A stretch of 64,000 nucleotides of DNA, from positions 1 through 64,000 of the forward strand of contig JAADJD010000012.1 in NCBI GenBank assembly GCA_013150955.1, read 5' to 3'. Within the stretch, counting starts at the first letter, position 1. Each line of letters begins with the position of its first letter. Shown one piece after another: positions 1 through 64,000 of this stretch. The notes beneath the pieces are model-generated. The model did no database searches. It was given only the letters and a program-made list of their open reading frames with translations, and had not been told where the DNA came from. The position numbers and the translations under genes were made by a program. Origin of the DNA: Calditrichota bacterium (lineage in GTDB: Bacteria; Calditrichota; Calditrichia; RBG-13-44-9; J042).

Positions 1-1
1 T

Positions 2-964
2 GTGGATGTGCTCTCGGCGTCTTGGTATGATAATAAGATCGCCTGGTATGAGAATGATGGGCAAGCGAATTTCACCGAGCATGTGATTAGCAACTCAGCG
101 GATGGTGCCATCTCGGTCTATGCCACGGATGTGGATGGCGATGGGGATGTGGATGTGCTCTCGGCGTCTTGGAATGATAATAAGATTGCCTGGTATGAGA
201 ATGATGGGCAAGCGAATTTCACCGAGCATGTGATTAGCAGCTCAGCGGTTGGTGCCAGTTCAGTCTTTGCCACGGATGTGGATGGGGATGGGGATGTGGA
301 TGTGCTCTCGGCGTCCGAGTATGATGATAAGATTGCCTGGTATGAGAATGATGGGCAAGCGAATTTCACCGAGCATGTGATTAGCAGGTCAGCGAGAGGT
401 GCCGTCTCGGTCTATGCCACCGATCTGGATGGCGATGGGGATGTGGATGATGTGCTCTCGGCGTCCGAGGATGATAGTAAGATTGCCTGGTATGAGAATG
501 ATGGGCAGGCGAATTTCACCAAGCATGTGATTAGCGGGTCAGCGAGAGGTGCCGTCTCGGTCTATGCCACCGATCTGGATGGCGATGGGGATGTGGATGT
601 GCTCTCGGCGTCCTGGGGGGATGATAAGATCGCCTGGTATGAGAATGATGGGCAGGCGAATTTCACCAAGCATGTGATCAGCACAGCAGCGGATGATGCC
701 CGCTCGGTTTATGCCACCGATCTGGATGGCGACGGGGATGTGGATGTGCTCTCGGCGTCTTATAAGGATGACAAGATCGCCTGGTATGAGAATGATGGGC
801 AGGCGAATTTCACCGAGCATGTGATTAGCAGGTCAGCGAGAGGTGCCGTCTCGGTCTATGCCACCGATCTGGATGGCGATGGGGATGTGGATGGGCGTCT
901 TATAAGGATGATAAGATCGCCTGGTATGAGAATGATGGGCAAGCGAATTTCACCAAGCATGTGA
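2..964 (+). CDS. FG-GAP/VCBS repeat surface protein, 5' part (truncated by window edge and frameshift)
   Basis: The reading frame enters from outside the window and consists only of near-identical 49-residue (147-bp) repeats. Each repeat carries a Ca-binding-like DxDGDGDVD loop and an IAWYENDG block, as in FG-GAP/VCBS propeller blades of exported proteins. The fourth unit has an extra GAT codon (about 448). At about 893 the unit reads gatgtggatgggcgtct where its neighbours read gatgtggatgtgctctcgg. Seven bases (tgctctc) are missing, so the frame shifts and stops at 964. The protein resumes in another frame at 961-1551, which carries the sorting domain. The two pieces are therefore one original gene. 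As written, this product would lack its secretion tail. The deletion could be real slippage in the tandem array or an assembly or sequencing error. Confidence 0.8.
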   Translation: MDVLSASWYDNKIAWYENDGQANFTEHVISNSADGAISVYATDVDGDGDVDVLSASWNDNKIAWYENDGQANFTEHVISSSAVGASSVFATDVDGDGDVDVLSASEYDDKIAWYENDGQANFTEHVISRSARGAVSVYATDLDGDGDVDDVLSASEDDSKIAWYENDGQANFTKHVISGSARGAVSVYATDLDGDGDVDVLSASWGDDKIAWYENDGQANFTKHVISTAADDARSVYATDLDGDGDVDVLSASYKDDKIAWYENDGQANFTEHVISRSARGAVSVYATDLDGDGDVDGRLIRMIRSPGMRMMGKRISPSM

Positions 965-1551
965 TTAGCGACTCAGCGGATGGTGCTTACTCTGTTTATG
1001 CCACGGATGTGGATGGCGATGGGGATGTGGATGTGCTCTCGGCGTCAACAAGGGATGATAAGATTGCCTGGTATGAGAATGATGGGCAAGCGAATTTCAC
1101 CGAGCATGTAATTAGCGACTCAGTGGATGGTGCCCGCTCGGTCTATGCCACGGATGTGGATGGCGATGGGGATGTGGATGTGCTCTCGGCGTCTAGTAAG
1201 GATCATAAAATCGCCTGGTATGAAAACGTAGGCATTGTAGGTATTGCTGAAAATGAACAAACAGGCGCACCTGACGCATTTAATTTACTCCCCAACTACC
1301 CCAACCCCTTCAACCCCGGCACCACCATACGGTATCACTTGCCCCGGGCCAGCCGGGTAAAGTTGCAGGTGTATAACCCGCTCGGGCAGGTGGTGCGCAC
1401 GCTGGTGGAGGGGCAGCAGCCAGCGGGCCGCTACACCGTGCAATGGGATGGCCGGGATGCCTCCGGTCGGCAGCTGCCGGCAGGGGTGTATTTTTACCGT
1501 CTGAAAGCCGGCCAGTTTGAGCAGGTGCGCAAAATGGTGCTGGTGCGGTAA
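961..1551 (+). CDS. FG-GAP/VCBS repeat protein, 3' part with T9SS C-terminal sorting domain
   Basis: This is the continuation of the preceding frame after the 7-bp deletion near 893. Its apparent ATG at 961 lies inside a repeat and has no convincing ribosome site, so it is probably not a natural start. It contains two further 49-residue DxDGDGD repeats, then a linker, then a C-terminal domain of about 85 residues. That domain has LLPNYPNPFNPGTTI, a YNPLGQVVRTL strand, WDGRDASGRQLPAGVYFY and RKMVLVR at the end. This is the type A Por/T9SS sorting domain (FlgD-Ig-like fold), cleaved and used for surface attachment in Bacteroidetes-type secretion. The gene is convergent with the beta-propeller gene ending at 1818. 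I see no clear plus-strand terminator after the stop. Confidence 0.85.
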   Translation: MISDSADGAYSVYATDVDGDGDVDVLSASTRDDKIAWYENDGQANFTEHVISDSVDGARSVYATDVDGDGDVDVLSASSKDHKIAWYENVGIVGIAENEQTGAPDAFNLLPNYPNPFNPGTTIRYHLPRASRVKLQVYNPLGQVVRTLVEGQQPAGRYTVQWDGRDASGRQLPAGVYFYRLKAGQFEQVRKMVLVR

Positions 1552-1746
1552 AGCATGATCCAATGTTGATGTAAATAGAATGATCAAAGCGTGTCCTCAC
1601 TTTTTGTGAAATTGGTGATTGACGAGAAGTGATCGAGCCAGAGGCCGAAGGTACTTTTCCTTAAAATATGGATATAAAATGGGGACACGCTCTTCCCTTT
1701 TGAAGGAGGGCGAAAGCTGACTATTTATGAACAAAGGTGAACCCAT

Positions 1747-1785
1747 AAAAACCCCGCACTCCCGGTAGGTTACCGGTAGTGCGGG
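1747..1785 (-). terminator. Rho-independent terminator for the beta-propeller gene
   Basis: On the minus strand, a GC-rich stem of about 14 bp (arms 1753-1767 and 1771-1785, cccgcact...agtgcggg) is followed by a T run (A run 1747-1751 on plus). It lies 33-71 bases past the stop codon at 1818 and ends the B12 transcription unit. Confidence 0.8.
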
Positions 1786-1817
1786 ATGAATTCCCCTCGA
1801 ACCCCTCCACCGCATGC

Positions 1818-3089
1818 TCAGCGCAGCAGATGCATTTTTCGCACCTGGCTCTGTCCATCAATACGGAGGCGGTAGAAATAAATGCCCGAAGGCACCGGAT
1901 TCAATTGCGCATCGCGACCATCCCAGACCACCTGGTGGTTTCCGGCCGGCAATACACCGTTCACCAATACCCGAACGGTTTGCCCCAGCAGGTTTAACAC
2001 TTCCAGATAAACCGGTGCCCGGGTCGGGGTGACAAATGCAATGGTGGTTTGCGGATTGAATGGATTGGGATAATTCTGATATAGAACAAATTGTTCTGGC
2101 AGTTGACGGTCGTGTTTCTCTGCAATAGCGGTAAAAGCGGGATCACTCACGGCCAGCGAAATCGGCCCGTCCCCGACTTCATAAGCGGACAGGGGCGTAA
2201 AATCTGCGGCAAACACAAACACCGAATCTTTATTGAAATCGGCAATATAAATATTCGACTGGGCGTCAAACCCGATGGCTGGCCCCCCGGGAAGCGTCTG
2301 GTTCATCAGGGAGTCGCCCACCAGATCGTATATAAAAACGCCATATCCATAGGTACTGATGAATGCCCTGTTGTTGTTCAAGAATACATTTGTTACCGCG
2401 GTGCCCATATCAATGGTCTTTACCACGGTGTCCGCCTGCCCATTGATGATTTCCAACTTTCCGGTGATATCGGCATAATTTCCGGTACAAACAACATAAA
2501 TGAATCCCTGGACATCGGCATCAATCTGCTGAGGGTTGATACTCACGGATATGGTGTGGATGACCGTCCGCTGCGCCACGTCAATAACAGATACCGTTCC
2601 TGGATCGTATCCCTGTCCATTATAACCGGAATTGGCGACGTACAATTTGCCCGCTGCATACTTTACCCCCTGCGGGCCAGTACCCACGGTTATTCTGGAC
2701 AGGATGGCGCCATTTCGCACATTCACCAGTGCCACTTCATTGGTTAATAACAAGGAAACCGCCGCCACGGAATCGTTCACAAAATCCATGGCGTAGGGAT
2801 TGGTGCCACTTCCCAGATCGATACGCTGCAGCGTGGTAAAATCACTCAAACGGATCACCTGAATTTCATTATCACCGGAATTCACAATGTATCCCCTGTC
2901 GCCCTTCAGGACGATCTGATTGGCATACAATCCGGCTGTTGCCGCATCCTTAACCACCGTTCCATTGTCCAGATCAATCCAGGACACATTTTTCCCCAGC
3001 GTGTTTACCACATACACACTTCGGGATTGGGCCGGGGCCAATGCATAAAACATCAACATCCATAAACCGATCGTAAATAAGCGCTTCAT
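1818..3089 (-). CDS. YVTN beta-propeller surface protein with T9SS tail, candidate BtuG-like cobalamin-capture protein
   Basis: The product has about 423 residues. The ATG at 3089 is chosen because AGGAGG lies 6 bases upstream; the in-frame ATG at 3119 overlaps the preceding gene and lacks a ribosome site. A signal peptide (MKRLFTIGLWMLMFYALAPA) is followed by YVTN-type blades (SVYVVNTLGKNVSWIDL, KLYVANSGYNG, TVSVIDVAQRTVIHTI) filling about residues 25-330. A T9SS sorting domain follows (YQNYPNPFNPQTTI ... WDGRDAQLNPVPSGIYFYRL ... RKMHLLR). The gene lies 13 bases after a TonB receptor controlled by a cobalamin riboswitch and before a terminator, so it belongs to the B12 regulon. In Bacteroides, BtuG is a surface beta-propeller lipoprotein that binds B12 and docks on BtuB. 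No lipobox cysteine is visible here; the sorting domain would do the anchoring. Cobalamin binding is inferred from context and fold only. Confidence 0.75.
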   Translation of the reverse strand: MKRLFTIGLWMLMFYALAPAQSRSVYVVNTLGKNVSWIDLDNGTVVKDAATAGLYANQIVLKGDRGYIVNSGDNEIQVIRLSDFTTLQRIDLGSGTNPYAMDFVNDSVAAVSLLLTNEVALVNVRNGAILSRITVGTGPQGVKYAAGKLYVANSGYNGQGYDPGTVSVIDVAQRTVIHTISVSINPQQIDADVQGFIYVVCTGNYADITGKLEIINGQADTVVKTIDMGTAVTNVFLNNNRAFISTYGYGVFIYDLVGDSLMNQTLPGGPAIGFDAQSNIYIADFNKDSVFVFAADFTPLSAYEVGDGPISLAVSDPAFTAIAEKHDRQLPEQFVLYQNYPNPFNPQTTIAFVTPTRAPVYLEVLNLLGQTVRVLVNGVLPAGNHQVVWDGRDAQLNPVPSGIYFYRLRIDGQSQVRKMHLLR

Positions 3090-3102
3090 AAGCTTCCTCC
3101 TG

Positions 3103-5319
3103 TTATGGGTTAAAAACATTCCAGTATACTTTTAATTGGGCATAAACCGCCCGACGGGGCATGGGGAATCCGAAAATCAGCTGATAATCTTCTCCCAGCA
3201 GGTTTTTCCCCATTACCGAAAAGTCCAGACGAAAACGGGATATCGTTCGGCTAACCCCCAGCTGAACGTCCCAGATTCGGTAGGGAGCCAGCTGGGTACC
3301 GCGGGAATTGGCGTGGACCGTTTCCCGGCGATCCACGTAGCGAAATAAAATTAAACCGGAAAACATGCCCAGACGCAGTTGTAGATTGGCCTGCAGCGTG
3401 TGGGGTGGAATGAAAATGATGCGTTTTCCATAGATATTGGGTTCTCGGGTCAGGTTTTTTGCCTGCACCCAGCTGTAGGCAAGCTGAACGGTTATCTTGC
3501 GCTGAAACAGCGGCTGCTTAATGAGCACATCCACCCCTTCTTTGGAGGCGCTGCGTAAATTACGGGGCTCCCATATGCCATTCACCCCCCGGTGCCAGTA
3601 AATCAAATCCTGAATGGTAGAACGATAGTAGGTTAGAGACGCAAACGTCGTCCCTTGCTGGAATCGGATGCCAACATCCCACCCGGTTTTTCGTTCGGGA
3701 TTTAAATCGGGATTGCCCCGCGCGCGAGCATCCCCCTTCCAGAAAAGGCTGTTAAAATCCGGGTAGCGAATGGCCTTTTGCCATCCCAGAGAAAAGGTCA
3801 GATTAGGGAATCTGGCCGGAACGGCTACAAAGGCCAGATAGGGGAAGAATTCCGGTGATCGATCAAAATAGCGCTCCAGCCGTCCTGCATGGCGAATCTG
3901 GAACCATTTCAACAAAGGAATCTTCTCCACAGAGAATTGAACATGTTCGTATGCTGCCGTAGCCTGGCGGGTTTTTTTCCCCAGACTGTAACGTGGATAC
4001 AGGATGTTCTCATGATCCAGTTGCTCCTGCAAAAAATACAGCCCGACGCGCGTTTCCAGCATTTTCCCCGGTACCCAGCGATGCCAGAGCTCCGCTTCGC
4101 GGGTGGTATTTCGCTGCCGGGTATGATACCGGGTAAATGGAGAAGGGTCTTTCTCATTATTAAAAAGCTGATCCAGTTGGTGCGTACTCAGTCGCGCTTC
4201 GACATACGCCTGACTGGAATACATCCAACGGCCCTGCAACTGAAAGGTCAACCAGTCCTCCGCCGCGTGGGCATTAAAATGTTTCAACTCGTTGAAATAG
4301 GCCGAGGGGAGTCCCCGTCTAAACCGTTGCCACTGACCAAAAAAATTCACCTGCAATTTCGAACCGGCATAGCTGATTTTGGAAAACAATCGATTTTGCC
4401 GAACCCAGGCATTTTCCCGAACATAGGTTTTGCCCCGATATCCATAGGGATAATTCTGTGCGGAATACAATTGCATATAATCCCCCAATAGGCTGAATCG
4501 CCGCAGGGGAATGCCCAGGCTGGCCTGTCCCTGCATGGTGCGAAAACTGCCTCCCCCCGTCCTGGCACGTAGATAGGTGCGGGATACCGTTCGCCGGGTG
4601 TAAAAGGCGATGATGCCCCCCAGGGCCTGTCCCCCGTACAATGCCGTATTGCCCTGGGGAATGTATTCCACGCGCACCACCTGATCCAGGGGGATGACGG
4701 ACAGGTCGACCTCTCCCGTCTGGGGATGATTGAGGCGCTGCCCGTCCAGCAAAACCAGCACCTGATTGGCGCGGCTACCGTGGATGCGAATCTGCTGTCG
4801 CTGGCCCACGCCGCCGGAACTTTCCACCTGAATGCCCGGCAATTGATTCAACAGGGTGGCAATGCCCATTTCCCGGTAAAGGCGAATCTCTTCTTCGGAC
4901 AAGACCAGCGTTCCCGGTGTTGGGAGCCCTTCTGCCGGCAATGCCGTGGCCTCTACCTGAATGGGTGCCAGGGTCAGGGGCGCTTCCTGCAAGCGGAAGG
5001 TGACCACGATGGGATGATCTTCGTAGACCACCACGCCCGAAATTTCCCGCTTGCGATATCCCAGGTAATTGGCCACCAGGGTGTATTCTCCTGGAGGAAT
5101 GTTTTCGAAATAGAAGTGCCCGCGGGAGTCAGTATAGCTCTGGAACCCGGTGCCAACAATTCCCACCCAGGCACCCTCCAGTCCCACACCGGTGCGCGCA
5201 TCCAGCACCATACCGGTGATGCGAATGTTATCCTGCCCCATTCCGCTTCCGAAAGAAAACAGCAGTATCAGCACATATTTCAGAAAGCGGTGTTTCATGA
5301 TTGTTCCATCTGGTTTCAT
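3103..5319 (-). CDS. btuB: TonB-dependent outer-membrane receptor, probable cobalamin transporter (BtuB-like)
   Basis: The protein has about 738 residues. The chosen ATG at 5319 has GGAG 8 bases upstream. A longer TTG start at 5367 would lie inside the terminator stem, so it is rejected; the signal peptide itself begins at MKHRFLKYVLILLF (ATG 5298). Domains in order: signal peptide; carboxypeptidase-regulatory-like domain (TGMVLDARTGVGLEGAWVGI, about residues 30-105); TonB plug (about 120-230, GIQVESSGGVGQRQQIRIHG, VLVLLDGQRLNHP, YGGQALGGIIAFYTRR); and a long beta-barrel to the C-terminus. It is the first gene after a cobalamin riboswitch and terminator, which is the main reason for the B12 assignment. 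The barrel alone would not distinguish B12 from another large ligand. TonB/ExbBD and BtuCDF are not in the window. Confidence 0.85.
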   Translation of the reverse strand: MKPDGTIMKHRFLKYVLILLFSFGSGMGQDNIRITGMVLDARTGVGLEGAWVGIVGTGFQSYTDSRGHFYFENIPPGEYTLVANYLGYRKREISGVVVYEDHPIVVTFRLQEAPLTLAPIQVEATALPAEGLPTPGTLVLSEEEIRLYREMGIATLLNQLPGIQVESSGGVGQRQQIRIHGSRANQVLVLLDGQRLNHPQTGEVDLSVIPLDQVVRVEYIPQGNTALYGGQALGGIIAFYTRRTVSRTYLRARTGGGSFRTMQGQASLGIPLRRFSLLGDYMQLYSAQNYPYGYRGKTYVRENAWVRQNRLFSKISYAGSKLQVNFFGQWQRFRRGLPSAYFNELKHFNAHAAEDWLTFQLQGRWMYSSQAYVEARLSTHQLDQLFNNEKDPSPFTRYHTRQRNTTREAELWHRWVPGKMLETRVGLYFLQEQLDHENILYPRYSLGKKTRQATAAYEHVQFSVEKIPLLKWFQIRHAGRLERYFDRSPEFFPYLAFVAVPARFPNLTFSLGWQKAIRYPDFNSLFWKGDARARGNPDLNPERKTGWDVGIRFQQGTTFASLTYYRSTIQDLIYWHRGVNGIWEPRNLRSASKEGVDVLIKQPLFQRKITVQLAYSWVQAKNLTREPNIYGKRIIFIPPHTLQANLQLRLGMFSGLILFRYVDRRETVHANSRGTQLAPYRIWDVQLGVSRTISRFRLDFSVMGKNLLGEDYQLIFGFPMPRRAVYAQLKVYWNVFNP

Positions 5320-5354
5320 ACGATTGACTCCAATGACCCTGTTTTTCTGGCAAT

Positions 5355-5391
5355 AAAAAAGCCCCAACCTTCACGGAAGAAAGATTGGGGC
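5355..5391 (-). terminator. Intrinsic terminator between cobalamin riboswitch and btuB-like gene
   Basis: On the minus strand the stem gccccaatctt / aaggttggggc (plus arms 5381-5391 and 5361-5371) has one mismatch and a 9-base loop and is followed by TTTTTT. It lies between the aptamer and the start codon, so regulation is probably by B12-dependent premature termination. Confidence 0.85.
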
Positions 5392-5489
5392 AAATGTTCA
5401 CTGAACGCGCAGGTTCCCATCGGGAACCCTCGTTTTCGAATCTTCGCCAAACCCAACCTTCCCGCGAAGGCTTATCGGGTTTGTTATAC

Positions 5490-5655
5490 CAGCCGGTCTC
5501 CTGACTTAGGGATCATCCTACTCGCTCGCCTTCCCATGGCGCTGAACGCCACAGTGGCTGTTGAGCTTTCGTCCCCCATCACAGTTGCGGGGCAGTGGCG
5601 GATTCTCACCGCGCTTCCCGACACTGGTATAAGGAACCGTCGATGTCAGAGACCC
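5490..5655 (-). promoter_or_regulatory. Cobalamin (B12) riboswitch
   Basis: Read on the minus strand, the segment shows the hallmark blocks of the cobalamin aptamer in order: gtcgggaagcgcggtgagaa, then tccgccactgccccgcaact, then gatgggggacgaaagctc, gccactg, ggcgttcagcgccatgggaa, and the B12 box taagtcaggagaccggct (plus 5491-5508). It precedes an intrinsic terminator and a TonB receptor. The 5' limit is approximate. Confidence 0.93.
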
Positions 5656-5667
5656 AGAAGCGCCTGC

Positions 5668-5696
5668 AATATACCCCACGGAAATAAAAAAATCAA
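5668..5696 (-). promoter_or_regulatory. Sigma-70-like promoter of the B12 unit
   Basis: On the minus strand TTGATT (plus 5691-5696) and TATATT (plus 5668-5673) are separated by 17 bases, a few bases upstream of the riboswitch. The spacing is ideal, but this is motif evidence only. Confidence 0.5.
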
Positions 5697-5716
5697 CAGT
5701 CGGGTGGAGAAATAAA

Positions 5717-5881
5717 CCCAGATTAAGCAAAAGCCTACGAATGACACGAATTCACACCAATAAAACCAATAAAATACATTGGATTGTGTCTGGATGAAAA
5801 TGTGTTCCAGGGTTTAATCGCGTTTTTGTTGATTTTTCTCGAATTCATTCGCGTGATTCGTGGTTTAACGCATTATTTGGG
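5717..5881 (+). repeat. 165-bp palindromic MITE-like element, copy A, plus an extra right arm to about 5953
   Basis: The copy begins CCCAGATTAAGC and ends CATTATTTGGG, with the internal block ggatgaaaatgtgttcc. It is flanked by ATAAA on the left and TTTAT on the right. A second right arm (TTTATTCGCGATTTTG ... GAATTTGGG, 5882-5950) follows in tandem, probably a remnant of another copy. It lies between the receiver gene's 3' end and the B12 promoter. Confidence 0.85.
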
Positions 5882-5953
5882 TTTATTCGCGATTTTGTAA
5901 ATATTGTTTGAATTCATTCGCGTGATTCGCGGTCTGAAGCAGAATTTGGGATA

Positions 5954-6153
5954 AACGCTAATGATGCAACGATCTCAGACCTGAAAACCGATCCCGGAAA
6001 AAATCATGCGATTGGACACGCATCCAACCGCTGGCCCATGCATCATCCGGAACGAAAAATTCGACCCACACCGTAAACAATTTCGTCGCCCAATATGGAG
6101 AGGCCCCGTTCCGCATTGCCAACAAAGCCATGCATCCGAGGGATCCCCTCAGG
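5954..6153. other. Non-coding remainder between repeat A and the receiver gene
   Basis: Apart from the repeat, the 437-base gap 5717-6153 holds no convincing gene. I see no hairpin followed by a T run after the receiver stop codon. Confidence 0.5.
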
Positions 6154-6522
6154 CTACTCTTCCCGCACCTTGCGTGACAACACCCGCTGAATCGCCTTCT
6201 TTAATTCGGTCAAATCGGATGACTTCACCACATACTCTTCGGCTGCCCAGCTCATGAAATCATCCTTGTAATGCGAATAAGCGGTGTGAATGATCACCGG
6301 AATGTTGGGATTGATGGTTAAAAATTCTCGTAATGCTTCCAGGCCATGTTTTTTGGGAATCATCAAATCCAGGATAATCAAATCCGGTTGATGTTCTTTT
6401 ACCTGAGTGATGGCTTCGTCTCCGTTACCCGCAATGATGACCTGATAGCCCAATTCGGTCAATTCGGTTTCGTACAAAATCTGTTGGGGTTCATCATCCT
6501 CAACGATCAAAATTTTCTTCAT
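6154..6522 (-). CDS. Single-domain response regulator (CheY-like receiver)
   Basis: The product has 122 residues and is a stand-alone receiver domain with no output domain. The ATG at 6522 (MKKILIVEDDEPQQ) is preceded by GAGGAG 6 bases upstream; an earlier in-frame start is not needed. The acidic pair is E8/D9/D10, the phospho-acceptor is D52 (LIILDLMIPKKHG), the switch residue is T80 (IIHTAYS) and the conserved lysine is K100 (YVVKSSD). It lies 93 bases downstream of a soluble histidine kinase on the same strand, so the two probably form a phosphorelay pair. With no DNA-binding or enzymatic domain, it must act through protein contact or pass the phosphate on. The downstream partner is not visible here. 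Confidence 0.9.
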   Translation of the reverse strand: MKKILIVEDDEPQQILYETELTELGYQVIIAGNGDEAITQVKEHQPDLIILDLMIPKKHGLEALREFLTINPNIPVIIHTAYSHYKDDFMSWAAEEYVVKSSDLTELKKAIQRVLSRKVREE

Positions 6523-6615
6523 GGCCTGCTCCTCTTCGGTTAGGCGTTTTACGACTTCTCTTTCACTTTCCATCCCTGACCATCAAACTCCATCAGCCCG
6601 TCCCGTAAACCGGCC

Positions 6616-8811
6616 TTAATTGCCCATTTCCGAGCTTTCCTCCGGTGCCTGTCTTCGATTGGGAAAAACCAATCGAAAGCAGCTTCCCTCTCCCGGACGG
6701 CTATCCACGACCACTTCACCGCCATGGGATTCCACAATCTGTTTCACGATCGAAAGTCCCAGACCGGTGCCGCTGGACTTGGTGGTAAAAAACGGCTGAA
6801 AGATCTTTTCCAGAATGGCGGGATCAATCCCGCGACCGTTGTCACACACCTCAATCATCACATTATTGTTGTCGCAATGGGTCTGAACGGTAATATTTCC
6901 CGGTCTGTCCAGATCCTCAAACGCCTCGATGGCATTTTTAAACAAATTCAGCAATGCATGGTAAAGCAGTTTCTCATCTCCATATACCTTTCCACTGAAG
7001 CAATTCAAATTCAGTGCCAGGCGGATTCCGCGGTGTTCAATGGCACCGCCCATCACCGAGGCCACCTGGTGAATAATGCGGTTGACGTCGATTAGCTTTT
7101 TGTCGGATCGGGGAGGCCGGGAAATATTCAGGATGTTGTTCAAAATATTTTCCAGATTCAGCACCTGTTCCTTGATGATCACCGCGAATTTGCGGATATC
7201 GGTGTTCTCCGGTGCCCGGCGGGTAATCAAATTGGCAAACCCGCCGATCGACACCAGGGGATTGCGGATCTCGTGGGCAACCTTGGCGGCCATTTCGCCC
7301 AGGGCGGCCAGCCGCTCGGCGCGCAACAATTTCTGTTGATTCTCTTCCAGCCGCTGATAGGCGTCCTGGAGTTCCCGAATCCGATCCTGCAGCGACTGGT
7401 ACAGCCGCGCATTCTCGATGGCCAGACTGGCCTGGTGGGCAAACACCTTCAAACTCTCGATGTCCTCGCTGGCAATATCCCGATTGGTAATGCAATTGTC
7501 CGCAATGATGACCCCCAGTCCCTCCTGCTTGGAAAACAGCGGCACCACCACAAAACTATCGGTTCCCAGAATATCCATCAAACTGCGCCCGTTGATGTGG
7601 ATATCATAAAGGTGGCCACTGATGACTTCCCCTTCCTGAACCTGGTACACCTGCCGGGATTCCAGGGCCCGTACCAGTAAATGCTTCTTCTTTTCGATGG
7701 GCACCTGAAGCTGCTGAACGATGCGATGCACCTGATATTCCCGCTGTCCCATCTTTTCCCGATAGATAGAGACCACTTCCTGCAACGAGCGGTAGTGATC
7801 CTGCAATTCTGCCCAGATGGCCTGTGCTTCTTCCTCGTCCGATGGCCCCACCCCCAGATATCCTTTCAGCATGTTGGTTTTTTTGTCCCGTAGCAGGATA
7901 ATCGCTCGATTAAACCGCAATCCTTCTCCGGAAGTAATCGCAATCAAAATATTTTCGAAAATTTCACGGGGCTCGTATGTTCGATAGAGCAATTCGTTCA
8001 GTTCATTCAGTTTGGACAATTCCAGCACCGTACGCCGAAGCTCAAATTCCAGTTCTTTGCGAGAGGTAATGTCCTTTATGATTTCCGATCGGCCGATAGG
8101 ATGGCCTTCGCTGTCCAGTATGCGCGTGCTGGTGATATCCACGTAGATCAATTCCCCGTCCTTCTTCAACCGCTGGGTTTCGTATTTCTTTAAATAGCCA
8201 CGGGTTTGCAACTCCTTACGAATGTAATAGAGTTCGCCAATTTCCATGAGCTCCTGGGGAATGATCTTCAGGATGGATTGCCCGATCATTTCTTCGGCAC
8301 TGTAGCCGAACAGGTCTTCCGCGCCCCGGTTCCACTCCAGCACGCGATCATTGTTGTCCAGAAAGATGATGGCATCGGCAGAGGAATCGATGATGGAAGC
8401 AAACAGGCGTTCCTGCGTTTGCAGAGCCAGCCGTTCCTTTTCGCTCTGGGTGATGTCCACCCCAATGCGCAAATAGCCTCGTGGTTGATCCTGGCCTTCA
8501 AAAATGGGCAATGTTAAAAATTCCAGGTATCGATCGTCCTGCTCTGGCTGTAACGATCGCTGCAGCACGTTCTTGATCACCTTCTGCCTTTCCAGATCCT
8601 GAACCAGCAGGCAATCGTCACAGGGATGTTCCCGATTCCAGAGAGCCTGGTAGCAAAACGGTCGACTTCCATCGAAATGGGGCAACTTTTCCTCCAGGAA
8701 CTGATTGCTCCACAGCAGGCGGTATTCCGCATCGATCAAATACAAATAGACCGGATAACGCCCCATGTAGCTATCCAGCTGGCGAAGAATGCGGATCAGG
8801 CGATCTTTCAT
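6616..8811 (-). CDS. Soluble PAS-PAS-GAF sensor histidine kinase
   Basis: The protein has 731 residues and no membrane segment, so it should be a cytoplasmic sensor. In order: an N-terminal PAS domain (about 10-125) with a HPCDDC motif near residue 63, as in PAS domains that may bind metal or sense redox state; a second PAS domain (about 130-255, GYSAEEMIGQSILKIIP); a GAF domain (about 270-465, FVVVPLFSKQEGLGVIIADN); a coiled linker; a HisKA dimerisation domain with the H-box AHEIRNPL near residue 510; and HATPase_c with the N-box LFKNAIEAF, DNGRGIDP and GTGLGLSIVKQI. All catalytic blocks are intact. It is followed by the stand-alone receiver gene and is divergent from lptF across 150 bases, so it may respond to envelope or redox status. 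The ATG at 8811 lacks a good ribosome site. Confidence 0.92.
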   Translation of the reverse strand: MKDRLIRILRQLDSYMGRYPVYLYLIDAEYRLLWSNQFLEEKLPHFDGSRPFCYQALWNREHPCDDCLLVQDLERQKVIKNVLQRSLQPEQDDRYLEFLTLPIFEGQDQPRGYLRIGVDITQSEKERLALQTQERLFASIIDSSADAIIFLDNNDRVLEWNRGAEDLFGYSAEEMIGQSILKIIPQELMEIGELYYIRKELQTRGYLKKYETQRLKKDGELIYVDITSTRILDSEGHPIGRSEIIKDITSRKELEFELRRTVLELSKLNELNELLYRTYEPREIFENILIAITSGEGLRFNRAIILLRDKKTNMLKGYLGVGPSDEEEAQAIWAELQDHYRSLQEVVSIYREKMGQREYQVHRIVQQLQVPIEKKKHLLVRALESRQVYQVQEGEVISGHLYDIHINGRSLMDILGTDSFVVVPLFSKQEGLGVIIADNCITNRDIASEDIESLKVFAHQASLAIENARLYQSLQDRIRELQDAYQRLEENQQKLLRAERLAALGEMAAKVAHEIRNPLVSIGGFANLITRRAPENTDIRKFAVIIKEQVLNLENILNNILNISRPPRSDKKLIDVNRIIHQVASVMGGAIEHRGIRLALNLNCFSGKVYGDEKLLYHALLNLFKNAIEAFEDLDRPGNITVQTHCDNNNVMIEVCDNGRGIDPAILEKIFQPFFTTKSSGTGLGLSIVKQIVESHGGEVVVDSRPGEGSCFRLVFPNRRQAPEESSEMGN

Positions 8812-8961
8812 CGGGACATATCTTTTTGTTTTTCATTGGGATAATAGTAAAAGTTTTCGCGAAAAGCAATGGAATACTTGTCGATTCCCGCATCCAATTT
8901 CTTTTCCCTTGATTAGGGCATAGTCGTCCATTAAACTTAAAATCTTAAACTGGCGAAATCC
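8812..8961. promoter_or_regulatory. Divergent promoter region between the sensor kinase and lptF
   Basis: This 150-base gap separates start codons on opposite strands and must hold promoters for both units. No operator palindrome or repeat element is evident. Confidence 0.45.
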
Positions 8962-10410
8962 ATGAACATACTGACACGATATATCATTAAAGAGCATATC
9001 GGCCCCTTCTTTTTCTCCCTCTCGGTGATCATGTTCGTATTCATTACCAAATTCATTGTGCAGTACATCGGCAAGATCTTCGGGAAGGGGTTGCCGATTT
9101 CCACAATTATCGAATTTGTTTACCTGAATCTGGCCTGGATGCTGGCACTGGCCGTTCCCATGGCGGTACTGGTGGCATCGCTGATGGCCTTCGGTCGCCT
9201 GGCTGCGGATAACGAAATCATCATTTTAAAAACCTCGGGCATTAATTTGTATCGTAGCATTCGTCCCGCCCTGCTGGCCGCCGTGGTGCTAACGCTGATC
9301 ATGACCTGGTACAACGATCGGGTCTTGCCGGAATTCAATCATCGGGCGCGCCTGCTGTATCAAAGCATTTCCCGGAAAAAGCCCACCCTCCAGCTGGAAG
9401 AAGGTATTTATCTGGCCATGAACAATTTCCAGATCCTGGTGCAGGATATCGAACGTTCCATTGGCAAGCGACTGGTGGACAAAAGCAACATCCTGGGCCC
9501 GGAATTCAGCGACTACTCCCAGCTGGATAAACTGCGGCAGATTACCATCTTCGAGCTGGCGGAGCGCAACCTGCAGCGTACGGTCATCGCCGATTATGGC
9601 TACCTTTATTTCGACAAAAAGCGGGCATTGCTGGTGTTTACCTTATTTGATGGGGAGATTCACGAAATCGACACCCGCAAATTTTCCGAATACCGCCGAT
9701 TGACGTTCACCCGCAACGTGATTCATATTCCCGCCCCGGAACTGATCTTTAAACGATCGGAAGACAGCTGGCGGGGCGATCGGGAAATGACCATCGCCAT
9801 GATGCGGGAACGCATCCGGGAGTACCGGAAATCCATTGAAAAGGAAATCCAAATCATCCAGGAATACAAGGACAACTACCTGCCGGCACCGCAGACACTG
9901 CAACTGGACACCCATAGCAGCGATCGCCCCTTACCCCCCGGAATGAAACGCAAACTCCGCTACGGTATTTCCATCGCCCAGAGCAAAACCCAGGGCACCC
10001 GGCAACAAATCATTTCCCACACCAATAACATCGATTTTTTCAAAAAACAAATCTACAAGTACCAGGTGGAAATTCACAAAAAATTCTCCATCCCCTTCGC
10101 CAGCATTGTCTTTATATTGATTGGTGCACCATTGGGGATTCGGGCGCGTAAGGGGAGTCTGGGTATCGGGATGACCTTTAGTATTGGATTTTTCCTGCTG
10201 TACTGGGTGTGCTTGATTGGTGGAGAGGAGCTGGCCGATCGGAAATTACTGTCCCCGTTTCTGGCCATGTGGTTGCCGAACATTCTGGTGGGACTGGCCG
10301 GGATTTACCTGACCTACAAAACGGTGAAGGAAACCACCTTCATTCAATGGGAACGTTTACCGAAAGCACTGCAACTGTTTCTTAAGGGAGAAGAAGAAAC
10401 CACACCATGA
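8962..10410 (+). CDS. lptF: LptF/LptG-family LPS export permease (first copy)
   Basis: This 482-residue protein of the YjgP/YjgQ family is a transmembrane half of the LptB2FG ABC exporter, which extracts LPS from the inner membrane. It starts with the typical MNILTRYIIKEHIGPFFFSL amphipathic/TM segment. Three further N-terminal membrane spans follow (FVYLNLAWMLALAVPMAVLV; ILKTSGINLYRSIRPALLAA), then a periplasmic jelly-roll region (about 130-330) and two C-terminal spans including FSIPFASIVFILIGAPLGI. It is longer than the usual 350-370 residues because of an extra charged, probably helical stretch (about 275-355, MMRERIREYRKSIEKEIQII). It overlaps the next gene by four bases (ATGA), so the two are translationally coupled. 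lptB and lptC are not in the window. Confidence 0.9.
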   Translation: MNILTRYIIKEHIGPFFFSLSVIMFVFITKFIVQYIGKIFGKGLPISTIIEFVYLNLAWMLALAVPMAVLVASLMAFGRLAADNEIIILKTSGINLYRSIRPALLAAVVLTLIMTWYNDRVLPEFNHRARLLYQSISRKKPTLQLEEGIYLAMNNFQILVQDIERSIGKRLVDKSNILGPEFSDYSQLDKLRQITIFELAERNLQRTVIADYGYLYFDKKRALLVFTLFDGEIHEIDTRKFSEYRRLTFTRNVIHIPAPELIFKRSEDSWRGDREMTIAMMRERIREYRKSIEKEIQIIQEYKDNYLPAPQTLQLDTHSSDRPLPPGMKRKLRYGISIAQSKTQGTRQQIISHTNNIDFFKKQIYKYQVEIHKKFSIPFASIVFILIGAPLGIRARKGSLGIGMTFSIGFFLLYWVCLIGGEELADRKLLSPFLAMWLPNILVGLAGIYLTYKTVKETTFIQWERLPKALQLFLKGEEETTP

Positions 10411-11489
10411 AATTGCTGGATCGATACATCATTCGTAAATTTCTGGTGGTGCTGTTTTTCACCACACTGGCGTTCATCGTCATTTTTATCATCGTGGATC
10501 TGATTGAAAACCTGGACAAATTCCTGATGTACCGCGCCAGTCTGCCGAATGTGATCATCTACTACATTTACTACATCCCCTTCATTATCATTTTAACTCT
10601 ACCGGTTAACATGCTGCTGAGCAGCTTATTCTCCATCGGTTCCATGGCACAATACAACGAGATCATTGCCTGCCAATCTGCGGGGATTAGTCTGTACCGC
10701 ATCGTTGCTCCCCTGCTGATGCTGGCTTTCCTGATCAGTTTGCTTTCTGGCATAGCGGGAGAAACGGTGGTGCCCAAATCCAACCGGGCGCGATTAGACC
10801 TGTGGCGCTTTGAAATCAAAAAAGAAACCCGCCACATGATCCGCAAACGGGAACAGATTGCCATTCAGGACAGCGATCAGCGACAGGTTTTTATAAAGGT
10901 CTACGATGGGGCCCGCAAGCAGGCATTGCAGGTTCATATTGTGTGGACGGATGGCAACCGGATTGTTCAACGCTGGGATGCCCGAAAAATGATCTGGGAT
11001 GACCAGCGCGGGGGGTGGATGCTGCAGGATGTGACCCTGCGGCAATTTACAGAGGAGGGCGAGATCGTTCAGCACCGGGATTCTCTGGCCTACGCCCATT
11101 CTCAGATCCACCCGGACGACCTCAAGGAGCTGGAATTAAAACCGGAAGAAATGAATTACACGGAACTGAAACGATTTGTGGATCGGATGCTGGAGCTGGG
11201 TGCGGATGCCCGCAAATGGTTGGTGGATCTGTACATGAAGATTTCCTATCCGTTTGCGAACTTCATTATTGTTCTGTTTGGGGCCCCCCTGGCTTCGCGG
11301 AAACGGCGCAGTGGCCCGGCCCTTGGGTTTGCCCTGGCGCTGTTGATCAGCTTCATCTATTTCCTTTTCCTGCGCTCCGGTCAGGTGCTGGGGCACAAGG
11401 GCGAATTGTCTCCCTGGCTGGCGGCCTGGATCGGGAACATTGTTTTTGGCATTGGCGGCATCCTGCTGATGCTGAAAATCCGAAAGTAA
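10407..11489 (+). CDS. lptG: LptF/LptG-family LPS export permease (second copy)
   Basis: This 360-residue YjgP/YjgQ permease is of normal family length and is translationally coupled to the preceding homologue through ATGA. It has MKLLDRYIIRKFLVVLFFTT, the spans IIYYIYYIPFIIILTLPVNML and ISLYRIVAPLLMLAFLISLL, a periplasmic beta-rich domain (about 120-255) and C-terminal spans (FANFIIVLFGAPLASRKRRS). As the partner subunit it should pair with LptF over LptB. Which of the two is F and which G follows gene order and length and is not certain. The stop codon is followed 16 bases later by a nested pair of palindromic elements. Confidence 0.88.
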   Translation: MKLLDRYIIRKFLVVLFFTTLAFIVIFIIVDLIENLDKFLMYRASLPNVIIYYIYYIPFIIILTLPVNMLLSSLFSIGSMAQYNEIIACQSAGISLYRIVAPLLMLAFLISLLSGIAGETVVPKSNRARLDLWRFEIKKETRHMIRKREQIAIQDSDQRQVFIKVYDGARKQALQVHIVWTDGNRIVQRWDARKMIWDDQRGGWMLQDVTLRQFTEEGEIVQHRDSLAYAHSQIHPDDLKELELKPEEMNYTELKRFVDRMLELGADARKWLVDLYMKISYPFANFIIVLFGAPLASRKRRSGPALGFALALLISFIYFLFLRSGQVLGHKGELSPWLAAWIGNIVFGIGGILLMLKIRK

Positions 11490-11510
11490 TCCCCAACGAT
11501 TCCTCATAAA

Positions 11511-11861
11511 CCCAGATTATATATTAGAACCACGAATTACACGAATTAACACAAATAAACCCAAATAATGTTTTAAACCACGAATCACACGAATGAATTC
11601 GAATCATATCAACAAAATAGCGAATATATCCCGGGAAACATTTTCATCCAGACACAATCCAATGTATTTTATTGGTTTTATTTGTATTAATTCGTGTAAT
11701 TCGTAGGCTATTGCTTAATCTGGGATAAAAATAATCAGATACATTGGATTGGATTGGATTAGATTAGATCTGAATGAAAATTTGTTACGGGGTTTATTCG
11801 TTATTTTGTGGACATGTTTTAGTTTCATTCGCGGGATTCGCGGTTACCTGCATCATTTGGG
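11511..11861 (+). repeat. Palindromic element, copy B outer (interrupted by copy B inner)
   Basis: The left part 11511-11559 (CCCAGATTATAT ... ACACAAATAAA) and right part 11730-11861 (AATAATCAGATACATTGG ... CATCATTTGGG) make one forward element once the insert 11560-11724 and one ATAAA are removed. The right part contains a small ggatt-type pentanucleotide expansion (about 11747-11768). Confidence 0.85.
11560..11724 (-). mobile_element. Palindromic element, copy B inner, inserted into copy B outer
   Basis: This 165-bp inverted copy begins CCCAAATAATG and ends TTAATCTGGG, with the central block ttttcatccagac. It is flanked by ATAAA on both sides (11555-11559 and 11725-11729), a 5-bp target-site duplication inside the outer element. 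Confidence 0.88.
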
Positions 11862-11900
11862 TTAAGGGTGGGATGGAGTTGCCACGTTGGGGTGGCGTCC

Positions 11901-13007
11901 TCAATCTTCCTGTAACCCATTCACCAGATGGCGGGCCACTTTGATCAGAGTTCGGGGAGAGGCCAGCATGTTGGTGTAGCTGGCGTTTGCCAGGGGACAG
12001 TGACATTCTTTGTTGCGAATGCTGCGACGGATCTTTTTCGCCTGTCCACTTGTCCAGACCTTCTTAAAATCGTAATCATGATCGCGTAAATTGCCCATGG
12101 AATCCGCCCGGATACAACAGGGCCACACTTCCCCATCCGGCGAAATCTGAGCCGACATGATTCCCGCAAAACAGGGGATGACCTGGGTTTGCTGACTTAA
12201 AATTTGCTTCACCAGCTGATAATATTCGTAACGAAAGGCCTGCGCGATCTGAGCAACCCCGTTCATTTTCCGCTCCCGCATTCGAGAACGCAGGTAATCG
12301 ATGGCGCGAGAATATCGCTCCAGATCGGGTGTAATGGGCTCCCCCATCGTTCCCAGCTCGACCCGCTGCTCGGCAATTTCGGTAATGTAAGAATCGGGTT
12401 CCAGCTGAATGAGGCCGTCATAAATTTCCCGGAATTCATCCACATTGAAATTCGAAATTACCGTATGAATCCCGATGGTCAAATTGGGATAGCGCTTCAG
12501 CTCCTTCAGGATCCGATAAGTTTCCATTGCCTTTTTAAAATTATCCTTCAACCCGCGGATACGATCGTGTTTCTCACCCAGCTGATCCAGCGAAAGGTTT
12601 ATGATTACCTCGGAACGGGGGCAATTTTTTAAAATGTCTTCTACCTGAGTCCCCACCAGCTGAGGCAAACTTCCATTGGTTGGAATATTGATGATGCCGG
12701 GCTCACAATAGCGATAAGCCAGTTTTACAATCTCTGCAATGTCCTTCCGCAAAAATGGCTCCCCTCCGCTAAAGGTGAACCAGTAAGGGGCCTTTCCCAG
12801 ATTGCGGAAAAGTTTCTCGTATTCTTCCGGGGTGAATCGTTTGACCTTCTTCAAATAAATATTGCAGGTCATACACCGCGAGTTGCAGGCATACAGCAAA
12901 CTGATGGTGATGTTTACCGGAAACAGGGAAGGTTTGCCCAGTATTCGAAAGGCATGAAATGCCGGCAATTTGGACAATAATTGTATTTTCTTTAATGTGG
13001 GATTCAT
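11901..13007 (-). CDS. Radical SAM protein with SPASM-like C-terminal cysteines
   Basis: The protein has 368 residues. The radical-SAM cluster motif is CNSRCMTCN (CxxxCxxC, near residue 41), followed by FTFSGGEPFLRKD (the GGEP SAM-binding motif). The C-terminal third has a SPASM-like set: PCFAGIMSAQISPDGEVWPC, the adjacent CC, and a CHCPLANASY block, which could ligate a second Fe-S cluster. It belongs to the large SPASM/MoaA-type family, whose substrates range from peptides to lipids and sugars; the substrate cannot be read from sequence. It lies 34 bases downstream of a geranylgeranyl-reductase-family flavoprotein on the same strand, so a role in modifying an isoprenoid or lipid head group is possible but speculative. 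Confidence 0.88.
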   Translation of the reverse strand: MNPTLKKIQLLSKLPAFHAFRILGKPSLFPVNITISLLYACNSRCMTCNIYLKKVKRFTPEEYEKLFRNLGKAPYWFTFSGGEPFLRKDIAEIVKLAYRYCEPGIINIPTNGSLPQLVGTQVEDILKNCPRSEVIINLSLDQLGEKHDRIRGLKDNFKKAMETYRILKELKRYPNLTIGIHTVISNFNVDEFREIYDGLIQLEPDSYITEIAEQRVELGTMGEPITPDLERYSRAIDYLRSRMRERKMNGVAQIAQAFRYEYYQLVKQILSQQTQVIPCFAGIMSAQISPDGEVWPCCIRADSMGNLRDHDYDFKKVWTSGQAKKIRRSIRNKECHCPLANASYTNMLASPRTLIKVARHLVNGLQED

Positions 13008-13041
13008 GCTGCGCTCTTCTTGAAACGTTTCTCCATCGGGA

Positions 13042-14238
13042 TCACTTGTGCGTTAACAGCACTTCGTTGTCTGCCCGCCGCGCATGGGGTTCCCCCAGAA
13101 CGGGATGCGTCAGAATTTTTATTTTGTCCCACCGGTTGTACTTGGCACCAAACGCGATCACAGCCAGCAGTTTAATGGGAAATGACTGCCCCAACTTCAG
13201 GCTGTGGATAATGATGCGTGAGATGAGGATCTGTTTACGCAGATCTTTCAGCAAACGCTCTTCCAGCGCCTGATCGTAGCGCTTCAGAAACTGTTCGGAA
13301 TAGTCCTTTCGGGCCAGACTTTCCAGCAACACCGGTGCACAGACTTCCGCAGCATCGATGGCGTAATCGATGCCGGCCCCGAAGAGCGGGCTGACCATTC
13401 CCGCCGCATCACCAAGGATGACCTGAGAGTCGTCCGAAAAGTGGCGAATTAATTTCATGGGAATAAAGCCACCTTTTTTGTCCAGGATCTTCCGATCCCT
13501 GAGCAGCGAAGCCGTCTGCTCATATTCCTCAATAAAATAAAAAAGTTTTTCTTTGACTTTTAACCCCCGATCGATCTCTGCCTGAATGGTACCCACTCCA
13601 ATATTGGCGTCCTCACGATTGGGAAAGATCCAGCCATAGCCCCAGGGCGCCAGCCGGGGATCCAGATACACCCGCATTTCCTGAGGATCGAAGGGAACGC
13701 CCTCCACCTCGTAAGCATAAGCATACGCCCAGAAAGGCCGGTTGTGATCATGCTGAAAACGGGGATTATGCCGACCCAGCGTATGAGGGCCATCGGCAAA
13801 GGCCACGATCCGGGCCTGAACCCGGTAGCGCTCGCGGGATGCGCGATCCAGAAGTTCCACCTCCACCTGGCCACTCCCCTTTACCCGATATCCCAGTGCA
13901 CGGGTAAAATTCACCAGGCGGGCCCCTTCCAGGGCGGCGCTTTCCGCCAGATGGCGGTCAAATACCCGGCGCTTTACGGTAACCTGATCGCATTCAAAAC
14001 ACACTTCACCCCAGGGCATGCGGAACACGTTTCGGGTAATGTGTTGTTCCATGACTCCGGGATTGTCCACATAGCGGTCGAAATAGGGCTTGTCCAGCAA
14101 TCCACCACACGCGGTTGTTTTCCCGGAATATTCATCCTTTTCGACCAGTAGCACCGAAGCGCCCTGCTTTGCCAGTAAACGGGCCAGGACGGAGCCGGCT
14201 ACACCCGCCCCGATGATTACAACGTCATATGTCCCCAC
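13042..14238 (-). CDS. Geranylgeranyl reductase family FAD-dependent oxidoreductase (GGR-1)
   Basis: The protein has 398 residues. The GTG start at 14238 is supported by AAGGAG 7 bases upstream. The N-terminal dinucleotide-binding motif is DVVIIGAGVAGSVLARLLAK, followed by EKD and the CGGLLDK segment typical of the family. The substrate-cavity motif is PWGYGWIFPNREDANIGVG (archaeal GGRs have YxWxFP), and the FAD-contact motif is VILGDAAGMVSPLFGAGIDY. Family members hydrogenate isoprenoid double bonds of chlorophyll side chains, archaeal lipids, quinones or dolichol phosphates. It is 34 bases from the radical SAM gene. The presence of a second GGR at 17010, a UbiA enzyme and a GGPP-type synthase nearby suggests a lipid with a saturated prenyl chain. 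The exact substrate is unknown. Confidence 0.88.
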   Translation of the reverse strand: MGTYDVVIIGAGVAGSVLARLLAKQGASVLLVEKDEYSGKTTACGGLLDKPYFDRYVDNPGVMEQHITRNVFRMPWGEVCFECDQVTVKRRVFDRHLAESAALEGARLVNFTRALGYRVKGSGQVEVELLDRASRERYRVQARIVAFADGPHTLGRHNPRFQHDHNRPFWAYAYAYEVEGVPFDPQEMRVYLDPRLAPWGYGWIFPNREDANIGVGTIQAEIDRGLKVKEKLFYFIEEYEQTASLLRDRKILDKKGGFIPMKLIRHFSDDSQVILGDAAGMVSPLFGAGIDYAIDAAEVCAPVLLESLARKDYSEQFLKRYDQALEERLLKDLRKQILISRIIIHSLKLGQSFPIKLLAVIAFGAKYNRWDKIKILTHPVLGEPHARRADNEVLLTHK

Positions 14239-14419
14239 AGCCTGTCTCCTTTTTACACCATCCCTGTACTTACCTCATGTTCGGCACTTCCGCCGAATTC
14301 CTAAATTCATTATCTTCAATAATAAACCTGCATTAAATAAAATAAATGTGATCAAATAATGCGGGTAAAGGAAAATTTTTTTTGAAAACTCCACCCGCCA
14401 GGTCGCTATCGCCAATACA
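14239..14419. other. AT-rich intergenic segment upstream of GGR-1
   Basis: The 410-base gap between the GGR-1 start and the next gene's terminator holds this AT-rich stretch, where the GGR-1/radical SAM promoter should lie, followed by repeat copy C. I see no gene here. Confidence 0.4.
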
Positions 14420-14584
14420 CCCAGATGATGCATTGGCCTACGAATTACACGAATTAAAACGAATAAAAAATAATAAAATCCATCTGGGATATCTGGATGA
14501 AAATGTGTTCCAGGGTTTATTCATGATTTTGGAGATATCTTCCGGTTTCATTCGCGCAATTCGCGGTTTAACGCATTATTTGGG
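14420..14584 (+). repeat. 165-bp palindromic element, copy C
   Basis: The copy runs from CCCAGATGATGC to CGCATTATTTGGG with ggatgaaaatgtgttcc inside. Flanks are ATACA (left) and ATAAA (right), a partial target duplication. It abuts the terminator of the VCBS protein gene. Confidence 0.88.
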
Positions 14585-14586
14585 AT

Positions 14587-14619
14587 AAAAAAAGCGGTGG
14601 CCAGCTCTGACCACCGCTT
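14587..14619 (-). terminator. Rho-independent terminator of the VCBS/T9SS gene
   Basis: On the minus strand aagcggtgg...ccaccgctt (arms 14592-14600 and 14611-14619) is a perfect 9-bp stem followed by a T run. It lies about 30 bases past the stop at 14649. Confidence 0.85.
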
Positions 14620-14648
14620 CCTCACCAGGCAGTATGTTATGGAAAGGA

Positions 14649-16922
14649 TCAGCGCAACAACGTCAGGCGTTTGCTGACAAAACGATTATTGACTTTGAGC
14701 ACGTAAATATAATTCCCACTGGCCACCATACGTCCCGATTCGTCCCGACCATCCCAGGTGGTTAAATAATTCCCGGCCACCAGATTCCCCTGAAACAGCG
14801 TGCGAATCGGGCGCCCCAGCATATCAAAAATCTGTACGTTCACCCGGGACGTCCCTCCGTCCGCATTTTTGGGCACACCGAATTCAATCACCGTGCGATG
14901 ATTAAACGGGTTGGGGTAGTTTTGTCCCAAAACCAGCGTGCGGGGAATGCCCAATCCGCGCACTTTGACCAGATCGCCCACGGTAAAGGTTGCCAACACG
15001 GTCTTTTGCTCATAGCGGCGACCTGATAGATCCACATCGTACAATTTGTACACGTAGGTCATCCCCGGTTCCACCCGACGATCCAGGTACCGATATACTT
15101 TACCCAGATTGGAATTGCCCAGTCCGACCAGAGCGTCTTCCCATTCGTAAGAAGCAATTCGTTGAAAGGTCGTATCCCAATCGCTCTTGCGCCATAATTC
15201 AAATCCCAGATTATTCAGCTCGCTTTGCGTCTCCCAGGTGAGCTCAATTCCCTCATCCGTGGAAGTGGCGGTAAAGGACACCAGTTGCACCGGTAACGGA
15301 TTATCCGGGGTGCTGGAGCCGAGCGTAAATTTAGAATAGCGCTTCAGTTCGCTGGTCAAACCGGTAACCAGGATGGTGTTGTTAACATCATCCACGGTCT
15401 GGCTGGTTCCCACCTTATACCACTGCTGGTTGGTTTCATCCCAGGCACAGATGATCAGGGCCTGTTCGTTATCAATGGCAGACCATTCGGAAATGCCGTC
15501 GTAGCTGAAGGTGATATCGCACTGATAGGTGGACTTGTCCGTTTTAATGGTGTAAAAACCGCTAACGGCAATGTGGTCGACACCGGTGGCCAGTTTATTG
15601 CGATTGGCATTTTCATTGTGGTTGTAAAATACGGACACATTTCCGGCATCGCCGCTCACAAAATCGATGACGACTTTACCGTTCCAGAAACTGGTTGGTG
15701 GTTGATCGCCGGCGGCGATGTATTGATTGTCATCCTGATCGTTCGCCCACCAGGCCAGCTGCCAGGCATCCTGCGCGGTTCCAATAATATCCACATCCCC
15801 GTCGCCATCCATGTCTGCCGCCGTTACAAAATAAGCATAAGTAAAAGTGGTAGTGATGACATGCTCCGTGAAGTTCAAACTGCCGTCGTTTTCAAACCAG
15901 CTGACGGTATTATCGTTGTCCGCACAGGCCACAATGTCCAGATCCGTATCGCCATCCACATCCACCACAAATACATCGCGGGTATAGGTAAAATTGCTTT
16001 TGATCACCGTTTTTGTGCCAAAGGTACCGGTGCCATCATTGGCCCACCAATCGATGGACTGGGCTTTGTACCCTGCCCCCACAATGTCGATATCATTATC
16101 CCTGTCCAGATCCACCGCATGGAAGCCGTTGGCCCCATAGGTCTGTTCGATGATCTGCTGTTGCGTCCAGCTACCGGCATTTTGCGCCCACCAGCGCACA
16201 TCGTCATCGGTGCTGGGCGTGGCGTTTAAATTGACCCACTGACCCGCCACCACATCCCAGTCATTGTCCCCATCAAAATCTTCGATAAAAATGGCAATGG
16301 GGGTGGAATAGGTGGCGATCAATCGCGCGGTAAACGCGGGCGGATTCGCCCCATTATTTTCAAACCAGCGCAGGGAATCGGTAACCAGGGTGCCGCCACT
16401 GGCATCATCGCCCATACCATCGATGATGTCCAGATCGCCATCCTGATCCAGATCCTTTACCTGAATTTCGTACGTGTTAAATCCGTAGCCGCCCAGCAGG
16501 CGCTTTACCCAGCCACCATCTCCGGGTGTCTGGTCATTCTCAAACCAGGCCGGCGACGTGCTGGCCGCATTTCCGGCCACAATATCGGGATATCCATCGC
16601 CGTTTAAATCGCCGACCGCTAATCCCCGGGCACCAAACATCTCAAAGTCCACATCCACTGCGGTGAACACTTCGTTCCCATTATTGATGAACGTGGTCAC
16701 GTTCACCCGGGAAGGATCCTCCGCACCGGCTCCTTCGGGATTGAGCGTCACCACGATGTCGTAATCCCCATCGTTATCCAGATCCACAACGGCGTGCTTT
16801 TTCGCACCAGTTAGCGTGTCCGTGATAATGGTTTTTGTCCAGGTGATTTGTGACCACAGGCTGGCGGGCAACAAGATGAACAACAACCAGAAGAACTTAT
16901 CCCTCTTCAATATCTCCCCCAC
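14649..16922 (-). CDS. Exported VCBS-repeat protein with T9SS sorting domain
   Basis: The protein has about 757 residues. The start is uncertain. I choose GTG at 16922 because it gives a clean signal peptide (MGEILKRDKFFWLLFILLPA, cleavage near LWSQ); a frame start at GTG 16988 has no ribosome site, and TTG 16907 is also possible. About seven VCBS/FG-GAP blades (VVDLDNDGDYDIVV, DLNGDGYPDIVAG, DLDQDGDLDIIDG, DFDGDNDWDVVAG, DLDRDNDIDIVGAG, DVDGDTDLDIVAC, DMDGDGDVDIIG) fill about residues 50-410. An immunoglobulin/FnIII-like region follows (LVSFTATSTDEGIELTWETQ), then a type A sorting domain (GQNYPNPFNHRTVIEF ... TTWDGRDESGRMVASGNYIY ... RLTLLR). It is probably a calcium-stabilised surface propeller for adhesion or binding. 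The ligand is unknown. Confidence 0.85.
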   Translation of the reverse strand: MGEILKRDKFFWLLFILLPASLWSQITWTKTIITDTLTGAKKHAVVDLDNDGDYDIVVTLNPEGAGAEDPSRVNVTTFINNGNEVFTAVDVDFEMFGARGLAVGDLNGDGYPDIVAGNAASTSPAWFENDQTPGDGGWVKRLLGGYGFNTYEIQVKDLDQDGDLDIIDGMGDDASGGTLVTDSLRWFENNGANPPAFTARLIATYSTPIAIFIEDFDGDNDWDVVAGQWVNLNATPSTDDDVRWWAQNAGSWTQQQIIEQTYGANGFHAVDLDRDNDIDIVGAGYKAQSIDWWANDGTGTFGTKTVIKSNFTYTRDVFVVDVDGDTDLDIVACADNDNTVSWFENDGSLNFTEHVITTTFTYAYFVTAADMDGDGDVDIIGTAQDAWQLAWWANDQDDNQYIAAGDQPPTSFWNGKVVIDFVSGDAGNVSVFYNHNENANRNKLATGVDHIAVSGFYTIKTDKSTYQCDITFSYDGISEWSAIDNEQALIICAWDETNQQWYKVGTSQTVDDVNNTILVTGLTSELKRYSKFTLGSSTPDNPLPVQLVSFTATSTDEGIELTWETQSELNNLGFELWRKSDWDTTFQRIASYEWEDALVGLGNSNLGKVYRYLDRRVEPGMTYVYKLYDVDLSGRRYEQKTVLATFTVGDLVKVRGLGIPRTLVLGQNYPNPFNHRTVIEFGVPKNADGGTSRVNVQIFDMLGRPIRTLFQGNLVAGNYLTTWDGRDESGRMVASGNYIYVLKVNNRFVSKRLTLLR

Positions 16923-17009
16923 TTGATTTTTTGCCTTGAAAAATAATACCTCTCCCCCCGTAAAAAAGTGACGTTTATCCAATTTCACTTTATTAATAAA
17001 TCGAAATTT

Positions 17010-18242
17010 TTAACGGCGCAAGAGAAAAATTTTTAACCAGAACAACGGGTTAATGAATGTGTATCGGGGCAGTGGCCGGCCATACACGGCGATAAAAAAG
17101 TTGGCAAAAATTCGGTTTTCGCTGACCTTACGCAGGAACCACCGGGTAAACTTTTCGGACTTGAACTTGTTCTTTAACCATCCGGAATAGATGAATCCCG
17201 GAAGGATAGTCCGGCGCCACCACTCTTCATAGGGCAACAGCGCTTTCCAGGAAGTATCGCCTTTTTGCAATGCCCGGACACCAAACTCCGCGGCAAATTT
17301 GGCACTTAAAATGGCGTAATAAATGCCTCCACCGGTAACCGGGTTGATGAATGCCGCCGCGTCGCCAATCAAGATCAGTCCATCGGCAACGCGGCGTCCC
17401 GGTAACGTACCCAGCGGCAGGGGAGCTCCCCGAATCCGATCCACCGGACGAGCACCCTCCAGCACTTCCCGTACGCGGGGATTTTCCTGCAGTACCTCTT
17501 CAAAAATTTGCCGGATGGTTTTGCCGTAACGTTGCTTGCAGCTTTTGTCCATCATGATGCCCACATTGGCGCGCGTTTCGGAAACGGGGAAAATCCACAA
17601 ATAGCCGGGCAACGTCTTCCTGTCATAAAATAAATGAACGGCGGGATCGAATCGCTTTCCTTCATAATACACCCGCAGGCCATCAAAACGATGTGCGTCC
17701 GTGGGGGTGAGCAAACCCGATAAGCGGGCCACTCGCGATTTGCCCCCATCCGCGCCGATGAGCAGATCGGTTTCGATGGGCACCCGATCGTTCGTGCGCA
17801 AGTCTCGAAGTTCCAGTAACCAGCGACCATTCTGTCGGGACATGGATTCCAGCTTGTGCTGGGTAAGCGTCTCGCATGCCGCTTCGGCGGCTTTTTCGAA
17901 CAATGCATGATCAAAAATCAATCGGGGAATGCAGCCGGACTTGGTACTGGCATCCGGTTTTAATCCCCCAAACACCGCCACATGGTAATCGGGGGAATAC
18001 ACCCGCAACTGGTGAATTTTAAACCCATTGGCAAAGAGCTGCTGTTCATCAAATCCCAGATCGGTGAGCAGCTGAAACGTTTTCAGGGGAATGCCATCGC
18101 CACAAATTTTGTCCCGCGGAAATCGCGCCTTGTCCACCAGCAGTGGCTGAATTCCCTTTCGAGAAAAGTAGATGGCCGCAGCCGAGCCAGCTGGCCCGGC
18201 ACCCACGATGACCACCGGATAGTAGGAAGCCGACTTTTTCAT
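17010..18242 (-). CDS. Geranylgeranyl reductase family FAD-dependent oxidoreductase (GGR-2)
   Basis: The protein has 410 residues. The FAD-binding motif is VVIVGAGPAGSAAAIYFSRK, followed by DKARFPRDKICGDGI (the family DKxCGxG segment), LIGADGGKSRVAR, the cavity motif LPGYLWIFPVSETRANVG and GDAAAFINPVTGGGIYYAI. It belongs to the GGR/protein-chain-saturating flavoproteins, as GGR-1 does, but the two are clearly different in sequence. Its ATG overlaps the stop of the upstream flippase gene (ATGA, 18239-18242), so the two proteins are made together. That coupling suggests its substrate is the polyprenyl carrier, or a polyprenyl lipid, handled by the flippase, as archaeal GGR homologues saturate dolichol phosphate. 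This function is inference. The C-terminus is rich in aromatic and hydrophobic residues, which could aid membrane association. Confidence 0.86.
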   Translation of the reverse strand: MKKSASYYPVVIVGAGPAGSAAAIYFSRKGIQPLLVDKARFPRDKICGDGIPLKTFQLLTDLGFDEQQLFANGFKIHQLRVYSPDYHVAVFGGLKPDASTKSGCIPRLIFDHALFEKAAEAACETLTQHKLESMSRQNGRWLLELRDLRTNDRVPIETDLLIGADGGKSRVARLSGLLTPTDAHRFDGLRVYYEGKRFDPAVHLFYDRKTLPGYLWIFPVSETRANVGIMMDKSCKQRYGKTIRQIFEEVLQENPRVREVLEGARPVDRIRGAPLPLGTLPGRRVADGLILIGDAAAFINPVTGGGIYYAILSAKFAAEFGVRALQKGDTSWKALLPYEEWWRRTILPGFIYSGWLKNKFKSEKFTRWFLRKVSENRIFANFFIAVYGRPLPRYTFINPLFWLKIFLLRR

Positions 18243-19693
18243 TGTCCAATAAACCGAATGAGTTTGCTTACAATCTGCCGATCGCTACGATAAACCAGCA
18301 ACCCATAAGTGATCATGCTGATACCAATCAAAAAGGCCAGGATGGCTGCATCCGTCCACCGATGGATCAGGAAATGTTTCAGGATAAATCCCAGCACGGT
18401 AAAACCGACAATTCCCTGTACGGGAATCCGAAGCGCGTTCCAGACATCTCCCGGGGTAATGTCCACAATGCGCATGGCGTTGATTAAAGCAATGCCGTAA
18501 AAGGCCAGCAACACCGTTGCCAGAGCCAGCGCCACTCCCTTGATGCTGAACCGCGTGGCCAGCAACAGCGCAGGAACCAGAACCAGGGCAAATCCCAGAT
18601 TAATCCGAAACTCGATGTGCGGTTTTCCCCGGGACAGAAACACCACACTGGCAGTCGTCCAGAGCGAGCGCGTCAATCCCACCACCGCCAGAATTTTCAG
18701 CGGAACAATGGCGGCCTCCCATTTGTGCCCGTAAACAAAACGGACAAATTCCGGGGCAATCAGCACCAATCCGGCAAATATGGGAAAAGTGACCAGTGTG
18801 GTATAGTACAGGGTTCTCAGGTAAAGCTGGCGATAGTGCACCGGATCATCCTGCAATCGCGAAAATGCCGGGAACATGACTTTTAGCACATTCTTGGTAA
18901 TGCGTTGTACGGGATAATCAATCAGCTGATAGGCCAGGGAATAAAATCCCAGCAGCGTGGCACCCAGGATTTTTCCAATAATGAAATAAGGAGCATTGGC
19001 ATTTAAATATCCTACAATGCGGGTACCCAGCACGTTTCCCCCAAAATTGAGCAACTCCTTAAAAATGGGCCATTGCCATTGAATCCCCGGCCGCCAGCGG
19101 GTGTACCAGAACAATAACGCGGTGATGGTCAACTGTTCCGCCAGGCTTCCAAAAACAAAGCACCAGGCACCGTACCCCTTCCAGGCAAAGTAAATTGCCG
19201 TCAGGCTATACACGGCAACGGAAATAATCTGAAAGCGACTCAATTGTTTGAATTTCAATTCCCGCATGAGTTGAATTTTGGGCAGGGCACTCAGGCTGTA
19301 GAGAAAGAAAATCACCGTCAGGGTTTTCAACATGCCCGCCAGAACGGGGTGGCCAAAAAAATCGGCAATGCGCCGGGCCAGCAAAACAATCAATATCGTG
19401 AATAAAAACGCCGAAACCAGATAGGTGCTGAAGGTGGTGGTCATATGCTGGCGGGTAATTGTTTTTTTCTGGATCAATGCCGAGCTAAATCCAAAATCAA
19501 AAATCACATACGCCATTTGCAGAAAGACCAGAACGATGCTCATTAAACCAAAATCTTGTGGAAATAACAGGCGAGCCAGCGCAATGGACGTTCCAAACTG
19601 CACAATCCGGATAAATAACTCGGCAATGCCCACCCACTTAATGCCGCGAGACGACTTCTCCTGCACTTCCTGAAATGTTTCGTCCAGATGCAT
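18239..19693 (-). CDS. Wzx-like polysaccharide flippase (MOP superfamily)
   Basis: This 484-residue polytopic protein has about 12-14 predicted membrane segments and the N-terminal pattern of the polysaccharide transport/oligosaccharide flippase family (SSRGIKWVGIAELFIRIVQF; LARLLFPQDFGLMSIVLVFL). Members flip lipid-linked oligosaccharides across the inner membrane. The lipoprotein-less, fully membrane-embedded architecture fits. The 3' end overlaps GGR-2 by four bases. The start codon lies only 20 bases from palindromic element copy D, so any promoter must lie in or beyond that element. Confidence 0.88.
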   Translation of the reverse strand: MHLDETFQEVQEKSSRGIKWVGIAELFIRIVQFGTSIALARLLFPQDFGLMSIVLVFLQMAYVIFDFGFSSALIQKKTITRQHMTTTFSTYLVSAFLFTILIVLLARRIADFFGHPVLAGMLKTLTVIFFLYSLSALPKIQLMRELKFKQLSRFQIISVAVYSLTAIYFAWKGYGAWCFVFGSLAEQLTITALLFWYTRWRPGIQWQWPIFKELLNFGGNVLGTRIVGYLNANAPYFIIGKILGATLLGFYSLAYQLIDYPVQRITKNVLKVMFPAFSRLQDDPVHYRQLYLRTLYYTTLVTFPIFAGLVLIAPEFVRFVYGHKWEAAIVPLKILAVVGLTRSLWTTASVVFLSRGKPHIEFRINLGFALVLVPALLLATRFSIKGVALALATVLLAFYGIALINAMRIVDITPGDVWNALRIPVQGIVGFTVLGFILKHFLIHRWTDAAILAFLIGISMITYGLLVYRSDRQIVSKLIRFIGQ

Positions 19694-19713
19694 GCCAGCC
19701 TATCCGTGTTTAA

Positions 19714-19869
19714 CCCAGATTATTCATTAGACCACGAATTAATCCAAATAAAATTAATAATATACCCTGGATTAAATCTGGATGAAATTTTTTCCCGGTG
19801 TTTATTCGTGATTTTGTAGATAGTTTTTGGTTTCATTCGTGTAATTCGCGGTTTATGGTATTATTTGGA
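19714..19869 (+). mobile_element. Palindromic element, copy D, with 5-bp target duplication
   Basis: The copy runs from CCCAGATTATTC to TTATTTGGA (156 bp). It is flanked on both sides by TTTAA (19709-19713 and 19870-19874), a clean target-site duplication. It separates the flippase start from the upstream sulfotransferase-like gene. Confidence 0.85.
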
Positions 19870-19889
19870 TTTAACCTCAGGGTTCTGAA

Positions 19890-20588
19890 TCATTGAACCG
19901 CCCGTTGTAAAAAACGCTCATAGATTGTCTGCGCTGTTTCCAGCAAAGGACTTTGTTGCACACGGGCTTTGATCTCTGCTTTCCAGCGTTCCCGGTCGGC
20001 GTGGGGCAGGGTGCTTTTATGAACGCCCCCACCAAAAAATCGTTGATTGTATTCTTCCAGCTTGGTGAATATTTCCTCCTGCCGCTCCTCCAGTCGATCG
20101 ATCAGCCGGTAATGGCGGTTGAAGCGCTGGTTAATTGCCTGGATCATCCGGTTCACATCGCTGACAATCAATTTAAAATCGACCACCAGCACCTTTTCCA
20201 TGATCGGCAACAGGGCGGTGTAAAATTCAATGTATGCGCGCAGATAACGATCCACCTTTTCGGATTGTTGAAAAATAAGAAAAGAGGACACGGCATCTTC
20301 CGGTTTGCGAATGATGAGCACAGCGGGAATGTGCAACGCCACGGCTCTTCGAATTTGCGCCGGAACGTGAAGATGATGGGCAATTTTTGTTTCCGGATTG
20401 ACCAGTTTAAACGCCACCACGGCATAGGAATTGGCCGAGCGAGGGAACCCTTCGATGCACAATTCGGTATCGCGGTTCACCCGCAGGCGATTGAACGGAA
20501 AACGATGGGCAAAAAGGGCGTAGTATAACACCGGATAGCGCCCAATTTTCATCTGCCAGCCAAACCAGAAATCCCGCCAGTAACTCAT
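19890..20588 (-). CDS. Sulfotransferase-like P-loop protein
   Basis: The protein has 232 residues. It has a 5'-phosphosulfate-binding-like loop, LCIEGFPRSANSYAVVAF (the family consensus is GxPRSGTT; here SAN replaces SGT), and a 3'-phosphate motif, LIIRKPEDAVSSFLIFQ (RxPxDxxxS). It is shorter than typical 260-340-residue sulfotransferases. It probably transfers sulfate from PAPS to a sugar or lipid, but the altered P-loop makes activity less certain. It lies within the flippase/glycosyltransferase region, so a glycan acceptor is plausible. Confidence 0.72.
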   Translation of the reverse strand: MSYWRDFWFGWQMKIGRYPVLYYALFAHRFPFNRLRVNRDTELCIEGFPRSANSYAVVAFKLVNPETKIAHHLHVPAQIRRAVALHIPAVLIIRKPEDAVSSFLIFQQSEKVDRYLRAYIEFYTALLPIMEKVLVVDFKLIVSDVNRMIQAINQRFNRHYRLIDRLEERQEEIFTKLEEYNQRFFGGGVHKSTLPHADRERWKAEIKARVQQSPLLETAQTIYERFLQRAVQ

Positions 20589-20726
20589 GCGACCTTCCTG
20601 AGACTCAAAATTCCACGAAGTTGCATCTCACGCCTCCCTTTCCGCGGTTGACGGTTCGTCATTCAGGAGCTTGCATTTCCCATTCTCTGGAACCTGCCTG
20701 AAATTGGAACGATTCGAACGTACCAA

Positions 20727-22037
20727 TCAAAAAGATAACGCTTTTTCAATGTCGAACGCTTGCTGATATTTCTTTAATTTCTGCTGAAATAACTGCAACG
20801 TTTCCGAGGGAGCTGACTGTATCATCTGTTCACACGCCTGGCGTAAGTCATCGGGCGTCAGTGCAAAATCGAAGCTGGCCAGCATCTGATATTGCCCGTA
20901 CGGCCACTGAAACACCAGGGGCTGGAAGCGGTTCCGGTGCAGGCACACCACCTGACCAACTGTCAGGGCTTCCAGACGACGCCCGTTGCCTTCCTGTTCC
21001 GTGTGCGAGGGGATGACCAGCGCCGGACGGGCAGCCAGCAGGGTTTCCATCATGGTGGCGTATCCTCCGTGAAAAATCACCAGATCGCTCCACCGGATGG
21101 CCGCCGGGCCGTTTACCCAATCCCGAAACAGAATATTGTGTACCGCGCCCTGAAACTTGCGGGCAGCGATGCGTTTTCCCGTGGATACCAGAACCCGAAA
21201 CGGGGTTCCGGCAAAGGCTTCCTGCACCACCTGAAAAAACCGTTTCTCCCCGCTGCGACCGGCACCACCCCCTATGCTTACGTAAACTCGAGGGCCATCG
21301 GAAGGGAACGGAACATCTGCCGCGGTTGGGGCCTCCACATCCCTGGCAAAGGGGCCACAAAATAAGGTCGATGCATCCGGTGAAGCGATGGGTTCGATTT
21401 CCGGGATGGAGGGAATGAGATAGCGATCTCCCCGCAGCAGATCTTCCGCCCGTTGCACGTCAGTGAGTCCCACCTGCTGCAGTAATTCCCGAAACGGGGC
21501 CAGGGCATCGGGCTCGATCAAATCCCGGGGAACGGCCTTCCACCAGATGAGCCGGGGATCCGGCGGATACCCCGCAAAACGAGTAATCTGAACCACGGGA
21601 AGCTGATAACGGGCCCCCAGCAAACGGGTGAGAAAATGCGTATCCCCGACTAACACTTGCGGCCGAAAGCTCTCGACAATTCCGGACAAAATTTCCCATC
21701 GGTGGCGAACAATTTTTTCACTCAAATACCCATCCCGGGGCACCTGATACGCGAGACTGGAAAATTCCACGAATATGGGGGCTTTCCAGATGCGGGTTTT
21801 TAATTTCAGGGTGGGTCGGAAAGGCCGTTTTAACTGATACTTTCGCCAGCGTTCCCGGCGGGTATCCAGCAAAAAGGTAGTCAATCCGGCTTCTATGCCA
21901 GCGGCATAATGTTTGGGTTCCAGCACAATGCCCACACGGTGCCCCTGCTCAGCCAGTCGCCTTCCCAGATAGATGCATCGCGACACATGCCCCATGCCAC
22001 CCCCATGATCGCTGGGGATCAATAGCACGTCAGGCAT
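20727..22037 (-). CDS. MurG/GT1-like glycosyltransferase
   Basis: The protein has 436 residues with a two-Rossmann GT-B architecture. The N-terminal domain begins LLIPSDHGGGMGHVSRC, a glycine-rich loop like that of MurG and UDP-glucuronosyltransferase relatives. The C-terminal domain has VYVSIGGGAGRSGEKR and DLVIFHGGYATMMETLLAAR with PALVIPSHTEQEGNGRRLE, the donor-nucleotide-binding half (HGG/ExxxGxP-like). There is no signal peptide, so it is cytoplasmic or peripheral. It overlaps the upstream dikinase-like gene by 8 bases and so belongs to a coupled three-gene cassette (24600, 22030, 20727). The acceptor is unknown; with a CrtC-like partner it could be an isoprenoid or lipid. Confidence 0.8.
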   Translation of the reverse strand: MPDVLLIPSDHGGGMGHVSRCIYLGRRLAEQGHRVGIVLEPKHYAAGIEAGLTTFLLDTRRERWRKYQLKRPFRPTLKLKTRIWKAPIFVEFSSLAYQVPRDGYLSEKIVRHRWEILSGIVESFRPQVLVGDTHFLTRLLGARYQLPVVQITRFAGYPPDPRLIWWKAVPRDLIEPDALAPFRELLQQVGLTDVQRAEDLLRGDRYLIPSIPEIEPIASPDASTLFCGPFARDVEAPTAADVPFPSDGPRVYVSIGGGAGRSGEKRFFQVVQEAFAGTPFRVLVSTGKRIAARKFQGAVHNILFRDWVNGPAAIRWSDLVIFHGGYATMMETLLAARPALVIPSHTEQEGNGRRLEALTVGQVVCLHRNRFQPLVFQWPYGQYQMLASFDFALTPDDLRQACEQMIQSAPSETLQLFQQKLKKYQQAFDIEKALSF

Positions 22038-24603
22038 TGACGGTCTCTCCCCGGACTTCCAGAATTTCCACCGTACCCTGGGTTCCGTTCACTCGAACAC
22101 GATCCCCCGTCTTCAACTTTCGAGTGATGTCGGGAATTCCAGCCACCATGGGAATGCCATACTCCCTGGCGATGATGGCGCCGTGCGACAGGGCACCTCC
22201 AATTTCCGTAACCACGGCAGCGGCCAAAATGAACAGAGGTGTCCATCCGGGATTGGTGGATCGGGTCACAATCACCTCACCCCGTTGAACGGTGTTAAAT
22301 TCTGATGGAGACAGCACCACGCGCACCACACCTTCCACGATGCCATTGCTGCAACCGATCCCCTTGAATATCCCGCGCGCTTCTTCCCGGGGCTCGTGAA
22401 CGGGATACCAGTCGTTGCCCACCTGTTCAATTTTTTTGGGATGTTCCATTTGCACATACATCTCCCGCTCCCGGCGGCGATCCTTCACCAGTTGACGGGC
22501 AATCCCCAAGCTTAAACGGCCTGTCTGCAACAACTGTCGAATTTCCTGAATTTTTAAAAAGAAAATATCTTCCTCATCCTGAATCAATCGGCGATCCACC
22601 AGATAGCGTGCAATTGCCAGCAGATGTTTCTTCAATTCGTTGTGCTGGCGAACCAGGATTTGTTTTAGATTTTCCCGTTCGGTGCTGAAGAACTCGGCTT
22701 TCCGTAGCACGTGGCGAAACAACAGGCGTTTTACCCAGCGCAAGGGAGGTGCAATAGATTGCAATGCGCGTTGAATGATCGATGCCCGCTGTTGTTTTAA
22801 TTTTTCTTTTTCCCGAATAAAGTCGTATTCATGAACGGTTTGGATGAATCGTTTTAAATTGAACAGAATATAGTTCTTATTTTCCCACCATCGGGGATAG
22901 TACAATTCAAATTCATTCATGGAGCCATGTCCAAATTCCTCCAGGTATTCCTCAATCCACTGCAGAACATACACCCCATTGGTGGTTCGATTCAGCGCTT
23001 CTTCGATCTCTTCCACCTCGTGTTGCTTAAAAATTTCCACCACATCCTGATACTGCAAAATCTGTTGCGCCAATCGCCACAGTGCAATTCCGCTGCGGGC
23101 ACTATCGGCGGCATCCAGCCCGGTCAGTAACTGATCGGCATGAATCGGGGGTTCCGCGGTCAACCAGATTCGGCATAGTTTGTCCAGCAATTGATAATAA
23201 ATTTCTCCCAGCACCGTTGCGGACACGTGCAACGCCATCATCGATTGGTGGTAGTTTAGAATGGTTTCCACCATGCGATAGTGATCGGTGGGCTTTGGCA
23301 GGGGCTGAAAACGGATTTCCCGATACCACCGCTTAGAAAATCGGTTTTCCGCCCGCCGAATGGCCACTGGCAGCCAGCACACAAAATACCCAAATCGACT
23401 GAGCAACCCCACCGTTCGCCCCGCAAAGCGGAATAAATCCCCCAGCTTTTTGGTGAAGGAGGTGGGAATTTCCTTCCATTCCTCAAAAAGGCTGCCCAGG
23501 TAGAATCGCCGCAGTGTTTCATCGAACAGGGTGCGATTGAAGTAAACTTTCCCGTCAAATGTCTCAAAAAGGGTCAGATCTGGATCGGACAGGATCCCGT
23601 TTTTCCTGAGAAAAAACTGAAATGCCTGATTGGTAATGGGCTTCAGGATGCTCCAGGTTAACGGGGTCACCACATCGGGAATGACCTCTCCCACGTTCTC
23701 ATCCGTCCACAAATAGGTTTTCACTTTTTTGACCAGCGTGGTAATGGGACGCACCTGCAAAAGGTAGAATTTTCCGCGCTCAAACGCCCATTCCACATCC
23801 ACATGGGTGCGGAACCGTTTTTCCAGCCCCATCACGATTTCGGGAAGCTGATCCAGCTCCCGGGGATAATCCGGCCGGGTGGTGGAAATCCGCCGAAAAC
23901 TTTTTCGATGGTACACCACCTGATCGGGTGTGGCCGCACCGCTGACCAGCTTTTCACCCAGTCCCTGGACGTATTCCACCACAATTTCTTCCATTTGCTG
24001 CCCGGCGGGATTAATGGTGAAGGCCACACCGGCAAAGTCCGGCTTCAGCATGCGCTGAATGATTACCCCCATGCCAATTCGGGTCAAGGGAATGCGTTTC
24101 TGCTGATGGTACTGCATGTTGTGCCAGTTCCATTCCGAAGCCCAGACCCGTCGAATGGCCTGCATGACTTCCTGGGGGTTGACCGGTACGTTGAGGACGG
24201 TTTCGAACTGTCCGGCAAAAGAATGATCCACCGCATCTTCTTTCACACCGGAAGAACGCACGGCCAGGGTGTCTCCCCGTCTCAGGCGCAACGATTGAAT
24301 GCCTCGAGTGACAGCTGCCACCAGCTCCTCGGGCAATTCCCCGGTGTGGAACCGCTGTTGAATCTCCTTGACCAGCGGTTCCCATTGGGATGGTTCCTGT
24401 TGCTGATCGATCGCCTTCTGAACCCGCTCGATCCACTCCTCCAGGCCATTCAAACGAATAAACTCACGAAACGCCTCCACCGAAAGAAAAAAACAGGGGG
24501 GCACGGTATACCCATATTGTTGCGCCTGCCAGAGGTTCCAGGCCTTACTTCCCACCTGCTCCGGCTCCAGCGCATCTTTTAACGTCAGGACAAATGCTGT
24601 CAT
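22030..24603 (-). CDS. PEP-synthase/rifampicin-phosphotransferase-like dikinase
   Basis: The protein has about 857 residues. ATG 24603 gives a standard ATGA overlap with the upstream CrtC-like gene. The N-terminal ATP-grasp (PPDK_N) domain spans about 1-310: LTLKDALEPEQVGSKAWNL, TLAVRSSGVKEDAVDHSFAG, MKPDFAGVAFTINP and DVEWAFERGKFYLLQVRPIT. A long middle domain (about 320-740) has no clear motif. A C-terminal swivelling phosphohistidine domain follows, with EIGGALSHGAIIAREYGIPM (His near residue 804). It lacks the PEP/pyruvate TIM barrel of true PEP synthase. This is the domain order and length of rifampin phosphotransferase, which uses ATP to phosphorylate a bound small molecule with release of AMP and phosphate. 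The substrate is unknown; its neighbours suggest an isoprenoid- or carotenoid-like alcohol or a lipid precursor. Confidence 0.82.
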   Translation of the reverse strand: MTAFVLTLKDALEPEQVGSKAWNLWQAQQYGYTVPPCFFLSVEAFREFIRLNGLEEWIERVQKAIDQQQEPSQWEPLVKEIQQRFHTGELPEELVAAVTRGIQSLRLRRGDTLAVRSSGVKEDAVDHSFAGQFETVLNVPVNPQEVMQAIRRVWASEWNWHNMQYHQQKRIPLTRIGMGVIIQRMLKPDFAGVAFTINPAGQQMEEIVVEYVQGLGEKLVSGAATPDQVVYHRKSFRRISTTRPDYPRELDQLPEIVMGLEKRFRTHVDVEWAFERGKFYLLQVRPITTLVKKVKTYLWTDENVGEVIPDVVTPLTWSILKPITNQAFQFFLRKNGILSDPDLTLFETFDGKVYFNRTLFDETLRRFYLGSLFEEWKEIPTSFTKKLGDLFRFAGRTVGLLSRFGYFVCWLPVAIRRAENRFSKRWYREIRFQPLPKPTDHYRMVETILNYHQSMMALHVSATVLGEIYYQLLDKLCRIWLTAEPPIHADQLLTGLDAADSARSGIALWRLAQQILQYQDVVEIFKQHEVEEIEEALNRTTNGVYVLQWIEEYLEEFGHGSMNEFELYYPRWWENKNYILFNLKRFIQTVHEYDFIREKEKLKQQRASIIQRALQSIAPPLRWVKRLLFRHVLRKAEFFSTERENLKQILVRQHNELKKHLLAIARYLVDRRLIQDEEDIFFLKIQEIRQLLQTGRLSLGIARQLVKDRRREREMYVQMEHPKKIEQVGNDWYPVHEPREEARGIFKGIGCSNGIVEGVVRVVLSPSEFNTVQRGEVIVTRSTNPGWTPLFILAAAVVTEIGGALSHGAIIAREYGIPMVAGIPDITRKLKTGDRVRVNGTQGTVEILEVRGETVNA

Positions 24604-25520
24604 AGCCACATTTCCTCGTGAAAAGATTGAATGGACTGATCCCGGTAGCGCCAGGTGGTTCGGTAACGTAAATAACGGGTATTGGCCAGCAGCCGCTTTA
24701 AGCCATGCAAACGGAATTTAATGAAATAAAATTGGAGCATTTCCAGCAACTTGCCCCACCAGACAAATCCGGCAGGGACGGACGGCAGATAAAAATATAC
24801 ATCATCCACACAAATTTGCTGGTTCCGGACAAGGAGAAAGGTGCCAAAGGTCGTGCGCAACTCCAGCCGATTTTCCTGTTCAACTTTCTGCGGATGCTCA
24901 TCAACCACGACTTTATCGTCCCGGATGCCCAGCGCAATGCATCGCCGCTGCCGTTGGTGATCCACAATTTCCCCAAAAATGAGCAACTGATCTGGCAAAT
25001 AGAATTTGGCCCAGAACCAGTGGTGAATTGCCTGCTTAAAATTGATGTTTCCGGAATTGGCATCATGATACGCCGGCCCCTGAATCTGTATATGATTGCC
25101 GTTCCACTGGATTTCCAGAGTAGCCTCTCCGGTTGGCGCCAGAACCATCCAGTTAAACTGGCGTGCATCCGAAGGTTGAGGCAATAGCTGAAAGCGTAAC
25201 GGGGTCTGGTTTAACATCGGGGAATGAAAACGAAATGTCAGCTGTATGGCATCGTTGGCAAATGTTCCCTGAATCTTATCCCCATCCTGAAGCAGGTAAT
25301 TTCGGGAGTCAAAGTGAATTTCCAGAGGCGCATCCTTCTTCCTGAGCTGGTTTCGGGGCAGGACGATGAATTCATGAAGCCACTTGTGTCCATCCCGGTA
25401 AATAAATATATCGATGATGGAAACCGAGAACAGGGAATTAAAAGGCAGCGTGTGGATGGTTAATACCGCATCCAGATTACGGGGATCATGAACATCAAAA
25501 TAGTACCATTCGAAAGGCAC
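24600..25520 (-). CDS. CrtC/AttH-like (lipocalin-related) protein
   Basis: The protein has about 306 residues. I choose the GTG at 25520 because AGGAG lies 8 bases upstream; the frame also opens with a GTG at 25529 that overlaps that ribosome site. The N-terminus VPFEWYYFDVHDPRN and the middle GPAYHDANSGNINFKQAI with HHWFWAKFYLPDQLLIFGEI match the pattern of the carotenoid 1,2-hydratase CrtC/AttH superfamily (WYY.D near the start, GxxYHDxN.G centrally, followed by WxWxxFYL). CrtC adds water to carotenoid psi-ends; AttH-type members are of unknown function. There is no signal peptide. It is the first gene of a coupled cassette with a dikinase-like and a glycosyltransferase-like gene. I did not find phytoene synthase or desaturase in the window, so a carotenoid substrate is unproven. 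Confidence 0.62.
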   Translation of the reverse strand: MPFEWYYFDVHDPRNLDAVLTIHTLPFNSLFSVSIIDIFIYRDGHKWLHEFIVLPRNQLRKKDAPLEIHFDSRNYLLQDGDKIQGTFANDAIQLTFRFHSPMLNQTPLRFQLLPQPSDARQFNWMVLAPTGEATLEIQWNGNHIQIQGPAYHDANSGNINFKQAIHHWFWAKFYLPDQLLIFGEIVDHQRQRRCIALGIRDDKVVVDEHPQKVEQENRLELRTTFGTFLLVRNQQICVDDVYFYLPSVPAGFVWWGKLLEMLQFYFIKFRLHGLKRLLANTRYLRYRTTWRYRDQSIQSFHEEMWL

Positions 25521-25684
25521 CTGGTGCACTCCTGTGATTTTACCGTCAGGACATTCCGTACCCGTACCTCATCTTCGGCGCCCCCGGCCTCCAGTTTAAC
25601 AATCACCAATAAACGACGACTGTCGGCGGGAATTTATTTTAAAAAATCATTTTTTGTGGGGAGTTTTTTCAAAAATTCAAAAAC
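25521..25684. other. Non-coding segment upstream of the CrtC-like gene
   Basis: This is the start of the 550-base gap 25521-26070. The frame of the CrtC-like gene stays open for about 40 bases upstream without a better start. The rest is AT-rich and should contain the promoter of the three-gene cassette. I see no gene. Confidence 0.4.
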
Positions 25685-25785
25685 CTAACCTACAAATCAC
25701 ACGAATTCATACGAATAAAATTTGGTTTTATAATGAACATGTTTTCCCGGTCTCAGTAACTTTTTGTTGATTTTCTAAATATTAA
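25685..25785 (+). repeat. Palindromic element, copy E (degenerate partial)
   Basis: The segment cctacaaatcacacgaattc ... ttttgttgattttct keeps the left arm and part of the right side of the element; the terminal CCC/GGG are lost. Confidence 0.5.
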
Positions 25786-25856
25786 TCCATGTCAATTATA
25801 AGGTATAAGCTAAATTCGCCATCTATTCTGAAAAATGTTCTATTGAATGATTTTAA

Positions 25857-26019
25857 CCCAAATTATGCACTAAACCGCGAATCACACGAATGAAACCAAA
25901 AATATCTACAAAATTGCGAATACACCCTGGAACACATTTCATCCAGACATCATCAAATGGATATTTTTATTTTTATTCGTTTTAATTCGTGTCAATCGTA
26001 GGCTAATGCACAATCTGGG
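25857..26019 (-). repeat. Palindromic element, copy F, plus an extra arm to about 26066
   Basis: The inverted copy runs from CCCAAATTATGC to CACAATCTGGG. Flanks are TTTAA (left) and TTTAT (right, 26020-26024), a 4-of-5 target match. An extra inverted left arm (TTTGTGTTCATTCGAG ... GAATCGGG) follows and abuts the stop codon of the gene ending at 26071. Confidence 0.85.
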
Positions 26020-26070
26020 TTTATTTGTGTTCATTCGAGTAATTCGCAGGCTTGCAGAATCGGGATTAAA

Positions 26071-27873
26071 TCACCGCACCAGCAACATCTTCTGCACGCG
26101 CTGGTGGGATGCAGAATTCAGTACAGCAAAGTAGACCCCCGATGGCAATGAATTTCCATGTCGATCCGTCCCATCCCAGACCACTTCATGACGTCCCGGT
26201 CTTAAATACCGGTTTAACAAACGAACAACTTCTCGTCCCCGAATATCCACGATTCGCAACTGGACAGATCGAGCCTGGTGTATTTCAAATGCAATGCGGG
26301 TGGATTGATTGAAGGGATTGGGGTAATTGGGTTCCAGAATGAATTCCGGTTTACCATGCTCATCCAGGGGATACCTGATGCCGAGAGGGGTACTGTCGGC
26401 CTGCGCCGGTGCATAGATTAATACGGCTGTCTTTGTGGGAGTGCCATTGCTCCATAAAGTGAGCCGATGCTCCCCTGCAGGCAACCAGCGCTGAATCAGC
26501 ACAGCCTTTGCTTCCCCGAACAGTTTGTTTCCATAAAATGAGGTATCCGTTTGCCAGCCGAAGGAAAGCGAATCCAGTTGAATCATCAGATCATCATCTT
26601 CGGCATCGTTATAATCCCGCCCCGGACGATCTTCATCCGCCGTTCCCGCAATGTAGATCGCCACCCAGCCGCTATCGACGGTAAACGTATATTCCTTCCA
26701 TAAATGATTTTGTCCCTCAGGTGCTGTTTCCACCAGTGTATCCAGCAACACCACCCGGCCACCGGGTGCGGAGAGAATGGTCACATCGTACAGCGTTGGC
26801 GTAATATCGCCCCATACCTGAAGCGTATGCTCACCGGGGGTCAGTTCTCCCGCATAAACAATCGTCTTTACTCCCCCATTCAACTGCTGTCCATCCAGAG
26901 AAAGCGGAGAATTCCATCCCCAGTCTTCCTGATCCAACACCAATCGTAAATCATCATCGTCGGAATAGTGCTCATACTGTTCTGCACGGCCAGTTACCAA
27001 AATGACCGTTTCGCCGTCGTATGCGGTGAAGGGAATTTCTTTCCACAAATATTCTCTCTGCCCGTTTCCAATCTCATTATACATTCCGCGAAAAACGGCC
27101 AATCGGTTGCCCCTCTCCACTCGAGCGGGGAAATTCCCCTGATAAATCTCCACAAAATCCATCACCAGTTCGTTATTCCCCTGCCAGGTCTGCTTAATTT
27201 TTGCCGCGGTGATCATATCGTGCACATGATTGTCCACCCAGAAATGAAAGGCCATCTTTAGCTTGGGAACAACGGTTGTACTTTTGTAGACCTTCTCCCC
27301 GTCCACCCACCACACCACGGAATCGGGATGCCAGAGGATGGTGTAGGTATGCCACTGGGTTTGATCGACCAGGGAATCCAGATCAACAAAATCCAGCCCC
27401 AGCAATCCCATGCTTTTGTCCCCGGACACCGCCCGCCACCAGGTATTGTAGCTGTCCGGTACCGAATCCCGTTGCTCCATAAACCAGGCCATGTCAAACA
27501 CATACTGATTATCCGTATCCTCCGAATGCCACAATCCCCATCCCCAGGTTCCCGGCTTTTTGGGTTGCATGGCGCGCACCCGCATGCGGACAGTGATGGG
27601 GCCATTCGAATTGTCAAAAATATTGTCTGGATTCATCAATTCCACATTGCAATAGGCCTGATCGGTGGGATCCACCAGGTTGGCGGACACCAGCCCCGAT
27701 TTCAACTGCGGGGGATCCACCGGCCCGTCATTCCGCCAGTACCAGTAATATTTTTTGTTGAAGAAATCATCCCGGAGCAAGATTTTCTGCGCTTCCAGGA
27801 CAGTGGGCACGAAATATAGCATACCCACCAACACAAGCCAGTGGCTGGTGCGAATGTTGAGAAAATGGAGCAT
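26071..27873 (-). CDS. Exported ConA-fold (GH16-like) protein with duplicated acidic module and T9SS tail, paralog 1
   Basis: The protein has 600 residues (ATG 27873; the frame also offers a GTG one codon earlier). Signal peptide: LVLVGMLYFVPTVLEAQ. An N-terminal concanavalin/glucanase-like domain (about 30-260) has GTWGWGLWH, QWHTYTILWHPDSVVWWVDG and MDFVEIYQGN, as in GH16/LamG folds, but no ExDxxE catalytic block is visible, so it is probably a binding domain. Two copies of a module of about 110 residues follow (about 265-495), marked WKEIPF/WKEYTF, DDDDLRLVLD/EDDDLMIQLD, PGEHTL/AGEHRL and TPTLYDVTI. The C-terminal sorting domain has EPNYPNPFNQSTRI ... WDGTDRHGNSLPSGVYF ... KMLLVR. It starts 4 bases after the stop of paralog 2, so the two are cotranscribed. 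Confidence 0.83.
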   Translation of the reverse strand: MLHFLNIRTSHWLVLVGMLYFVPTVLEAQKILLRDDFFNKKYYWYWRNDGPVDPPQLKSGLVSANLVDPTDQAYCNVELMNPDNIFDNSNGPITVRMRVRAMQPKKPGTWGWGLWHSEDTDNQYVFDMAWFMEQRDSVPDSYNTWWRAVSGDKSMGLLGLDFVDLDSLVDQTQWHTYTILWHPDSVVWWVDGEKVYKSTTVVPKLKMAFHFWVDNHVHDMITAAKIKQTWQGNNELVMDFVEIYQGNFPARVERGNRLAVFRGMYNEIGNGQREYLWKEIPFTAYDGETVILVTGRAEQYEHYSDDDDLRLVLDQEDWGWNSPLSLDGQQLNGGVKTIVYAGELTPGEHTLQVWGDITPTLYDVTILSAPGGRVVLLDTLVETAPEGQNHLWKEYTFTVDSGWVAIYIAGTADEDRPGRDYNDAEDDDLMIQLDSLSFGWQTDTSFYGNKLFGEAKAVLIQRWLPAGEHRLTLWSNGTPTKTAVLIYAPAQADSTPLGIRYPLDEHGKPEFILEPNYPNPFNQSTRIAFEIHQARSVQLRIVDIRGREVVRLLNRYLRPGRHEVVWDGTDRHGNSLPSGVYFAVLNSASHQRVQKMLLVR

Positions 27874-27877
27874 CACG

Positions 27878-30079
27878 TTAACGTACCAGAACCATCTTTT
27901 TGGTCTCTACCCGGTTACCGGCAACCAGGCGGTAGTAATAAATTCCGGCAGGCAGCGGTTGCCCATCTTCGGGGATGCTATTCCATTCCACCTGATGATA
28001 TCCTGCCGGGAAGAAATCGTCCACCGCAACATCCACTAACTGACCCTGCAAATTATAAATTTCAATTCGCACACGGGACGGTTCATCGATGGAAAACGGG
28101 ATGGTCGTGGCCGGATTGAACGGATTTGGGAAATTCTGATACAAGCGGAACTTGTGCGCCACGGTGGCCGGATTGGTTCGGATCCAGATGGGAGTATGTC
28201 GCGTGCGTTCGCCATTATACGCAATATCTTCCAGCATGTACCAGTAGCCGGTGCCGGGCTGGACAAACCGATCAACATATTCATATTCCCGGCGCTGATT
28301 GCTGTTCCCGCTGCCTTCTATCAAATCCAGGGTAATTTGCCGGAAAAACGCATCCGGTGGCGGCGACAGGGAGTCCCCCTCAGCCCGGTAAATATGAAAT
28401 CCCAGATTTCCAACTTCGGATTCGGTCACCCACTTCAGATGAACCCCGTCCTCCTGTTCCTCCGCGGTAAACGAAATCAACTCCACCGGTACCGTCTGAT
28501 CCCCTTTTTCCGAGAAAATAATGACCCGGTACAGCGTTGGGGTATTGTTGGCATAAAACGTCAACGTGTGGTTTCCTGCCGCCAACAATTCCTGAATCAA
28601 CACCGTTTTGATTTCCCCGAAATCCCGATTACCGTACCAGGAGCTATCGGTCTGCCAGCCGTAATCGATGCCGTCCAGTACCATCCGCAGATCATCGTCC
28701 TGAGAATCGTCGATGTTGGGGTTGGAGTTGGTGGGCCCCCGGTAGGCCCAGCCGGGATTTTCATCAGCCTCTGCCGCCACGTAAATGGCCACCTGACCGG
28801 CCTCCGGTACGGTGAAAGGAATCTGGATCCATTGCAGATTGTTACTACCCGCCGGCGCCGTCTGGTTGACCGTGGAATCCAGCAACACCAGTCCCGTGCT
28901 GGAATTCAGCACCGTAACGTCGTACAGAATGGGTGTGGTGGTGCTGTAAAACTGAATGGTATGCGTTCCGGAGGGCATGGTGGTATCGATTTTGACAATC
29001 TTGTACCGAGCCTGCAGGGCGTTCCCATCCCACCCCTTGCTTCCGTAACCATAATCCTTTCCATCGATCACCATCCGCAGGGAGTCCGCCCGATCGTATC
29101 CATCGTACTCCTCGGCAAGCGCCGTGGCAATAATGAGCGTTCGTCCCCCATCAGTGGTAAAACTGTAGGATTTCCAGAGCGTGTTCCGTTTTCCAGGGGC
29201 AATTTCATTGGGGTACTCCCTTAATTTCATCACCCCGGAGGGGGTCAGGCTGAACCCCGAAAGGGTATCCCCAAAGAAAATTTCCACGTAATCGGTGACC
29301 ATCTCGTTGGTACTGGCCGTCCAGGTATTGCTATCCTTGGGCACCACCTTAATTTCGTAAGTATCCGGGCCAGTGGTGGAATCCTGATACACCAGATTAT
29401 CGATCCAGTGGTGATAGTCCCAGCCTTCTTCCGGTAGGGCGTTGGTGGAAACCATCGCCAGCGAATCGTCCACGTAAAACTCTATTCGATTGTTTCCGTA
29501 GCGATAAATTTTGTACACGTGCCATTCGCTCAGATAAGAATAGGGTAAATCGACGCTGTCATGAGCACTGTAGCGCAATCCATTGGCCTTATCGGCGCGC
29601 CACCAGGTATCGCGCGCTTCTCGGGGCGAACCCGCTTCCTCCTTCTGCTGCATGAACCAGGCCTGTTCGTTTACCGTTACTGGCGATCCTTCTTTGTACC
29701 AGAATCCAAATCCCCGACTACCCGGCTGGTGGGGAGTCAGAAATTTGGCGCGCACCCGCACAAACACCGTATCATTCGGGCCATACAAAATGTCCACCGC
29801 GGCACTTTCAAAACCCACGTTGTTCATCTGGTTCAATAAATCGCTACCAAAAAACTGAGGTTTTTGCAGGATGTGATGGAGGTAGCCATTTTTCAGGGCC
29901 GGTTTTACCTGTGCGCCGGTTCCCTCCGGATCGCTGTGATATTCCCACCAATCGTGGCTTTTAATAAAATCGTCCCGTTGTAATGGAGGGATAACGATGG
30001 ATTGTCCCCATAACATCCATGGCCAGAGACCGAATAAAATCAGGATACCTAATCTGGTGAGCGCTTGTTTAAATTGCAT
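27878..30079 (-). CDS. Exported ConA-fold (GH16-like) protein with duplicated acidic module, FnIII and T9SS tail, paralog 2
   Basis: The protein has 733 residues. The signal peptide is MQFKQALTRLGILILFGLWP with cleavage near LWGQ. An N-terminal ConA-like domain (about 28-275; PGSRGFGFWYKEGSP, EWHVYKIYRYGNNRIEFYVD, EMVTDYVEIFFGD) is followed by two copies of the module of about 110 residues seen in paralog 1 (WKSYSF ... ADSLRMVIDGKDYGYG ... TPILYDVTVL; IQIPF ... QDDDLRMVLDGIDYGW ... TPTLYRVIIF). An FnIII-like domain follows (VELISFTAEEQEDGVHLKWV), then the sorting domain (YQNFPNPFNPATTIPF ... GQPLPAGIYYYRL ... KKMVLVR). It lies 19 bases after the UbiA gene, so the prenyltransferase and both paralogs form one transcription unit. 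It is a secreted surface protein, probably glycan-binding. No GH16 catalytic motif was found. Confidence 0.83.
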   Translation of the reverse strand: MQFKQALTRLGILILFGLWPWMLWGQSIVIPPLQRDDFIKSHDWWEYHSDPEGTGAQVKPALKNGYLHHILQKPQFFGSDLLNQMNNVGFESAAVDILYGPNDTVFVRVRAKFLTPHQPGSRGFGFWYKEGSPVTVNEQAWFMQQKEEAGSPREARDTWWRADKANGLRYSAHDSVDLPYSYLSEWHVYKIYRYGNNRIEFYVDDSLAMVSTNALPEEGWDYHHWIDNLVYQDSTTGPDTYEIKVVPKDSNTWTASTNEMVTDYVEIFFGDTLSGFSLTPSGVMKLREYPNEIAPGKRNTLWKSYSFTTDGGRTLIIATALAEEYDGYDRADSLRMVIDGKDYGYGSKGWDGNALQARYKIVKIDTTMPSGTHTIQFYSTTTPILYDVTVLNSSTGLVLLDSTVNQTAPAGSNNLQWIQIPFTVPEAGQVAIYVAAEADENPGWAYRGPTNSNPNIDDSQDDDLRMVLDGIDYGWQTDSSWYGNRDFGEIKTVLIQELLAAGNHTLTFYANNTPTLYRVIIFSEKGDQTVPVELISFTAEEQEDGVHLKWVTESEVGNLGFHIYRAEGDSLSPPPDAFFRQITLDLIEGSGNSNQRREYEYVDRFVQPGTGYWYMLEDIAYNGERTRHTPIWIRTNPATVAHKFRLYQNFPNPFNPATTIPFSIDEPSRVRIEIYNLQGQLVDVAVDDFFPAGYHQVEWNSIPEDGQPLPAGIYYYRLVAGNRVETKKMVLVR

Positions 30080-30098
30080 TCCCTTCCACAGCCCTCAT

Positions 30099-31169
30099 TT
30101 ATTTAATTCCTTGTTTAAATATCAACTTCCCTATAAACGTCGATTTCAGGGCACGCACATCGAATAACCGATAGACTATGCCCAAAATAATTAGAAAAAT
30201 CAGGTAATGCCAATTCTTTATACTGAAAATTCCCAGAAAATACAGCGGCAGGGCCACATGAGGGAAAGCCAGATGCAGAAACTGAAACACATCTTTTTCG
30301 GAAGTCTTAAATGGATTAATGACTGGAATCCGGTGACCTTCCTGATGCTCTTTTATTAGCGCCAGCAACAAAATGATGCCAAAACCCATCAGGGGAAAAT
30401 AACTGATGGATGCGGGCCAATTCAGATCCCTCTGTAAAAAGTTTCCCAGGGCAATCAAGACCAGCAACATGGCCAGGCGTTCGTAATACAGCGTCAGGCG
30501 AAAGATTTTTTCCAGTCGCTCCTTCCCCAGTTCCACCGCAGAGGTTCGGGTCTGGGTGCGCAGATCGTTTTCATAGTCTTCCAGCTGGTGGTTGATGTCC
30601 GAGTTAAACCCTTTGATCAACACATAATTTAATAACACCCAGAAAAGGACAGGATGGGTGAAATGAAAGGCGGCGAACAGGATGAGTGCGGGAATCACCC
30701 GCTGGGCGAACACCACCAGTACCAGGCCCAATTTGCCTCTCTCTTTAAATCGCAATGGCGGCAGCGAATAAAAAGTGGCCATAAAAAACCAGGCTGCCCA
30801 GAGCCCCACAAACCACGGATTATTAACAAAGGGCCAGGCAAATATGGCACTCCCGATAACGACGCCGGCTAAAACCCCTAACGCCTTTAACGTGGAGTCC
30901 CCATGAAAGGTGTTCGGCTTTCCATGCAGGGCATCCAGACGACGGTCGGAAAAATCGTTGATTAAATAACCATAGGTGGTGGAAAAGAGGCTGAAGAGGA
31001 TGAAGGCAACCATTTTCAGTAAAAAAGTGGACGAAAAATCCCGTTGCACCAGGGCAATCACAAAAAAGATGAAGAGATTTTCAATGATCGAATTGTAATA
31101 AAAGACCGCCCAGTTGCGCCATCCAAGATATCGGCGTATGTACTGATCATAAATCCATTTAAGCGTCAT
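30099..31169 (-). CDS. UbiA-family prenyltransferase
   Basis: This 356-residue integral membrane protein has about nine predicted spans. The first Asp-rich motif is YLINDFSDRRLDALHGKPN (NDxxDxxxD, Mg-diphosphate binding). YSLPPLRFKERG is the conserved segment after the second span, and the second Asp-rich motif is INHQLEDYENDLRTQTRTSA. UbiA enzymes transfer a prenyl chain from its diphosphate to an aromatic ring, heme, chlorophyllide, decaprenyl acceptor or, in archaea, geranylgeranylglyceryl phosphate. The acceptor cannot be decided here. A GGPP-type prenyl synthase lies 1.7 kb upstream and two GGRs lie downstream. A saturated-prenyl quinone, an archaeal-like ether lipid and a novel lipid are all possible. 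Confidence 0.88.
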   Translation of the reverse strand: MTLKWIYDQYIRRYLGWRNWAVFYYNSIIENLFIFFVIALVQRDFSSTFLLKMVAFILFSLFSTTYGYLINDFSDRRLDALHGKPNTFHGDSTLKALGVLAGVVIGSAIFAWPFVNNPWFVGLWAAWFFMATFYSLPPLRFKERGKLGLVLVVFAQRVIPALILFAAFHFTHPVLFWVLLNYVLIKGFNSDINHQLEDYENDLRTQTRTSAVELGKERLEKIFRLTLYYERLAMLLVLIALGNFLQRDLNWPASISYFPLMGFGIILLLALIKEHQEGHRIPVINPFKTSEKDVFQFLHLAFPHVALPLYFLGIFSIKNWHYLIFLIILGIVYRLFDVRALKSTFIGKLIFKQGIK

Positions 31170-31292
31170 TCAATCCTTTCGTTTTTTTCAAACGCTTCAC
31201 AAATCTAATGTCAGGTAAACTCTGAAACTATGACCCCATTCACAGAGTTTGTTCTGGAATTCAAAAAACCGGTTTTCCCCGGATTAAGCTTT

Positions 31293-31413
31293 GATTATGC
31301 AATAGCCTACGAATTACACGAATTAAAACGAATAAAAACAATAAAATCCATTGGATGATATCTGGATGAAAATTTATTTCGGGATTTATTCGCGATCTGA
31401 AGCATCAGTTGGG
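31293..31413 (+). repeat. Palindromic element, copy G (internally deleted), touching a stop codon
   Basis: The copy is about 121 bp: ttgattatgcaatagcctac ... ggatgaaaatttatttcggg ... attcgcgatctgaagcatca, ending GTTGGG. The left CCC and part of the right arm are missing. The right flank TTTA supplies the TAA stop (31415-31417) of the ConA-fold gene that follows. Confidence 0.75.
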
Positions 31414-31414
31414 T

Positions 31415-32875
31415 TTACTGGGCGACCAGCACCCGATACAACAGGGGCTTTCCATTTGCCCATATCCGCAGGCGATATTCTCCCGCGGCTACCGGTGTGG
31501 AAAAAACCATGCTGCGGTCTTCCCCAAATTGCTGATTTCCACAAATAAACCGTTTCTGAATAACCGTTCCGCTGGCATTCATCAATTCCACCCACAGGTC
31601 ATCGTCTTCCTGTTCCCGTCGGGATGCCGGGTGAACGGGATTCCAGCCTGGATTTTCCCTCACACGTCCGGACACAAAAACAACCAGCTGACCCGATTGG
31701 GCGCGAAATCGATAGTCCCGCCACAACAGGCTATCGCCGGATTCCGCCGGTGAACGATTCAGCACCTCGTTCACCAGCATGCGTCCTTTTTCCAGTCGAA
31801 TCACGGTGACGTCGTTTACTGCGGGGGTGGTACGGGTCTCCAGAATAATCCGAATTTTTCCGGAAGGCAATTCCAGCTGACGCATTGTCGTCCGGGATTG
31901 TCCCCGCAAATCAATCCCCTGCCAGTCCCAATTTCCCGGCCAGTACTGCCCATTGGCTCGAACATCGACTTTTAGATAGTCTGGGGGTGAATGGAAATCG
32001 TAATATTCGGCACGGGCGGTGACCAGCACCAAATGAGTACCCGCCATCGTTTCGAACGTGTATTCCTTCCAGACATCGTTTTCATGCCCCATGGGCAGGG
32101 TTAACGGCTGCACCCGAAACGGAACCAGCGGCCGGGGATCGAAAACCCGCTCCTCCTGCAAAAACGTTCGCACCTGCACGTAATCCACCACCATGGCGCT
32201 GATCCCCGACCAGCCCATCATGCGGGCGCCAAAGGTTTTTCCGTAAACCATGTTATCGATCCACACATGCAGGGATAACCGTTCCCTGGGGACAATCCCA
32301 TGGGCAACCAAAATCTCTTTACCATCCACATAAAAGCGGGTCGTTTGCTGCTCCATATCCCGAACCACCCTGTAGTGGTGCCACTGTTGGGGATTGACCG
32401 GGACATTCACATCCTTTCGTTGATCCAGATGAACGACACCGGCTTTCCAGAAGGTAAAGCGCGGGGCATCCGCTCCTGTGGCCAGCTGTTGCATAAACCA
32501 GGCCAGACTGGATGGCTTCCCCGGCACCGTCATGCGCCAGAAGCCCCAACCGCGACTGCCCGGTTTCATGGGATTTAACACCTTGACGCGCGCCTCAAAG
32601 ATCAACCAGCGAATTTTCTTTTTGTAGATACCCTGATGATCCGAAATGCCCACATTGCACATGAGGCTGTCCACGGGGTTCTTCAACTGGAGGTACAGAT
32701 AGCCGTTCCGCACCTGAATGGCTTCCGGATCCTGCGCCACGGTACCATCCCGATGATAATCCCACCAGCCGCGCATTTCGGTAAAATCATCTCGTTTTAA
32801 CGGCAAAACCACTTTTTGCGCCAGGAGGGAAGACAGGGTACCACAAATCAACAGAAAACCAATCAGATTTTTCAT
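31415..32875 (-). CDS. Exported ConA-fold (GH16-like) protein, paralog 3, lacking the T9SS tail
   Basis: The protein has 486 residues. The signal peptide is MKNLIGFLLICGTLSSLLAQ. A ConA-like domain (about 25-260; PGSRGWGFWRMTVP, QWHHYRVVRDMEQQTTRFYV, AMVVDYVQVRTF) is followed by two copies of the acidic module of about 110 residues, ending AGEYRLRIWANGKPLLYRV-LVAQ-stop. The paralogs continue from this point into a sorting domain. Here the frame ends where the palindromic element copy G begins, and the TAA lies in the element's TTTA flank. Loss of the tail by insertion or deletion is therefore likely; the product would be periplasmic or shed. It overlaps the prenyl synthase gene by 4 bases (ATGA), so it is translationally coupled to it. 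Confidence 0.8.
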   Translation of the reverse strand: MKNLIGFLLICGTLSSLLAQKVVLPLKRDDFTEMRGWWDYHRDGTVAQDPEAIQVRNGYLYLQLKNPVDSLMCNVGISDHQGIYKKKIRWLIFEARVKVLNPMKPGSRGWGFWRMTVPGKPSSLAWFMQQLATGADAPRFTFWKAGVVHLDQRKDVNVPVNPQQWHHYRVVRDMEQQTTRFYVDGKEILVAHGIVPRERLSLHVWIDNMVYGKTFGARMMGWSGISAMVVDYVQVRTFLQEERVFDPRPLVPFRVQPLTLPMGHENDVWKEYTFETMAGTHLVLVTARAEYYDFHSPPDYLKVDVRANGQYWPGNWDWQGIDLRGQSRTTMRQLELPSGKIRIILETRTTPAVNDVTVIRLEKGRMLVNEVLNRSPAESGDSLLWRDYRFRAQSGQLVVFVSGRVRENPGWNPVHPASRREQEDDDLWVELMNASGTVIQKRFICGNQQFGEDRSMVFSTPVAAGEYRLRIWANGKPLLYRVLVAQ

Positions 32876-33741
32876 GCAATCCGATTCAGCAGGTAGAGAC
32901 TAAAGGCTTTTAATTTATGGGCACGGTCACCAAAAATTTCCAGGCTTTGCAGGGCTTTTTCGGTATATTCGTTGGCATAATTCTGTGCTTCTTCCAGACC
33001 CACCAGTACGGCGAAATTCATTTTGTCCTGTTGCAGGTTTTTCCCCACCACATGCTCTTCCCCTTTCAAATCCAGAATATCATCGATGATTTGAAAGGCA
33101 AACCCGATGTACTCGGCGTACTTTTTAATGGCTTCCTGTTCGGCCATTTCCGCCTGCCCCACGATGGCTGCAATTTCCCCCGCAGCGATGAACAGGGCTG
33201 CGGTTTTTCGACTGTTAATAAACTCCAGCACCTCGATCTTGGCCTCGCTATCCTTCAGCTTGAGATCCACAAACTGACCGCCACTTAAACCATCGAAACC
33301 GAAGGAACGGGTGAGCACCTGAATAATTTGCAACTTGGTGGTTTCCTCCAGTTGAAAATCGCTCAAGATCGCTTCGAACGACCGTGAAATGAGCGCCACG
33401 CTGGAACACAGGGCTACATCCTGCCCAAACACCAGATGACTGGTCGGCCGCCCCCGACGCAGCTTGGAATCGTCCATATACGGCAAATCGTCCATGATCA
33501 GCGATGCGGTGTGAATCAGCTCCACGCTGCAGGCCGGGGCAATCAACCGCTCCACCGGAACTTCAAACAATTCCCCGGAAAGAAACATAAAAATTGGCCG
33601 AATCCGTTTTCCGCCGTTTACCGCATATGCCGCCGCTTTGTACAGACCATCGGTGAGTGGATGATGGCTGGTTAACATCTGCTCCAGCTGTTCATCCACC
33701 AATTTCCTTGCCTTCTCAAAAGCATGAAATAGTGCTTCCAT
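32872..33741 (-). CDS. Polyprenyl diphosphate synthase, probably geranylgeranyl-diphosphate synthase
   Basis: The protein has 289 residues. The first Asp-rich motif is D84-D85-LPYM-D90-D91 (DDxxxxD, bacterial short-chain type) followed by SKLRRGRPTSH; the second is IIDDILDLKGE. GGKRIRP and the GQxxDL-like GGQFVDLKL are present. The residue five before the first motif is Ala79 (HTASLIM). This resembles CrtE-type GGPP synthases rather than the Tyr of E. coli FPP synthase IspA, so C20 is favoured. It makes prenyl diphosphate from IPP and DMAPP/FPP in the cytoplasm. It is flanked by a GT39-like gene (10 bases) and overlaps the ConA-fold gene, so it lies inside a glycosylation operon rather than a housekeeping isoprenoid operon. 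Confidence 0.88.
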   Translation of the reverse strand: MEALFHAFEKARKLVDEQLEQMLTSHHPLTDGLYKAAAYAVNGGKRIRPIFMFLSGELFEVPVERLIAPACSVELIHTASLIMDDLPYMDDSKLRRGRPTSHLVFGQDVALCSSVALISRSFEAILSDFQLEETTKLQIIQVLTRSFGFDGLSGGQFVDLKLKDSEAKIEVLEFINSRKTAALFIAAGEIAAIVGQAEMAEQEAIKKYAEYIGFAFQIIDDILDLKGEEHVVGKNLQQDKMNFAVLVGLEEAQNYANEYTEKALQSLEIFGDRAHKLKAFSLYLLNRIA

Positions 33742-33751
33742 GATGCGTCTC

Positions 33752-35368
33752 TCAGCTTTGCTGGGATTGAACTTGAAAAACTAAAAACGTCTGTCTATCA
33801 AATGATTTTTGATATATGCGATCCAGATTCAATAATCGAACGGTTTTGGGATCCAATAAACGCTTTAAATGGGGCATAAATCGAACATCCCGTGGATGCT
33901 CCAGGATGAAATACTGAATCCGATTGAGGGTCATGAACTCCCTCAAATCCTCCAGAGGGGCAAACGGCAAGCGGTAAAAGACATAATCGTTGTAAAAGGC
34001 CACCATGGCGCGACTGGTCACCACCCGGCTTCCGGCAGGAATTTCCCTTCGGATATCCTGGGTGAATCGATAGATGTAATTTTCGTACAACATTTTCGAA
34101 AAAGTACGCACATGGTAGGGCATCATCAACAGGAAAATTAGCGCCACCAATGCAGGCAGAGTATTCTGGAATCGATGGCGTATCCGCTCCCGCCACAGCT
34201 GGTGAAATTGATCGATTCCGTAAGCCATCCAGAACAGGAAAACCAGGCTCCAGCCCAGCAAAAAGCGCCGTTCGACATGGCTGAGCAAAAAGTACCCAAA
34301 GGCAATAAACAGGGACAGCAGCAGGGCGTTGGCCAGATTCAGGCGCCGCCGAAAACTCAACACAACCCCAAGAAGAAAGAAACCTATCATTAAAAACGGC
34401 AATGTATTGCGGATTAGAAAGATTCGTGCAGCTTTTAAGCTGTTATAGATCGTGAGCTTCACAAACGACACCCATTTCTTCAATCCCGAACGGGCACTGG
34501 TTTCTGTCTGCTGATTTTCATCGGGTACAGGCAACCGCTTGGTGTAAAAATAATCGTGTGCGGCCAGCCGGGATTTATCTGCAGAAAGGCTGTACATCAT
34601 CTGCTGCTCTCTCTGGGTAAAGGATTTGCCTGCAAAATCTGGATCGGTGCGTAAATATAACTGGTACAACTTTCGATGTGCTTCGATCAGTTTAAATTTG
34701 GGGATCCAGACGCGCTCGCCCATGTGACGGGACGCCCAGCTGGAATAGCCCCAGAACGCGATGGTGAGTATCCCTAAAAACAACATCAGGTGGATTGGGG
34801 AATTGCGCCGGCGAACCGTCTGCAAAAGCAGCCAGATGCCCATCACAATCCAGACGGCCAAGCCTTCAATTCGGGTCAGGTATGCCAGCACAAACCCCAC
34901 CGCTGCCAGGACAATCCACAGTCCCCGGCGTTCCTGCCAGAAACGTATCCAGAAATACGCTCCCAGTCCCACCCACAATAAAAAGGTCATTTCCGTTAGA
35001 AATTTGGCAGAATATTCGATAAAAAACGGGTGGATACTCAGCACAAACGCAGCCCATTTTCCGGTCGAATCCGAAAACATTCGACGGGCAATGCCGTAAA
35101 CCACCAGCACCAGTAAGGATCCGGCAAATATGGACACCATTTTCCCGGCCAGGGTTCTGGGAAACACGTTCCGGAACAAGGCGATCAGTACCGGATAAAC
35201 CGGTGGCTGAACGATGGCCGGGTATTCCGGGATGCGGGTACCGTACTGATGGTGCTGATAAAGGTATTCCCCAATCTCTGCGTAATAAACCCCATCTGGC
35301 GAAATTTTATGATAATTCAACCCAATTACCAGGCGTAGCGATAGCGCCAGACAGAAAAGAAAGACCAC
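33752..35368 (-). CDS. GT39/ArnT-like membrane glycosyltransferase (GT-C fold)
   Basis: This 538-residue protein has about 11-12 predicted spans in the N-terminal two thirds. The GTG start at 35368 is limited by an upstream stop in frame. The first periplasmic loop holds YHKISPDGVYYAEIGEYLYQ, with the acidic residues typical of GT-C enzymes, and PPVYPVLIALF. It belongs to the dolichyl-phosphate-mannose-protein mannosyltransferase/ArnT-like class, which takes sugar from a polyprenyl-phosphate sugar on the outer face of the membrane. The upstream neighbour begins with a dolichyl-phosphate-mannose-synthase-like domain that could supply the donor, and the downstream neighbour makes prenyl diphosphate. 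The acceptor is unknown. Confidence 0.8.
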   Translation of the reverse strand: MVFLFCLALSLRLVIGLNYHKISPDGVYYAEIGEYLYQHHQYGTRIPEYPAIVQPPVYPVLIALFRNVFPRTLAGKMVSIFAGSLLVLVVYGIARRMFSDSTGKWAAFVLSIHPFFIEYSAKFLTEMTFLLWVGLGAYFWIRFWQERRGLWIVLAAVGFVLAYLTRIEGLAVWIVMGIWLLLQTVRRRNSPIHLMLFLGILTIAFWGYSSWASRHMGERVWIPKFKLIEAHRKLYQLYLRTDPDFAGKSFTQREQQMMYSLSADKSRLAAHDYFYTKRLPVPDENQQTETSARSGLKKWVSFVKLTIYNSLKAARIFLIRNTLPFLMIGFFLLGVVLSFRRRLNLANALLLSLFIAFGYFLLSHVERRFLLGWSLVFLFWMAYGIDQFHQLWRERIRHRFQNTLPALVALIFLLMMPYHVRTFSKMLYENYIYRFTQDIRREIPAGSRVVTSRAMVAFYNDYVFYRLPFAPLEDLREFMTLNRIQYFILEHPRDVRFMPHLKRLLDPKTVRLLNLDRIYQKSFDRQTFLVFQVQSQQS

Positions 35369-35403
35369 AATCCATCGGGAACTTCCGCCAGAGATGGGAA
35401 TGG

Positions 35404-37113
35404 CTATACCTCCTGCACTTCAACCACTTTGGTTGTTTTGGCAATGTCCCAGACGTAAGGATTTTTATCGCGCAGGTAAAAATTGAGGGTTCCCACACAG
35501 CGAGCGAAGGCTTCCAGCCCCATCAATCCGATCATAAAAATGATTTCCCGTGGTGTCCAGCGCATGTCCCTGAACACATATTTTAAAATGGAAAGCGAAC
35601 GCAGGGTGGCCACCTGATACCCTTTGGTGGACATCAGATGCCGGTGGCCGGTCTCAATTCGAATGCGCTGCTTCAGAAAATCGCGAATATTTTCCGGTCC
35701 TTTGTTGTGCACAATGGCGTCCGGGCAGTAAGCCAGCTCCAGCCCCACCTCGCGCACCATGGCCTCGATGGCCGCCTCGTCCACCGCCGTGTAGGATGGA
35801 ATCCGGGTAAAAATATTGCGGAAGGCCACCATCTCTCCGCACTTGGGATGATCCAGTGCCATCAAGTGATGCAACCGCCAGAGCTTGTGCACACAGAATC
35901 CAATGAATCCCTTCGTGGAATTGGTGGGAATGGGATGGGCCCCGGTCATCCCGATGCGGGGATTTTTGAAGGGACGGATCAAATTTTCGATGGTGTCCGG
36001 TTCCGTCACCGTGTCCGCACTTTCAATCACACAAATGTCTCCGCGGGCGTGTTTCAAAAACACATTGATGGCGGACGCCTTGCCTTCCCGCATCTTCTGG
36101 ACAATCAACTTGATTCGGGGATTGCGTTTCTCAAACTCACGAACAATCTCGTTTGTCCGATCAGTACTGCCCGAAGACACCACGATGATTTGTTCAATCT
36201 CCCCGGATTGAACCTTCTGGTTTTCCAGTGCCTGCAGGCATTTGGCAATATTTTTCTCTTCGTTATAGGCCATCACGCCCACGCTGATACTAAACTTTTC
36301 CGGAATCCTGAATTTCCCCTTATTTTTCAGGGGAGGGGGATTTAACAATTCATCATATTCATCAACAAAGCGATGGTAATCCTTCCCCAGGTAGGTTAAA
36401 TGTCGCAGAATTTCCAGTAGGGGTGCCCGGTAGTTAAAAACTTTGAAGAAGGTGATGCGACGATCCGCAGGGCTGATCTTGGAGGTACCGTATTCGGTAT
36501 CTTTGTAAAGAATTGGAATTTCCTTGACCCGACGGCGTAAGCTGTATGCCAGGTGCACCATGTGAATTTGAAAAAGGTAACCCTGCGGGGGAATTTTGTT
36601 CAGATCCACCTGCCGCAGGAAATCGGCTGAATAGGCCCGGAACCCCGAGGTAAAATCCCAGATGGGTTTCACCATCACGTAGGAGACAAACATGTTCGCC
36701 AGTTTACTGATCAACAATTTCCGAAAACGCCAGCCGTCCACCCGCACGCCGCTGATGTACCGGCTGCCAATGACCAGATCGTACCGCCGGGAACATTTTA
36801 AAAACTTTTGCAGGTAGATGGGGTCATGAGACAGGTCGGCATCCATGGTGATGATCGGATCGTAGTTTTTTTCTAAAGCCAGGCGAAAGCCATCCACAAT
36901 GGCGGCACCAATTCCCCGGCGTTCCTTCCGATGAATTACATGGATGCCTTCATACCGTCGGGCCAATCGATCGGCAATCTTTCCGGTGCCATCGGCAGAA
37001 TCATCGTCCACAATAATAATATGAGCTTCTGGATGTAGTTCTTTAATCTGCTTAACCAGTACCGGAAGGTTCTCGCGTTCATTCAATGTGGGCAGTATGA
37101 TCACAGGTTTCAT
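35404..37113 (-). CDS. Fused double GT2 glycosyltransferase (polyprenyl-phosphate-mannose-synthase-like + GT2)
   Basis: The protein has 569 residues with two GT2 domains. The first (about 1-235) is DPM1-like: VIILPTLNERENLPVLVKQI, IIIVDDDSADGTGKIAD, ITMDADLSHDP (catalytic DxD) and VIGSRYISGVRVDGW. The second (about 280-569) has SISVGVMAYNEEKNIAKCLQ, IIVVSSGSTDRTNEIV and VIESADTVTEPDT, then a GAHPIPTNS segment and a hydrophobic stretch near the end. Fusion of a DPM-like and an ordinary GT2 domain is unusual. The first half should load a sugar on polyprenyl phosphate; the second may extend the glycan. It overlaps the upstream GT2 gene by 4 bases and precedes the GT39-like gene by 35 bases. Confidence 0.85.
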   Translation of the reverse strand: MKPVIILPTLNERENLPVLVKQIKELHPEAHIIIVDDDSADGTGKIADRLARRYEGIHVIHRKERRGIGAAIVDGFRLALEKNYDPIITMDADLSHDPIYLQKFLKCSRRYDLVIGSRYISGVRVDGWRFRKLLISKLANMFVSYVMVKPIWDFTSGFRAYSADFLRQVDLNKIPPQGYLFQIHMVHLAYSLRRRVKEIPILYKDTEYGTSKISPADRRITFFKVFNYRAPLLEILRHLTYLGKDYHRFVDEYDELLNPPPLKNKGKFRIPEKFSISVGVMAYNEEKNIAKCLQALENQKVQSGEIEQIIVVSSGSTDRTNEIVREFEKRNPRIKLIVQKMREGKASAINVFLKHARGDICVIESADTVTEPDTIENLIRPFKNPRIGMTGAHPIPTNSTKGFIGFCVHKLWRLHHLMALDHPKCGEMVAFRNIFTRIPSYTAVDEAAIEAMVREVGLELAYCPDAIVHNKGPENIRDFLKQRIRIETGHRHLMSTKGYQVATLRSLSILKYVFRDMRWTPREIIFMIGLMGLEAFARCVGTLNFYLRDKNPYVWDIAKTTKVVEVQEV

Positions 37114-38030
37114 GAGCTCTCCCTCAATTCAGAAAATACTCCGGAGGTAAACCCGATAAACCAGTAGAACAATCCCAGTTTAAAAATGAATATTGCCAGC
37201 GGATGCCGGAGGAGAATGGATCGATTGCGTTGCCAGAATACTTTTAATGTGCGGACAAACTTCACCAGGGGCAACATCGGGCCCACCAGTAAAAACAACC
37301 ATTTGTGACGAACAATCGTTGCCCCGGACAAAGGCAACTCCTTTAACACCAGGGAGGTGATTCGCCCAATACGCACCTGATGATTTAAAAAGGCCCTCAT
37401 ATTGGATCGGTGCAGATGGAGCACGGCGATAGAGGGTTCAAAATAGATCTTTTCCCCCTGTTGGATCAGGCGGTAATTAAAGACCAGATCTTCCTGTGGA
37501 TAATAATGGGGATCGAAAAATCCGTATTTATCGAATACCCATCGTTTGTAAGACAGGTTTAGTGTCGGCAGGTGGGTAACGAAGCCGGCAGGTTGTTGTG
37601 GGATATATTCGCGAAACTCGGCAATGTATCCGGCCCAGCCGATGGGATCTTCCGGGGGATTGCCGTTTTGTACCGATCCCCCAATGCCCGCCACATCAGG
37701 CATGCGCCGATGCAAGGCCACATAACGGCGAATCCAGTCCGGTGGCGCCACGCAATCGGAGTCAATGAACAGAATCAACTCGCCACAGGCACGCTGAACC
37801 CCAAGGTTGCGGGCGGTTCCAGGATCGGTTTTTCTTTCCAGATGGATGTAGGTGATATCTGGAAAGTGCTGTCGTACAATTTCAGGTGTACCATCGATGG
37901 AGCTATCGACCAGAATAATTTCGTAGTCGACATCACAATCCTGCCGCTTCAGAGCAGACAGACACCGGGCAATGGTTCGCTCCGAATTGTACGACGGAAT
38001 AACAACGGATACCGCTTTCTTTTCAGTCAA
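37110..38030 (-). CDS. GT2 family glycosyltransferase
   Basis: The protein has 306 residues. A canonical GT-A start, VSVVIPSYNSERTIARCLSA, is followed by EIILVDSSIDGTPEIV and ARNLGVQRACGELILFIDSD (DxD-like SDC), with YYPQEDLVFNYRLIQQGEKI in the acceptor region (ED motif). Two hydrophobic segments near the C-terminus (FLLVGPMLPLVKFV; LGLFYWFIGF) suggest membrane association. It should be an inverting transferase adding a sugar to a lipid-linked glycan. It starts 36 bases after the methyltransferase gene and overlaps the next GT2 gene by 4 bases. Confidence 0.87.
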   Translation of the reverse strand: MTEKKAVSVVIPSYNSERTIARCLSALKRQDCDVDYEIILVDSSIDGTPEIVRQHFPDITYIHLERKTDPGTARNLGVQRACGELILFIDSDCVAPPDWIRRYVALHRRMPDVAGIGGSVQNGNPPEDPIGWAGYIAEFREYIPQQPAGFVTHLPTLNLSYKRWVFDKYGFFDPHYYPQEDLVFNYRLIQQGEKIYFEPSIAVLHLHRSNMRAFLNHQVRIGRITSLVLKELPLSGATIVRHKWLFLLVGPMLPLVKFVRTLKVFWQRNRSILLRHPLAIFIFKLGLFYWFIGFTSGVFSELRESS

Positions 38031-38066
38031 TCTATATTACCCCTGTCATGCATTCCTTTGCGTTAC

Positions 38067-38909
38067 TTACTCCTTGATAAACAAAAAATATCGATGATGC
38101 GCCCAGAATCGTTTCACCAGCCATGGTGAATACTTTTCGAACCAATAATATCGCATCATCGATTGCGGGAAATCGGGATCCTCACCCCGGTAGTAATTCA
38201 AGATGGTCAGCGGTTGCCTGGGGTGATGGTTGCGTTGTTTAACCAGACGCCCTAACTTCAGCCGTTGCAGGAATTTTTCCTTGGGCATCCCGATATCCGG
38301 CCATGGGGGACAATCAATAAACTCAGTTTCGATGAACTTCCAGCCGAACGTATCTAACGTTTTGATAATATTTTTCGGAACGATATGATCCTCATGGAAA
38401 TGGGCTTTCAAATCTTCCTTTCCAAAAAGCTTTTGAACGACAAATCCCATTCCCAATCGATTGGGCACAAAAATGGCAATCGCCTTTCGGGTAACCCGCG
38501 TTAGCTCGGATAAAAAGCTGGTAAGATCGTCAACAAACCAGATGGCGGCAAAATTCCAGCTAAAATCGAAACTTTGATCGGCAAATGGCAGTACAGCATA
38601 CTGGCGTACATACACCGCCTGAAGCGGCAGCTGCACCTGTTGCCACACCCGCTGAATTTTCTGCAAACGTTCCCGATCGTGATCCACCAGGGTCACCCGA
38701 CATCCTTTGCGTGCCAGCTCCATACTGTTGATCCCGGAGGTACCGGTAAATCCAAAACTGGGCGCTTCCAGCACCGAACTTACCTGAAACCGCCGCACAA
38801 ACGATTCCAGCTTCAGGTTGAGCACCACCCGTTCGTAGGAAGAGCCCAGCCCTTCGTCAGGATCTTCCTCAAAATAGCGCTTCCACATTTTTAAGATGGG
38901 TATGGCCAT
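38067..38909 (-). CDS. SAM-dependent methyltransferase (class I)
   Basis: The protein has 280 residues. A Rossmann methyltransferase core covers about residues 40-150: VLEAPSFGFTGTSGINSMEL (motif I, atypical because the usual GxGxG is replaced), RVTLVDHD (motif II acidic) and ADQSFDFSWNFAAIWFVDD (motif IV region). FLSELTRVTRKAIAIFVPNR is the post-IV strand typical of methyltransf_11. Start and stop of neighbours touch (TAAATG with the epimerase), so it is part of the glycosyltransferase operon. A role in O-methylation of a sugar, or in phospholipid or quinone methylation, is possible. The poor motif I lowers confidence in activity. Confidence 0.72.
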   Translation of the reverse strand: MAIPILKMWKRYFEEDPDEGLGSSYERVVLNLKLESFVRRFQVSSVLEAPSFGFTGTSGINSMELARKGCRVTLVDHDRERLQKIQRVWQQVQLPLQAVYVRQYAVLPFADQSFDFSWNFAAIWFVDDLTSFLSELTRVTRKAIAIFVPNRLGMGFVVQKLFGKEDLKAHFHEDHIVPKNIIKTLDTFGWKFIETEFIDCPPWPDIGMPKEKFLQRLKLGRLVKQRNHHPRQPLTILNYYRGEDPDFPQSMMRYYWFEKYSPWLVKRFWAHHRYFLFIKE

Positions 38910-39878
38910 TTAATTCAACCTCTTGTACCAGTCAGTTACCGTTTTAAATGCCGGGATGGTGGCAACAGGCAAAACTTGCAAATCGTTCAATGTATTTTCG
39001 ATGGAATAATACCAGCTTCGGGAAATCAGTTGAAAGCGGGTACGCCAGGCCTCGTTGCGAAGCAGGTGAAAAAACGCCGCCGCCAGATCGAACAGGAAGC
39101 CAGGTAACTTCCGCATGGATGGATACGGTTTTCCATGGAGTTCCTGATGGATAAAATCGGCTAACTCCCACAAACTCACCGGTGATTTGTCCGCCACAAT
39201 GTAGGCGGCACCCGGTTTAATGGGATGGGTCACCAATTTCTCGAACACCTGCACCAGAAATGCCACGTGGGTGAGATGAATGTAAACCTCCCGGAAGGGC
39301 AACAGCAACATTCGGCGATCCACCAACCGCACCAGGGTATACGGAAATCCGTAATCGCCTTCTCCGTAAGTAATGGAAGGGCGTACGATCACGGCCTCCA
39401 GTCCCTGCTTCACGAACTCCAATACCCATCGTTCGGCTTCAATTTTGGTGAAGTGATAAAAGGTATCGGGCTGACGCGGCGTGGCATCATCGGCTGGCAA
39501 AGATCGGGGGATTGCCCCAAATACCCCCACCGAGGAACAAAAGATGAAGCGAGCCTGTTGTGCCAGCGCATGTTGCAACAACACCCGCGTGGCCTCCACG
39601 TTAACGGTCTGGTAGACTTCTCGCGGAAAGGGACGGGCGCCCCGCAATGCCCCAATGTGCAGGATCACCTCAAACCGGTGACGGGAAAGAAATTGCCTCA
39701 GGGCATCCAGATCCCCCAGATCGACAGCCTCCAGCTCCATCCGATCCCGAAGCGCTGCGATTCGCTCCGGCGCAGTCCCCGGACGCACGATTCCCACCAG
39801 CTCATGCGCTCCATTCACCAAGCGCTCGGCCACATGTCGCCCGATGAAGCCGCTCACCCCTGTCACCAGTACTTTCAT
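38910..39878 (-). CDS. NAD-dependent epimerase/dehydratase (extended SDR)
   Basis: The protein has 322 residues. ATG 39878 (MKVLVTGVSGFIGRHVAERL) is preferred: GGAG lies just upstream and the Rossmann strand begins there, whereas the longer frame start adds 16 residues of no apparent structure. The NAD-binding motif is TGVSGFIGR, FCSSVGVFG precedes the active site, and the catalytic Tyr-x3-Lys is YHFTKIE. Members act on NDP-sugars or on sterol-like/isoprenoid alcohols; the latter subset is also in this SDR branch. It heads an operon of seven closely spaced genes running to 31415. Substrate not assigned. Confidence 0.85.
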   Translation of the reverse strand: MKVLVTGVSGFIGRHVAERLVNGAHELVGIVRPGTAPERIAALRDRMELEAVDLGDLDALRQFLSRHRFEVILHIGALRGARPFPREVYQTVNVEATRVLLQHALAQQARFIFCSSVGVFGAIPRSLPADDATPRQPDTFYHFTKIEAERWVLEFVKQGLEAVIVRPSITYGEGDYGFPYTLVRLVDRRMLLLPFREVYIHLTHVAFLVQVFEKLVTHPIKPGAAYIVADKSPVSLWELADFIHQELHGKPYPSMRKLPGFLFDLAAAFFHLLRNEAWRTRFQLISRSWYYSIENTLNDLQVLPVATIPAFKTVTDWYKRLN

Positions 39879-40092
39879 TTCACTCCAGACAATTGATTCA
39901 GCGAACAGATTATTGGTGCTTTCCACGGCGATCCCGAAGATGACCAGCTACTGCTGCAGCAGGTATTCCCCTGCATCCCTTCCCGTCGCCGTACTGCAAC
40001 ATTACCATCGTCGGTTGTTTTTCTAAATCCTTAATAATCAATTTGATTTGTATTTTTCGCTTCGCCGCCCAACCGATGCAAATATGCAACAT

Positions 40093-40956
40093 TTATCGCA
40101 CAATCACCAGCTTTGCAGAATGAATTTTTCGCCCTTCAGCATCCCGGATCACATACACGTACAAACCGGAACGCACCGAGCGGCCATTTTTATTCTGTAC
40201 CTTCCAGTGAAATTCCCGCTCCAGAATCGGGGTTTTGTAAATGAGTTCGCCCAGTAAGTTGTATATTGACAGGGTACCATTCAGGGGCAAATTTTCGAAG
40301 GTAATCCCCGATGCCGTTCCGTAGGTGCCAATCACAAACGGGATGGGGTAGACATTGATCTTCCCGGCCGGGGGTGGTGGCTGTGCCGAGGTGGTAATGG
40401 TCACGCCCCGGCGATCGTAAAATCCGGTGGGATCGGTCACGGTAAACCAGAGTTGTTCGCTTCCCTGCCAGTCCACAGGCACCTGAATCCGCAGCTGGCG
40501 GCGTGCAGCGTCCAGTTGCACGTTTAATCTCTCCTGCCCACTTACCTGCCACACCAGCTGCGAGGGAGCGTCATCGGGATCCATCACCAGATTGTCCAGA
40601 TCAAAATTTAGCGTGGTATCCGGCCTGACCTGGAGATGTTCCGGCAGATTGATAATCCGGGGAATGGCGGCGCTGACCGTCTGCGAAAACTCACTTTTGC
40701 TGTAGGACGAATCCACCGCCCGTAACCGATAATAATATCGCACTCCCTTCTGGATGCTGGAATCCACAAATACGGTTTCCGGATGCACCACGGTTGACAA
40801 CCGGGTCACAGGATCAGGCACCGTATCCCGATAAACCTCGTAGTACCACATATTGGGTTCTGGATTGGGAGACCAGATCAATTTCCAGGAAGTGGTTTGC
40901 GCCCAGGCCACCAGGGGAATGAGCATAACCACTCCCGCTAAAAACATGCGAAACAT
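40093..40956 (-). CDS. Exported FnIII/cadherin-like protein with variant T9SS tail (short paralog)
   Basis: The protein has 287 residues. The signal peptide is MFRMFLAGVVMLIPLVAWAQ. An FnIII-like domain (about 20-100; WKLIWSPNPEPNMWYYEVYR, YYYRLRAVDSSYSKSEFS) is followed by one cadherin/Ig-like domain (about 105-190; LNFDLDNLVMDPDDAPSQLV, WFTVTDPTGF). A C-terminal domain reads INVYPIPFVIG ... LSIYNLLGELIYKTP ... SGLYVYVIRD ... KLVIVR. The tail is a variant of the type A sorting domain in which YPNPFN is replaced by YPIPF. It is a short version of the 41927 protein, with the same ends and fewer middle domains. It should be surface-attached through T9SS and may bind a ligand or other cells. Confidence 0.8.
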   Translation of the reverse strand: MFRMFLAGVVMLIPLVAWAQTTSWKLIWSPNPEPNMWYYEVYRDTVPDPVTRLSTVVHPETVFVDSSIQKGVRYYYRLRAVDSSYSKSEFSQTVSAAIPRIINLPEHLQVRPDTTLNFDLDNLVMDPDDAPSQLVWQVSGQERLNVQLDAARRQLRIQVPVDWQGSEQLWFTVTDPTGFYDRRGVTITTSAQPPPPAGKINVYPIPFVIGTYGTASGITFENLPLNGTLSIYNLLGELIYKTPILEREFHWKVQNKNGRSVRSGLYVYVIRDAEGRKIHSAKLVIVR

Positions 40957-41019
40957 TTTTCCCCACTATTTAATGAATCGATAATCATGAAACCGCTTAC
41001 CCACCGCTCTTTCCTTGCA

Positions 41020-41171
41020 GGAAACCGCGAATCCCGCGAATGAAAACAAACCATATCCACAAAATTGCGAATATACCCCAAAACAAATTTTCATCCAGAT
41101 CTGATCCAATGTATTTGATTATTTTTATTTGTGTTCATTCGTGCAATTCGTGGTCTGATGCATAATCTGGG
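41020..41171 (-). repeat. Palindromic element, copy H1, plus an extra arm to 41209
   Basis: The inverted copy lacks its first bases: aaccgcgaatcccgcgaatg ... ttttcatccagatctgatcc ... ATGCATAATCTGGG. An extra inverted left arm (aattcgtgtcattcgtagac ... TAATCCGGG) fills 41172-41209. Confidence 0.8.
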
Positions 41172-41214
41172 TTAATTCGTGTCATTCGTAGACGAACGCA
41201 TAATCCGGGTTCAA

Positions 41215-41379
41215 CCCAAATAAAGCGTTAAACCACGAATCACGCGAATGAATTCGAATAATATCAACAAAATAGCGAATATATCCGGGAAACCATTTTC
41301 ATCCAGATAGAATCCAGTGCATTTTATTATTTTTATTGGTGTTCATTCGTGTAATTCGTAGGCTATTGCATAATCTGGG
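41215..41379 (-). mobile_element. 165-bp palindromic element, copy H2, with TTCAA target duplication
   Basis: The copy runs from CCCAAATAAAGC to GCATAATCTGGG, exactly 165 bp. TTCAA occurs on both sides (41210-41214 and 41380-41384), a perfect 5-bp target-site duplication and the clearest evidence of the element's boundaries. Confidence 0.92.
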
Positions 41380-41384
41380 TTCAA

Positions 41385-41590
41385 AGGAAAAGGTATGAAA
41401 AAAATTTTTCGTCCGGGCAGATTTGCCCCGCAGTGTTTCTCTGAAAATTTTGTAATCCGGATGTCAGGGATTATTCCGGAATGATGGGTCTGCTATCCGG
41501 CAGGACAGAAAAGTAATTAAAGCCTTTCACGCATTGACTGAAGGATAAGCAATCACCGGTCTGAAACCGGACACCCCCTCCAGATTTTAC
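41385..41590. other. Non-coding stretch between repeat copies
   Basis: Within the 970-base gap 40957-41926 this is the only part, besides the few tens of bases upstream of the short paralog, not made of palindromic elements. No open frame or hairpin stands out. The promoter of the downstream short paralog is expected in or near this gap. Confidence 0.4.
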
Positions 41591-41925
41591 TCCAAATAAT
41601 ACATGAAACCGCCAATCCCGCAAATGAAACCCCGAAATATCCAGAAAATCGCGATTAAATCCAGATTATGCATTAAAACCACGAATTACACGAATTAACA
41701 CCAATAAAAATAATTGAATACACTTGTTCCTATCAGGATAAAATGTTTTCCCGGATATATTCGCTATTTTGTTGATATTATTCGAATTCATTCGCGTGAT
41801 TCGTGGTTTAACGTATTATTTGGGATAAATACAGAAACACATTTTCATCCAGATCGAATCCAGGGTATTTTATTCATTTTATTTGTGTGAATTCGTGTCA
41901 TTCGTGGTCTAACACATAATCTGGG
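41591..41925 (-). repeat. Palindromic element, copy H3 outer (interrupted by copy H3 inner)
   Basis: The inverted element is split: 41591-41659 (TCCAAATAATAC ... GCGATTAAA) and 41830-41925 (tacagaaacacattttcatc ... ATAATCTGGG). Together these are 165 bp. The following TTTA supplies the TAA stop (41927-41929) of the long cadherin-like gene. Confidence 0.85.
41660..41824 (+). mobile_element. 165-bp palindromic element, copy H3 inner, inserted into H3 outer
   Basis: A forward copy of 165 bp runs from TCCAGATTATGC to CGTATTATTTGGG. Flanks are TTAAA (41655-41659) and ATAAA (41825-41829), a 4-of-5 target duplication. Removing the insert and one flank restores an outer element of consensus length. 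Confidence 0.88.
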
Positions 41926-41926
41926 T

Positions 41927-44815
41927 TTATCGAACAATGATCAACTTTCCGGATGCCACCTTGTTGTTTTCCGAATCGCGTACCACGTAGATGTACAATC
42001 CGGACAGAACCGATTTTCCGGCGCTGTTTTTCACATTCCAGCGGTAAATGCGGGAATCGATTTTGCGATTGTACACCAGCTCCCCCAGCAGGTTGTAAAT
42101 ATTCAGCACGCCACCGATGGGTAAATTCACAAAATGAATGGCCTGATGATTGGCATCGCCGCCGGCCTGGAAGGGAATGGGAAACACATTCACGCCTTCG
42201 ACTTCACCGGTGGTAAATGTTTTCTGCTCCGAAAAAATCAGCTCCCCGGTAACGGTTTGTGAAACAATGCGGTAATAATACGTTTGATTGGGCTCCAGAT
42301 CGGTCAGAAGCGCCTGGTGCTCCGTGGTAAAAACGGAATCCGGGGACGTTTGTTGGCCATAACTGGCATCCAGACCGTATTCCAGATAATCGCGTGTGGG
42401 CTCGTTGGTCATCCAGCGGATTAACACATTCTGCCCGCTCCCGTAATACTGCTGGCTCACCGTGGGGAAAAAATCATCGGCAACGTTTTCCACGGTAAAA
42501 CGCACGGAAACCTCATCGAACAGGCCTTCGGGATCGGTTGCGCGAAAGGTCAATACCTCGCTGCCGTACCAGTGGATACCGGGCGGTTCAACGAACACCA
42601 CCCGATCGCTTCTCAAAATCACACTCAAATCCCGGTAACCGCGGATTGTCCACACCAGCTCTGCAATATCGTTGTCCACATCCTGAACGTATTCATCCAG
42701 GTAAATGGCCTGAAACGTTTCCCCTCTTCGAATGACCTGATCAGGGATTTCAGCAATCACCGGGGGATCGTTTACCGGACGCACCACAAAGGTAACCTCA
42801 TCGGTCGCCCAGTTTCCATCCGGATCCATTGCCCGAAACGTTAACGTTTCCCGGCCATACCAGTTGCTGTCCGGCAAAATAATGGTGGCCACGCGATCAT
42901 CGCTGATGGAGACATCCAGATACTTCTTGCCGCTTACCGACCATTGAATCTCAGCATCGGCGTCATCGCCGTCATCCACATAATCATCCAGCGGAATCGG
43001 GGCAAATTGTTGCCCTTCATCAATAATCTGATCCGGTATATCGGTTAATAAAGGCGTATTAAAACTCACCACTCGCAAAATCACCTCGTCTTCATTCCAG
43101 GCACCCGCCGCATCCGTGGCCCGAAAGATAATGGTGTCGGCACCAATCCAGTTGCTTTTGACAAAATAGATATTGGCCACATTGTTGTCATCGATCACCA
43201 CCACCAGGCTATCGGCTCCGTAAACACTCCAGGATATGGCACTGAGAGGATGATCCACGTCTTTGACATAGTTATTCAGCGGTATGGGTTCGAAGCGCTC
43301 TCCGGGACGGATGTTTTGATTGGGGATGTTGCTCACCTGTGGGGGATCGTTCACGGGATTCACCACAAACACAACCGATCGATCATCGGACTGGCCATCG
43401 GGATCGGTGACCTGAAAGATGACCGTATCCTGCCCAAACCAGTTGGAATCCAGCGGACTCACATGGGCAACCCGATCGCTACCAATCAACACCCGCACCC
43501 AATCGGCATCCCGATAACTCCAGCTCAATTCCGATGGCGCATTGTCCGCATCGGTCACGTAATCATCCAGCAAGATGGGGGGAAAACTTTCCCCTTCGTC
43601 AATCACCTGCCGGGGAATGGGCGCAATGGAAGGCGGCATGCGCACGGAGATGCCAAATATCACTGCATCTCGATCTTCCAGCCCTGCCGGATCGCGCGCC
43701 ACAAAGAATACCGTATCCATTCCACCCCAGGTGGAATCCACCGGCTCGATGTGCGCCACCCGCTGTGCGTCAATGGTAATCTGCACGTATTGCGCATCCT
43801 GAACCGTCCAGGTGATCTCATCATCGGTATTGTCCACATCCTTGACAAAATCATCCAGGAGGATTGGAGTAAAGGTCTCGCCTTCCTCAATAAACTGATC
43901 CGGAATGTCCGCTACTACCGGCCGGTCGTTCACCGGAGTGACAATAAAGCGAACCGTATCCTCCGCAAACTGGCTATCCGGATCCATTACCCGGAATACG
44001 ACCGTCTCCTGACCAAACCAGTTGGTGTCGGGCACTTCAATGGTAGCCACATGATTCTGATTAATATTGATGCGCAGATCCTGATTGCCGGAAACCGTCC
44101 AGGACAGTTCCGCGTCCGAATGATCCGGATCGGTCACGTAATCATTCAACGAGATGCTGGAAAACGAACCGCCCTCCTGGATCTGCTGATCGGGAATATC
44201 GGAAATGACCGGTGAGGTATCGATGACTGGACTGGAGATGGCTATGTTCCAGACATCGGTAAATCCATCAGGATCCGTCACCTGCAGGCGCAAGGTTTCC
44301 GTTCCCCGCCAGGTAGCGGATGTTTGAATGGTCAACACATGCGTATTGTCATCCAGCAGAATACTCAACTGGTTGGTACCGGAAGCACTCCACACCAGCT
44401 GATCATCGGGATGATCGGGGTCATTTACGTAATTGTCCAGATCCATGGTTACCGTTGTGTCCGGCGGAAGCACCAGGGACTGAGGGAGACCTGAAATCTG
44501 GGGGATGGCCGCCTGCACTTCCGGGGAAAAATCGCTCTTGTTGTAGGAAGAGTCCACCGCCTTAATGCGGTAAGCATAGCGCACCCCTTTTTGAATGGTA
44601 TCGTCAACATACACGGTATCCGGATGATACACCACTGCGATTTTGGCATAAGGATCGCCATTTACCTGGCGATAGATTTCGTAATAATACATATCGGTCT
44701 CGGGGTTTTTGTCCCAGATTAACCGCCAGCTGGTGGTCTGGGCAGACAGCCATCCCGTGGCAACCAGCCACAACAGGAAACCGACAATTGGCACCGAACA
44801 CCGCTTATTGCACAT
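41927..44815 (-). CDS. Exported multi-cadherin-like protein with variant T9SS tail (long paralog)
   Basis: The protein has about 962 residues. ATG 44815 is chosen because AGGTG lies 7 bases upstream; the frame could also begin at 44836. After a signal peptide (VPIVGFLLWLVATGWLSAQ) come an FnIII domain (about 25-105) and seven Ig/cadherin-like domains of about 95 residues. Each is marked by a PDQxIxEGExF-like edge, LDDYVxDxD, SNWxGxDTVxFRxxDPDG and NDPP. A second FnIII domain follows (VLIRWMTNEPTRDYLEYG), then a tail YPIPF ... YNLLGELVYN ... GLYIYVVRD ... KLIIVR. Acidic loops between domains suggest calcium binding. It is the long paralog of the 40093 gene and overlaps the PorV-like gene by 11 bases, so carrier and cargo are coexpressed. 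Confidence 0.85.
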   Translation of the reverse strand: MCNKRCSVPIVGFLLWLVATGWLSAQTTSWRLIWDKNPETDMYYYEIYRQVNGDPYAKIAVVYHPDTVYVDDTIQKGVRYAYRIKAVDSSYNKSDFSPEVQAAIPQISGLPQSLVLPPDTTVTMDLDNYVNDPDHPDDQLVWSASGTNQLSILLDDNTHVLTIQTSATWRGTETLRLQVTDPDGFTDVWNIAISSPVIDTSPVISDIPDQQIQEGGSFSSISLNDYVTDPDHSDAELSWTVSGNQDLRININQNHVATIEVPDTNWFGQETVVFRVMDPDSQFAEDTVRFIVTPVNDRPVVADIPDQFIEEGETFTPILLDDFVKDVDNTDDEITWTVQDAQYVQITIDAQRVAHIEPVDSTWGGMDTVFFVARDPAGLEDRDAVIFGISVRMPPSIAPIPRQVIDEGESFPPILLDDYVTDADNAPSELSWSYRDADWVRVLIGSDRVAHVSPLDSNWFGQDTVIFQVTDPDGQSDDRSVVFVVNPVNDPPQVSNIPNQNIRPGERFEPIPLNNYVKDVDHPLSAISWSVYGADSLVVVIDDNNVANIYFVKSNWIGADTIIFRATDAAGAWNEDEVILRVVSFNTPLLTDIPDQIIDEGQQFAPIPLDDYVDDGDDADAEIQWSVSGKKYLDVSISDDRVATIILPDSNWYGRETLTFRAMDPDGNWATDEVTFVVRPVNDPPVIAEIPDQVIRRGETFQAIYLDEYVQDVDNDIAELVWTIRGYRDLSVILRSDRVVFVEPPGIHWYGSEVLTFRATDPEGLFDEVSVRFTVENVADDFFPTVSQQYYGSGQNVLIRWMTNEPTRDYLEYGLDASYGQQTSPDSVFTTEHQALLTDLEPNQTYYYRIVSQTVTGELIFSEQKTFTTGEVEGVNVFPIPFQAGGDANHQAIHFVNLPIGGVLNIYNLLGELVYNRKIDSRIYRWNVKNSAGKSVLSGLYIYVVRDSENNKVASGKLIIVR

Positions 44816-46031
44816 GGATCTGCACCTCATCGGCAAGATCGATTTCCCTGTTTCCTTTTATCACAGATACTTTGAAATAGTATATTCCCGGCCTGGCTGG
44901 TTTTTTAAACGCGATGTGGTTCTGGGTTAATGGATGTTTGTTCACTTTTTTCCACTCCATTTGTCCAGCAGCGCGGGCATACACATTGTAAGTGGCGTCT
45001 TTAATTTCCGGCCACTTTATGACCAGCCGATTGCTATCGATGCGGGCGGTAATGACCAGTTTTTTTCCAGGAGCCAGCACGTATCGATCCCTGGCCGGGG
45101 AGTAGCGTTTGCGATAACGCCTGGGCTTTTTAAATCCCAGTGTCAATCCAATGCGGTGGGTCTCTCCCAGATCGGTCAAAGCGGCGTAGGTGTAGTTAAT
45201 CATATAATTGCCCATCACCTGCAATCCCACACCTAACGATGGCCGCAACACTTCATCACGGCGGAATTGGTTCCCAAGCCGCAGCGCAAACAGGTTCTGA
45301 AACACGTACTCCACCCCCAGATTGAGGTGGACATCCGTATCGATCGATTTCACGGCATCCAGAGAGATTTGAAAGCGGGATGGATAAAACCGATACGCCA
45401 GTCCTGCACGAACAGTAAGGGGAATGGGCTGCTTCTCCCGGAAGTACTGGACGCTTCCCCCGATGTTTTGAACGGTTACTCCCAGGGAAAGCCCTTCGAT
45501 CAGCGTGTACATGAAGTATCCCACATCCACGGCAATTCCCGTGGCGGTGAATTGCGCCAGCTGATCCCGGAAATATTTCACGGTAACGCCACCATAAACC
45601 GCCGGGTGAAACTGGAAGGCCATTCCCAGATGCGCCACCCCGCTGGAGACGCTCAACATCTCCGTGGGTTGGCCGAAGACGTCTTTTCCCTGGATTTCAG
45701 GCATGGACATGTAGGAAACACCAACGGCCATCGCCAGTCGTTGATGCAGTTGAAAAGCCAGGGTGAGATTATCGAAGCGAATGTCTTCAAACCAGCGGGT
45801 ATGGTTAAAACCGATCACAAACTTGTTTAAAATGGCCAGTCCCGCCGGATTATAATACAGGGCATCTTCGCCGAACGGCCCACCGGTGAAGGCATCCCCC
45901 AGTCCAGAAACACGGGCACTAATGCTGCTTCGCAGGAACAGATTGCTGGCCGTTCCTGCTGTGGGAGCCGGCGTTTGCGCCAGAACCATCCCCACCATTA
46001 ATGCCCAGAAAACTACCGTTCGTCGAAGCAT
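44805..46031 (-). CDS. PorV/PorQ-like outer-membrane beta-barrel protein with C-terminal FnIII-like domain
   Basis: The protein has 408 residues with a signal peptide (VVFWALMVGMVLAQ). The N-terminal GTASNLFLRSSISARVSGLG, DAFTGGPFGEDALYYNPAGL and IGFNHTRWFEDIRFDNLTLA are the pattern of the PorV/UPF0164 family, FadL-like 14-strand barrels. Barrel strands run to about residue 310. A basic linker (KKPRRYRKRYSPARDRY) and a C-terminal domain of about 90 residues follow (ITARIDSNRLVIKWPEIKDA ... AGQMEWKKV). PorV is the shuttle that hands T9SS cargo to the attachment complex. Here it is cotranscribed with a cargo carrying a variant tail, so it may be a dedicated partner. Core T9SS genes (porK-N, sov) are absent from the window. 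Confidence 0.82.
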   Translation of the reverse strand: MLRRTVVFWALMVGMVLAQTPAPTAGTASNLFLRSSISARVSGLGDAFTGGPFGEDALYYNPAGLAILNKFVIGFNHTRWFEDIRFDNLTLAFQLHQRLAMAVGVSYMSMPEIQGKDVFGQPTEMLSVSSGVAHLGMAFQFHPAVYGGVTVKYFRDQLAQFTATGIAVDVGYFMYTLIEGLSLGVTVQNIGGSVQYFREKQPIPLTVRAGLAYRFYPSRFQISLDAVKSIDTDVHLNLGVEYVFQNLFALRLGNQFRRDEVLRPSLGVGLQVMGNYMINYTYAALTDLGETHRIGLTLGFKKPRRYRKRYSPARDRYVLAPGKKLVITARIDSNRLVIKWPEIKDATYNVYARAAGQMEWKKVNKHPLTQNHIAFKKPARPGIYYFKVSVIKGNREIDLADEVQIHVQ

Positions 46032-46425
46032 GCTAACATCCCATTTTCCAGATTCGCCCTTTCCGTTTGCAAAGGATATACCAAACTTTCATTTTGCACG
46101 AAGCCACCCATTTTTCAGGATATATCATCACAAGGACAGTCCCCCTCCCCCACTCCCTTCTGCCGGGCCGGCTTTGATTGTGAACTTTTTACACAACCCT
46201 CTGCCGTCCATCGCATGGTCGTTATTAAGAAATGGCTACATTTTAGCAGGAATTCCCATTCCGATATGTGTTCAAAAGCAAAATATGCAATATTCACCGT
46301 GAACCGATTTCCTTTGAACAACGCCTTGCCTGAAAGTTGAAAATGATCCGGGATGGGTAGGGGTGCGACGATCCAACTAAGTGTTAATACCCTGCCGCAA
46401 CAAAACCACGAATGATTCGATTGAA
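46032..46425. other. Non-coding region upstream of the PorV-like gene
   Basis: This stretch should contain the PorV-like promoter. A short fragment of the palindromic element (aaccacgaatgattcg, about 46404-46419) is visible near its end. No gene is supported. Confidence 0.4.
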
Positions 46426-46673
46426 CCCAAATAAAGCGTTAGACCACGAATCACGCGAATGCGTTCGAAGAAAATCAATCTATTCTCCTGGCTGAAGCCA
46501 GGAATTAATCAACATTATCATTCATTAACACCCAGATTTATCTGGGTGGACAACTCCTATAGTATCAATAAATTACAGAACCGTTTCAACGGTTGGGGTT
46601 GTCTAATTCGCACAACGGGTTATTTTTTATTTGTGTTCATTCGTGTCATTTGTAGGCGAATGCATAATTTGGG
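46426..46673 (-). repeat. Palindromic element, copy I, whose centre is replaced by a three-hairpin module; extra arm to about 46720
   Basis: The outer arms are normal (CCCAAATAAAGCGTTAGACC ... and ... GAATGCATAATTTGGG), but the middle carries unrelated sequence (46471-46620). An extra inverted arm follows (46674-46720). Confidence 0.8.
46486..46594. repeat. Array of three perfect short palindromes inside copy I
   Basis: Three hairpins occur: TCCTGGCT-ga-AGCCAGGA (46486-46503), CACCCAGAT-tt-ATCTGGGTG (46529-46548) and AACCGTT-tc-AACGGTT (46579-46594). Each has a perfect stem and a 2-base loop centre. Their regular layout looks like a separate repeat unit rather than part of the 165-bp element. 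Confidence 0.75.
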
Positions 46674-46815
46674 TTTATTTGTGTTCATTCGCGTAATTTG
46701 CGGTCTGGTACATAATATGGATTAAAAATGGCCATCCTCCGGGACAGAAATTGGGCCGATCTGACTCCGCACCTATCTTCGACCAACGACCGAAATCGGG
46801 AAATCAGATCAGGCG

Positions 46816-47802
46816 TTAAATGGCATGCTTGAAAGATTTATAAAAAATGGGGTAGGTCTCACCAAGGGTGACAAATTGAACGGTGTGGACTGCAGTTATT
46901 TCCAGAACAAACTGACGGATCCTGTCCAGAAAACGAGACACATCGGTTTTGCTCTGATTGTAGGGAGATCCACCGGGCATCAGCTCGCTGGAGTGGAACA
47001 TCATGTTTAGTACCGGAACGCCGGACTGCACCACCGTTTTTGCCAGCTGTAACATGGATTCCACCGAAGCATACGAGGGACGCAGCCAGACCAGATCCAA
47101 TCCCGCCGCTGTACGCAGAATTTTCCGAATGCCGACATTGGGTAAATCGGGATAAACGCGTTTGAACCATTCCGGAACGTTTCGGGTAAATCCCACCGTA
47201 ATGGGTACTTCCAGTATGGGACTTGCGCCGGCCTGGCACACGTTTTCCCGATCCAGCGGATAGGGATGCAAATGAGTAATCGGAAAGGCCGGCTCATACG
47301 GTTGCCTGGCCCGTCGATAGGGTACCACACTGGAATCCACCCGATACCCCAGTGCTTCCAGGGCCGGCACCGTGGACGCATCAAAACCGTAACGTCCCGC
47401 ACGATATGAAACCGGACGGACTCCCAGCTGCTCTTCAATGGTGCGGGTAAGAGCGCTCAGTTTTTTCTGCTGCAAGTCCGGCGGCAGGTTGTTCAAAAAT
47501 GAATTGCGAACATTGCGTTCCTCCTCATAAGGCGGATTGCACCAGGGATGCAAATGGGTTCCGACCTCGCAACGGCCATCTTTTAATAGCTTTTTCAGAA
47601 TGGATACCGCTTCCTGACCCACCGCCACCGGATAATCGATCAGATAGGTCGGTCGAATGCCCAGCTCATCGCAAAACGCCTGGAAATCGGGCAAATAGCG
47701 GATGTTTTCTGTGGTCAGCTCCGTATGGGGCTTAAAATCCAGATTCCAGGCGTTATCTTCTTCGGTATCGATGGTTAATAAAAAATAAACCGTTTTGCCC
47801 AC
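46816..47802 (-). CDS. Polysaccharide deacetylase family protein (NodB-like)
   Basis: The protein has 328 residues. The GTG start at 47802 has GGGAG 6 bases upstream. The NodB fold is marked by FLLTIDTEEDNAWN (motif 1, D12 as metal/catalytic Asp), CEVGTHLHPWCNPPYE (motif 2, HxxxH-like metal ligands), SYRAGRYGFD (motif 3) and MMFHSSELMPGG near the C-terminus (His of motif 5). It has no signal peptide, so it acts in the cytoplasm, as in EPS clusters where the deacetylase works on a nucleotide sugar or lipid-linked intermediate. It follows the AlgD-type dehydrogenase by 10 bases. It would remove N- or O-acetyl groups from the sugars of this locus. Confidence 0.88.
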   Translation of the reverse strand: MGKTVYFLLTIDTEEDNAWNLDFKPHTELTTENIRYLPDFQAFCDELGIRPTYLIDYPVAVGQEAVSILKKLLKDGRCEVGTHLHPWCNPPYEEERNVRNSFLNNLPPDLQQKKLSALTRTIEEQLGVRPVSYRAGRYGFDASTVPALEALGYRVDSSVVPYRRARQPYEPAFPITHLHPYPLDRENVCQAGASPILEVPITVGFTRNVPEWFKRVYPDLPNVGIRKILRTAAGLDLVWLRPSYASVESMLQLAKTVVQSGVPVLNMMFHSSELMPGGSPYNQSKTDVSRFLDRIRQFVLEITAVHTVQFVTLGETYPIFYKSFKHAI

Positions 47803-47812
47803 GCCTCACTCC

Positions 47813-49126
47813 CTACCAGCATAGACCATCATATTTCACCTTTAATCGGCGTAAATCGTCCACGATGCGCACATAATCGATCACAATGAAGTTGTGATTT
47901 AATTGCTCAATCAAACTGGTGAATTCTGGATTTTTGTTCCCGATGATGATGATTTCGGCAAATTCCAGGATTTTATCAACACGATCAACCATCAAGCGGG
48001 AGATATGGGGAATTTTCTTATTAATGTACTCCTTATTAGCACCAAATAAGCGTGCCAGGTGCACATTCCGGTCGTAAATTCGAATGTCGTAACCTTTCCC
48101 GATCAGGGTCTCGACGACGTCCACCATGGGACTTTCTCGCAGGTCGTCGGTGTTTCCTTTGAAACTCAGTCCCAGCACCCCGATGCGTTTCTTTCCATGA
48201 GCCAGTACCATATCCACCGCGCGTCGGATGTGTTCTTGATTGCTTCGCATAAGCGAGCTGATCAGCGGCAATTCCAGATCCAGTTCTTTGGCCTGATAAG
48301 TCAATGCCCGGACGTCCTTGGGCAAACAGGATCCACCAAACGCGAAACCGGGTTTCAAATAGTAGGATGAAATGTTCAATTTCGTATCCATCACAAAAAT
48401 TTCCATCAACTTGTGGCTATCCACACCATGCGCCTTACAAATGGTACCAATTTCGTTGGCAAAGGCAACTTTCAGGGCGTGGAACACGTTGTTGGCGTAC
48501 TTCACCAGTTCAGCGACTTTTACATCGGTGCGAATCAACGGTGCCTTTAAAAAAGCATACATCTGCTGCAGATATTCACCGCTTCGGGGATCCAGCTCTC
48601 CAATGATGGTGTAGGGGGGATCGTAAAAGTCTTTTAATGCCGTTCCTTCTCGTAAAAACTCTGGATTCGAGCATCCACCAAACTGTTCTCCAATTCGCTT
48701 GCCGGACTTCTCGGAAATAATGCGCAGTACTTTTTCCAGGGTTCCCGGTGGAACCGTACTGCGGATCACCACCACATGATAATGGTCGATTTCCCGAATG
48801 GCCTCGCCGATTTGTTCCGCCACCCGGAAAATGTATTCCAGGCTTACACTGCCATTCTTTCGGCTGGGTGTTCCCACGCAGATCAGAGAGACATCGGAAT
48901 TGGCCACCGCTTCTTTGTAATCTGTAGTGGCCCGCAGTTTTCCGCTCCCCACAACCTCACCGATCAACTCGTCCAGTCCGGGCTCCACAATGGGACTCTT
49001 ACCGGAATTAATGATATCCACCTTGTCCACATTCACATCCACCCCGATCACCTGGTGTCCTTCCTTTGCAAAACAGGCGGCTGACACACAGCCTACATAA
49101 CCCAGTCCAAATACCCCGATTCTCAA
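47813..49126 (-). CDS. algD: GDP-mannose 6-dehydrogenase (AlgD-like)
   Basis: The protein has 437 residues. The start is TTG at 49126 (MRIGVFGLGYVGCVSAACFA) with GGAGG 7 bases upstream; the longer frame would place the ribosome site inside the coding region. It has a nucleotide-sugar dehydrogenase architecture: N-terminal Rossmann GLGYVG, ICVGTPSRKNGSVSLEY, IRSTVPPGT, the central KYANNVFHALKVAFANE and the catalytic cysteine motif GFAFGGSCLPKDVRALTYQA. The C-terminal domain has GLSFKGNTDDLRESPMVDVV and ends GLCW. The strings PGFAFGGSCLPKDVRALTY, LMRSN, LIGKGYDIRIYDRNV, GANKEYI and the final C-W match AlgD more closely than UDP-glucose dehydrogenase. It produces GDP-mannuronate, so the polymer probably contains a uronic acid. 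It is cytoplasmic and needs NAD. Confidence 0.9.
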   Translation of the reverse strand: MRIGVFGLGYVGCVSAACFAKEGHQVIGVDVNVDKVDIINSGKSPIVEPGLDELIGEVVGSGKLRATTDYKEAVANSDVSLICVGTPSRKNGSVSLEYIFRVAEQIGEAIREIDHYHVVVIRSTVPPGTLEKVLRIISEKSGKRIGEQFGGCSNPEFLREGTALKDFYDPPYTIIGELDPRSGEYLQQMYAFLKAPLIRTDVKVAELVKYANNVFHALKVAFANEIGTICKAHGVDSHKLMEIFVMDTKLNISSYYLKPGFAFGGSCLPKDVRALTYQAKELDLELPLISSLMRSNQEHIRRAVDMVLAHGKKRIGVLGLSFKGNTDDLRESPMVDVVETLIGKGYDIRIYDRNVHLARLFGANKEYINKKIPHISRLMVDRVDKILEFAEIIIIGNKNPEFTSLIEQLNHNFIVIDYVRIVDDLRRLKVKYDGLCW

Positions 49127-49224
49127 ACCGTAACCCTCCAAATTTTAATATCGTTCGTTTTATTTCTGATTTTTTTCAATCATTTTTCCAAAACACGTCA
49201 CCGGAGAAAAAATTTCCATCAGGC

Positions 49225-50496
49225 TTATCCGGTTTCGGCCATTGCCTCCGACTTTATCCGGGATTGATTTTTCTGGTTGACCACCATTTCGCAGATGCTG
49301 GCAAATACGTCGGCCACCTTTTCCCAGCGGAAATTTTCGTACACATATTGCCGCGCCTGCTTCCCGATGCGGGTACGTTCGTCCGCATCCCGTAACAGGG
49401 TGATCACATCGCGGGCAAAATCTTCCGGCGCATCAGCCAGGTAAATGTGACGCCGATCCTCCAGGGGCAATCCCTCTGCTCCCACACGCGTGGAAACAAT
49501 CGCCTTTTCCATGGACATGGCCTCAAAAATCTTCATCCGGGTGCCCCCACCAATCCGAATGGGCACCACAAATACTGCACTCTCATTTACATAGGGACGG
49601 GTATCCTCCACCCAACCCGTCAATTCCACATGGGGGTAATTTTGCACCAGTTTTTTCAATTTTGGGGCCGGATTGCGCCCAACGATCACAAATTTCACGT
49701 CGGGCTCTTCCCGCAAAATCAGTGGAAAGACTTCTTCCAGGAAAAACAGCATGGCATCGTGATTGGGCAACCAGTCCATCGCCCCCACAAATACAATCTG
49801 CTTCTTAACCTGGACATCTGGATTGGGAGCGTAAAAATCGGTATCCACTCCCGTGGGAATGACGTGCACGTTTTTCAGACCATACCATTCTTCAAAACGT
49901 TGTTTGTCCAGATCGGACACGGCGATGACCGCATCGAAACGTGCGGACTCCCGCTTTTCGTGATAAAACATTTTCCGAAACTGGAGCCACCAGAAAATTT
50001 TGAACAGGGGATCGCGAGAACGCTTCATGTGGCGCAGGGAGATGGTGGCCTCTACATTGTGCTGAAACAAAATTTTGGGTATGCCGGTCACCCGGCGAAA
50101 ATTCAACGTGGATTGCATAAAATCGCAAATGGCCAGATCATACGATCCATTTTTCAGCTCATCCAGAACCGCTTGTTCAAGCTCCGGCGAATAATCATTT
50201 AACATGGGTACCGGGTAGATTGAGAACGATTTCTTAAAAATGTCCCAGTACCACCGCCAGGTGTAGCGTGGGATTTCCTTCCAGGGAACGGGAACAAATT
50301 TTTCACACAACCGCCTCATTTCTGGCAAATAGGGATCATCCTTGGGAGACTCCACATTACTAATCACAGTTATGCGATATCGTTTATTCAGCTGTTCCAG
50401 GATTTTCCCGGTACGGATTTTTCCCCCGGTATCCTGTGGGAATAAAAATCGCTGGGACAAAAATAGAATTCTGAGCGTTTTGTTATCATTTTTCAT
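49225..50496 (-). CDS. GT4 family glycosyltransferase (sugar transferase)
   Basis: The protein has 423 residues. ATG 50496 is preferred, with GAGG about 9 bases upstream, over a longer frame that reads into the preceding gene. A GT-B N-terminal domain (LRILFLSQRFLFPQDTGGKI, GGxxR-like donor-proximal segment) and a C-terminal domain (QIVFVGAMDWLPNHDAMLFF, PIRIGGGTRMKIFEAMSMEK, VSTRVGAEGLP) are typical of GT4 transferases found with exopolysaccharide/XrtA clusters. FLEEVFPLI and the EAMSxxK catalytic/donor segment are intact. It overlaps the sulfotransferase gene (50486) by 11 bases. It adds a sugar to the polymer; donor unknown. Confidence 0.86.
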   Translation of the reverse strand: MKNDNKTLRILFLSQRFLFPQDTGGKIRTGKILEQLNKRYRITVISNVESPKDDPYLPEMRRLCEKFVPVPWKEIPRYTWRWYWDIFKKSFSIYPVPMLNDYSPELEQAVLDELKNGSYDLAICDFMQSTLNFRRVTGIPKILFQHNVEATISLRHMKRSRDPLFKIFWWLQFRKMFYHEKRESARFDAVIAVSDLDKQRFEEWYGLKNVHVIPTGVDTDFYAPNPDVQVKKQIVFVGAMDWLPNHDAMLFFLEEVFPLILREEPDVKFVIVGRNPAPKLKKLVQNYPHVELTGWVEDTRPYVNESAVFVVPIRIGGGTRMKIFEAMSMEKAIVSTRVGAEGLPLEDRRHIYLADAPEDFARDVITLLRDADERTRIGKQARQYVYENFRWEKVADVFASICEMVVNQKNQSRIKSEAMAETG

Positions 50497-51301
50497 GATA
50501 CTGTCCCTCTGTTTCGAATGGTTGAAATGAGTAGCCATATTTCTTCATAAAGGTCTCCAGTTCACTTCGCTTTGCCGGATCATCCCAGATGGTTTTCAAA
50601 TAATTGCGTTTTTCTGGATCATTCTTCCATTTATTTATCGAACGGGGATCGAAATTCCTGAGCCGATGCATATATTGAACCATTTTACTGTTTCGGGCCT
50701 GTTCATCCAGGTATTGTTCCAGATGTCCCAGCGATGCGACACCAGGTTTCAATTGCAACCCAAACGTATTCTTTAAGCGTTCCTCTACCTGATCAATATG
50801 TTGCACCAGGTCTTCATATCGTAAAACCAGTAATTCAGAATATCCTTTTAGTCGTTCCTGTAAATATTCTCCAGCGCTAACCGATTGTTTCCAGGTTTCG
50901 AAACCCACATAATACGGTTTTTCATGTAATTTATGTTTGCTGGTCAGCACATCTCGCGGATCGCGCACCAGATAAATCAATCCAATGCGGAAATGGTTCA
51001 CGTACTGGATCAAGCGTTCCAATTTTTCCTGAACGTACCAGGTCGCGTTCCGTTTGGTAATAATAAAAAATCGTTCTTTCTGGAATCCCTTTTCCTGCAC
51101 CAGTTGAAAGGTTTTCTTCAGCCCCGGCCAGTTCCAGACGGAAACTTCTCTCTCGTAAAGCAAGGTGTTCCGAAATCCGGAAAGCGCAAAATACAACAGG
51201 GTGGTACCGGAACGGGCACATCCAACAATATGAATACGCTTAAAGTTGGCTTTCTCCAACAACTTATGTTTTAAACGATTTTTAAACCAGCTCGAATCCA
51301 T
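50486..51301 (-). CDS. PAPS-dependent sulfotransferase
   Basis: The protein has 271 residues. The 5'-phosphosulfate loop is RIHIVGCARSGTTLLYFALS (ARSGTT, standard), the 3'-phosphate motif is IYLVRDPRDVLTSKHKLHEK (RDPRDxxxS), and a downstream LVLRYEDLVQHIDQVE matches the RYEDL segment of the sulfotransferase family. It should transfer sulfate from PAPS to a hydroxyl or amine of a sugar. The start has a clear ATG at 51301. It overlaps the GT4 gene by 11 bases, so it belongs to the exopolysaccharide operon. Length is normal for bacterial carbohydrate sulfotransferases. Confidence 0.88.
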   Translation of the reverse strand: MDSSWFKNRLKHKLLEKANFKRIHIVGCARSGTTLLYFALSGFRNTLLYEREVSVWNWPGLKKTFQLVQEKGFQKERFFIITKRNATWYVQEKLERLIQYVNHFRIGLIYLVRDPRDVLTSKHKLHEKPYYVGFETWKQSVSAGEYLQERLKGYSELLVLRYEDLVQHIDQVEERLKNTFGLQLKPGVASLGHLEQYLDEQARNSKMVQYMHRLRNFDPRSINKWKNDPEKRNYLKTIWDDPAKRSELETFMKKYGYSFQPFETEGQYHEK

Positions 51302-51370
51302 ATCTCAATTCTCGTTTTATTTCAAATGAGGCTTAACACCATGAGCACGTGCATTAAACTCTACTTAAGT

Positions 51371-51523
51371 TTCAGATCGCAAACCATGCGAATGAATCCG
51401 AACTATATCAACAAAATCATTAATATATCCCGGAACCCATTTTCATCCAGATAAAATCCAATGTATTTGGTGATTTTTATTCGCGTTGATTCGCGTAATT
51501 CGTGGGCGAAGACGTATTCTGGG
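51371..51523 (-). repeat. Palindromic element, copy J (left end lost)
   Basis: The inverted copy runs from about ttcagatcgcaaaccatgcg through ttttcatccagataaaatcc to GACGTATTCTGGG. It lies in the 380-base gap 51302-51681 upstream of the sulfotransferase. Confidence 0.8.
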
Positions 51524-51681
51524 TTTAAAACCCCGGTCTCAATGAAATGAATTTCTGGAGGCAGAACCTGTCGTGGGTAGCATGCATCGGATATTCCATT
51601 GGCCGTTCAGTCATCCCGGATACGCTGTTAAACCTGCAGCGTGGAATTGACCAGGGCATTGGGCGAACAGCCCCGATACTT
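51524..51681. other. Non-coding remainder downstream of the NHL protein
   Basis: No gene or clear terminator is visible. The frame of the NHL gene continues open for 17 codons beyond its stop (to TAA about 51630), which may be chance. Confidence 0.35.
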
Positions 51682-54261
51682 TCAGGGTCTGATCCTTAGA
51701 TTCTGGGGGGGACTGGGCGGTTGGCCAGGTCGACCCGCTTCCAGGAAAAACTCGTTGCTCTTGGCCACGTTTCCAGCTTTGTCTTTGCTGAATATTTTAA
51801 ACTTCATGCGTTGGTTGGACGGTACATGCTTTAGCACCACACTGTGCTGCTGGAAATACCCATCTTCAATTTCTGAAAATAACCCGTATACATCCCTTTG
51901 AATCGGGCCTTTATAATCTATGGTCGCCGAGCTGGTTCCATATACCACCAGCCCGATGGCCGGTTCATCGGTTTCCCAGTTGATTTCGTAATCGCCATTT
52001 CCCAGATCCACGACCACCACATTACTGATGGTTGGTGCCGTCTCATCATTCACATCGGGCCAGTACGTTGTTCCGGCCAGATTTTGTTTGATGGAATTGG
52101 GATCGATGGCCTCCAGCTTTCCCCGCAGGGACGAGACGCGGATGTAATATATCAGCGCCTGCAAATCCCTGCCCGTAATCTCTGGACGCCGAATGTGGCC
52201 GCCCATTCCGTTTTGAATGTATTCTGCCAGTTGCAGATCCGTCCATTCTGCCATTTCATCAAAGGTAGGAATGGTATTCCCCAGCCAGTGATGCCCGGTG
52301 GGCCCATGAATGGCCGCCAGAGAGGCCCGCTGCCAGTGTTGATTGAAATCCCAGATGGTTCCGTAATGTAAAATGTACTTTCCACGCTGGGCCAGATCCA
52401 CATCAATATCGTCGGGATCCGTATTCCGCAGCGGACGGAGAACGCTCAACCGTTCCCGATAGGTGTAGGTGATGTATAATCGGGCTTCTTCATCATCGAT
52501 AGCCAGCTGGAGCCCATATGAGCCGGCTCCGCCTCCCATGGCGTCGTTATAATAAACCGGATATCCCGCATCTCCGATTAACTGAATGCGGGAAGAACCA
52601 TCCAGCGGAACCCGTGCAATCCCATGATCGCTTTTATAACCGGTAAAAAGAATGTCATCCACCGGGCCAAAATTACCCCGCCAATCCACATCCATTCCCA
52701 TGCGATCTTCTTTCCCCCCGTCGGTAATGTAGGTGACGGTTTTGGTGGCCAGATCCACGTGGTAAATCGGACGTCCTGCTTTCACCACCAGATTCCCCTG
52801 CGAGGTACGGCGAACAATATACGGCGCCTCGCTGAATGTTTCGGGTCCCAGTACGGTGCTTACGGTGCCATTATCCAGATCGATGGCGCGTACGGCCCGG
52901 TTGCCGCGATCGGCGATGTAAAGCGTCCGTCCAATAATGGCCAATCCTTCGGGTTGATTAAATCGGGCGGTGGACAGGTCACCATCCTGAAATCCAGAAA
53001 CCCCGTACTGCCCCGCAAAAGTACTAATTCGGGGATAGCCAGGAGCACAATTCTGGAAATTGTCATCGCAGCCATTGACCTCCAACAGGGCAATGCGATG
53101 ATTGTATGAATCGGAAACATAGATTTTATTGAGATCCTGGGTATCAAACACCAGCTCCGATTGTTTACTAAAGGCAAAGGTTTCGTCATTCACAAAATTC
53201 CCGGTCAATTCCTTTTGAGCAAACAGATTGCTTTCTGAACAATCGCCCATAACACAGGGCAGTGCATCGGGTCGGGTGACGTATCCCGCCACTGTATAGA
53301 TCCCATTGGGACCGGCAAAAATAATCCGATCCGCATGGGTGGCTCCCAGAACACCCGGCCCTTTTGGGTTAGCCACCAGGGTGGTTGGTCCCATTACCCC
53401 GCCCTGATTTCGCGGGCCATCAGTTAAAAATGTGTGGAGAGCATCGGATTTTTTTTGATTGGCCGTGTAAAAATCGGTACCCACAATGACCACGTGGCCT
53501 TCGTTGGTCCGGGCAAACAGGGATTCCTCATCATAGCGGGCATTCAATGATCCCCACCAGGTTTCCGTAAACCATTGGTTATCGGAAGCCAACCGTTCCC
53601 TTTCCTGAGTCGTCCGGGGTGGATCAATAAACTGATAAGGATAGCTGTTGGATTTGGGCAAGCTCCATCCAGGATACCAGATCCAGTCCACCCCGGTGCC
53701 GCCGTAATTTCGCGAACGCATCCCTTCATATCCCGTAATGGGCAACCACTGCGGACCGGTTTCCGGGCTCCCGTCATTGTCTACAACAATAATGACCGGC
53801 CGGGAACGAAACCGACTAATATCTGAATCCGAAGACGTCCCGCCAGAATACAACCGAATCCGAACCGCATACACGCCATCGGGAACGGAGGTGGATTCCC
53901 ATTGAATGGACTGCGTACCGGTTAAAACATCACTGATCGGGGTGGCCACGTCATTTCCGTTGGCATCAGGGGTATGCAGGAAAAACTGGTAACGAATTTC
54001 CGCGGGTAGATTGTAATCTACGGATGCCGATGCGCCATTTAGCGTCACCGCCTTTGCGGTGAAAGTGACCGTGCCATTGACAATCTGAATTTTAATACCC
54101 GATCCCAGCACGCCCCTCACATTGCGCACCAAACCGCTACCTTCGGCGACCGGTCGGACATAAACAATATCGGTGCTATGTTTCCATTGATATACCTGAG
54201 CCGTTTCTGTTCCGACAAAGGCAAATAGCAATAACCCAATCCAGCCCAACCGTCGCATCAT
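51682..54261 (-). CDS. Exported NHL-repeat beta-propeller protein with a cytochrome-c-like domain lacking heme cysteines
   Basis: The protein has about 859 residues. ATG 54261 has GGAGGAG 5 bases upstream; signal peptide MMRRLGWIGLLLFAFVGTET. An N-terminal beta-rich region (about 30-160) is followed by a propeller (about 240-620) with NHL-like blades: IYVSDSYNHRIALLEV, FNQPEGLAIIGRTLYIADRG and NRAVRAIDLDNGTVSTVLG. At about 635-720 lies LAQRGKYILHYGT, LAAIHGPTGHHWLGNTIPTF, LQLAEYIQNGMGGHI and GRDLQALIYYIR. This resembles a c-type cytochrome in which CxxCH has become LxxIH, with the His kept. An FnIII-like domain (about 760-850) ends QPPSPPQNLRIRP, with no sorting domain. The role is unknown, possibly binding of a surface ligand. 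Confidence 0.75.
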   Translation of the reverse strand: MMRRLGWIGLLLFAFVGTETAQVYQWKHSTDIVYVRPVAEGSGLVRNVRGVLGSGIKIQIVNGTVTFTAKAVTLNGASASVDYNLPAEIRYQFFLHTPDANGNDVATPISDVLTGTQSIQWESTSVPDGVYAVRIRLYSGGTSSDSDISRFRSRPVIIVVDNDGSPETGPQWLPITGYEGMRSRNYGGTGVDWIWYPGWSLPKSNSYPYQFIDPPRTTQERERLASDNQWFTETWWGSLNARYDEESLFARTNEGHVVIVGTDFYTANQKKSDALHTFLTDGPRNQGGVMGPTTLVANPKGPGVLGATHADRIIFAGPNGIYTVAGYVTRPDALPCVMGDCSESNLFAQKELTGNFVNDETFAFSKQSELVFDTQDLNKIYVSDSYNHRIALLEVNGCDDNFQNCAPGYPRISTFAGQYGVSGFQDGDLSTARFNQPEGLAIIGRTLYIADRGNRAVRAIDLDNGTVSTVLGPETFSEAPYIVRRTSQGNLVVKAGRPIYHVDLATKTVTYITDGGKEDRMGMDVDWRGNFGPVDDILFTGYKSDHGIARVPLDGSSRIQLIGDAGYPVYYNDAMGGGAGSYGLQLAIDDEEARLYITYTYRERLSVLRPLRNTDPDDIDVDLAQRGKYILHYGTIWDFNQHWQRASLAAIHGPTGHHWLGNTIPTFDEMAEWTDLQLAEYIQNGMGGHIRRPEITGRDLQALIYYIRVSSLRGKLEAIDPNSIKQNLAGTTYWPDVNDETAPTISNVVVVDLGNGDYEINWETDEPAIGLVVYGTSSATIDYKGPIQRDVYGLFSEIEDGYFQQHSVVLKHVPSNQRMKFKIFSKDKAGNVAKSNEFFLEAGRPGQPPSPPQNLRIRP

Positions 54262-54501
54262 ACCATCTCCTCCATTTGGCCTCTCTGCCATAACGTCAAT
54301 TACCTATATTCCTGGTTTGATTCAAAATTCATACCAGCATTCCCATGTACCCGTGCACTTCATAAAAGTAATTATTGCAAGGTCGGGGATTCATCCAACA
54401 ATGCCAGGTATCATTTTATTCTGGAATGAATTGTAAAAAATTTGCCCAGTGTTTCTTTCTATTAAAAAATTGATTGGAAGTGAAGTTATCAAGTCTGCAA
54501 T

Positions 54502-54675
54502 TCAAAAATTAAAGTTTTCTAAAGGAGCGTTATGCTCAAATATTCCAATCGAATGGAGAGTAAAATCAGTTACCATCAAATGCTGAATATTTTGATTAAG
54601 AAAATCCTTGCATTCATTACTCTTTTCCTGCTTTAAAAAAATTTCTAAAAAGATATTTGTGTCAACCAAATACAT
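54502..54675 (-). pseudogene. vapC: Decayed VapC-like PIN-domain toxin fragment
   Basis: Only about 57 residues remain. ATG 54675 overlaps the antitoxin stop (TAATG). The N-terminal PIN motif LVDTNIFLEIFLKQEKSNEC with the first catalytic Asp is present, followed by MVTDFTLHSIGIF, then a stop at 54502. A normal PIN toxin has about 130 residues and needs further C-terminal acidic residues. The same frame continues past the stop (IADLITSLPINFLIERN) with weak resemblance, so a nonsense or small frameshift is likely. The region is much AT-richer than its neighbours. Confidence 0.65.
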
Positions 54676-54899
54676 TATCTCCAATCCATTGCCTTATGTT
54701 GTAACTCTACAGAAGTATACTGTTTTCTTAAATTTGACAATCCCCCTTCCCAATCGAATTGAAATTTCTTCCTATTGTCAACGATTTTTATATCTTCGAT
54801 CCCATATTTATCTGATAAGAACTCAATGTAATCTAAGACTTCCTGTTTCAAATGATCAGGAAACTTTTTCAATTTGATTATAATTTCCTCAACTTTCAT
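54675..54899 (-). CDS. vapB: VapB-like antitoxin (DUF2281 type)
   Basis: This 74-residue small protein begins MKVEEIIIKLKKFPDHLKQE and has VLDYIEFLSDKYGI, a pattern of the DUF2281 family that partners PIN-domain toxins. Its TAA stop overlaps the toxin ATG (TAATG), as usual for a toxin-antitoxin operon. GAGGGG lies 4 bases upstream of its ATG. AT-rich base composition unlike neighbouring genes suggests acquisition by transfer. With the toxin broken, it may be only a remnant. Confidence 0.72.
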   Translation of the reverse strand: MKVEEIIIKLKKFPDHLKQEVLDYIEFLSDKYGIEDIKIVDNRKKFQFDWEGGLSNLRKQYTSVELQHKAMDWR

Positions 54900-55189
54900 G
54901 ATACCCCTCTCAATCTAATCTTCCATTTAAAAATAATGGAATTTAAACAATGTTAAAAGGAATGATGTTTTCAATCAACATTTTTTCGAAGACAACAAAA
55001 CCAATCCGCAATATGATCTACACGGAAGCATTCGCCATAGAATCGTCCACAAATTGGCACCAATCATCACAAATTCTGTAAAACAATATTCATCTATGAA
55101 AAACCATTCATTGCTTGAAAAAACCAAACTTTCCTAAAATGCGCCTATTTTAATAACTCATAGTCCGGCTTTACCAACCCTCACCCCGT
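54900..55189. other. AT-rich non-coding segment upstream of the toxin-antitoxin remnant
   Basis: This 290-base segment and the 54292-54501 stretch are low in GC. They hold no gene or palindromic element and probably belong to the same acquired island as the VapBC remnant. Confidence 0.4.
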
Positions 55190-56257
55190 TCATTCCCAAT
55201 AAGCTTTGCGAATCAGTTGAATCTCTTCGTTCACCGTATCCGGGATGTCCGGCTCCTTAAGCTGTTTTCGCACCGACTCCAGATTTTCCACCACATACTG
55301 CACTTTTTTCACCATATCATCGATGTTGCCGTTTTCGTAAGTAATCACCCCCTCCGGGCGGGAGCCGTTCTCACTGGCCACCACCGGAGTTTTCAGGGCC
55401 AGTGCCTCCAGTACCGAACTACACACCCCATCCTTTACCGGGGTTCGCAGGAAGAGCGTGGCCCGCTTGATGTAAGTTAAAAAGGTGTCGTGATCCAGAT
55501 CGCCAGCAAAGTATACCCGTTCGCTCAGACCCAGTTCATCAATAAGCTGTTTGATCGGCTCCGACCCGCTCTCGTGACCAATAATTACCAGATATGCCCG
55601 TGGATACAATTCCACGAATCGTTTAAAAAAGCGGATCAAATCCTCCACAAAAAACTCTGGCCGGAAGTAGACGTAACTTACAATCACCGGATGCCCGGTC
55701 TCAAAAATGGTTTTCACCTCCCCCTCTAACGATACCTCATGAAACTGCAGGTACTGTTTGCTGAAAGATTGAATGGGAACAATTTTATCGGGATTAATCC
55801 CATATCCGGCGATTTTTTCTTTCACCGCTTCATTGTTACAGATGATGTATTTGGGCTCCGTGAAAATAAATTTGTACATCGGGGTAAGGTATGGCGCCTT
55901 GAACTGCGGGAAATAGCGTTGAATGGGCCCCGCATGAAAAGTAATCACTGTTCTGCGGAACGTAAGCAAACTGATGATCTGGGCAATGATGGTCATGATA
56001 AATTTTTTCGGGGAATCGCCGTTCAAATGGATATGAATCAAATACCCTTTGAGACGATACTTGAACACCTTCCAGACGTAATCGAAACCATTGTACAGCG
56101 GAATGAAGTCCCGTCCCTTGAGCTTGCGTCCCTTGCCCGTATTAAGCACTTCGCAAATATCCCCCTGTCGCTCCATTTCCTGTTTCAGGAAATACACCCG
56201 GATCCCCCAGCCTGACCGCGGCGGCGGATACGAGGTAATATGCAGCACCTTGACCAC
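55190..56257 (-). CDS. GT4 family glycosyltransferase
   Basis: The protein has 355 residues. I choose the GTG at 56257 (MVKVLHITSYPPPRSGWGIR), with AAGGGA 8 bases upstream and one base after the preceding stop. A TTG at 56272 with AGGAGG 6 bases upstream is a close alternative. The N-terminal GT-B domain has HITSYPPPRSGWGIRVYFLK; the C-terminal donor domain has VIVSYVYFRPEFFVEDLIRF, VYFAGDLDHDTFLTYIKRAT and PVKDGVCSSVLEALALKTPV (E-x7-E-like signature) with ASENGSRPEG. It is expected to add a sugar in the exopolysaccharide pathway. It is directly downstream of the heparinase-like gene. Confidence 0.83.
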   Translation of the reverse strand: MVKVLHITSYPPPRSGWGIRVYFLKQEMERQGDICEVLNTGKGRKLKGRDFIPLYNGFDYVWKVFKYRLKGYLIHIHLNGDSPKKFIMTIIAQIISLLTFRRTVITFHAGPIQRYFPQFKAPYLTPMYKFIFTEPKYIICNNEAVKEKIAGYGINPDKIVPIQSFSKQYLQFHEVSLEGEVKTIFETGHPVIVSYVYFRPEFFVEDLIRFFKRFVELYPRAYLVIIGHESGSEPIKQLIDELGLSERVYFAGDLDHDTFLTYIKRATLFLRTPVKDGVCSSVLEALALKTPVVASENGSRPEGVITYENGNIDDMVKKVQYVVENLESVRKQLKEPDIPDTVNEEIQLIRKAYWE

Positions 56258-56258
56258 T

Positions 56259-58544
56259 TTATTTCCCTTCAAATGCATCCTCCTGAATGATGGTGATTTC
56301 ACTGGCTTCATTGCGTTCGAAGGTCACAATTTTGTACATCTCGTTTTCCCGGCCAAATGCCCACCCCCATTTCCGATCTTTTTGGGATTCCTCAATCACA
56401 ATAAAATTTTCTGTGAAGGGGAATCCTTCCTGAACCGCAAAGTGCACCTCCACCGATTTTGCCAGGGAATCCAGCTTTCCTCCACCATCTGAATGCTCCA
56501 TCCATTTATCCACATCGGTGATGGGGAAGATGCAGAAACAATGGTGCAGGGGCAATTCATCGGTTGCGGAAAATCGCAGCCGGGGGGCGGGCTGGGCATG
56601 GCGGTACAGAGGAGATATCCAGCCTTCCTCCGGACGGGTTCCGCCCTCCTGCAAATCCACCTCCTGTAAATCCCCATGCGAAAGGATAAACACATGTTCA
56701 TCCTGAAAATGACAGTGGATGGTCTGACCATTCAGGGTCAGCTGACAATCGTAATTAAAATGAAGGAAAGAATCCACACGATGGCGCCCCTCGCCTTCAA
56801 TTTCATCCCAGATGACCCAGTAGGCGTCCGAAAGGAAAAAGAAGTTTCGGATATGGCGGGGATGTCCCTCAAGGCGTTCAAAACCGTTGTGGGTGGCCCG
56901 CAGGTAAAATAAGCCCGGTCGATCAATTCGATGAATCAATCGGCCCTGCGGACACAACGACCACAGCATCATGCGGTTGCCATGTTTGGCCTGGCTCTGT
57001 CCATCGATTTCAATGGTATTGTGGGCACGGGTAAGTCGGAAATGGCGGTGCCATTCGAAATTTCCCCGGTAATTATGAAAGCCGCTATCGACGATAAAAT
57101 TTTTTCCCCAGGCAGTAATTTCGAAATGCAGGATATCTGCCTGGCCGTGCGCTGCCGAGGGCGTGTCGTCGGTAAAAAGGCCATCGGCAATTTCTCCGAA
57201 ATCCATCCAGCAGTAATGTGCAGCTGGCTTCCAGTCCGAACGCGCCACGGCATACCCACTTTTGGGGAAAACGGCACGCTTCCGGGAAGGCGCTTTTTCC
57301 TCCAGCTGCTGATACGCCTGCCACCCACGGGCACCAAACAGCCAGAGCACCTCCTCCCACGGTCGACCGGCCACAAATTTAAGCTCCGGCCAGCGAAAGA
57401 GCAGGGCACCAATGGCCAGAATGTTCCGAAAATCCCACTGCTCCGGCTCCCGAAAATAAATGGAACGGGCGTTATCTATATCCCCTACCCACGGAAAGGT
57501 ACCATCCGGTTTGGTAAAATGGAGATTGAATTCCAGAATGCGTTTTAAGTGATTCATGATCGCATCGGGAACGGGATCCCCATTCTGTAACCGAAGAATG
57601 ACCGGCATGAGGTAGAATCCCAGCGTGAAATGATGATAGAACGTGGCCTGTTCCACGGTAACCCCGTCGGCATGGAACTGTTTTTCCATTTCACGGGTGA
57701 GGATGTCCCATCCGGTGCGCTGCCATTCATCCGCCCCGGGCAATTCCGGAAAAAGGTACCCGATGGTAAACAACGCCGACACTTCACCAATCAGGTGGTT
57801 GTAGGGGCTGAAATAAAATGAAAGATTTTCCCGAATATATCGGCCATGCAGGTAGAGGTTTTGTAGAAATTTTCCCACAACTTCGCCGGTAACCAGGGGC
57901 GAATCCAGCAAAAAATACAGGCTCCAGATCCAGGAATACGCCCGTACAGCAACCTCCAGTGCACTCGTCCAGTTTACGCCGATTTTATAGGGATTTTCTG
58001 CCACCCAGTCCTCAAACCAATCCAGCACCTGACGGGCATATTTTTCCTCACCGGTCAGAAAGTACGCCTTGGCCACATCAATGAAAAATTGATGGCGATT
58101 AATCTCCCAGACGTGTTTGATATCGGTGACGCCATCATCCACGAAAATGGTGATATCCTGGTAAAAAGCCCGCTCGTAAGCCTTGCCGGTTGCCGGGTTG
58201 ACATGCCAGGGAATGCGTTTTTCATCGAATGTAAACTGGGCACCCAGCATATCGAATCGGTGCTCCAGAAACTGATCCGCCCGTTGAACGGCAACTTTTA
58301 GATCCTCCTGAAGCTCCTGGCGATAAATGTCTCGACAGCGGTCACGTTCGGGAAAAAAGAAAAATTGTTTACGATTTGACCGATTTAAAAAGGTTTGCAC
58401 ATCTTCCGGAATGGGAATTTGCTTCAACTTGCGCAAATGCCCATTCGGTCGGAAGAACAGTTTCTCCATTCGCTTGGCCAGCAGCGTGCGCGCCCGAAAG
58501 ATCAATTCATCCCGCGACTTGTGCTTAAGTTTCTGCAGCAACAT
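56259..58544 (-). CDS. Heparinase II/III-like protein (predicted cytoplasmic)
   Basis: The protein has 761 residues. An N-terminal alpha/alpha toroid (about 90-390) has HVWEINRHQFFIDVAKAYFL, SPYNHLIGEVSALFTIGYLF and VEQATFYHHFTLGFYLMPVI, with the conserved Asn/His and Tyr positions of the family. A C-terminal beta-sandwich (about 400-700) has SAAHGQADILHFEITAWGKN and FIVDSGFHNYRGN, the hallmark of the Hepar_II_III domain. Family lyases cleave uronate-containing polymers such as heparin or alginate. There is no signal peptide. Such proteins in EPS clusters are common and their role, whether lyase, editing or polymerase-linked, is not settled. Here they accompany AlgD, sulfotransferases and a deacetylase. 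Start ATG 58544 with AAAGGA nearby. Confidence 0.87.
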   Translation of the reverse strand: MLLQKLKHKSRDELIFRARTLLAKRMEKLFFRPNGHLRKLKQIPIPEDVQTFLNRSNRKQFFFFPERDRCRDIYRQELQEDLKVAVQRADQFLEHRFDMLGAQFTFDEKRIPWHVNPATGKAYERAFYQDITIFVDDGVTDIKHVWEINRHQFFIDVAKAYFLTGEEKYARQVLDWFEDWVAENPYKIGVNWTSALEVAVRAYSWIWSLYFLLDSPLVTGEVVGKFLQNLYLHGRYIRENLSFYFSPYNHLIGEVSALFTIGYLFPELPGADEWQRTGWDILTREMEKQFHADGVTVEQATFYHHFTLGFYLMPVILRLQNGDPVPDAIMNHLKRILEFNLHFTKPDGTFPWVGDIDNARSIYFREPEQWDFRNILAIGALLFRWPELKFVAGRPWEEVLWLFGARGWQAYQQLEEKAPSRKRAVFPKSGYAVARSDWKPAAHYCWMDFGEIADGLFTDDTPSAAHGQADILHFEITAWGKNFIVDSGFHNYRGNFEWHRHFRLTRAHNTIEIDGQSQAKHGNRMMLWSLCPQGRLIHRIDRPGLFYLRATHNGFERLEGHPRHIRNFFFLSDAYWVIWDEIEGEGRHRVDSFLHFNYDCQLTLNGQTIHCHFQDEHVFILSHGDLQEVDLQEGGTRPEEGWISPLYRHAQPAPRLRFSATDELPLHHCFCIFPITDVDKWMEHSDGGGKLDSLAKSVEVHFAVQEGFPFTENFIVIEESQKDRKWGWAFGRENEMYKIVTFERNEASEITIIQEDAFEGK

Positions 58545-58670
58545 CGATCCTTTCCATCAGTTTTATTTTACACTCCCAATTTGTCCAATGAGGAGATCGA
58601 TCCGGGAACCAATCCCGAAAATTTTTTGTGGTGAAATGGGGATTTTCAATCCCGGCGTTTTTTTGCCGGA

Positions 58671-59705
58671 TCAGCGTCCCTGTTGAATGATGCGTCGGAT
58701 GTACTGCTGATGCCGATGCTTTACCCACGATGAATAAAGCCGGGACAATATCGAGGATTCCGAAGAGCGCACCAGTCCCAGAAGATGGGTGAAAAAGTGC
58801 CGTAAAAAAAAGAAATTGAAGACCACATCCTGCCGCCCCTCAGAAAACCCATAACCACGAAAGTAGGCATCCTGCAACCGGCGAATTACCTTCGGTCGAT
58901 AAATGGGTTTGTAAAGCAACATCTCCAATTGATGATACAGCCGGGTGAAATCAAAATAAGGGTGTCCCTTTTCCAGCCGATTGAAATCGTGTACCACAAT
59001 CGCGTCTCCAGAAACCAGGAGATTCCCCAATCCAAAATCCCGGTGCAAAATGACCTCCGGAAAAGCGCGTTTCTGAGCTTCCGTTAAATGCCGCTGGTAA
59101 AATTGCAAAACCTGTTGCCGATCGGATTCGGTGAAACCGGCTGCCGGGATGGTCACCAGTTGTTTCAGGCGAATGTCCACATCTTCGATCAACGTCTGAT
59201 AATCATAAAGCGCATCCTGTCGGGTTTTCTGTTGGAAATGGTAAAGTAATCGTCCCGCCTTGAACAAATAATTCGCCAGGGTATTGACAATGGACGTTTT
59301 AGGAAAAAAACGGGCATTCTGCTGAATTAAAATCGCCAGATTCTTCCCCGGGGTTTCTTCTGTGATGATGCAATCGGAATCGCGATCGTAAAAAAGAGGG
59401 CGGAAGGTGGTCATGTCCGGAAATTCTTTTAGCTGATCGTACCAGAATTGGATGGTGTGGAATTCCGTCTCAATTTCCTGCTTAAACTGAGATTCCGGCT
59501 TTTTTCGCCAGTTTTTAAATAATTTTACGTACACATTCCGAGCGCCTTCTGTGCCTACCAGGCGGTAAATTGCCTGAACCGAATAGGGTCGCTCGAACAG
59601 GCGAATCTTCTCAAACCGCCGGAACTCACCAATACCCACGTCCCCAAATGCCGGACTGTGAACAAATTTTTCCAGGGTTTGTTGCAAAACTGCGGATGCG
59701 TTCAC
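58671..59705 (-). CDS. APH/choline-kinase-like phosphotransferase
   Basis: The protein has 344 residues (GTG start at 59705). The C-terminal kinase lobe has VILHRDFGLGNLLVSGDAIV, with catalytic Asp and Asn (HxDxxxxN), and VHDFNRLEKGHPYFDFTRLY (Mg-binding DFxxxxxG-like). The N-terminal lobe is less typical. FRRFEKIRLFERPYSVQAIY and VYVKLFKN contain the ATP-lysine candidate. Family members phosphorylate aminoglycosides, choline, homoserine and sugars. In this locus a role in phosphorylating a sugar or lipid precursor of the polysaccharide is likely. It lies between the heparinase-like and sulfotransferase genes on the same strand. Confidence 0.77.
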   Translation of the reverse strand: MNASAVLQQTLEKFVHSPAFGDVGIGEFRRFEKIRLFERPYSVQAIYRLVGTEGARNVYVKLFKNWRKKPESQFKQEIETEFHTIQFWYDQLKEFPDMTTFRPLFYDRDSDCIITEETPGKNLAILIQQNARFFPKTSIVNTLANYLFKAGRLLYHFQQKTRQDALYDYQTLIEDVDIRLKQLVTIPAAGFTESDRQQVLQFYQRHLTEAQKRAFPEVILHRDFGLGNLLVSGDAIVVHDFNRLEKGHPYFDFTRLYHQLEMLLYKPIYRPKVIRRLQDAYFRGYGFSEGRQDVVFNFFFLRHFFTHLLGLVRSSESSILSRLYSSWVKHRHQQYIRRIIQQGR

Positions 59706-59920
59706 AATGCTACTGTCCTTGTCCTTCGAGTGGAATGCGAGCTATGCCATCTGGCAGCACGAAACATCTTTTTCACGCCGGTAGAAATTAAACCAATGTT
59801 CTGTAAAGGATTTTCTCTGGTAGATTAATACACTTTTCAAGGATATGCCATTAAAGGGATCGAGCTTTTCAAAACGATGGAACAGGATCAGGAGGATTCC
59901 AGCCTGAACTTCACTGCTTG

Positions 59921-60937
59921 CTAAATCCACATGCCTGCTTCATACCACAATGCCAGTCCGGCAATGCGCCAGCGGGTCTTCAACCAGTGAAACCTGTACG
60001 TAATGGATTTTTTAACAGCGGGAGAAAACACCTTCCCCACCACATTGTCCACAAAAAACCAGACTTTCTGGACGGGATGAAACGGTTGCCCGATGAGCTG
60101 CGGATACAGGATGGGATAGCCAAACGCTTCCAGGGTATCTCCCGCTGCCTGTTCCATGATCTTTACCGCAAATGGTGGAATCTGGCGTCGCCACTTTTCG
60201 TAGTTACCGGGCTTAATCATGGCCCGGATCCGTTCAGCGGAATTGCGCAACCGCTCCTCGTTCTCTGCCTCGTCTCCCATAAAGTGAATGATCTTCTGGA
60301 GCACCTCAATGGGGGTTTTCATCAAATCTTCGTATTTGATTTCCAGATATTGCCCTTCGGGGAGCCGGTTGCCGCTTTCCCGGGCCACACAGACGTGGTG
60401 TTCCCAATCCTTGATGGCATAATACCAGTTTCGTTCAAACGCTCCCTGGCCTGCCCGACGCATGGAATAAGCCACGTCCCGTCCATCGCGGACGATGTGT
60501 AAAATTCGCGCGTGTGGAAACAATTCGGCCAGTTCGGTTATGTGAAGCGCATAAGACGGACGCTTGTTGCCCCAGCGGGATTTTCCCTGCTGCCGTGCCA
60601 TTTCAAACATCAAAAAGTCGATCAACTCCGTGTAGGTCGTACCTTTAAACTGTTCCAGCACCTGATCCACGGTCAAATTCAATCCCCGCTCCAGAATCCG
60701 GATCTTGAAAAAATGATCCTTAAACAATCGCCGGATCAACTGCTCCATGTTTTCTCTTCGGGAAAGGTCGCCGAATCCCGGCAGCATTTTATAAAATCGG
60801 AGAAACACCCCGGCGTCCCGGGCCACATGAATATCCAGAAAAGTATTCATTAATTTGGTTAAAAATGTGGTGCCCGATCGAGGAGCACCGACCACAAACA
60901 CGGGCGCTTTTTTATTTGTATGGGTGCGATTACTCAT
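59921..60937 (-). CDS. PAPS-dependent sulfotransferase
   Basis: The protein has 338 residues. It has a typical Sulfotransfer_3-like layout: PVFVVGAPRSGTTFLTKLMN (5'-PSB loop), RILHIVRDGRDVAYSMRRAG (3'-PB motif, RDGRDxxxS) and YLEIKYEDLMKTPIEVLQKI. The first and third sulfotransferase hallmarks are complete, so activity is expected. A C-terminal extension (VWFFVDNVVGKVFSPAVKKS) is basic and hydrophobic, possibly membrane-associated. It is the second clear sulfotransferase of the polysaccharide locus; a third, less typical, is at 19890. It probably sulfates a sugar hydroxyl or amine. Confidence 0.9.
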   Translation of the reverse strand: MSNRTHTNKKAPVFVVGAPRSGTTFLTKLMNTFLDIHVARDAGVFLRFYKMLPGFGDLSRRENMEQLIRRLFKDHFFKIRILERGLNLTVDQVLEQFKGTTYTELIDFLMFEMARQQGKSRWGNKRPSYALHITELAELFPHARILHIVRDGRDVAYSMRRAGQGAFERNWYYAIKDWEHHVCVARESGNRLPEGQYLEIKYEDLMKTPIEVLQKIIHFMGDEAENEERLRNSAERIRAMIKPGNYEKWRRQIPPFAVKIMEQAAGDTLEAFGYPILYPQLIGQPFHPVQKVWFFVDNVVGKVFSPAVKKSITYRFHWLKTRWRIAGLALWYEAGMWI

Positions 60938-61148
60938 TTCCCTTCCCCTTTCCTTCGTTTATAAACGGATTCTTTCCAAATGCAGAATTGAGTGGTAGTA
61001 TAAAAAAACCGGGCAACCCTCCTGTGTTCCGGCTAACAAAATCGCCATTCGTAAAAAAATTTTCGAACACCTGTAATCATCGTGCCATTGAACGGTAACT
61101 TCCAACGATTAGCAAAGCCCGGATTCCTCCCTGTCTCCCACACCAGGA

Positions 61149-62321
61149 TCAATCCTGCATATTGAATACGCTGGAAATATCCTTTCCCGATGCAATCAGC
61201 GAATACAACGTTTGATATTGCTCCACCATCACATCCACACTAAAGTACTGTTTAACAATCTCCCGTGCCTTTTTACCCATCTCTTTCCGTTTCTCTGCAT
61301 CCGCGTACAATTTGTAAATCGCATCGGCCACGGCCTGTTCGTCATCGGAAGGCACCAGATACCCATTGACGCCATCGCGGACGACCTCCGGATTGCCCCC
61401 CACACGCGTCGCCACCGCTGGCAGTCCCGATGCCTGCGCCTCCAGCAATGAGAATGACAGCCCTTCCGAAAAAGAGGTCAGGGCAAAAACGTCGAAATTG
61501 CCCAGCAATGTGGGCAAATCATTCCGGGGGCCAAGAAAAATGATGTGATCGTTCAGCTGATGGCGCTTGATGTAGTCAATCAGTTCGCCATCATAGCGCT
61601 GCCCTTTGGCGGGATTGGCACCAATGTGGTAGAGTCTTAGCCGGGGAATCCGATCTTTCAGCAAATGAATGGCCTTGAACAGGCACAGAAAATTTTTTAC
61701 CGGAACGATACGCCCCACGGTACAGACGGTGAAATACCCATCGGTGTCGATGCGGGATTCCGGGGTGACTTCCCCTTTAAATTTTTCGGTATCCACACTG
61801 TTGTAAATCAGAATGGTGCGTCGGGCTCCCCATTCGCGTTTTAAAAATTCACGTGCCTGACGGGAACATCCTACCGCCACGGTGACCAGGGGCATAAACA
61901 GATGCCGCAAAATTTTTCGAATCCGCCGCTTCAACGGGGTTGCTTTAAGGGTCAATTCGTATTCCATTCCCTGCTGAACATGAACCAGTTTTATCCGGGG
62001 ATAGAATAGTTTGATGATGACCCCTTCCAGGAAAGTACTCCAATTGTGGATCTGCAAAATTTGAATGCCATCGGACTTGATTTTTCGGGACAAATGCCAG
62101 AGGGCTTTAAAGTCCCGTCCCGACTGGCGATTCAAGTGGAATATGGGCACGTCATCTCGAACACGGGCACAGAATTCGGGATCGCTGAAATGCAACACGT
62201 ACAAAAAGGGCTCAAACCGGTCACGATCCAGGTGATTTAAAAGCGTCAGGACAAAATTTTCCAATCCCGCCGGGACAAAGTAATTAACCAGGTATCCAAC
62301 GCGAATTTTTTCGGTTGCCAT
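61149..62321 (-). CDS. GT4 family glycosyltransferase
   Basis: The protein has 390 residues. The N-terminal domain begins RVGYLVNYFVPAGLENFVLT (a GG-like acceptor/donor loop with AGLE). The C-terminal domain has FTVCTVGRIVPVKNFLCLFK, IIFLGPRNDLPTLLGNFDVF, ALTSFSEGLSFSLLEAQASG (E-x7-E signature SFSEGLSFSLLEA) and PAVATRVGGNPEVVRDGVNG. All are classical retaining GT4 features. Start ATG 62321 with GAGG upstream. It should transfer a sugar onto the growing lipid-linked chain in the cytoplasm. It lies 173 bases from the epimerase. Confidence 0.9.
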   Translation of the reverse strand: MATEKIRVGYLVNYFVPAGLENFVLTLLNHLDRDRFEPFLYVLHFSDPEFCARVRDDVPIFHLNRQSGRDFKALWHLSRKIKSDGIQILQIHNWSTFLEGVIIKLFYPRIKLVHVQQGMEYELTLKATPLKRRIRKILRHLFMPLVTVAVGCSRQAREFLKREWGARRTILIYNSVDTEKFKGEVTPESRIDTDGYFTVCTVGRIVPVKNFLCLFKAIHLLKDRIPRLRLYHIGANPAKGQRYDGELIDYIKRHQLNDHIIFLGPRNDLPTLLGNFDVFALTSFSEGLSFSLLEAQASGLPAVATRVGGNPEVVRDGVNGYLVPSDDEQAVADAIYKLYADAEKRKEMGKKAREIVKQYFSVDVMVEQYQTLYSLIASGKDISSVFNMQD

Positions 62322-62494
62322 AATCCCTCGTTTTGCTTCTCACACTTGAAATTTAGATCGGGTGCACCATGGTTCCATGGTGATCATCATGGCATTAACT
62401 ACACTTCACCCGCCTCCATGCCCCCGGCAGGGGGGACACGAGTCGGGCGAAAGTGAACCATTCACCGGATGATTTCTTAGATCAGAGGATGGGC

Positions 62495-63475
62495 TCAGGA
62501 TTCTGATTTTTCCGCTGCCAGCTTTGCAGCGTATTTTACCCCGGATGGGGAGTGCTTCAATATGTATTTGTAGACCTCTTTGAGGCCATAATCAAGGGGT
62601 GTGTTCGGTTTAAATCCGGTAGTTTCGAACAGCTTCTGGGAGGAACCGAACCGCCGTTCGACTTCAAAATCATACCGATTCTTGGATGGGGTAATGTACA
62701 CGATCTCCGAATCCGATCCGGTCAATTCTTTAATTTTAAATGCCAGCTCTTCGATAGTGATTTCATCCTCGTTAGAAATATTGAAAATTCCACAACCTGT
62801 GGCCTTTTTCGTTAATTCCACCGTGGCGGTGATGACGTCACCAATCCAGGTGAAATCTCGCGTTTGCTTACCGGTACCGTAAATGGTGATCGGTTTCCCG
62901 GTTAAGGCCTGCTCAAAAAATCGGGGGATGACCATGCGATTGTCCTGTTTGGGGCCATAAACGTTAAAGAACCGAAGCGATATGGATTGTAAATTCTTTT
63001 CTTCATACAGGGACGCCAGATAGATCTCATTGTATCGCTTGGCAATTGCGTAACTGGATTTGGGAGACACGTCGAAATCTTCCTTAACGGCCTGTTCAAT
63101 TGCTGACTTTCCGTACACCCCGCTGGTAGAGGCATAAATGATCTTTTCCACCCCATAGTACACCGCTGCTTTTGCCACGTTGGTCATACCAACCACTTCC
63201 GTCTCCATGGTTTCCACTGGGTTATCGGCCACAATATCTACCCCCAGCACAGCTGCAAAATGGTAAATATAATCGCAATCCCTGGCCGCTTCCATAACCG
63301 TGTGGTAGTCCCGCACATCCCCCTCAATCAGGGTAATTTTTTTGAGGGTTTCCTTGTCCAGTTTGTTACCCCTCCGGAAATTGTCCAGGACAACCACATC
63401 ATAGCCCATTTCGACCAGACGGTCGACGAGATGACTGCCAATAAACCCGGCTCCCCCGGTGACTAATGCCTTCAT
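62495..63475 (-). CDS. NAD-dependent nucleotide-sugar epimerase/dehydratase
   Basis: The protein has 326 residues. The start ATG 63475 has GGAGG about 4 bases upstream. The NAD-binding glycine motif is KALVTGGAGFIGSHLVDRLV, followed by VVLDNFRRGN, YASTSGVYG, and the catalytic Ser and Tyr-x3-Lys (SSYAIAKRYNE). LRFFNVYGPKQ and RDFTWIGDVITAT are also typical of extended SDRs such as UDP-glucose 4-epimerase and UDP-glucuronate decarboxylase/epimerase. It should supply an altered nucleotide sugar for the polymer. The exact substrate cannot be read from the sequence. Confidence 0.9.
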   Translation of the reverse strand: MKALVTGGAGFIGSHLVDRLVEMGYDVVVLDNFRRGNKLDKETLKKITLIEGDVRDYHTVMEAARDCDYIYHFAAVLGVDIVADNPVETMETEVVGMTNVAKAAVYYGVEKIIYASTSGVYGKSAIEQAVKEDFDVSPKSSYAIAKRYNEIYLASLYEEKNLQSISLRFFNVYGPKQDNRMVIPRFFEQALTGKPITIYGTGKQTRDFTWIGDVITATVELTKKATGCGIFNISNEDEITIEELAFKIKELTGSDSEIVYITPSKNRYDFEVERRFGSSQKLFETTGFKPNTPLDYGLKEVYKYILKHSPSGVKYAAKLAAEKSES

Positions 63476-63527
63476 AATTCCTCCATCGTGATGTTTTTAT
63501 TATTTATCGAACACATAATCGATTTTT

Positions 63528-64000
63528 TTAATGGATCCAGGTACCTGCAATAATGGCCTTAAAAATAGGCAGGCTCATGAAATAACTGATATTGATGCGA
63601 TACAACGCATAGCGACGCAACGGAATGAAGTCGGGTTCGTTAAATCCGGGAATTTGCGTAAACGCACATTTGTACCCCAGCTGCATCAGGATGCGGGTGT
63701 CCCTTTCCGAAAAATTCTCTTTCTCGCCGTTGGGATAGGAAAAATACTCGCAGGCCTCGTGGGTTTCCTGTTCGATGATCCGCTTGGACTCCGCCAGAGT
63801 CTCTTCCACCTCGCGGGCTGTCAGGTTGTTTAATAAAAAATGGTGCGTGGTATGTGATCCAAAAATCATTCCCGATTGACTCATCTCCCGGATTTGATCC
63901 CAGCTCATGAATCGATAACGGTCTGGCGCCAGTTCGTCCGTTGCCACATCATCCGTTTGCTGGCGAAGTTCCTCCAGTACCTCTTCAATCACCGAGCGCC
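63528..64000 (-). CDS. Polysaccharide deacetylase family protein, partial (N-terminus outside window)
   Basis: This is the C-terminal part of at least 157 residues; the frame continues beyond the window end. GMIFGSHTTHHFLLNNLTAR (motif 2, SHTxxH metal ligands), VEETLAESKRIIEQET and CEYFSYPNGEKENFSERDTR match the NodB/CE4 polysaccharide-deacetylase pattern. The missing N-terminal part should carry the catalytic Asp motif. This is the second deacetylase of the locus; the other is at 46816. Removal of acetyl groups could expose amines or hydroxyls for the sulfotransferases, which is inference. Confidence 0.8.
   Translation of the reverse strand, partial: RSVIEEVLEELRQQTDDVATDELAPDRYRFMSWDQIREMSQSGMIFGSHTTHHFLLNNLTAREVEETLAESKRIIEQETHEACEYFSYPNGEKENFSERDTRILMQLGYKCAFTQIPGFNEPDFIPLRRYALYRINISYFMSLPIFKAIIAGTWIH

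Follow-up and report, generated by a model that had tools for sequence, protein, structure and literature searches.

The window analyzed here, 64,000 nucleotides of a Calditrichota bacterium (GenBank assembly GCA_013150955.1, contig JAADJD010000012.1, positions 1 to 64,000), carries on its minus strand a cobalamin riboswitch, the gene for a BtuB-like TonB-dependent receptor, and the gene for a propeller protein with a C-terminal sorting domain of the type IX secretion system (T9SS). The riboswitch aptamer (5643-5474, minus strand) matches the full RF00174 model with 110.4 bits in cmscan (E 8.5e-27; the gathering score is 31.5), and a genome scan identified it as the sole RF00174 match in the 4.07-Mb genome. 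The interval between the aptamer and btuB holds an intrinsic terminator (5391-5361, minus strand) with a 12-bp stem followed by TTTTTT (-17.5 kcal/mol); a hairpin with a T-run is found at the equivalent place in the same-genus locus L112 and also in L113, L114, L115, and L122. Upstream of the terminator lies GAAGGTTGGG, which repeats a portion of the terminator 3' arm. In a ViennaRNA fold of 5474-5376, this copy pairs with the terminator 5' arm (-38.5 kcal/mol), which marks the segment at 5392..5473 (minus strand) as a putative antiterminator, and the expression platform 3' of the aptamer would therefore offer an antiterminator/terminator choice of the typical kind. In the intergenic sequence upstream of the riboswitch, at 5738-5940, there are direct repeats of about 30 bases (gaattcattcgcgtgattcg.ggttt).

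The receptor gene occupies 5319-3103 (minus strand), its start being set at 5319 because of a GGAG upstream. Only 13 nucleotides separate its end from the ATG of the propeller gene (3089), and these contain AGGAGG, a strong Shine-Dalgarno sequence. As no terminator was found in the btuB-propeller interval, the two genes should share one transcript, which would end at an intrinsic terminator at about 1787-1747 (minus strand), a hairpin formed by CCCGCACT..AGTGCGGG and followed by TTTTT (-27.2 kcal/mol). A sequence-only reading of this stretch had described a promoter, a riboswitch, an intrinsic terminator, and two genes as one unit closed by a second terminator. All of these elements were recovered except the promoter, for which the candidate TTGATT-17-TATATT is one of 10 matches against 8.9 expected by chance.

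The receptor consists of a signal peptide, a CarboxypepD_reg domain, a plug, and a barrel. Its best curated family is NCBIfam TonB-B12 (TIGR01779; 1.1e-35), and since its 123 bits remain below the equivalog cut-off of 599.7 bits, we call it BtuB-like, as the earlier reading had done. BtuB is its best relative among solved structures, and a profile built from 15 receptor relatives reaches Bacteroides BtuB1-3 at 4e-77 to 3e-71 and E. coli BtuB at about 1e-58, followed by the colicin I receptor CirA (2e-47) and PqqU/YncD (about 2e-34). Judged by sequence, it is a TonB-dependent receptor closest to known BtuB proteins. We also considered Foldseek with the AlphaFold (AF2) model of the receptor (pLDDT 85) as a test of substrate. 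The fold is consistent with BtuB (TM by target of 0.85 to BtuB2, 8bmx), but this test did not discriminate, as PqqU was the top match and the fold alone is thus no proof of substrate.

The propeller gene (3089-1818, minus strand) encodes 423 amino acids. Its N terminus, MKRLFTIGLWMLMFYALAPAQ, ending in ..ALAPAQ, resembles a signal peptide (residues 1-21; 3027..3089) and, as had been proposed, has no lipobox cysteine, judged by eye and by alignment with lipobox homologs. Residues 22-316 (2142..3026) form a predicted seven-bladed propeller (AF2 pLDDT of about 95, and 90 for the whole protein), with 27 strands, a number consistent with seven blades. The claim of a Por-type sorting domain likewise held: at about residues 334-423 (1821..2090), both TIGR04183 (35.6 bits; cut-off, 23) and PF18962 (30.7 bits; cut-off, 27) exceed their curated cut-offs.

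The comparison with BtuG that the earlier reading had suggested as a check favored it. BtuG chains (8ptf/8ptd/8blw_B) are on top of the PDB sequence matches of the propeller, at about 1e-9, and BtuG entries hold ranks 2-17 in Foldseek (E 1e-17 to 4e-16), with superpositions at an rmsd of about 3 A and TM by target mostly between 0.76 and 0.81. Rank 1 is the archaeal YVTN protein 1l0q, which superposes at only 16 A rmsd. The next propeller family, hydrazine synthase beta (2.7e-12), trails by about four to five orders of magnitude in E value, and E. coli YncE is at 4e-11. Among reliable superpositions, the modeled fold is therefore closest to B12-bound BtuG structures. From the sequence alone, the window's clade appears about as close to generic YVTN repeats as to BtuG1: a profile of its nine members (A2) matches 1l0q at 9e-22, slightly better than BtuG1 at 1.5e-18, whereas a profile of all 35 sorting-domain propellers (A4) matches BtuG at 3e-55 versus E. 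coli YncE at 3e-14. DUF5074 (PF16819), a family that also covers lipobox homologs from the same phylum, has no match in the window protein but matches 15 of 26 homologs in A1 and 21 of the 35 sorting-domain propellers. In fold and ancestry, then, the protein is BtuG-like.

To compare the pockets, we took the BtuG2 residues from the structural literature (PMC10404256) and mapped them with a MAFFT alignment, at an identity of about 17%. Tyr239, Asn54, and Pro132 of BtuG2 are kept as Y205, N29, and P98, Tyr335 corresponds to F285, and Trp194 aligns with Tyr156. Two aromatics that narrow the BtuG2 pocket are not conserved (Trp272 is A231 and Tyr316 is P270), and the 54-64 loop, with which BtuG2 grips B12, has five residues fewer in the window protein according to the same alignment. 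This mapping suggests that the cobalamin pocket is partly conserved and that its upper-ligand side probably differs.

The genome is equipped for type IX secretion. It encodes SprA, PorV, and a PorU sortase (850 bits), has about 100 sorting-domain matches, and the propeller combines the features of T9SS type A cargo, namely, a signal peptide and a C-terminal domain above cut-off, with the machinery present in the same genome. A PorZ-like match was found below cut-off only, so that attachment to lipopolysaccharide is less certain than secretion. We had considered whether the T9SS occurs only in lineages with the sorted form, an idea that was rejected because SprA and PorV have matches in all 40 genomes searched from the phylum, including those with the lipobox type. 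Another protein with a T9SS domain, built of tandem VCBS/FG-GAP-like repeats, is encoded at 1-1551 of the window. Its reading frame is interrupted near 890-965 by a repeat unit that is short of seven bases (gatgtggatgggcgtctt versus gatgtggatgtgctctcggcgtctt), and open reading frames 2-964 and 961-1551 therefore appear to be the halves of a single gene, split either by an assembly slip or by a repeat-driven frameshift.

With respect to the vitamin itself, B12-binding domains are present in the genome, and no CbiC, whose presence would mark de novo corrin synthesis, was found in it. A single operon of the BtuFCD type, which includes a DUF71 gene, is located on another contig. At this locus (L267, 7482-10824; G000:C60), which has no cobalamin riboswitch, the BtuC/BtuD/BtuF-type operon overlaps the gene for a DUF71 ATP pyrophosphatase, a family with a predicted role in B12 salvage (PMC3541065).

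A propeller match was found in 31 of 40 genomes of the window's phylum. Our survey covered larger stretches around these matches, around five loci from other phyla, and around 80 propeller matches obtained by searching across the Bacteroidota; fragments and one generic YVTN protein were set aside from the counts. A separate scan of genome contigs with the full protein gave 80 loci that are mostly unrelated T9SS cargo, picked up through the YQNYPNPF motif of the sorting domain, and these served as entry points to other phyla only. The sorting domain is present in 35 propellers (the window's and 34 more) and absent from 79, of which 75 were scanned: TIGR04183 matches 35/35 of the former versus 0/75 of these lipobox homologs. 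No lipobox, in turn, is seen in any of the 35 sorting-domain proteins (the N termini of L119 and L180 are truncated), and those without the domain have a lipobox-type cysteine, in the unusual form ATC/STC in L212, L217, and L223. Lipobox and sorting domain are mutually exclusive, 35 versus 75.

A receptor is encoded directly upstream in 32 of the 35 sorting-domain loci, and the other three start at contig ends, which makes 32/32 where the sequence is intact. A cobalamin riboswitch lies upstream in all seven intact sorting-domain loci of the window's phylum, the window included, and in 23 of 24 in other phyla, the exception being a truncated contig. The order of riboswitch, btuB, propeller, and sorting domain, for which the earlier reading had proposed a search of other genomes, is thus found in 30/30 loci, the window's among them, whose upstream sequence is intact. 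Because the survey selected loci by propeller similarity only, their neighborhood is independent evidence. The arrangement is widespread across several phyla and not peculiar to the window: holders of the sorted form include Gracilimonas mengyeensis, one genome each of Ignavibacteriota and Neomarinimicrobiota, and, in truncated form, one KSB1 genome.

Several of these loci carry further genes. In the sorting-domain operons L113 and L122, the next gene encodes a BtuF-like protein, and in L113 an ABC ATPase comes after it; a BtuF-like gene also follows in the lipobox operon L129. In Gracilimonas (L178, 3330-7040), the gene for a B12-dependent ribonucleotide reductase (2040 bits) lies directly downstream of the riboswitch, btuB, and sorted propeller, and by sequence likeness the same enzyme is encoded downstream of such an operon at L197 (6789-10391), so that in both cases a user of the vitamin sits beside its importer. 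Two BtuB-like receptors stand in tandem ahead of a lipobox propeller at L121 (4869-8985), a BtuG-like lipoprotein at L255 (4152-6215) has an additional C-terminal region of about 315 amino acids, and two Acido-Lenti-1 RNA matches on opposite strands lie just downstream of the propeller gene at L198 (4242-4466).

We also mapped the type of anchor on a tree of 109 propeller domains, from which signal peptides and sorting domains had been left out. At least seven changes of anchor are needed, four of them forced by well-supported branches, with the exact count and direction not settled by this quick tree, in which some branches are long. The window's own clade (15 rows, 100% support) joins 12 sorted and 3 lipobox proteins, and anchors differ even between two genomes of one genus (G037 and G038). 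Horizontal transfer may account for some of this pattern. The close similarity of L120, from another family (f6), to L121, from the window's order, suggests horizontal transfer as well.

Considering these data, we propose that the operon serves vitamin B12 uptake under riboswitch control and that its propeller is probably a T9SS-sorted surface cobalamin catcher of the BtuG type paired with BtuB. Under cobalamin scarcity, the riboswitch would allow read-through of the attenuator and thus coexpression of btuB with the propeller gene. The subsequent steps, from export onward, are drawn from what is known of the respective protein families. The signal peptide would direct the propeller, without lipidation, into the periplasm, and the C-terminal domain would take it across the outer membrane by way of the type IX system; there, PorU would probably cut it and attach it to the surface (or release it). 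At the cell surface, it would dock on BtuB, capture corrinoid, and hand it over to the barrel for TonB-driven import, and a BtuFCD-type ABC transporter encoded elsewhere would then move it inward.

A variant of this explanation differs in the last step: the propeller may be exported by the T9SS and then released, acting as a soluble extracellular cobalamin binder or being held only by docking on BtuB. Some T9SS type A cargo is indeed released rather than attached, the weak PorZ-like match is in line with this, and the Bacteroides BtuB-BtuG complexes are stable (PMC10404256). However, PorU and PorV are parts used for attachment, and the one-to-one association with BtuB in operons points to a partner at the surface, so that we consider release possible without favoring it. 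A more general role, in which a YVTN/NHL surface protein (an adhesin or an S-layer-like protein) merely happens to lie downstream of btuB, is unlikely. Such repeats are common, and 1l0q is the top sequence match of profile A2; against this, the order with riboswitch and btuB is conserved in every intact sorting-domain locus across several phyla, BtuG structures crowd the upper Foldseek ranks at an rmsd of about 3 A, against 16 A for 1l0q, and L141, a generic YVTN protein with a C-terminal domain from the same phylum, scores far lower and has no adjoining receptor.

It is also conceivable, though improbable, that the C-terminal domain is a FlgD-like protein-binding Ig domain and not a secretion signal, which would leave the propeller in the periplasm. 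PF13860 (FlgD_ig) is above its cut-off on this domain, but so are TIGR04183 and PF18962, and the strict partition of TIGR04183 between the sorted and lipobox homologs, along with the many such domains and the SprA, PorV, and PorU of this genome, argues for secretion. Finally, the receptor-propeller pair could import another substrate, such as a siderophore or PQQ, and only be regulated by cobalamin. The Foldseek rank of PqqU for the barrel is in favor of this scenario, but the sequence profile prefers the Bacteroides BtuBs by far over PqqU/YncD, the genome's sole cobalamin riboswitch sits here, CbiC is absent, and operons of relatives include btuF or a B12-dependent ribonucleotide reductase, all of which makes it very improbable.

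The proposed T9SS-sorted cobalamin catcher can thus be set beside systems already described. Like BtuG1-3 and BtuB1-3 of Bacteroides thetaiotaomicron (PMC6143338, PMC10404256), it is a seven-bladed propeller with an adjoining btuB under riboswitch control, sharing with BtuG1-3 the BtuB partner, the fold (E of about 1e-17), part of the pocket, and, as predicted, a surface location. It differs from them in lacking a lipobox, and hence an N-terminal lipid anchor, in its C-terminal T9SS domain of about 90 amino acids, and in its occurrence outside the Bacteroidetes. BtuG proteins have been described as surface lipoproteins found exclusively in Bacteroidetes (PMC6143338), and as this lipoprotein signature is missing here, we regard the protein as a T9SS-sorted variant of the BtuG kind and not as BtuG itself. 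Within the window's phylum, lipobox propellers of the DUF5074 (PF16819) family (such as L123, L129, and L134) share the riboswitch-BtuB operon order but have a lipobox cysteine, no sorting domain, and a long 54-64-type loop. With T9SS type A cargo (TIGR04183), the protein shares a signal peptide, a YPNPFNP-type C-terminal domain, and the presence of SprA, PorV, and PorU, but this cargo is the partner of a TonB-dependent transporter for a vitamin. A search mostly outside subscription journals found no literature joining BtuG or cobalamin capture with the T9SS.

BtuG binds B12 with femtomolar affinity and forms a stable lid complex with BtuB that has been likened to a pedal bin, the N-terminal linker of BtuG possibly serving as the hinge. 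The recurrence in several phyla of a sorted version that lacks this linker suggests that the lid design can do without the hinge. We lean toward the view that cobalamin-catching lids come in two interchangeable forms of surface delivery in several phyla, the lipid-anchored BtuG and a T9SS-sorted form that, on lipopolysaccharide or released, would uncouple capture from a membrane hinge beside the barrel, and that the swap has been repeated, even within one genus. As natural pairs of relatives differ in their anchor, the role of the anchor is directly testable. Our findings would extend BtuG from lipoproteins exclusive to Bacteroidetes to a T9SS-sorted variant and would add uncultured environmental lineages to the organisms in which B12 capture is assisted.

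Follow-up and report, generated by a model that had tools for sequence, protein, structure and literature searches.

A 165-bp intergenic MITE with IS1380-type ends and a palindromic array interior in a Calditrichota genome

The 165-bp repeat dispersed through the intergenic gaps of this Calditrichota genome is a transposon-derived MITE. We give a probability of roughly 0.88 to a joint reading in which it is a type II MITE with IS1380 ends and an interior of the array kind found around GxxExxY genes, expanded in its own lineage. As a MITE, the element is of a known kind; it is notable in its copy number and composite structure, and the association between arrays and GxxExxY genes is the more novel lead. 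The interest of the family is threefold: a single parasite accounts for 3.7% of the genome and its likely enzyme can be named; its interior proves to be a palindromic array that recurs, identical in every base, in 12 phyla or more; and the array-GxxExxY link, replicated in other phyla and with a repeat unit that tracks protein clade, provides a testable hypothesis for a widespread orphan family.

A family of full, partial and nested copies

In the window (the whole 64,000-nucleotide stretch analysed), a profile search produced 21 non-redundant matches to the family, of which 9 are near-full and 12 partial, and returned 0 matches in shuffled sequence. The original prediction had listed about 14 copies: every position it gave holds a copy or a fragment, but the count was too low because half-copies, tandem or nested, fill many gaps. 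Across the 1.16 Mb (57 stretches) on which our genome statistics rest, 133 adjacent pairs were found among 359 elements. The commonest length of full copies is 165 bp, as first described, and the consensus of 152 copies likewise bears out a left arm that differs from the right arm and a central GGATGAAAATGTGTTCC block.

Copies are given here as '+' when the left end, CCCAGATTATGC, comes first. A full copy at 5717..5881 (+), recovered by profile and repeat search, is adjoined by a right-half copy (5879..5950, +), and the resulting complex at 5717-5949 is flanked by ATAAA on both sides. At 11511-11861, a host element is split into a left part (11511..11558, +) and a right part (11725..11861, +) by a full copy nested inside it (11560..11724, -), itself flanked by an ATAAA/ATAAA duplication; this nesting had been predicted. 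A full copy at 14420..14584 (+) has flanks ATACA/ATAAA and a near-full copy at 19714..19868 (+) has flanks TTTAA/TTTAA. The profile search then gives a degraded partial copy at 25686..25792 (+) and a full or near-full copy at 25857..26019 (-) adjoined by a half copy (26021..26064, -), and a truncated copy at 31293..31399 (+) was recovered by repeat and profile search. Around 41 kb, a near-full copy without its right end (41016..41171, -) and the half copy adjoining it (41169..41209, -), both from the profile search, precede a full copy with an exact TTCAA/TTCAA duplication (41215..41379, -), and a near-full copy at 41661..41824 (+) splits another host element into two parts (41592..41664 and 41823..41925, both -). 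The remaining matches, all from the profile search, are a degraded partial copy (46426..46543, -), two adjoining half copies (46624..46673 and 46675..46720, both -) and a near-full, diverged copy (51365..51523, -).

Insertion with target duplication and an IS1380 partner

Transposition has left a 5-bp target duplication as its signature. Of the 102 copies whose CCC...GGG ends are exact, 44 carry the same 5-mer, in direct orientation, on their two sides; the expectation between copies is 9.5%, and no more than 20 matches arose in any of 2,000 permutations. Other duplication lengths show no excess (2/102 at 4 bp; 0/102 at 3, 6, 7 and 8 bp). The target consensus is WTNAW, with T and A at about 95%, and some 20 clean nested insertions into hosts of known consensus display the duplication directly (for example ATAAA, TTGAT, ATCAA and TTTAT). 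The element is short, carries no transposase ORF and is present as many dispersed intergenic copies, all of which are features of a MITE.

The ends, the 5-bp duplication and the A+T-rich target together pointed to IS1380 as the partner. ISEcp1, a member of this family, is reported to produce a 5-bp A+T-rich target duplication, TATGA (PMC2887853), which is the length found here. A Pfam search of the genome identified one IS1380 transposase, located at the end of a contig, with scores of 219.4 bits for NF033539 (cut-off 180) and 139.8 bits for PF13701. Searching with the transposase DNA revealed at least four other contigs carrying the left end of the IS and at least five carrying the right end, with differing flanks; the IS is therefore multi-copy and breaks the assembly. 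The MITE-like nature originally proposed is thus upheld, and the transposase-encoding relative with the same ends, for which a search had been advised, exists in this very genome. Its ends are CCCAGATTACGCAATAG and CCCAGATTACGCATTAG, those of the MITE CCCAGATTATGCATTAG and CCCAAATAATGCRTTAA, and over the terminal 17 bp the MITE left end and the IS right end are identical at 16/17 positions. As similarity is confined to the ends, the element falls into type II under the definition of PMC10969869. The IS flanks TTTAA, TTAAA or ATAAT fit WTNAW, left and right flanks lying on different contigs so that duplications are unpaired.

That the IS1380 transposase moves the 165-bp element is well supported, the enzyme being deduced from the ends and targets that the IS and the MITE have in common. 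This transposase, whose gene lies at another place in the genome, would recognise the terminal ~17 bp (CCCAGATTATGCATTAG / CCCAAATAATGCRTTAA) and insert the element at WTNAW; the 5-bp duplication that accompanies insertion is observed, and the enzyme responsible is the putative part of the scheme. One IS1380 copy is itself inserted within a MITE copy. A point against the scheme is that the best-assembled transposase (locus L145, ~1085) changes frame after its initial ~75 codons, reflecting either a broken copy or an assembly error. The same locus contains, at 1555-1660, the beginning of a second ORF (MKKLQPSEQLSNQIAELLERGVRSGENLL...), which may encode a further transposase and into which a 165-bp copy intrudes.

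A composite element with cross-phylum arrays

The interior of the MITE consists of two inverted arrays of CACGAAT-type units spaced ~10 bp apart, a module absent from the IS. With IS-like ends and a non-IS interior of the GxxExxY array kind, the 165-bp element is a composite of IS1380 ends and a GxxExxY-type array pair. Strings of the attcgtg type do recur outside this genome, as had been suspected: an exact array 27-mer, CCACGAATTACACGAATTAACACGAAT, has 115 or more occurrences among GTDB species, spread over at least 12 phyla, for a chance expectation that we estimate at ~3e-5, and none in 2.9 million viral contigs. Most of these sites are small palindromes bordered by T-runs and A-runs. Two further genomes of the class (G001 and G009) have the array inside an element of ~123 bp with quite different ends, TGAGTTCAGTATAAAAA / TGAGTCCACTCTAAAAA, present in dozens of copies, many with CACGAAT arrays; a transposase for this element was sought and none was identified. 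In a Cloacimonadota sequence (L199, 1634-1710), a CACGAAT array runs straight into TTAAACCCAGATTATGCAATAGG; this is an IS1380-type end of the same form as those of the present genome, in a different phylum. No paper describing the arrays was found in literature searched with array strings and GxxExxY names, and this widespread class of intergenic palindromes appears undescribed in the papers searched.

Since the array is common to the 165-bp element and to GxxExxY elements, and shows the highest conservation within the MITE (array columns 96% conserved vs 84% elsewhere), one might propose that a GxxExxY/array system mobilises arrays by itself, the CCC...GGG ends and the 5-bp duplication being its product and not that of IS1380. 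We consider this improbable: the CCCAGATTAYGC ends and WTNAW flanks belong to a bona fide IS1380 element free of arrays, GxxExxY elements and solo palindromes begin directly at CCACG/CCTACG without CCC ends, and arrays also reside within the differently ended element of G001/G009. Nor is the 165-bp element a GxxExxY array element proper: 165 bp leave no room for a PF13366 ORF, and the arrays alone are shared.

A second and still less probable alternative, part of which had been raised initially as a REP-like family, would make the repeats REP/BIME or other RNA-acting palindromes, that is, hairpins serving in mRNA stability, termination or nucleoid binding and spread by a Y1 (REP-associated) transposase. 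Copies are indeed dispersed, intergenic and palindromic, and they are enriched between convergent genes, where 53% of gaps hold an element, compared with 25% for codirectional and 18% for divergent neighbours. However, the element creates a 5-bp target duplication, and its ends correspond to those of a DDE IS and not to a Y1 system. Complementarity of left and right arms is 0.668 within a copy vs 0.666 when arms are shuffled between copies, a result that speaks against selection for an RNA hairpin, and the arms are not depleted in private mutations. The identity of the element as REP/BIME or RNA hairpin is thus largely refuted by the presence of the duplication and the absence of arm covariation. 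A model in which intergenic DNA multiplied by segmental duplication or by recombination, with no transposition involved, might be evoked by the tandem half copies beside some full copies. It has a negligible probability and is refuted by the 5-bp duplications; these match the target consensus, nested insertions are clean, and the flanks of 165-bp copies have no sequence in common beyond the duplication.

Returning to a MITE mobilised through IS1380 ends, private mutations (present in 1-2 copies) occur at 0.0076 in the array and 0.0076 elsewhere. Taken with the conserved array columns, these equal rates indicate that the constraint on arrays seems to act on lineages that spread and not on resident copies, and this suggests that arrays may have a role in propagation, for instance as protein binding sites.

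Expansion mostly or wholly within one lineage

The 1.16 Mb sampled contain 359 non-redundant copies, which together make up 3.67% of the DNA; 172 are essentially full-length. Extrapolation to the 4.07-Mb genome yields ~1,260 copies, ~600 being full-length. Over the whole genome, the end motif occurs 1,598 times with at most one mismatch, and its reversed control 0 times. Of the raw matches to the element, about 3% fall inside called ORFs. Copies have a median identity of 86% to the consensus and 79% to each other, the closest pair reaching 98%.

The sister species is all but devoid of the family, with 2 matches to the end motif vs 1,598 here. In this syntenic genome (69-79% nucleotide identity) orthologous gaps are without the element, and a single 306-bp relative or relic, with a different interior, is flanked by an ATAAT/ATAAT duplication. 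With the element missing from orthologous gaps and one relic only, we attribute the bulk of its proliferation to the lineage of its own species. A base-level comparison of empty sites was abandoned, as orthologous gaps are too diverged, and nested insertions were therefore taken as a substitute. The MITE would have expanded mostly or wholly in the lineage of its own species and persisted in intergenic gaps, chiefly convergent ones.

Arrays and GxxExxY genes

GxxExxY (PF13366 PDDEXK_3 / TIGR04256) is an orphan, PD-(D/E)XK-like family, and one array found ahead of a GxxExxY gene prompted a test of the association. GxxExxY genes are carried by 37/40 genomes of the phylum, many of the ORFs lying between inverted arrays. 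We examined 68 PF13366 loci (L071-L101 and L286-L320), plus L321-L350, using an automated score in which a flank is positive when above 99% of the null. In genomes of the phylum, 64/136 GxxExxY flanks were array-positive vs 7/136 control windows. A second set was made of 31 array-bearing genomes picked from the 27-mer matches, most of them from other phyla: the family is present in 27/31 and absent from 4/31, and 34/56 flanks were positive vs 4/56 controls.

Units differ between genes (CACGAAT, CACGGAT, CGCGGAT, CACCGAA, CACAGAG and CACAAAG), and agree across the two sides of one gene, with 1.09 vs 2.53 mismatches (permutation p<0.0002) and, in the second set, 0.88 vs 2.26. Distances between units fall as the identity of the proteins rises (Mantel r -0.26, p<0.0005, n=43), the correlation of unit with protein clade reaching r -0.32 (p<0.0005) when both sets are combined; prediction of units from the nearest protein across phyla went in the same direction and was not significant (p 0.085). 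Co-inheritance alone could explain the correlation between units and clades. Other GxxExxY genes (L093 and L095) have CAGGATT-type iterated repeats alongside, a further class of unit.

The sole GxxExxY gene of the present genome (L101) belongs to the KESY clade, which is the clade with CACGAAT-type units, and has arrays at both ends, the locus ending in CCTACGAATCACCCGAATAAAACGAA. A 165-bp copy has inserted at the stop codon of this gene and is flanked by a duplicated TTTAT. Elsewhere, arrays are mostly far from GxxExxY genes (1/80 within 500 bp); this and the 4/31 array-bearing genomes that lack the family weigh against recognition of arrays by GxxExxY.

A D...E-x-K pattern, PD-(D/E)XK-like, is kept in 65/68 GxxExxY members; sequence searches for relatives of solved structure found none that is close. 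GxxExxY is a candidate array binder because most members keep this pattern and share unit/clade structure with the arrays. Arrays would probably serve to bind a protein that helps the element to spread, with GxxExxY as the leading candidate, and we infer from sequence associations that they may be target sites of GxxExxY proteins. A wider proposal, which we hold only tentatively and at less than even odds, is that iterated CRCNRAN palindromic arrays (at least 12 phyla) could be the recognition sites of the nuclease-like GxxExxY proteins in an unrecognised mobile system whose protein clades and DNA units co-diverge, that MITEs with no relation to one another would have acquired array pairs on repeated occasions (here one of IS1380 type; in G001/G009 one of TGAGTTCA type), and that the array may have made the present MITE unusually prolific.

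Comparison with known elements

IS1380 insertion sequences such as ISEcp1 have in common with the 165-bp element a transposase family represented in the same genome (NF033539, PF13701) and the 5-bp A+T-rich duplication reported for ISEcp1, whereas the element lacks a transposase and shares only ~17 bp per end. Type II MITEs (Chunjie, QMITE, Correia and ERIC) are similarly short, intergenic, nested and alike in their ends only, with degraded partial copies (PMC10969869). The present family differs by its ~1,260 copies, 3.7% of the genome, and by an interior made of a cross-phylum array module; the highest MITE copy count quoted in that review is 711, for ERIC, and IS1380 is not named there as a source of MITEs. 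GxxExxY genes with flanking arrays show the same inverted pair of CACGAAT-type arrays at ~10-bp spacing, but the 165-bp element is without an ORF and has additional outer ends of IS1380 type. Lastly, piggyBac, for which IS1380 transposases have served as an outgroup, also has CCC ends and an A+T-rich target, the 4-bp TTAA (PMC10813416), in contrast to the 5-bp WTNAW and bacterial IS1380 transposase associated with the 165-bp element.

Other features of the window

An Rfam scan of the window returned only a cobalamin riboswitch and no named family for the 165-bp repeat; none with its sequence was found in the papers searched either. Only 74 bp separate the riboswitch (RF00174, 110 bits; 5474-5643, -) from the element that begins at 5717, and this places the element just upstream of a B12-controlled gene. 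Two further sets of repeats, 147-bp direct repeats at 5-1329 and repeats with a 579-bp period within ORFs at 42513-44025, are probably repeated protein domains.
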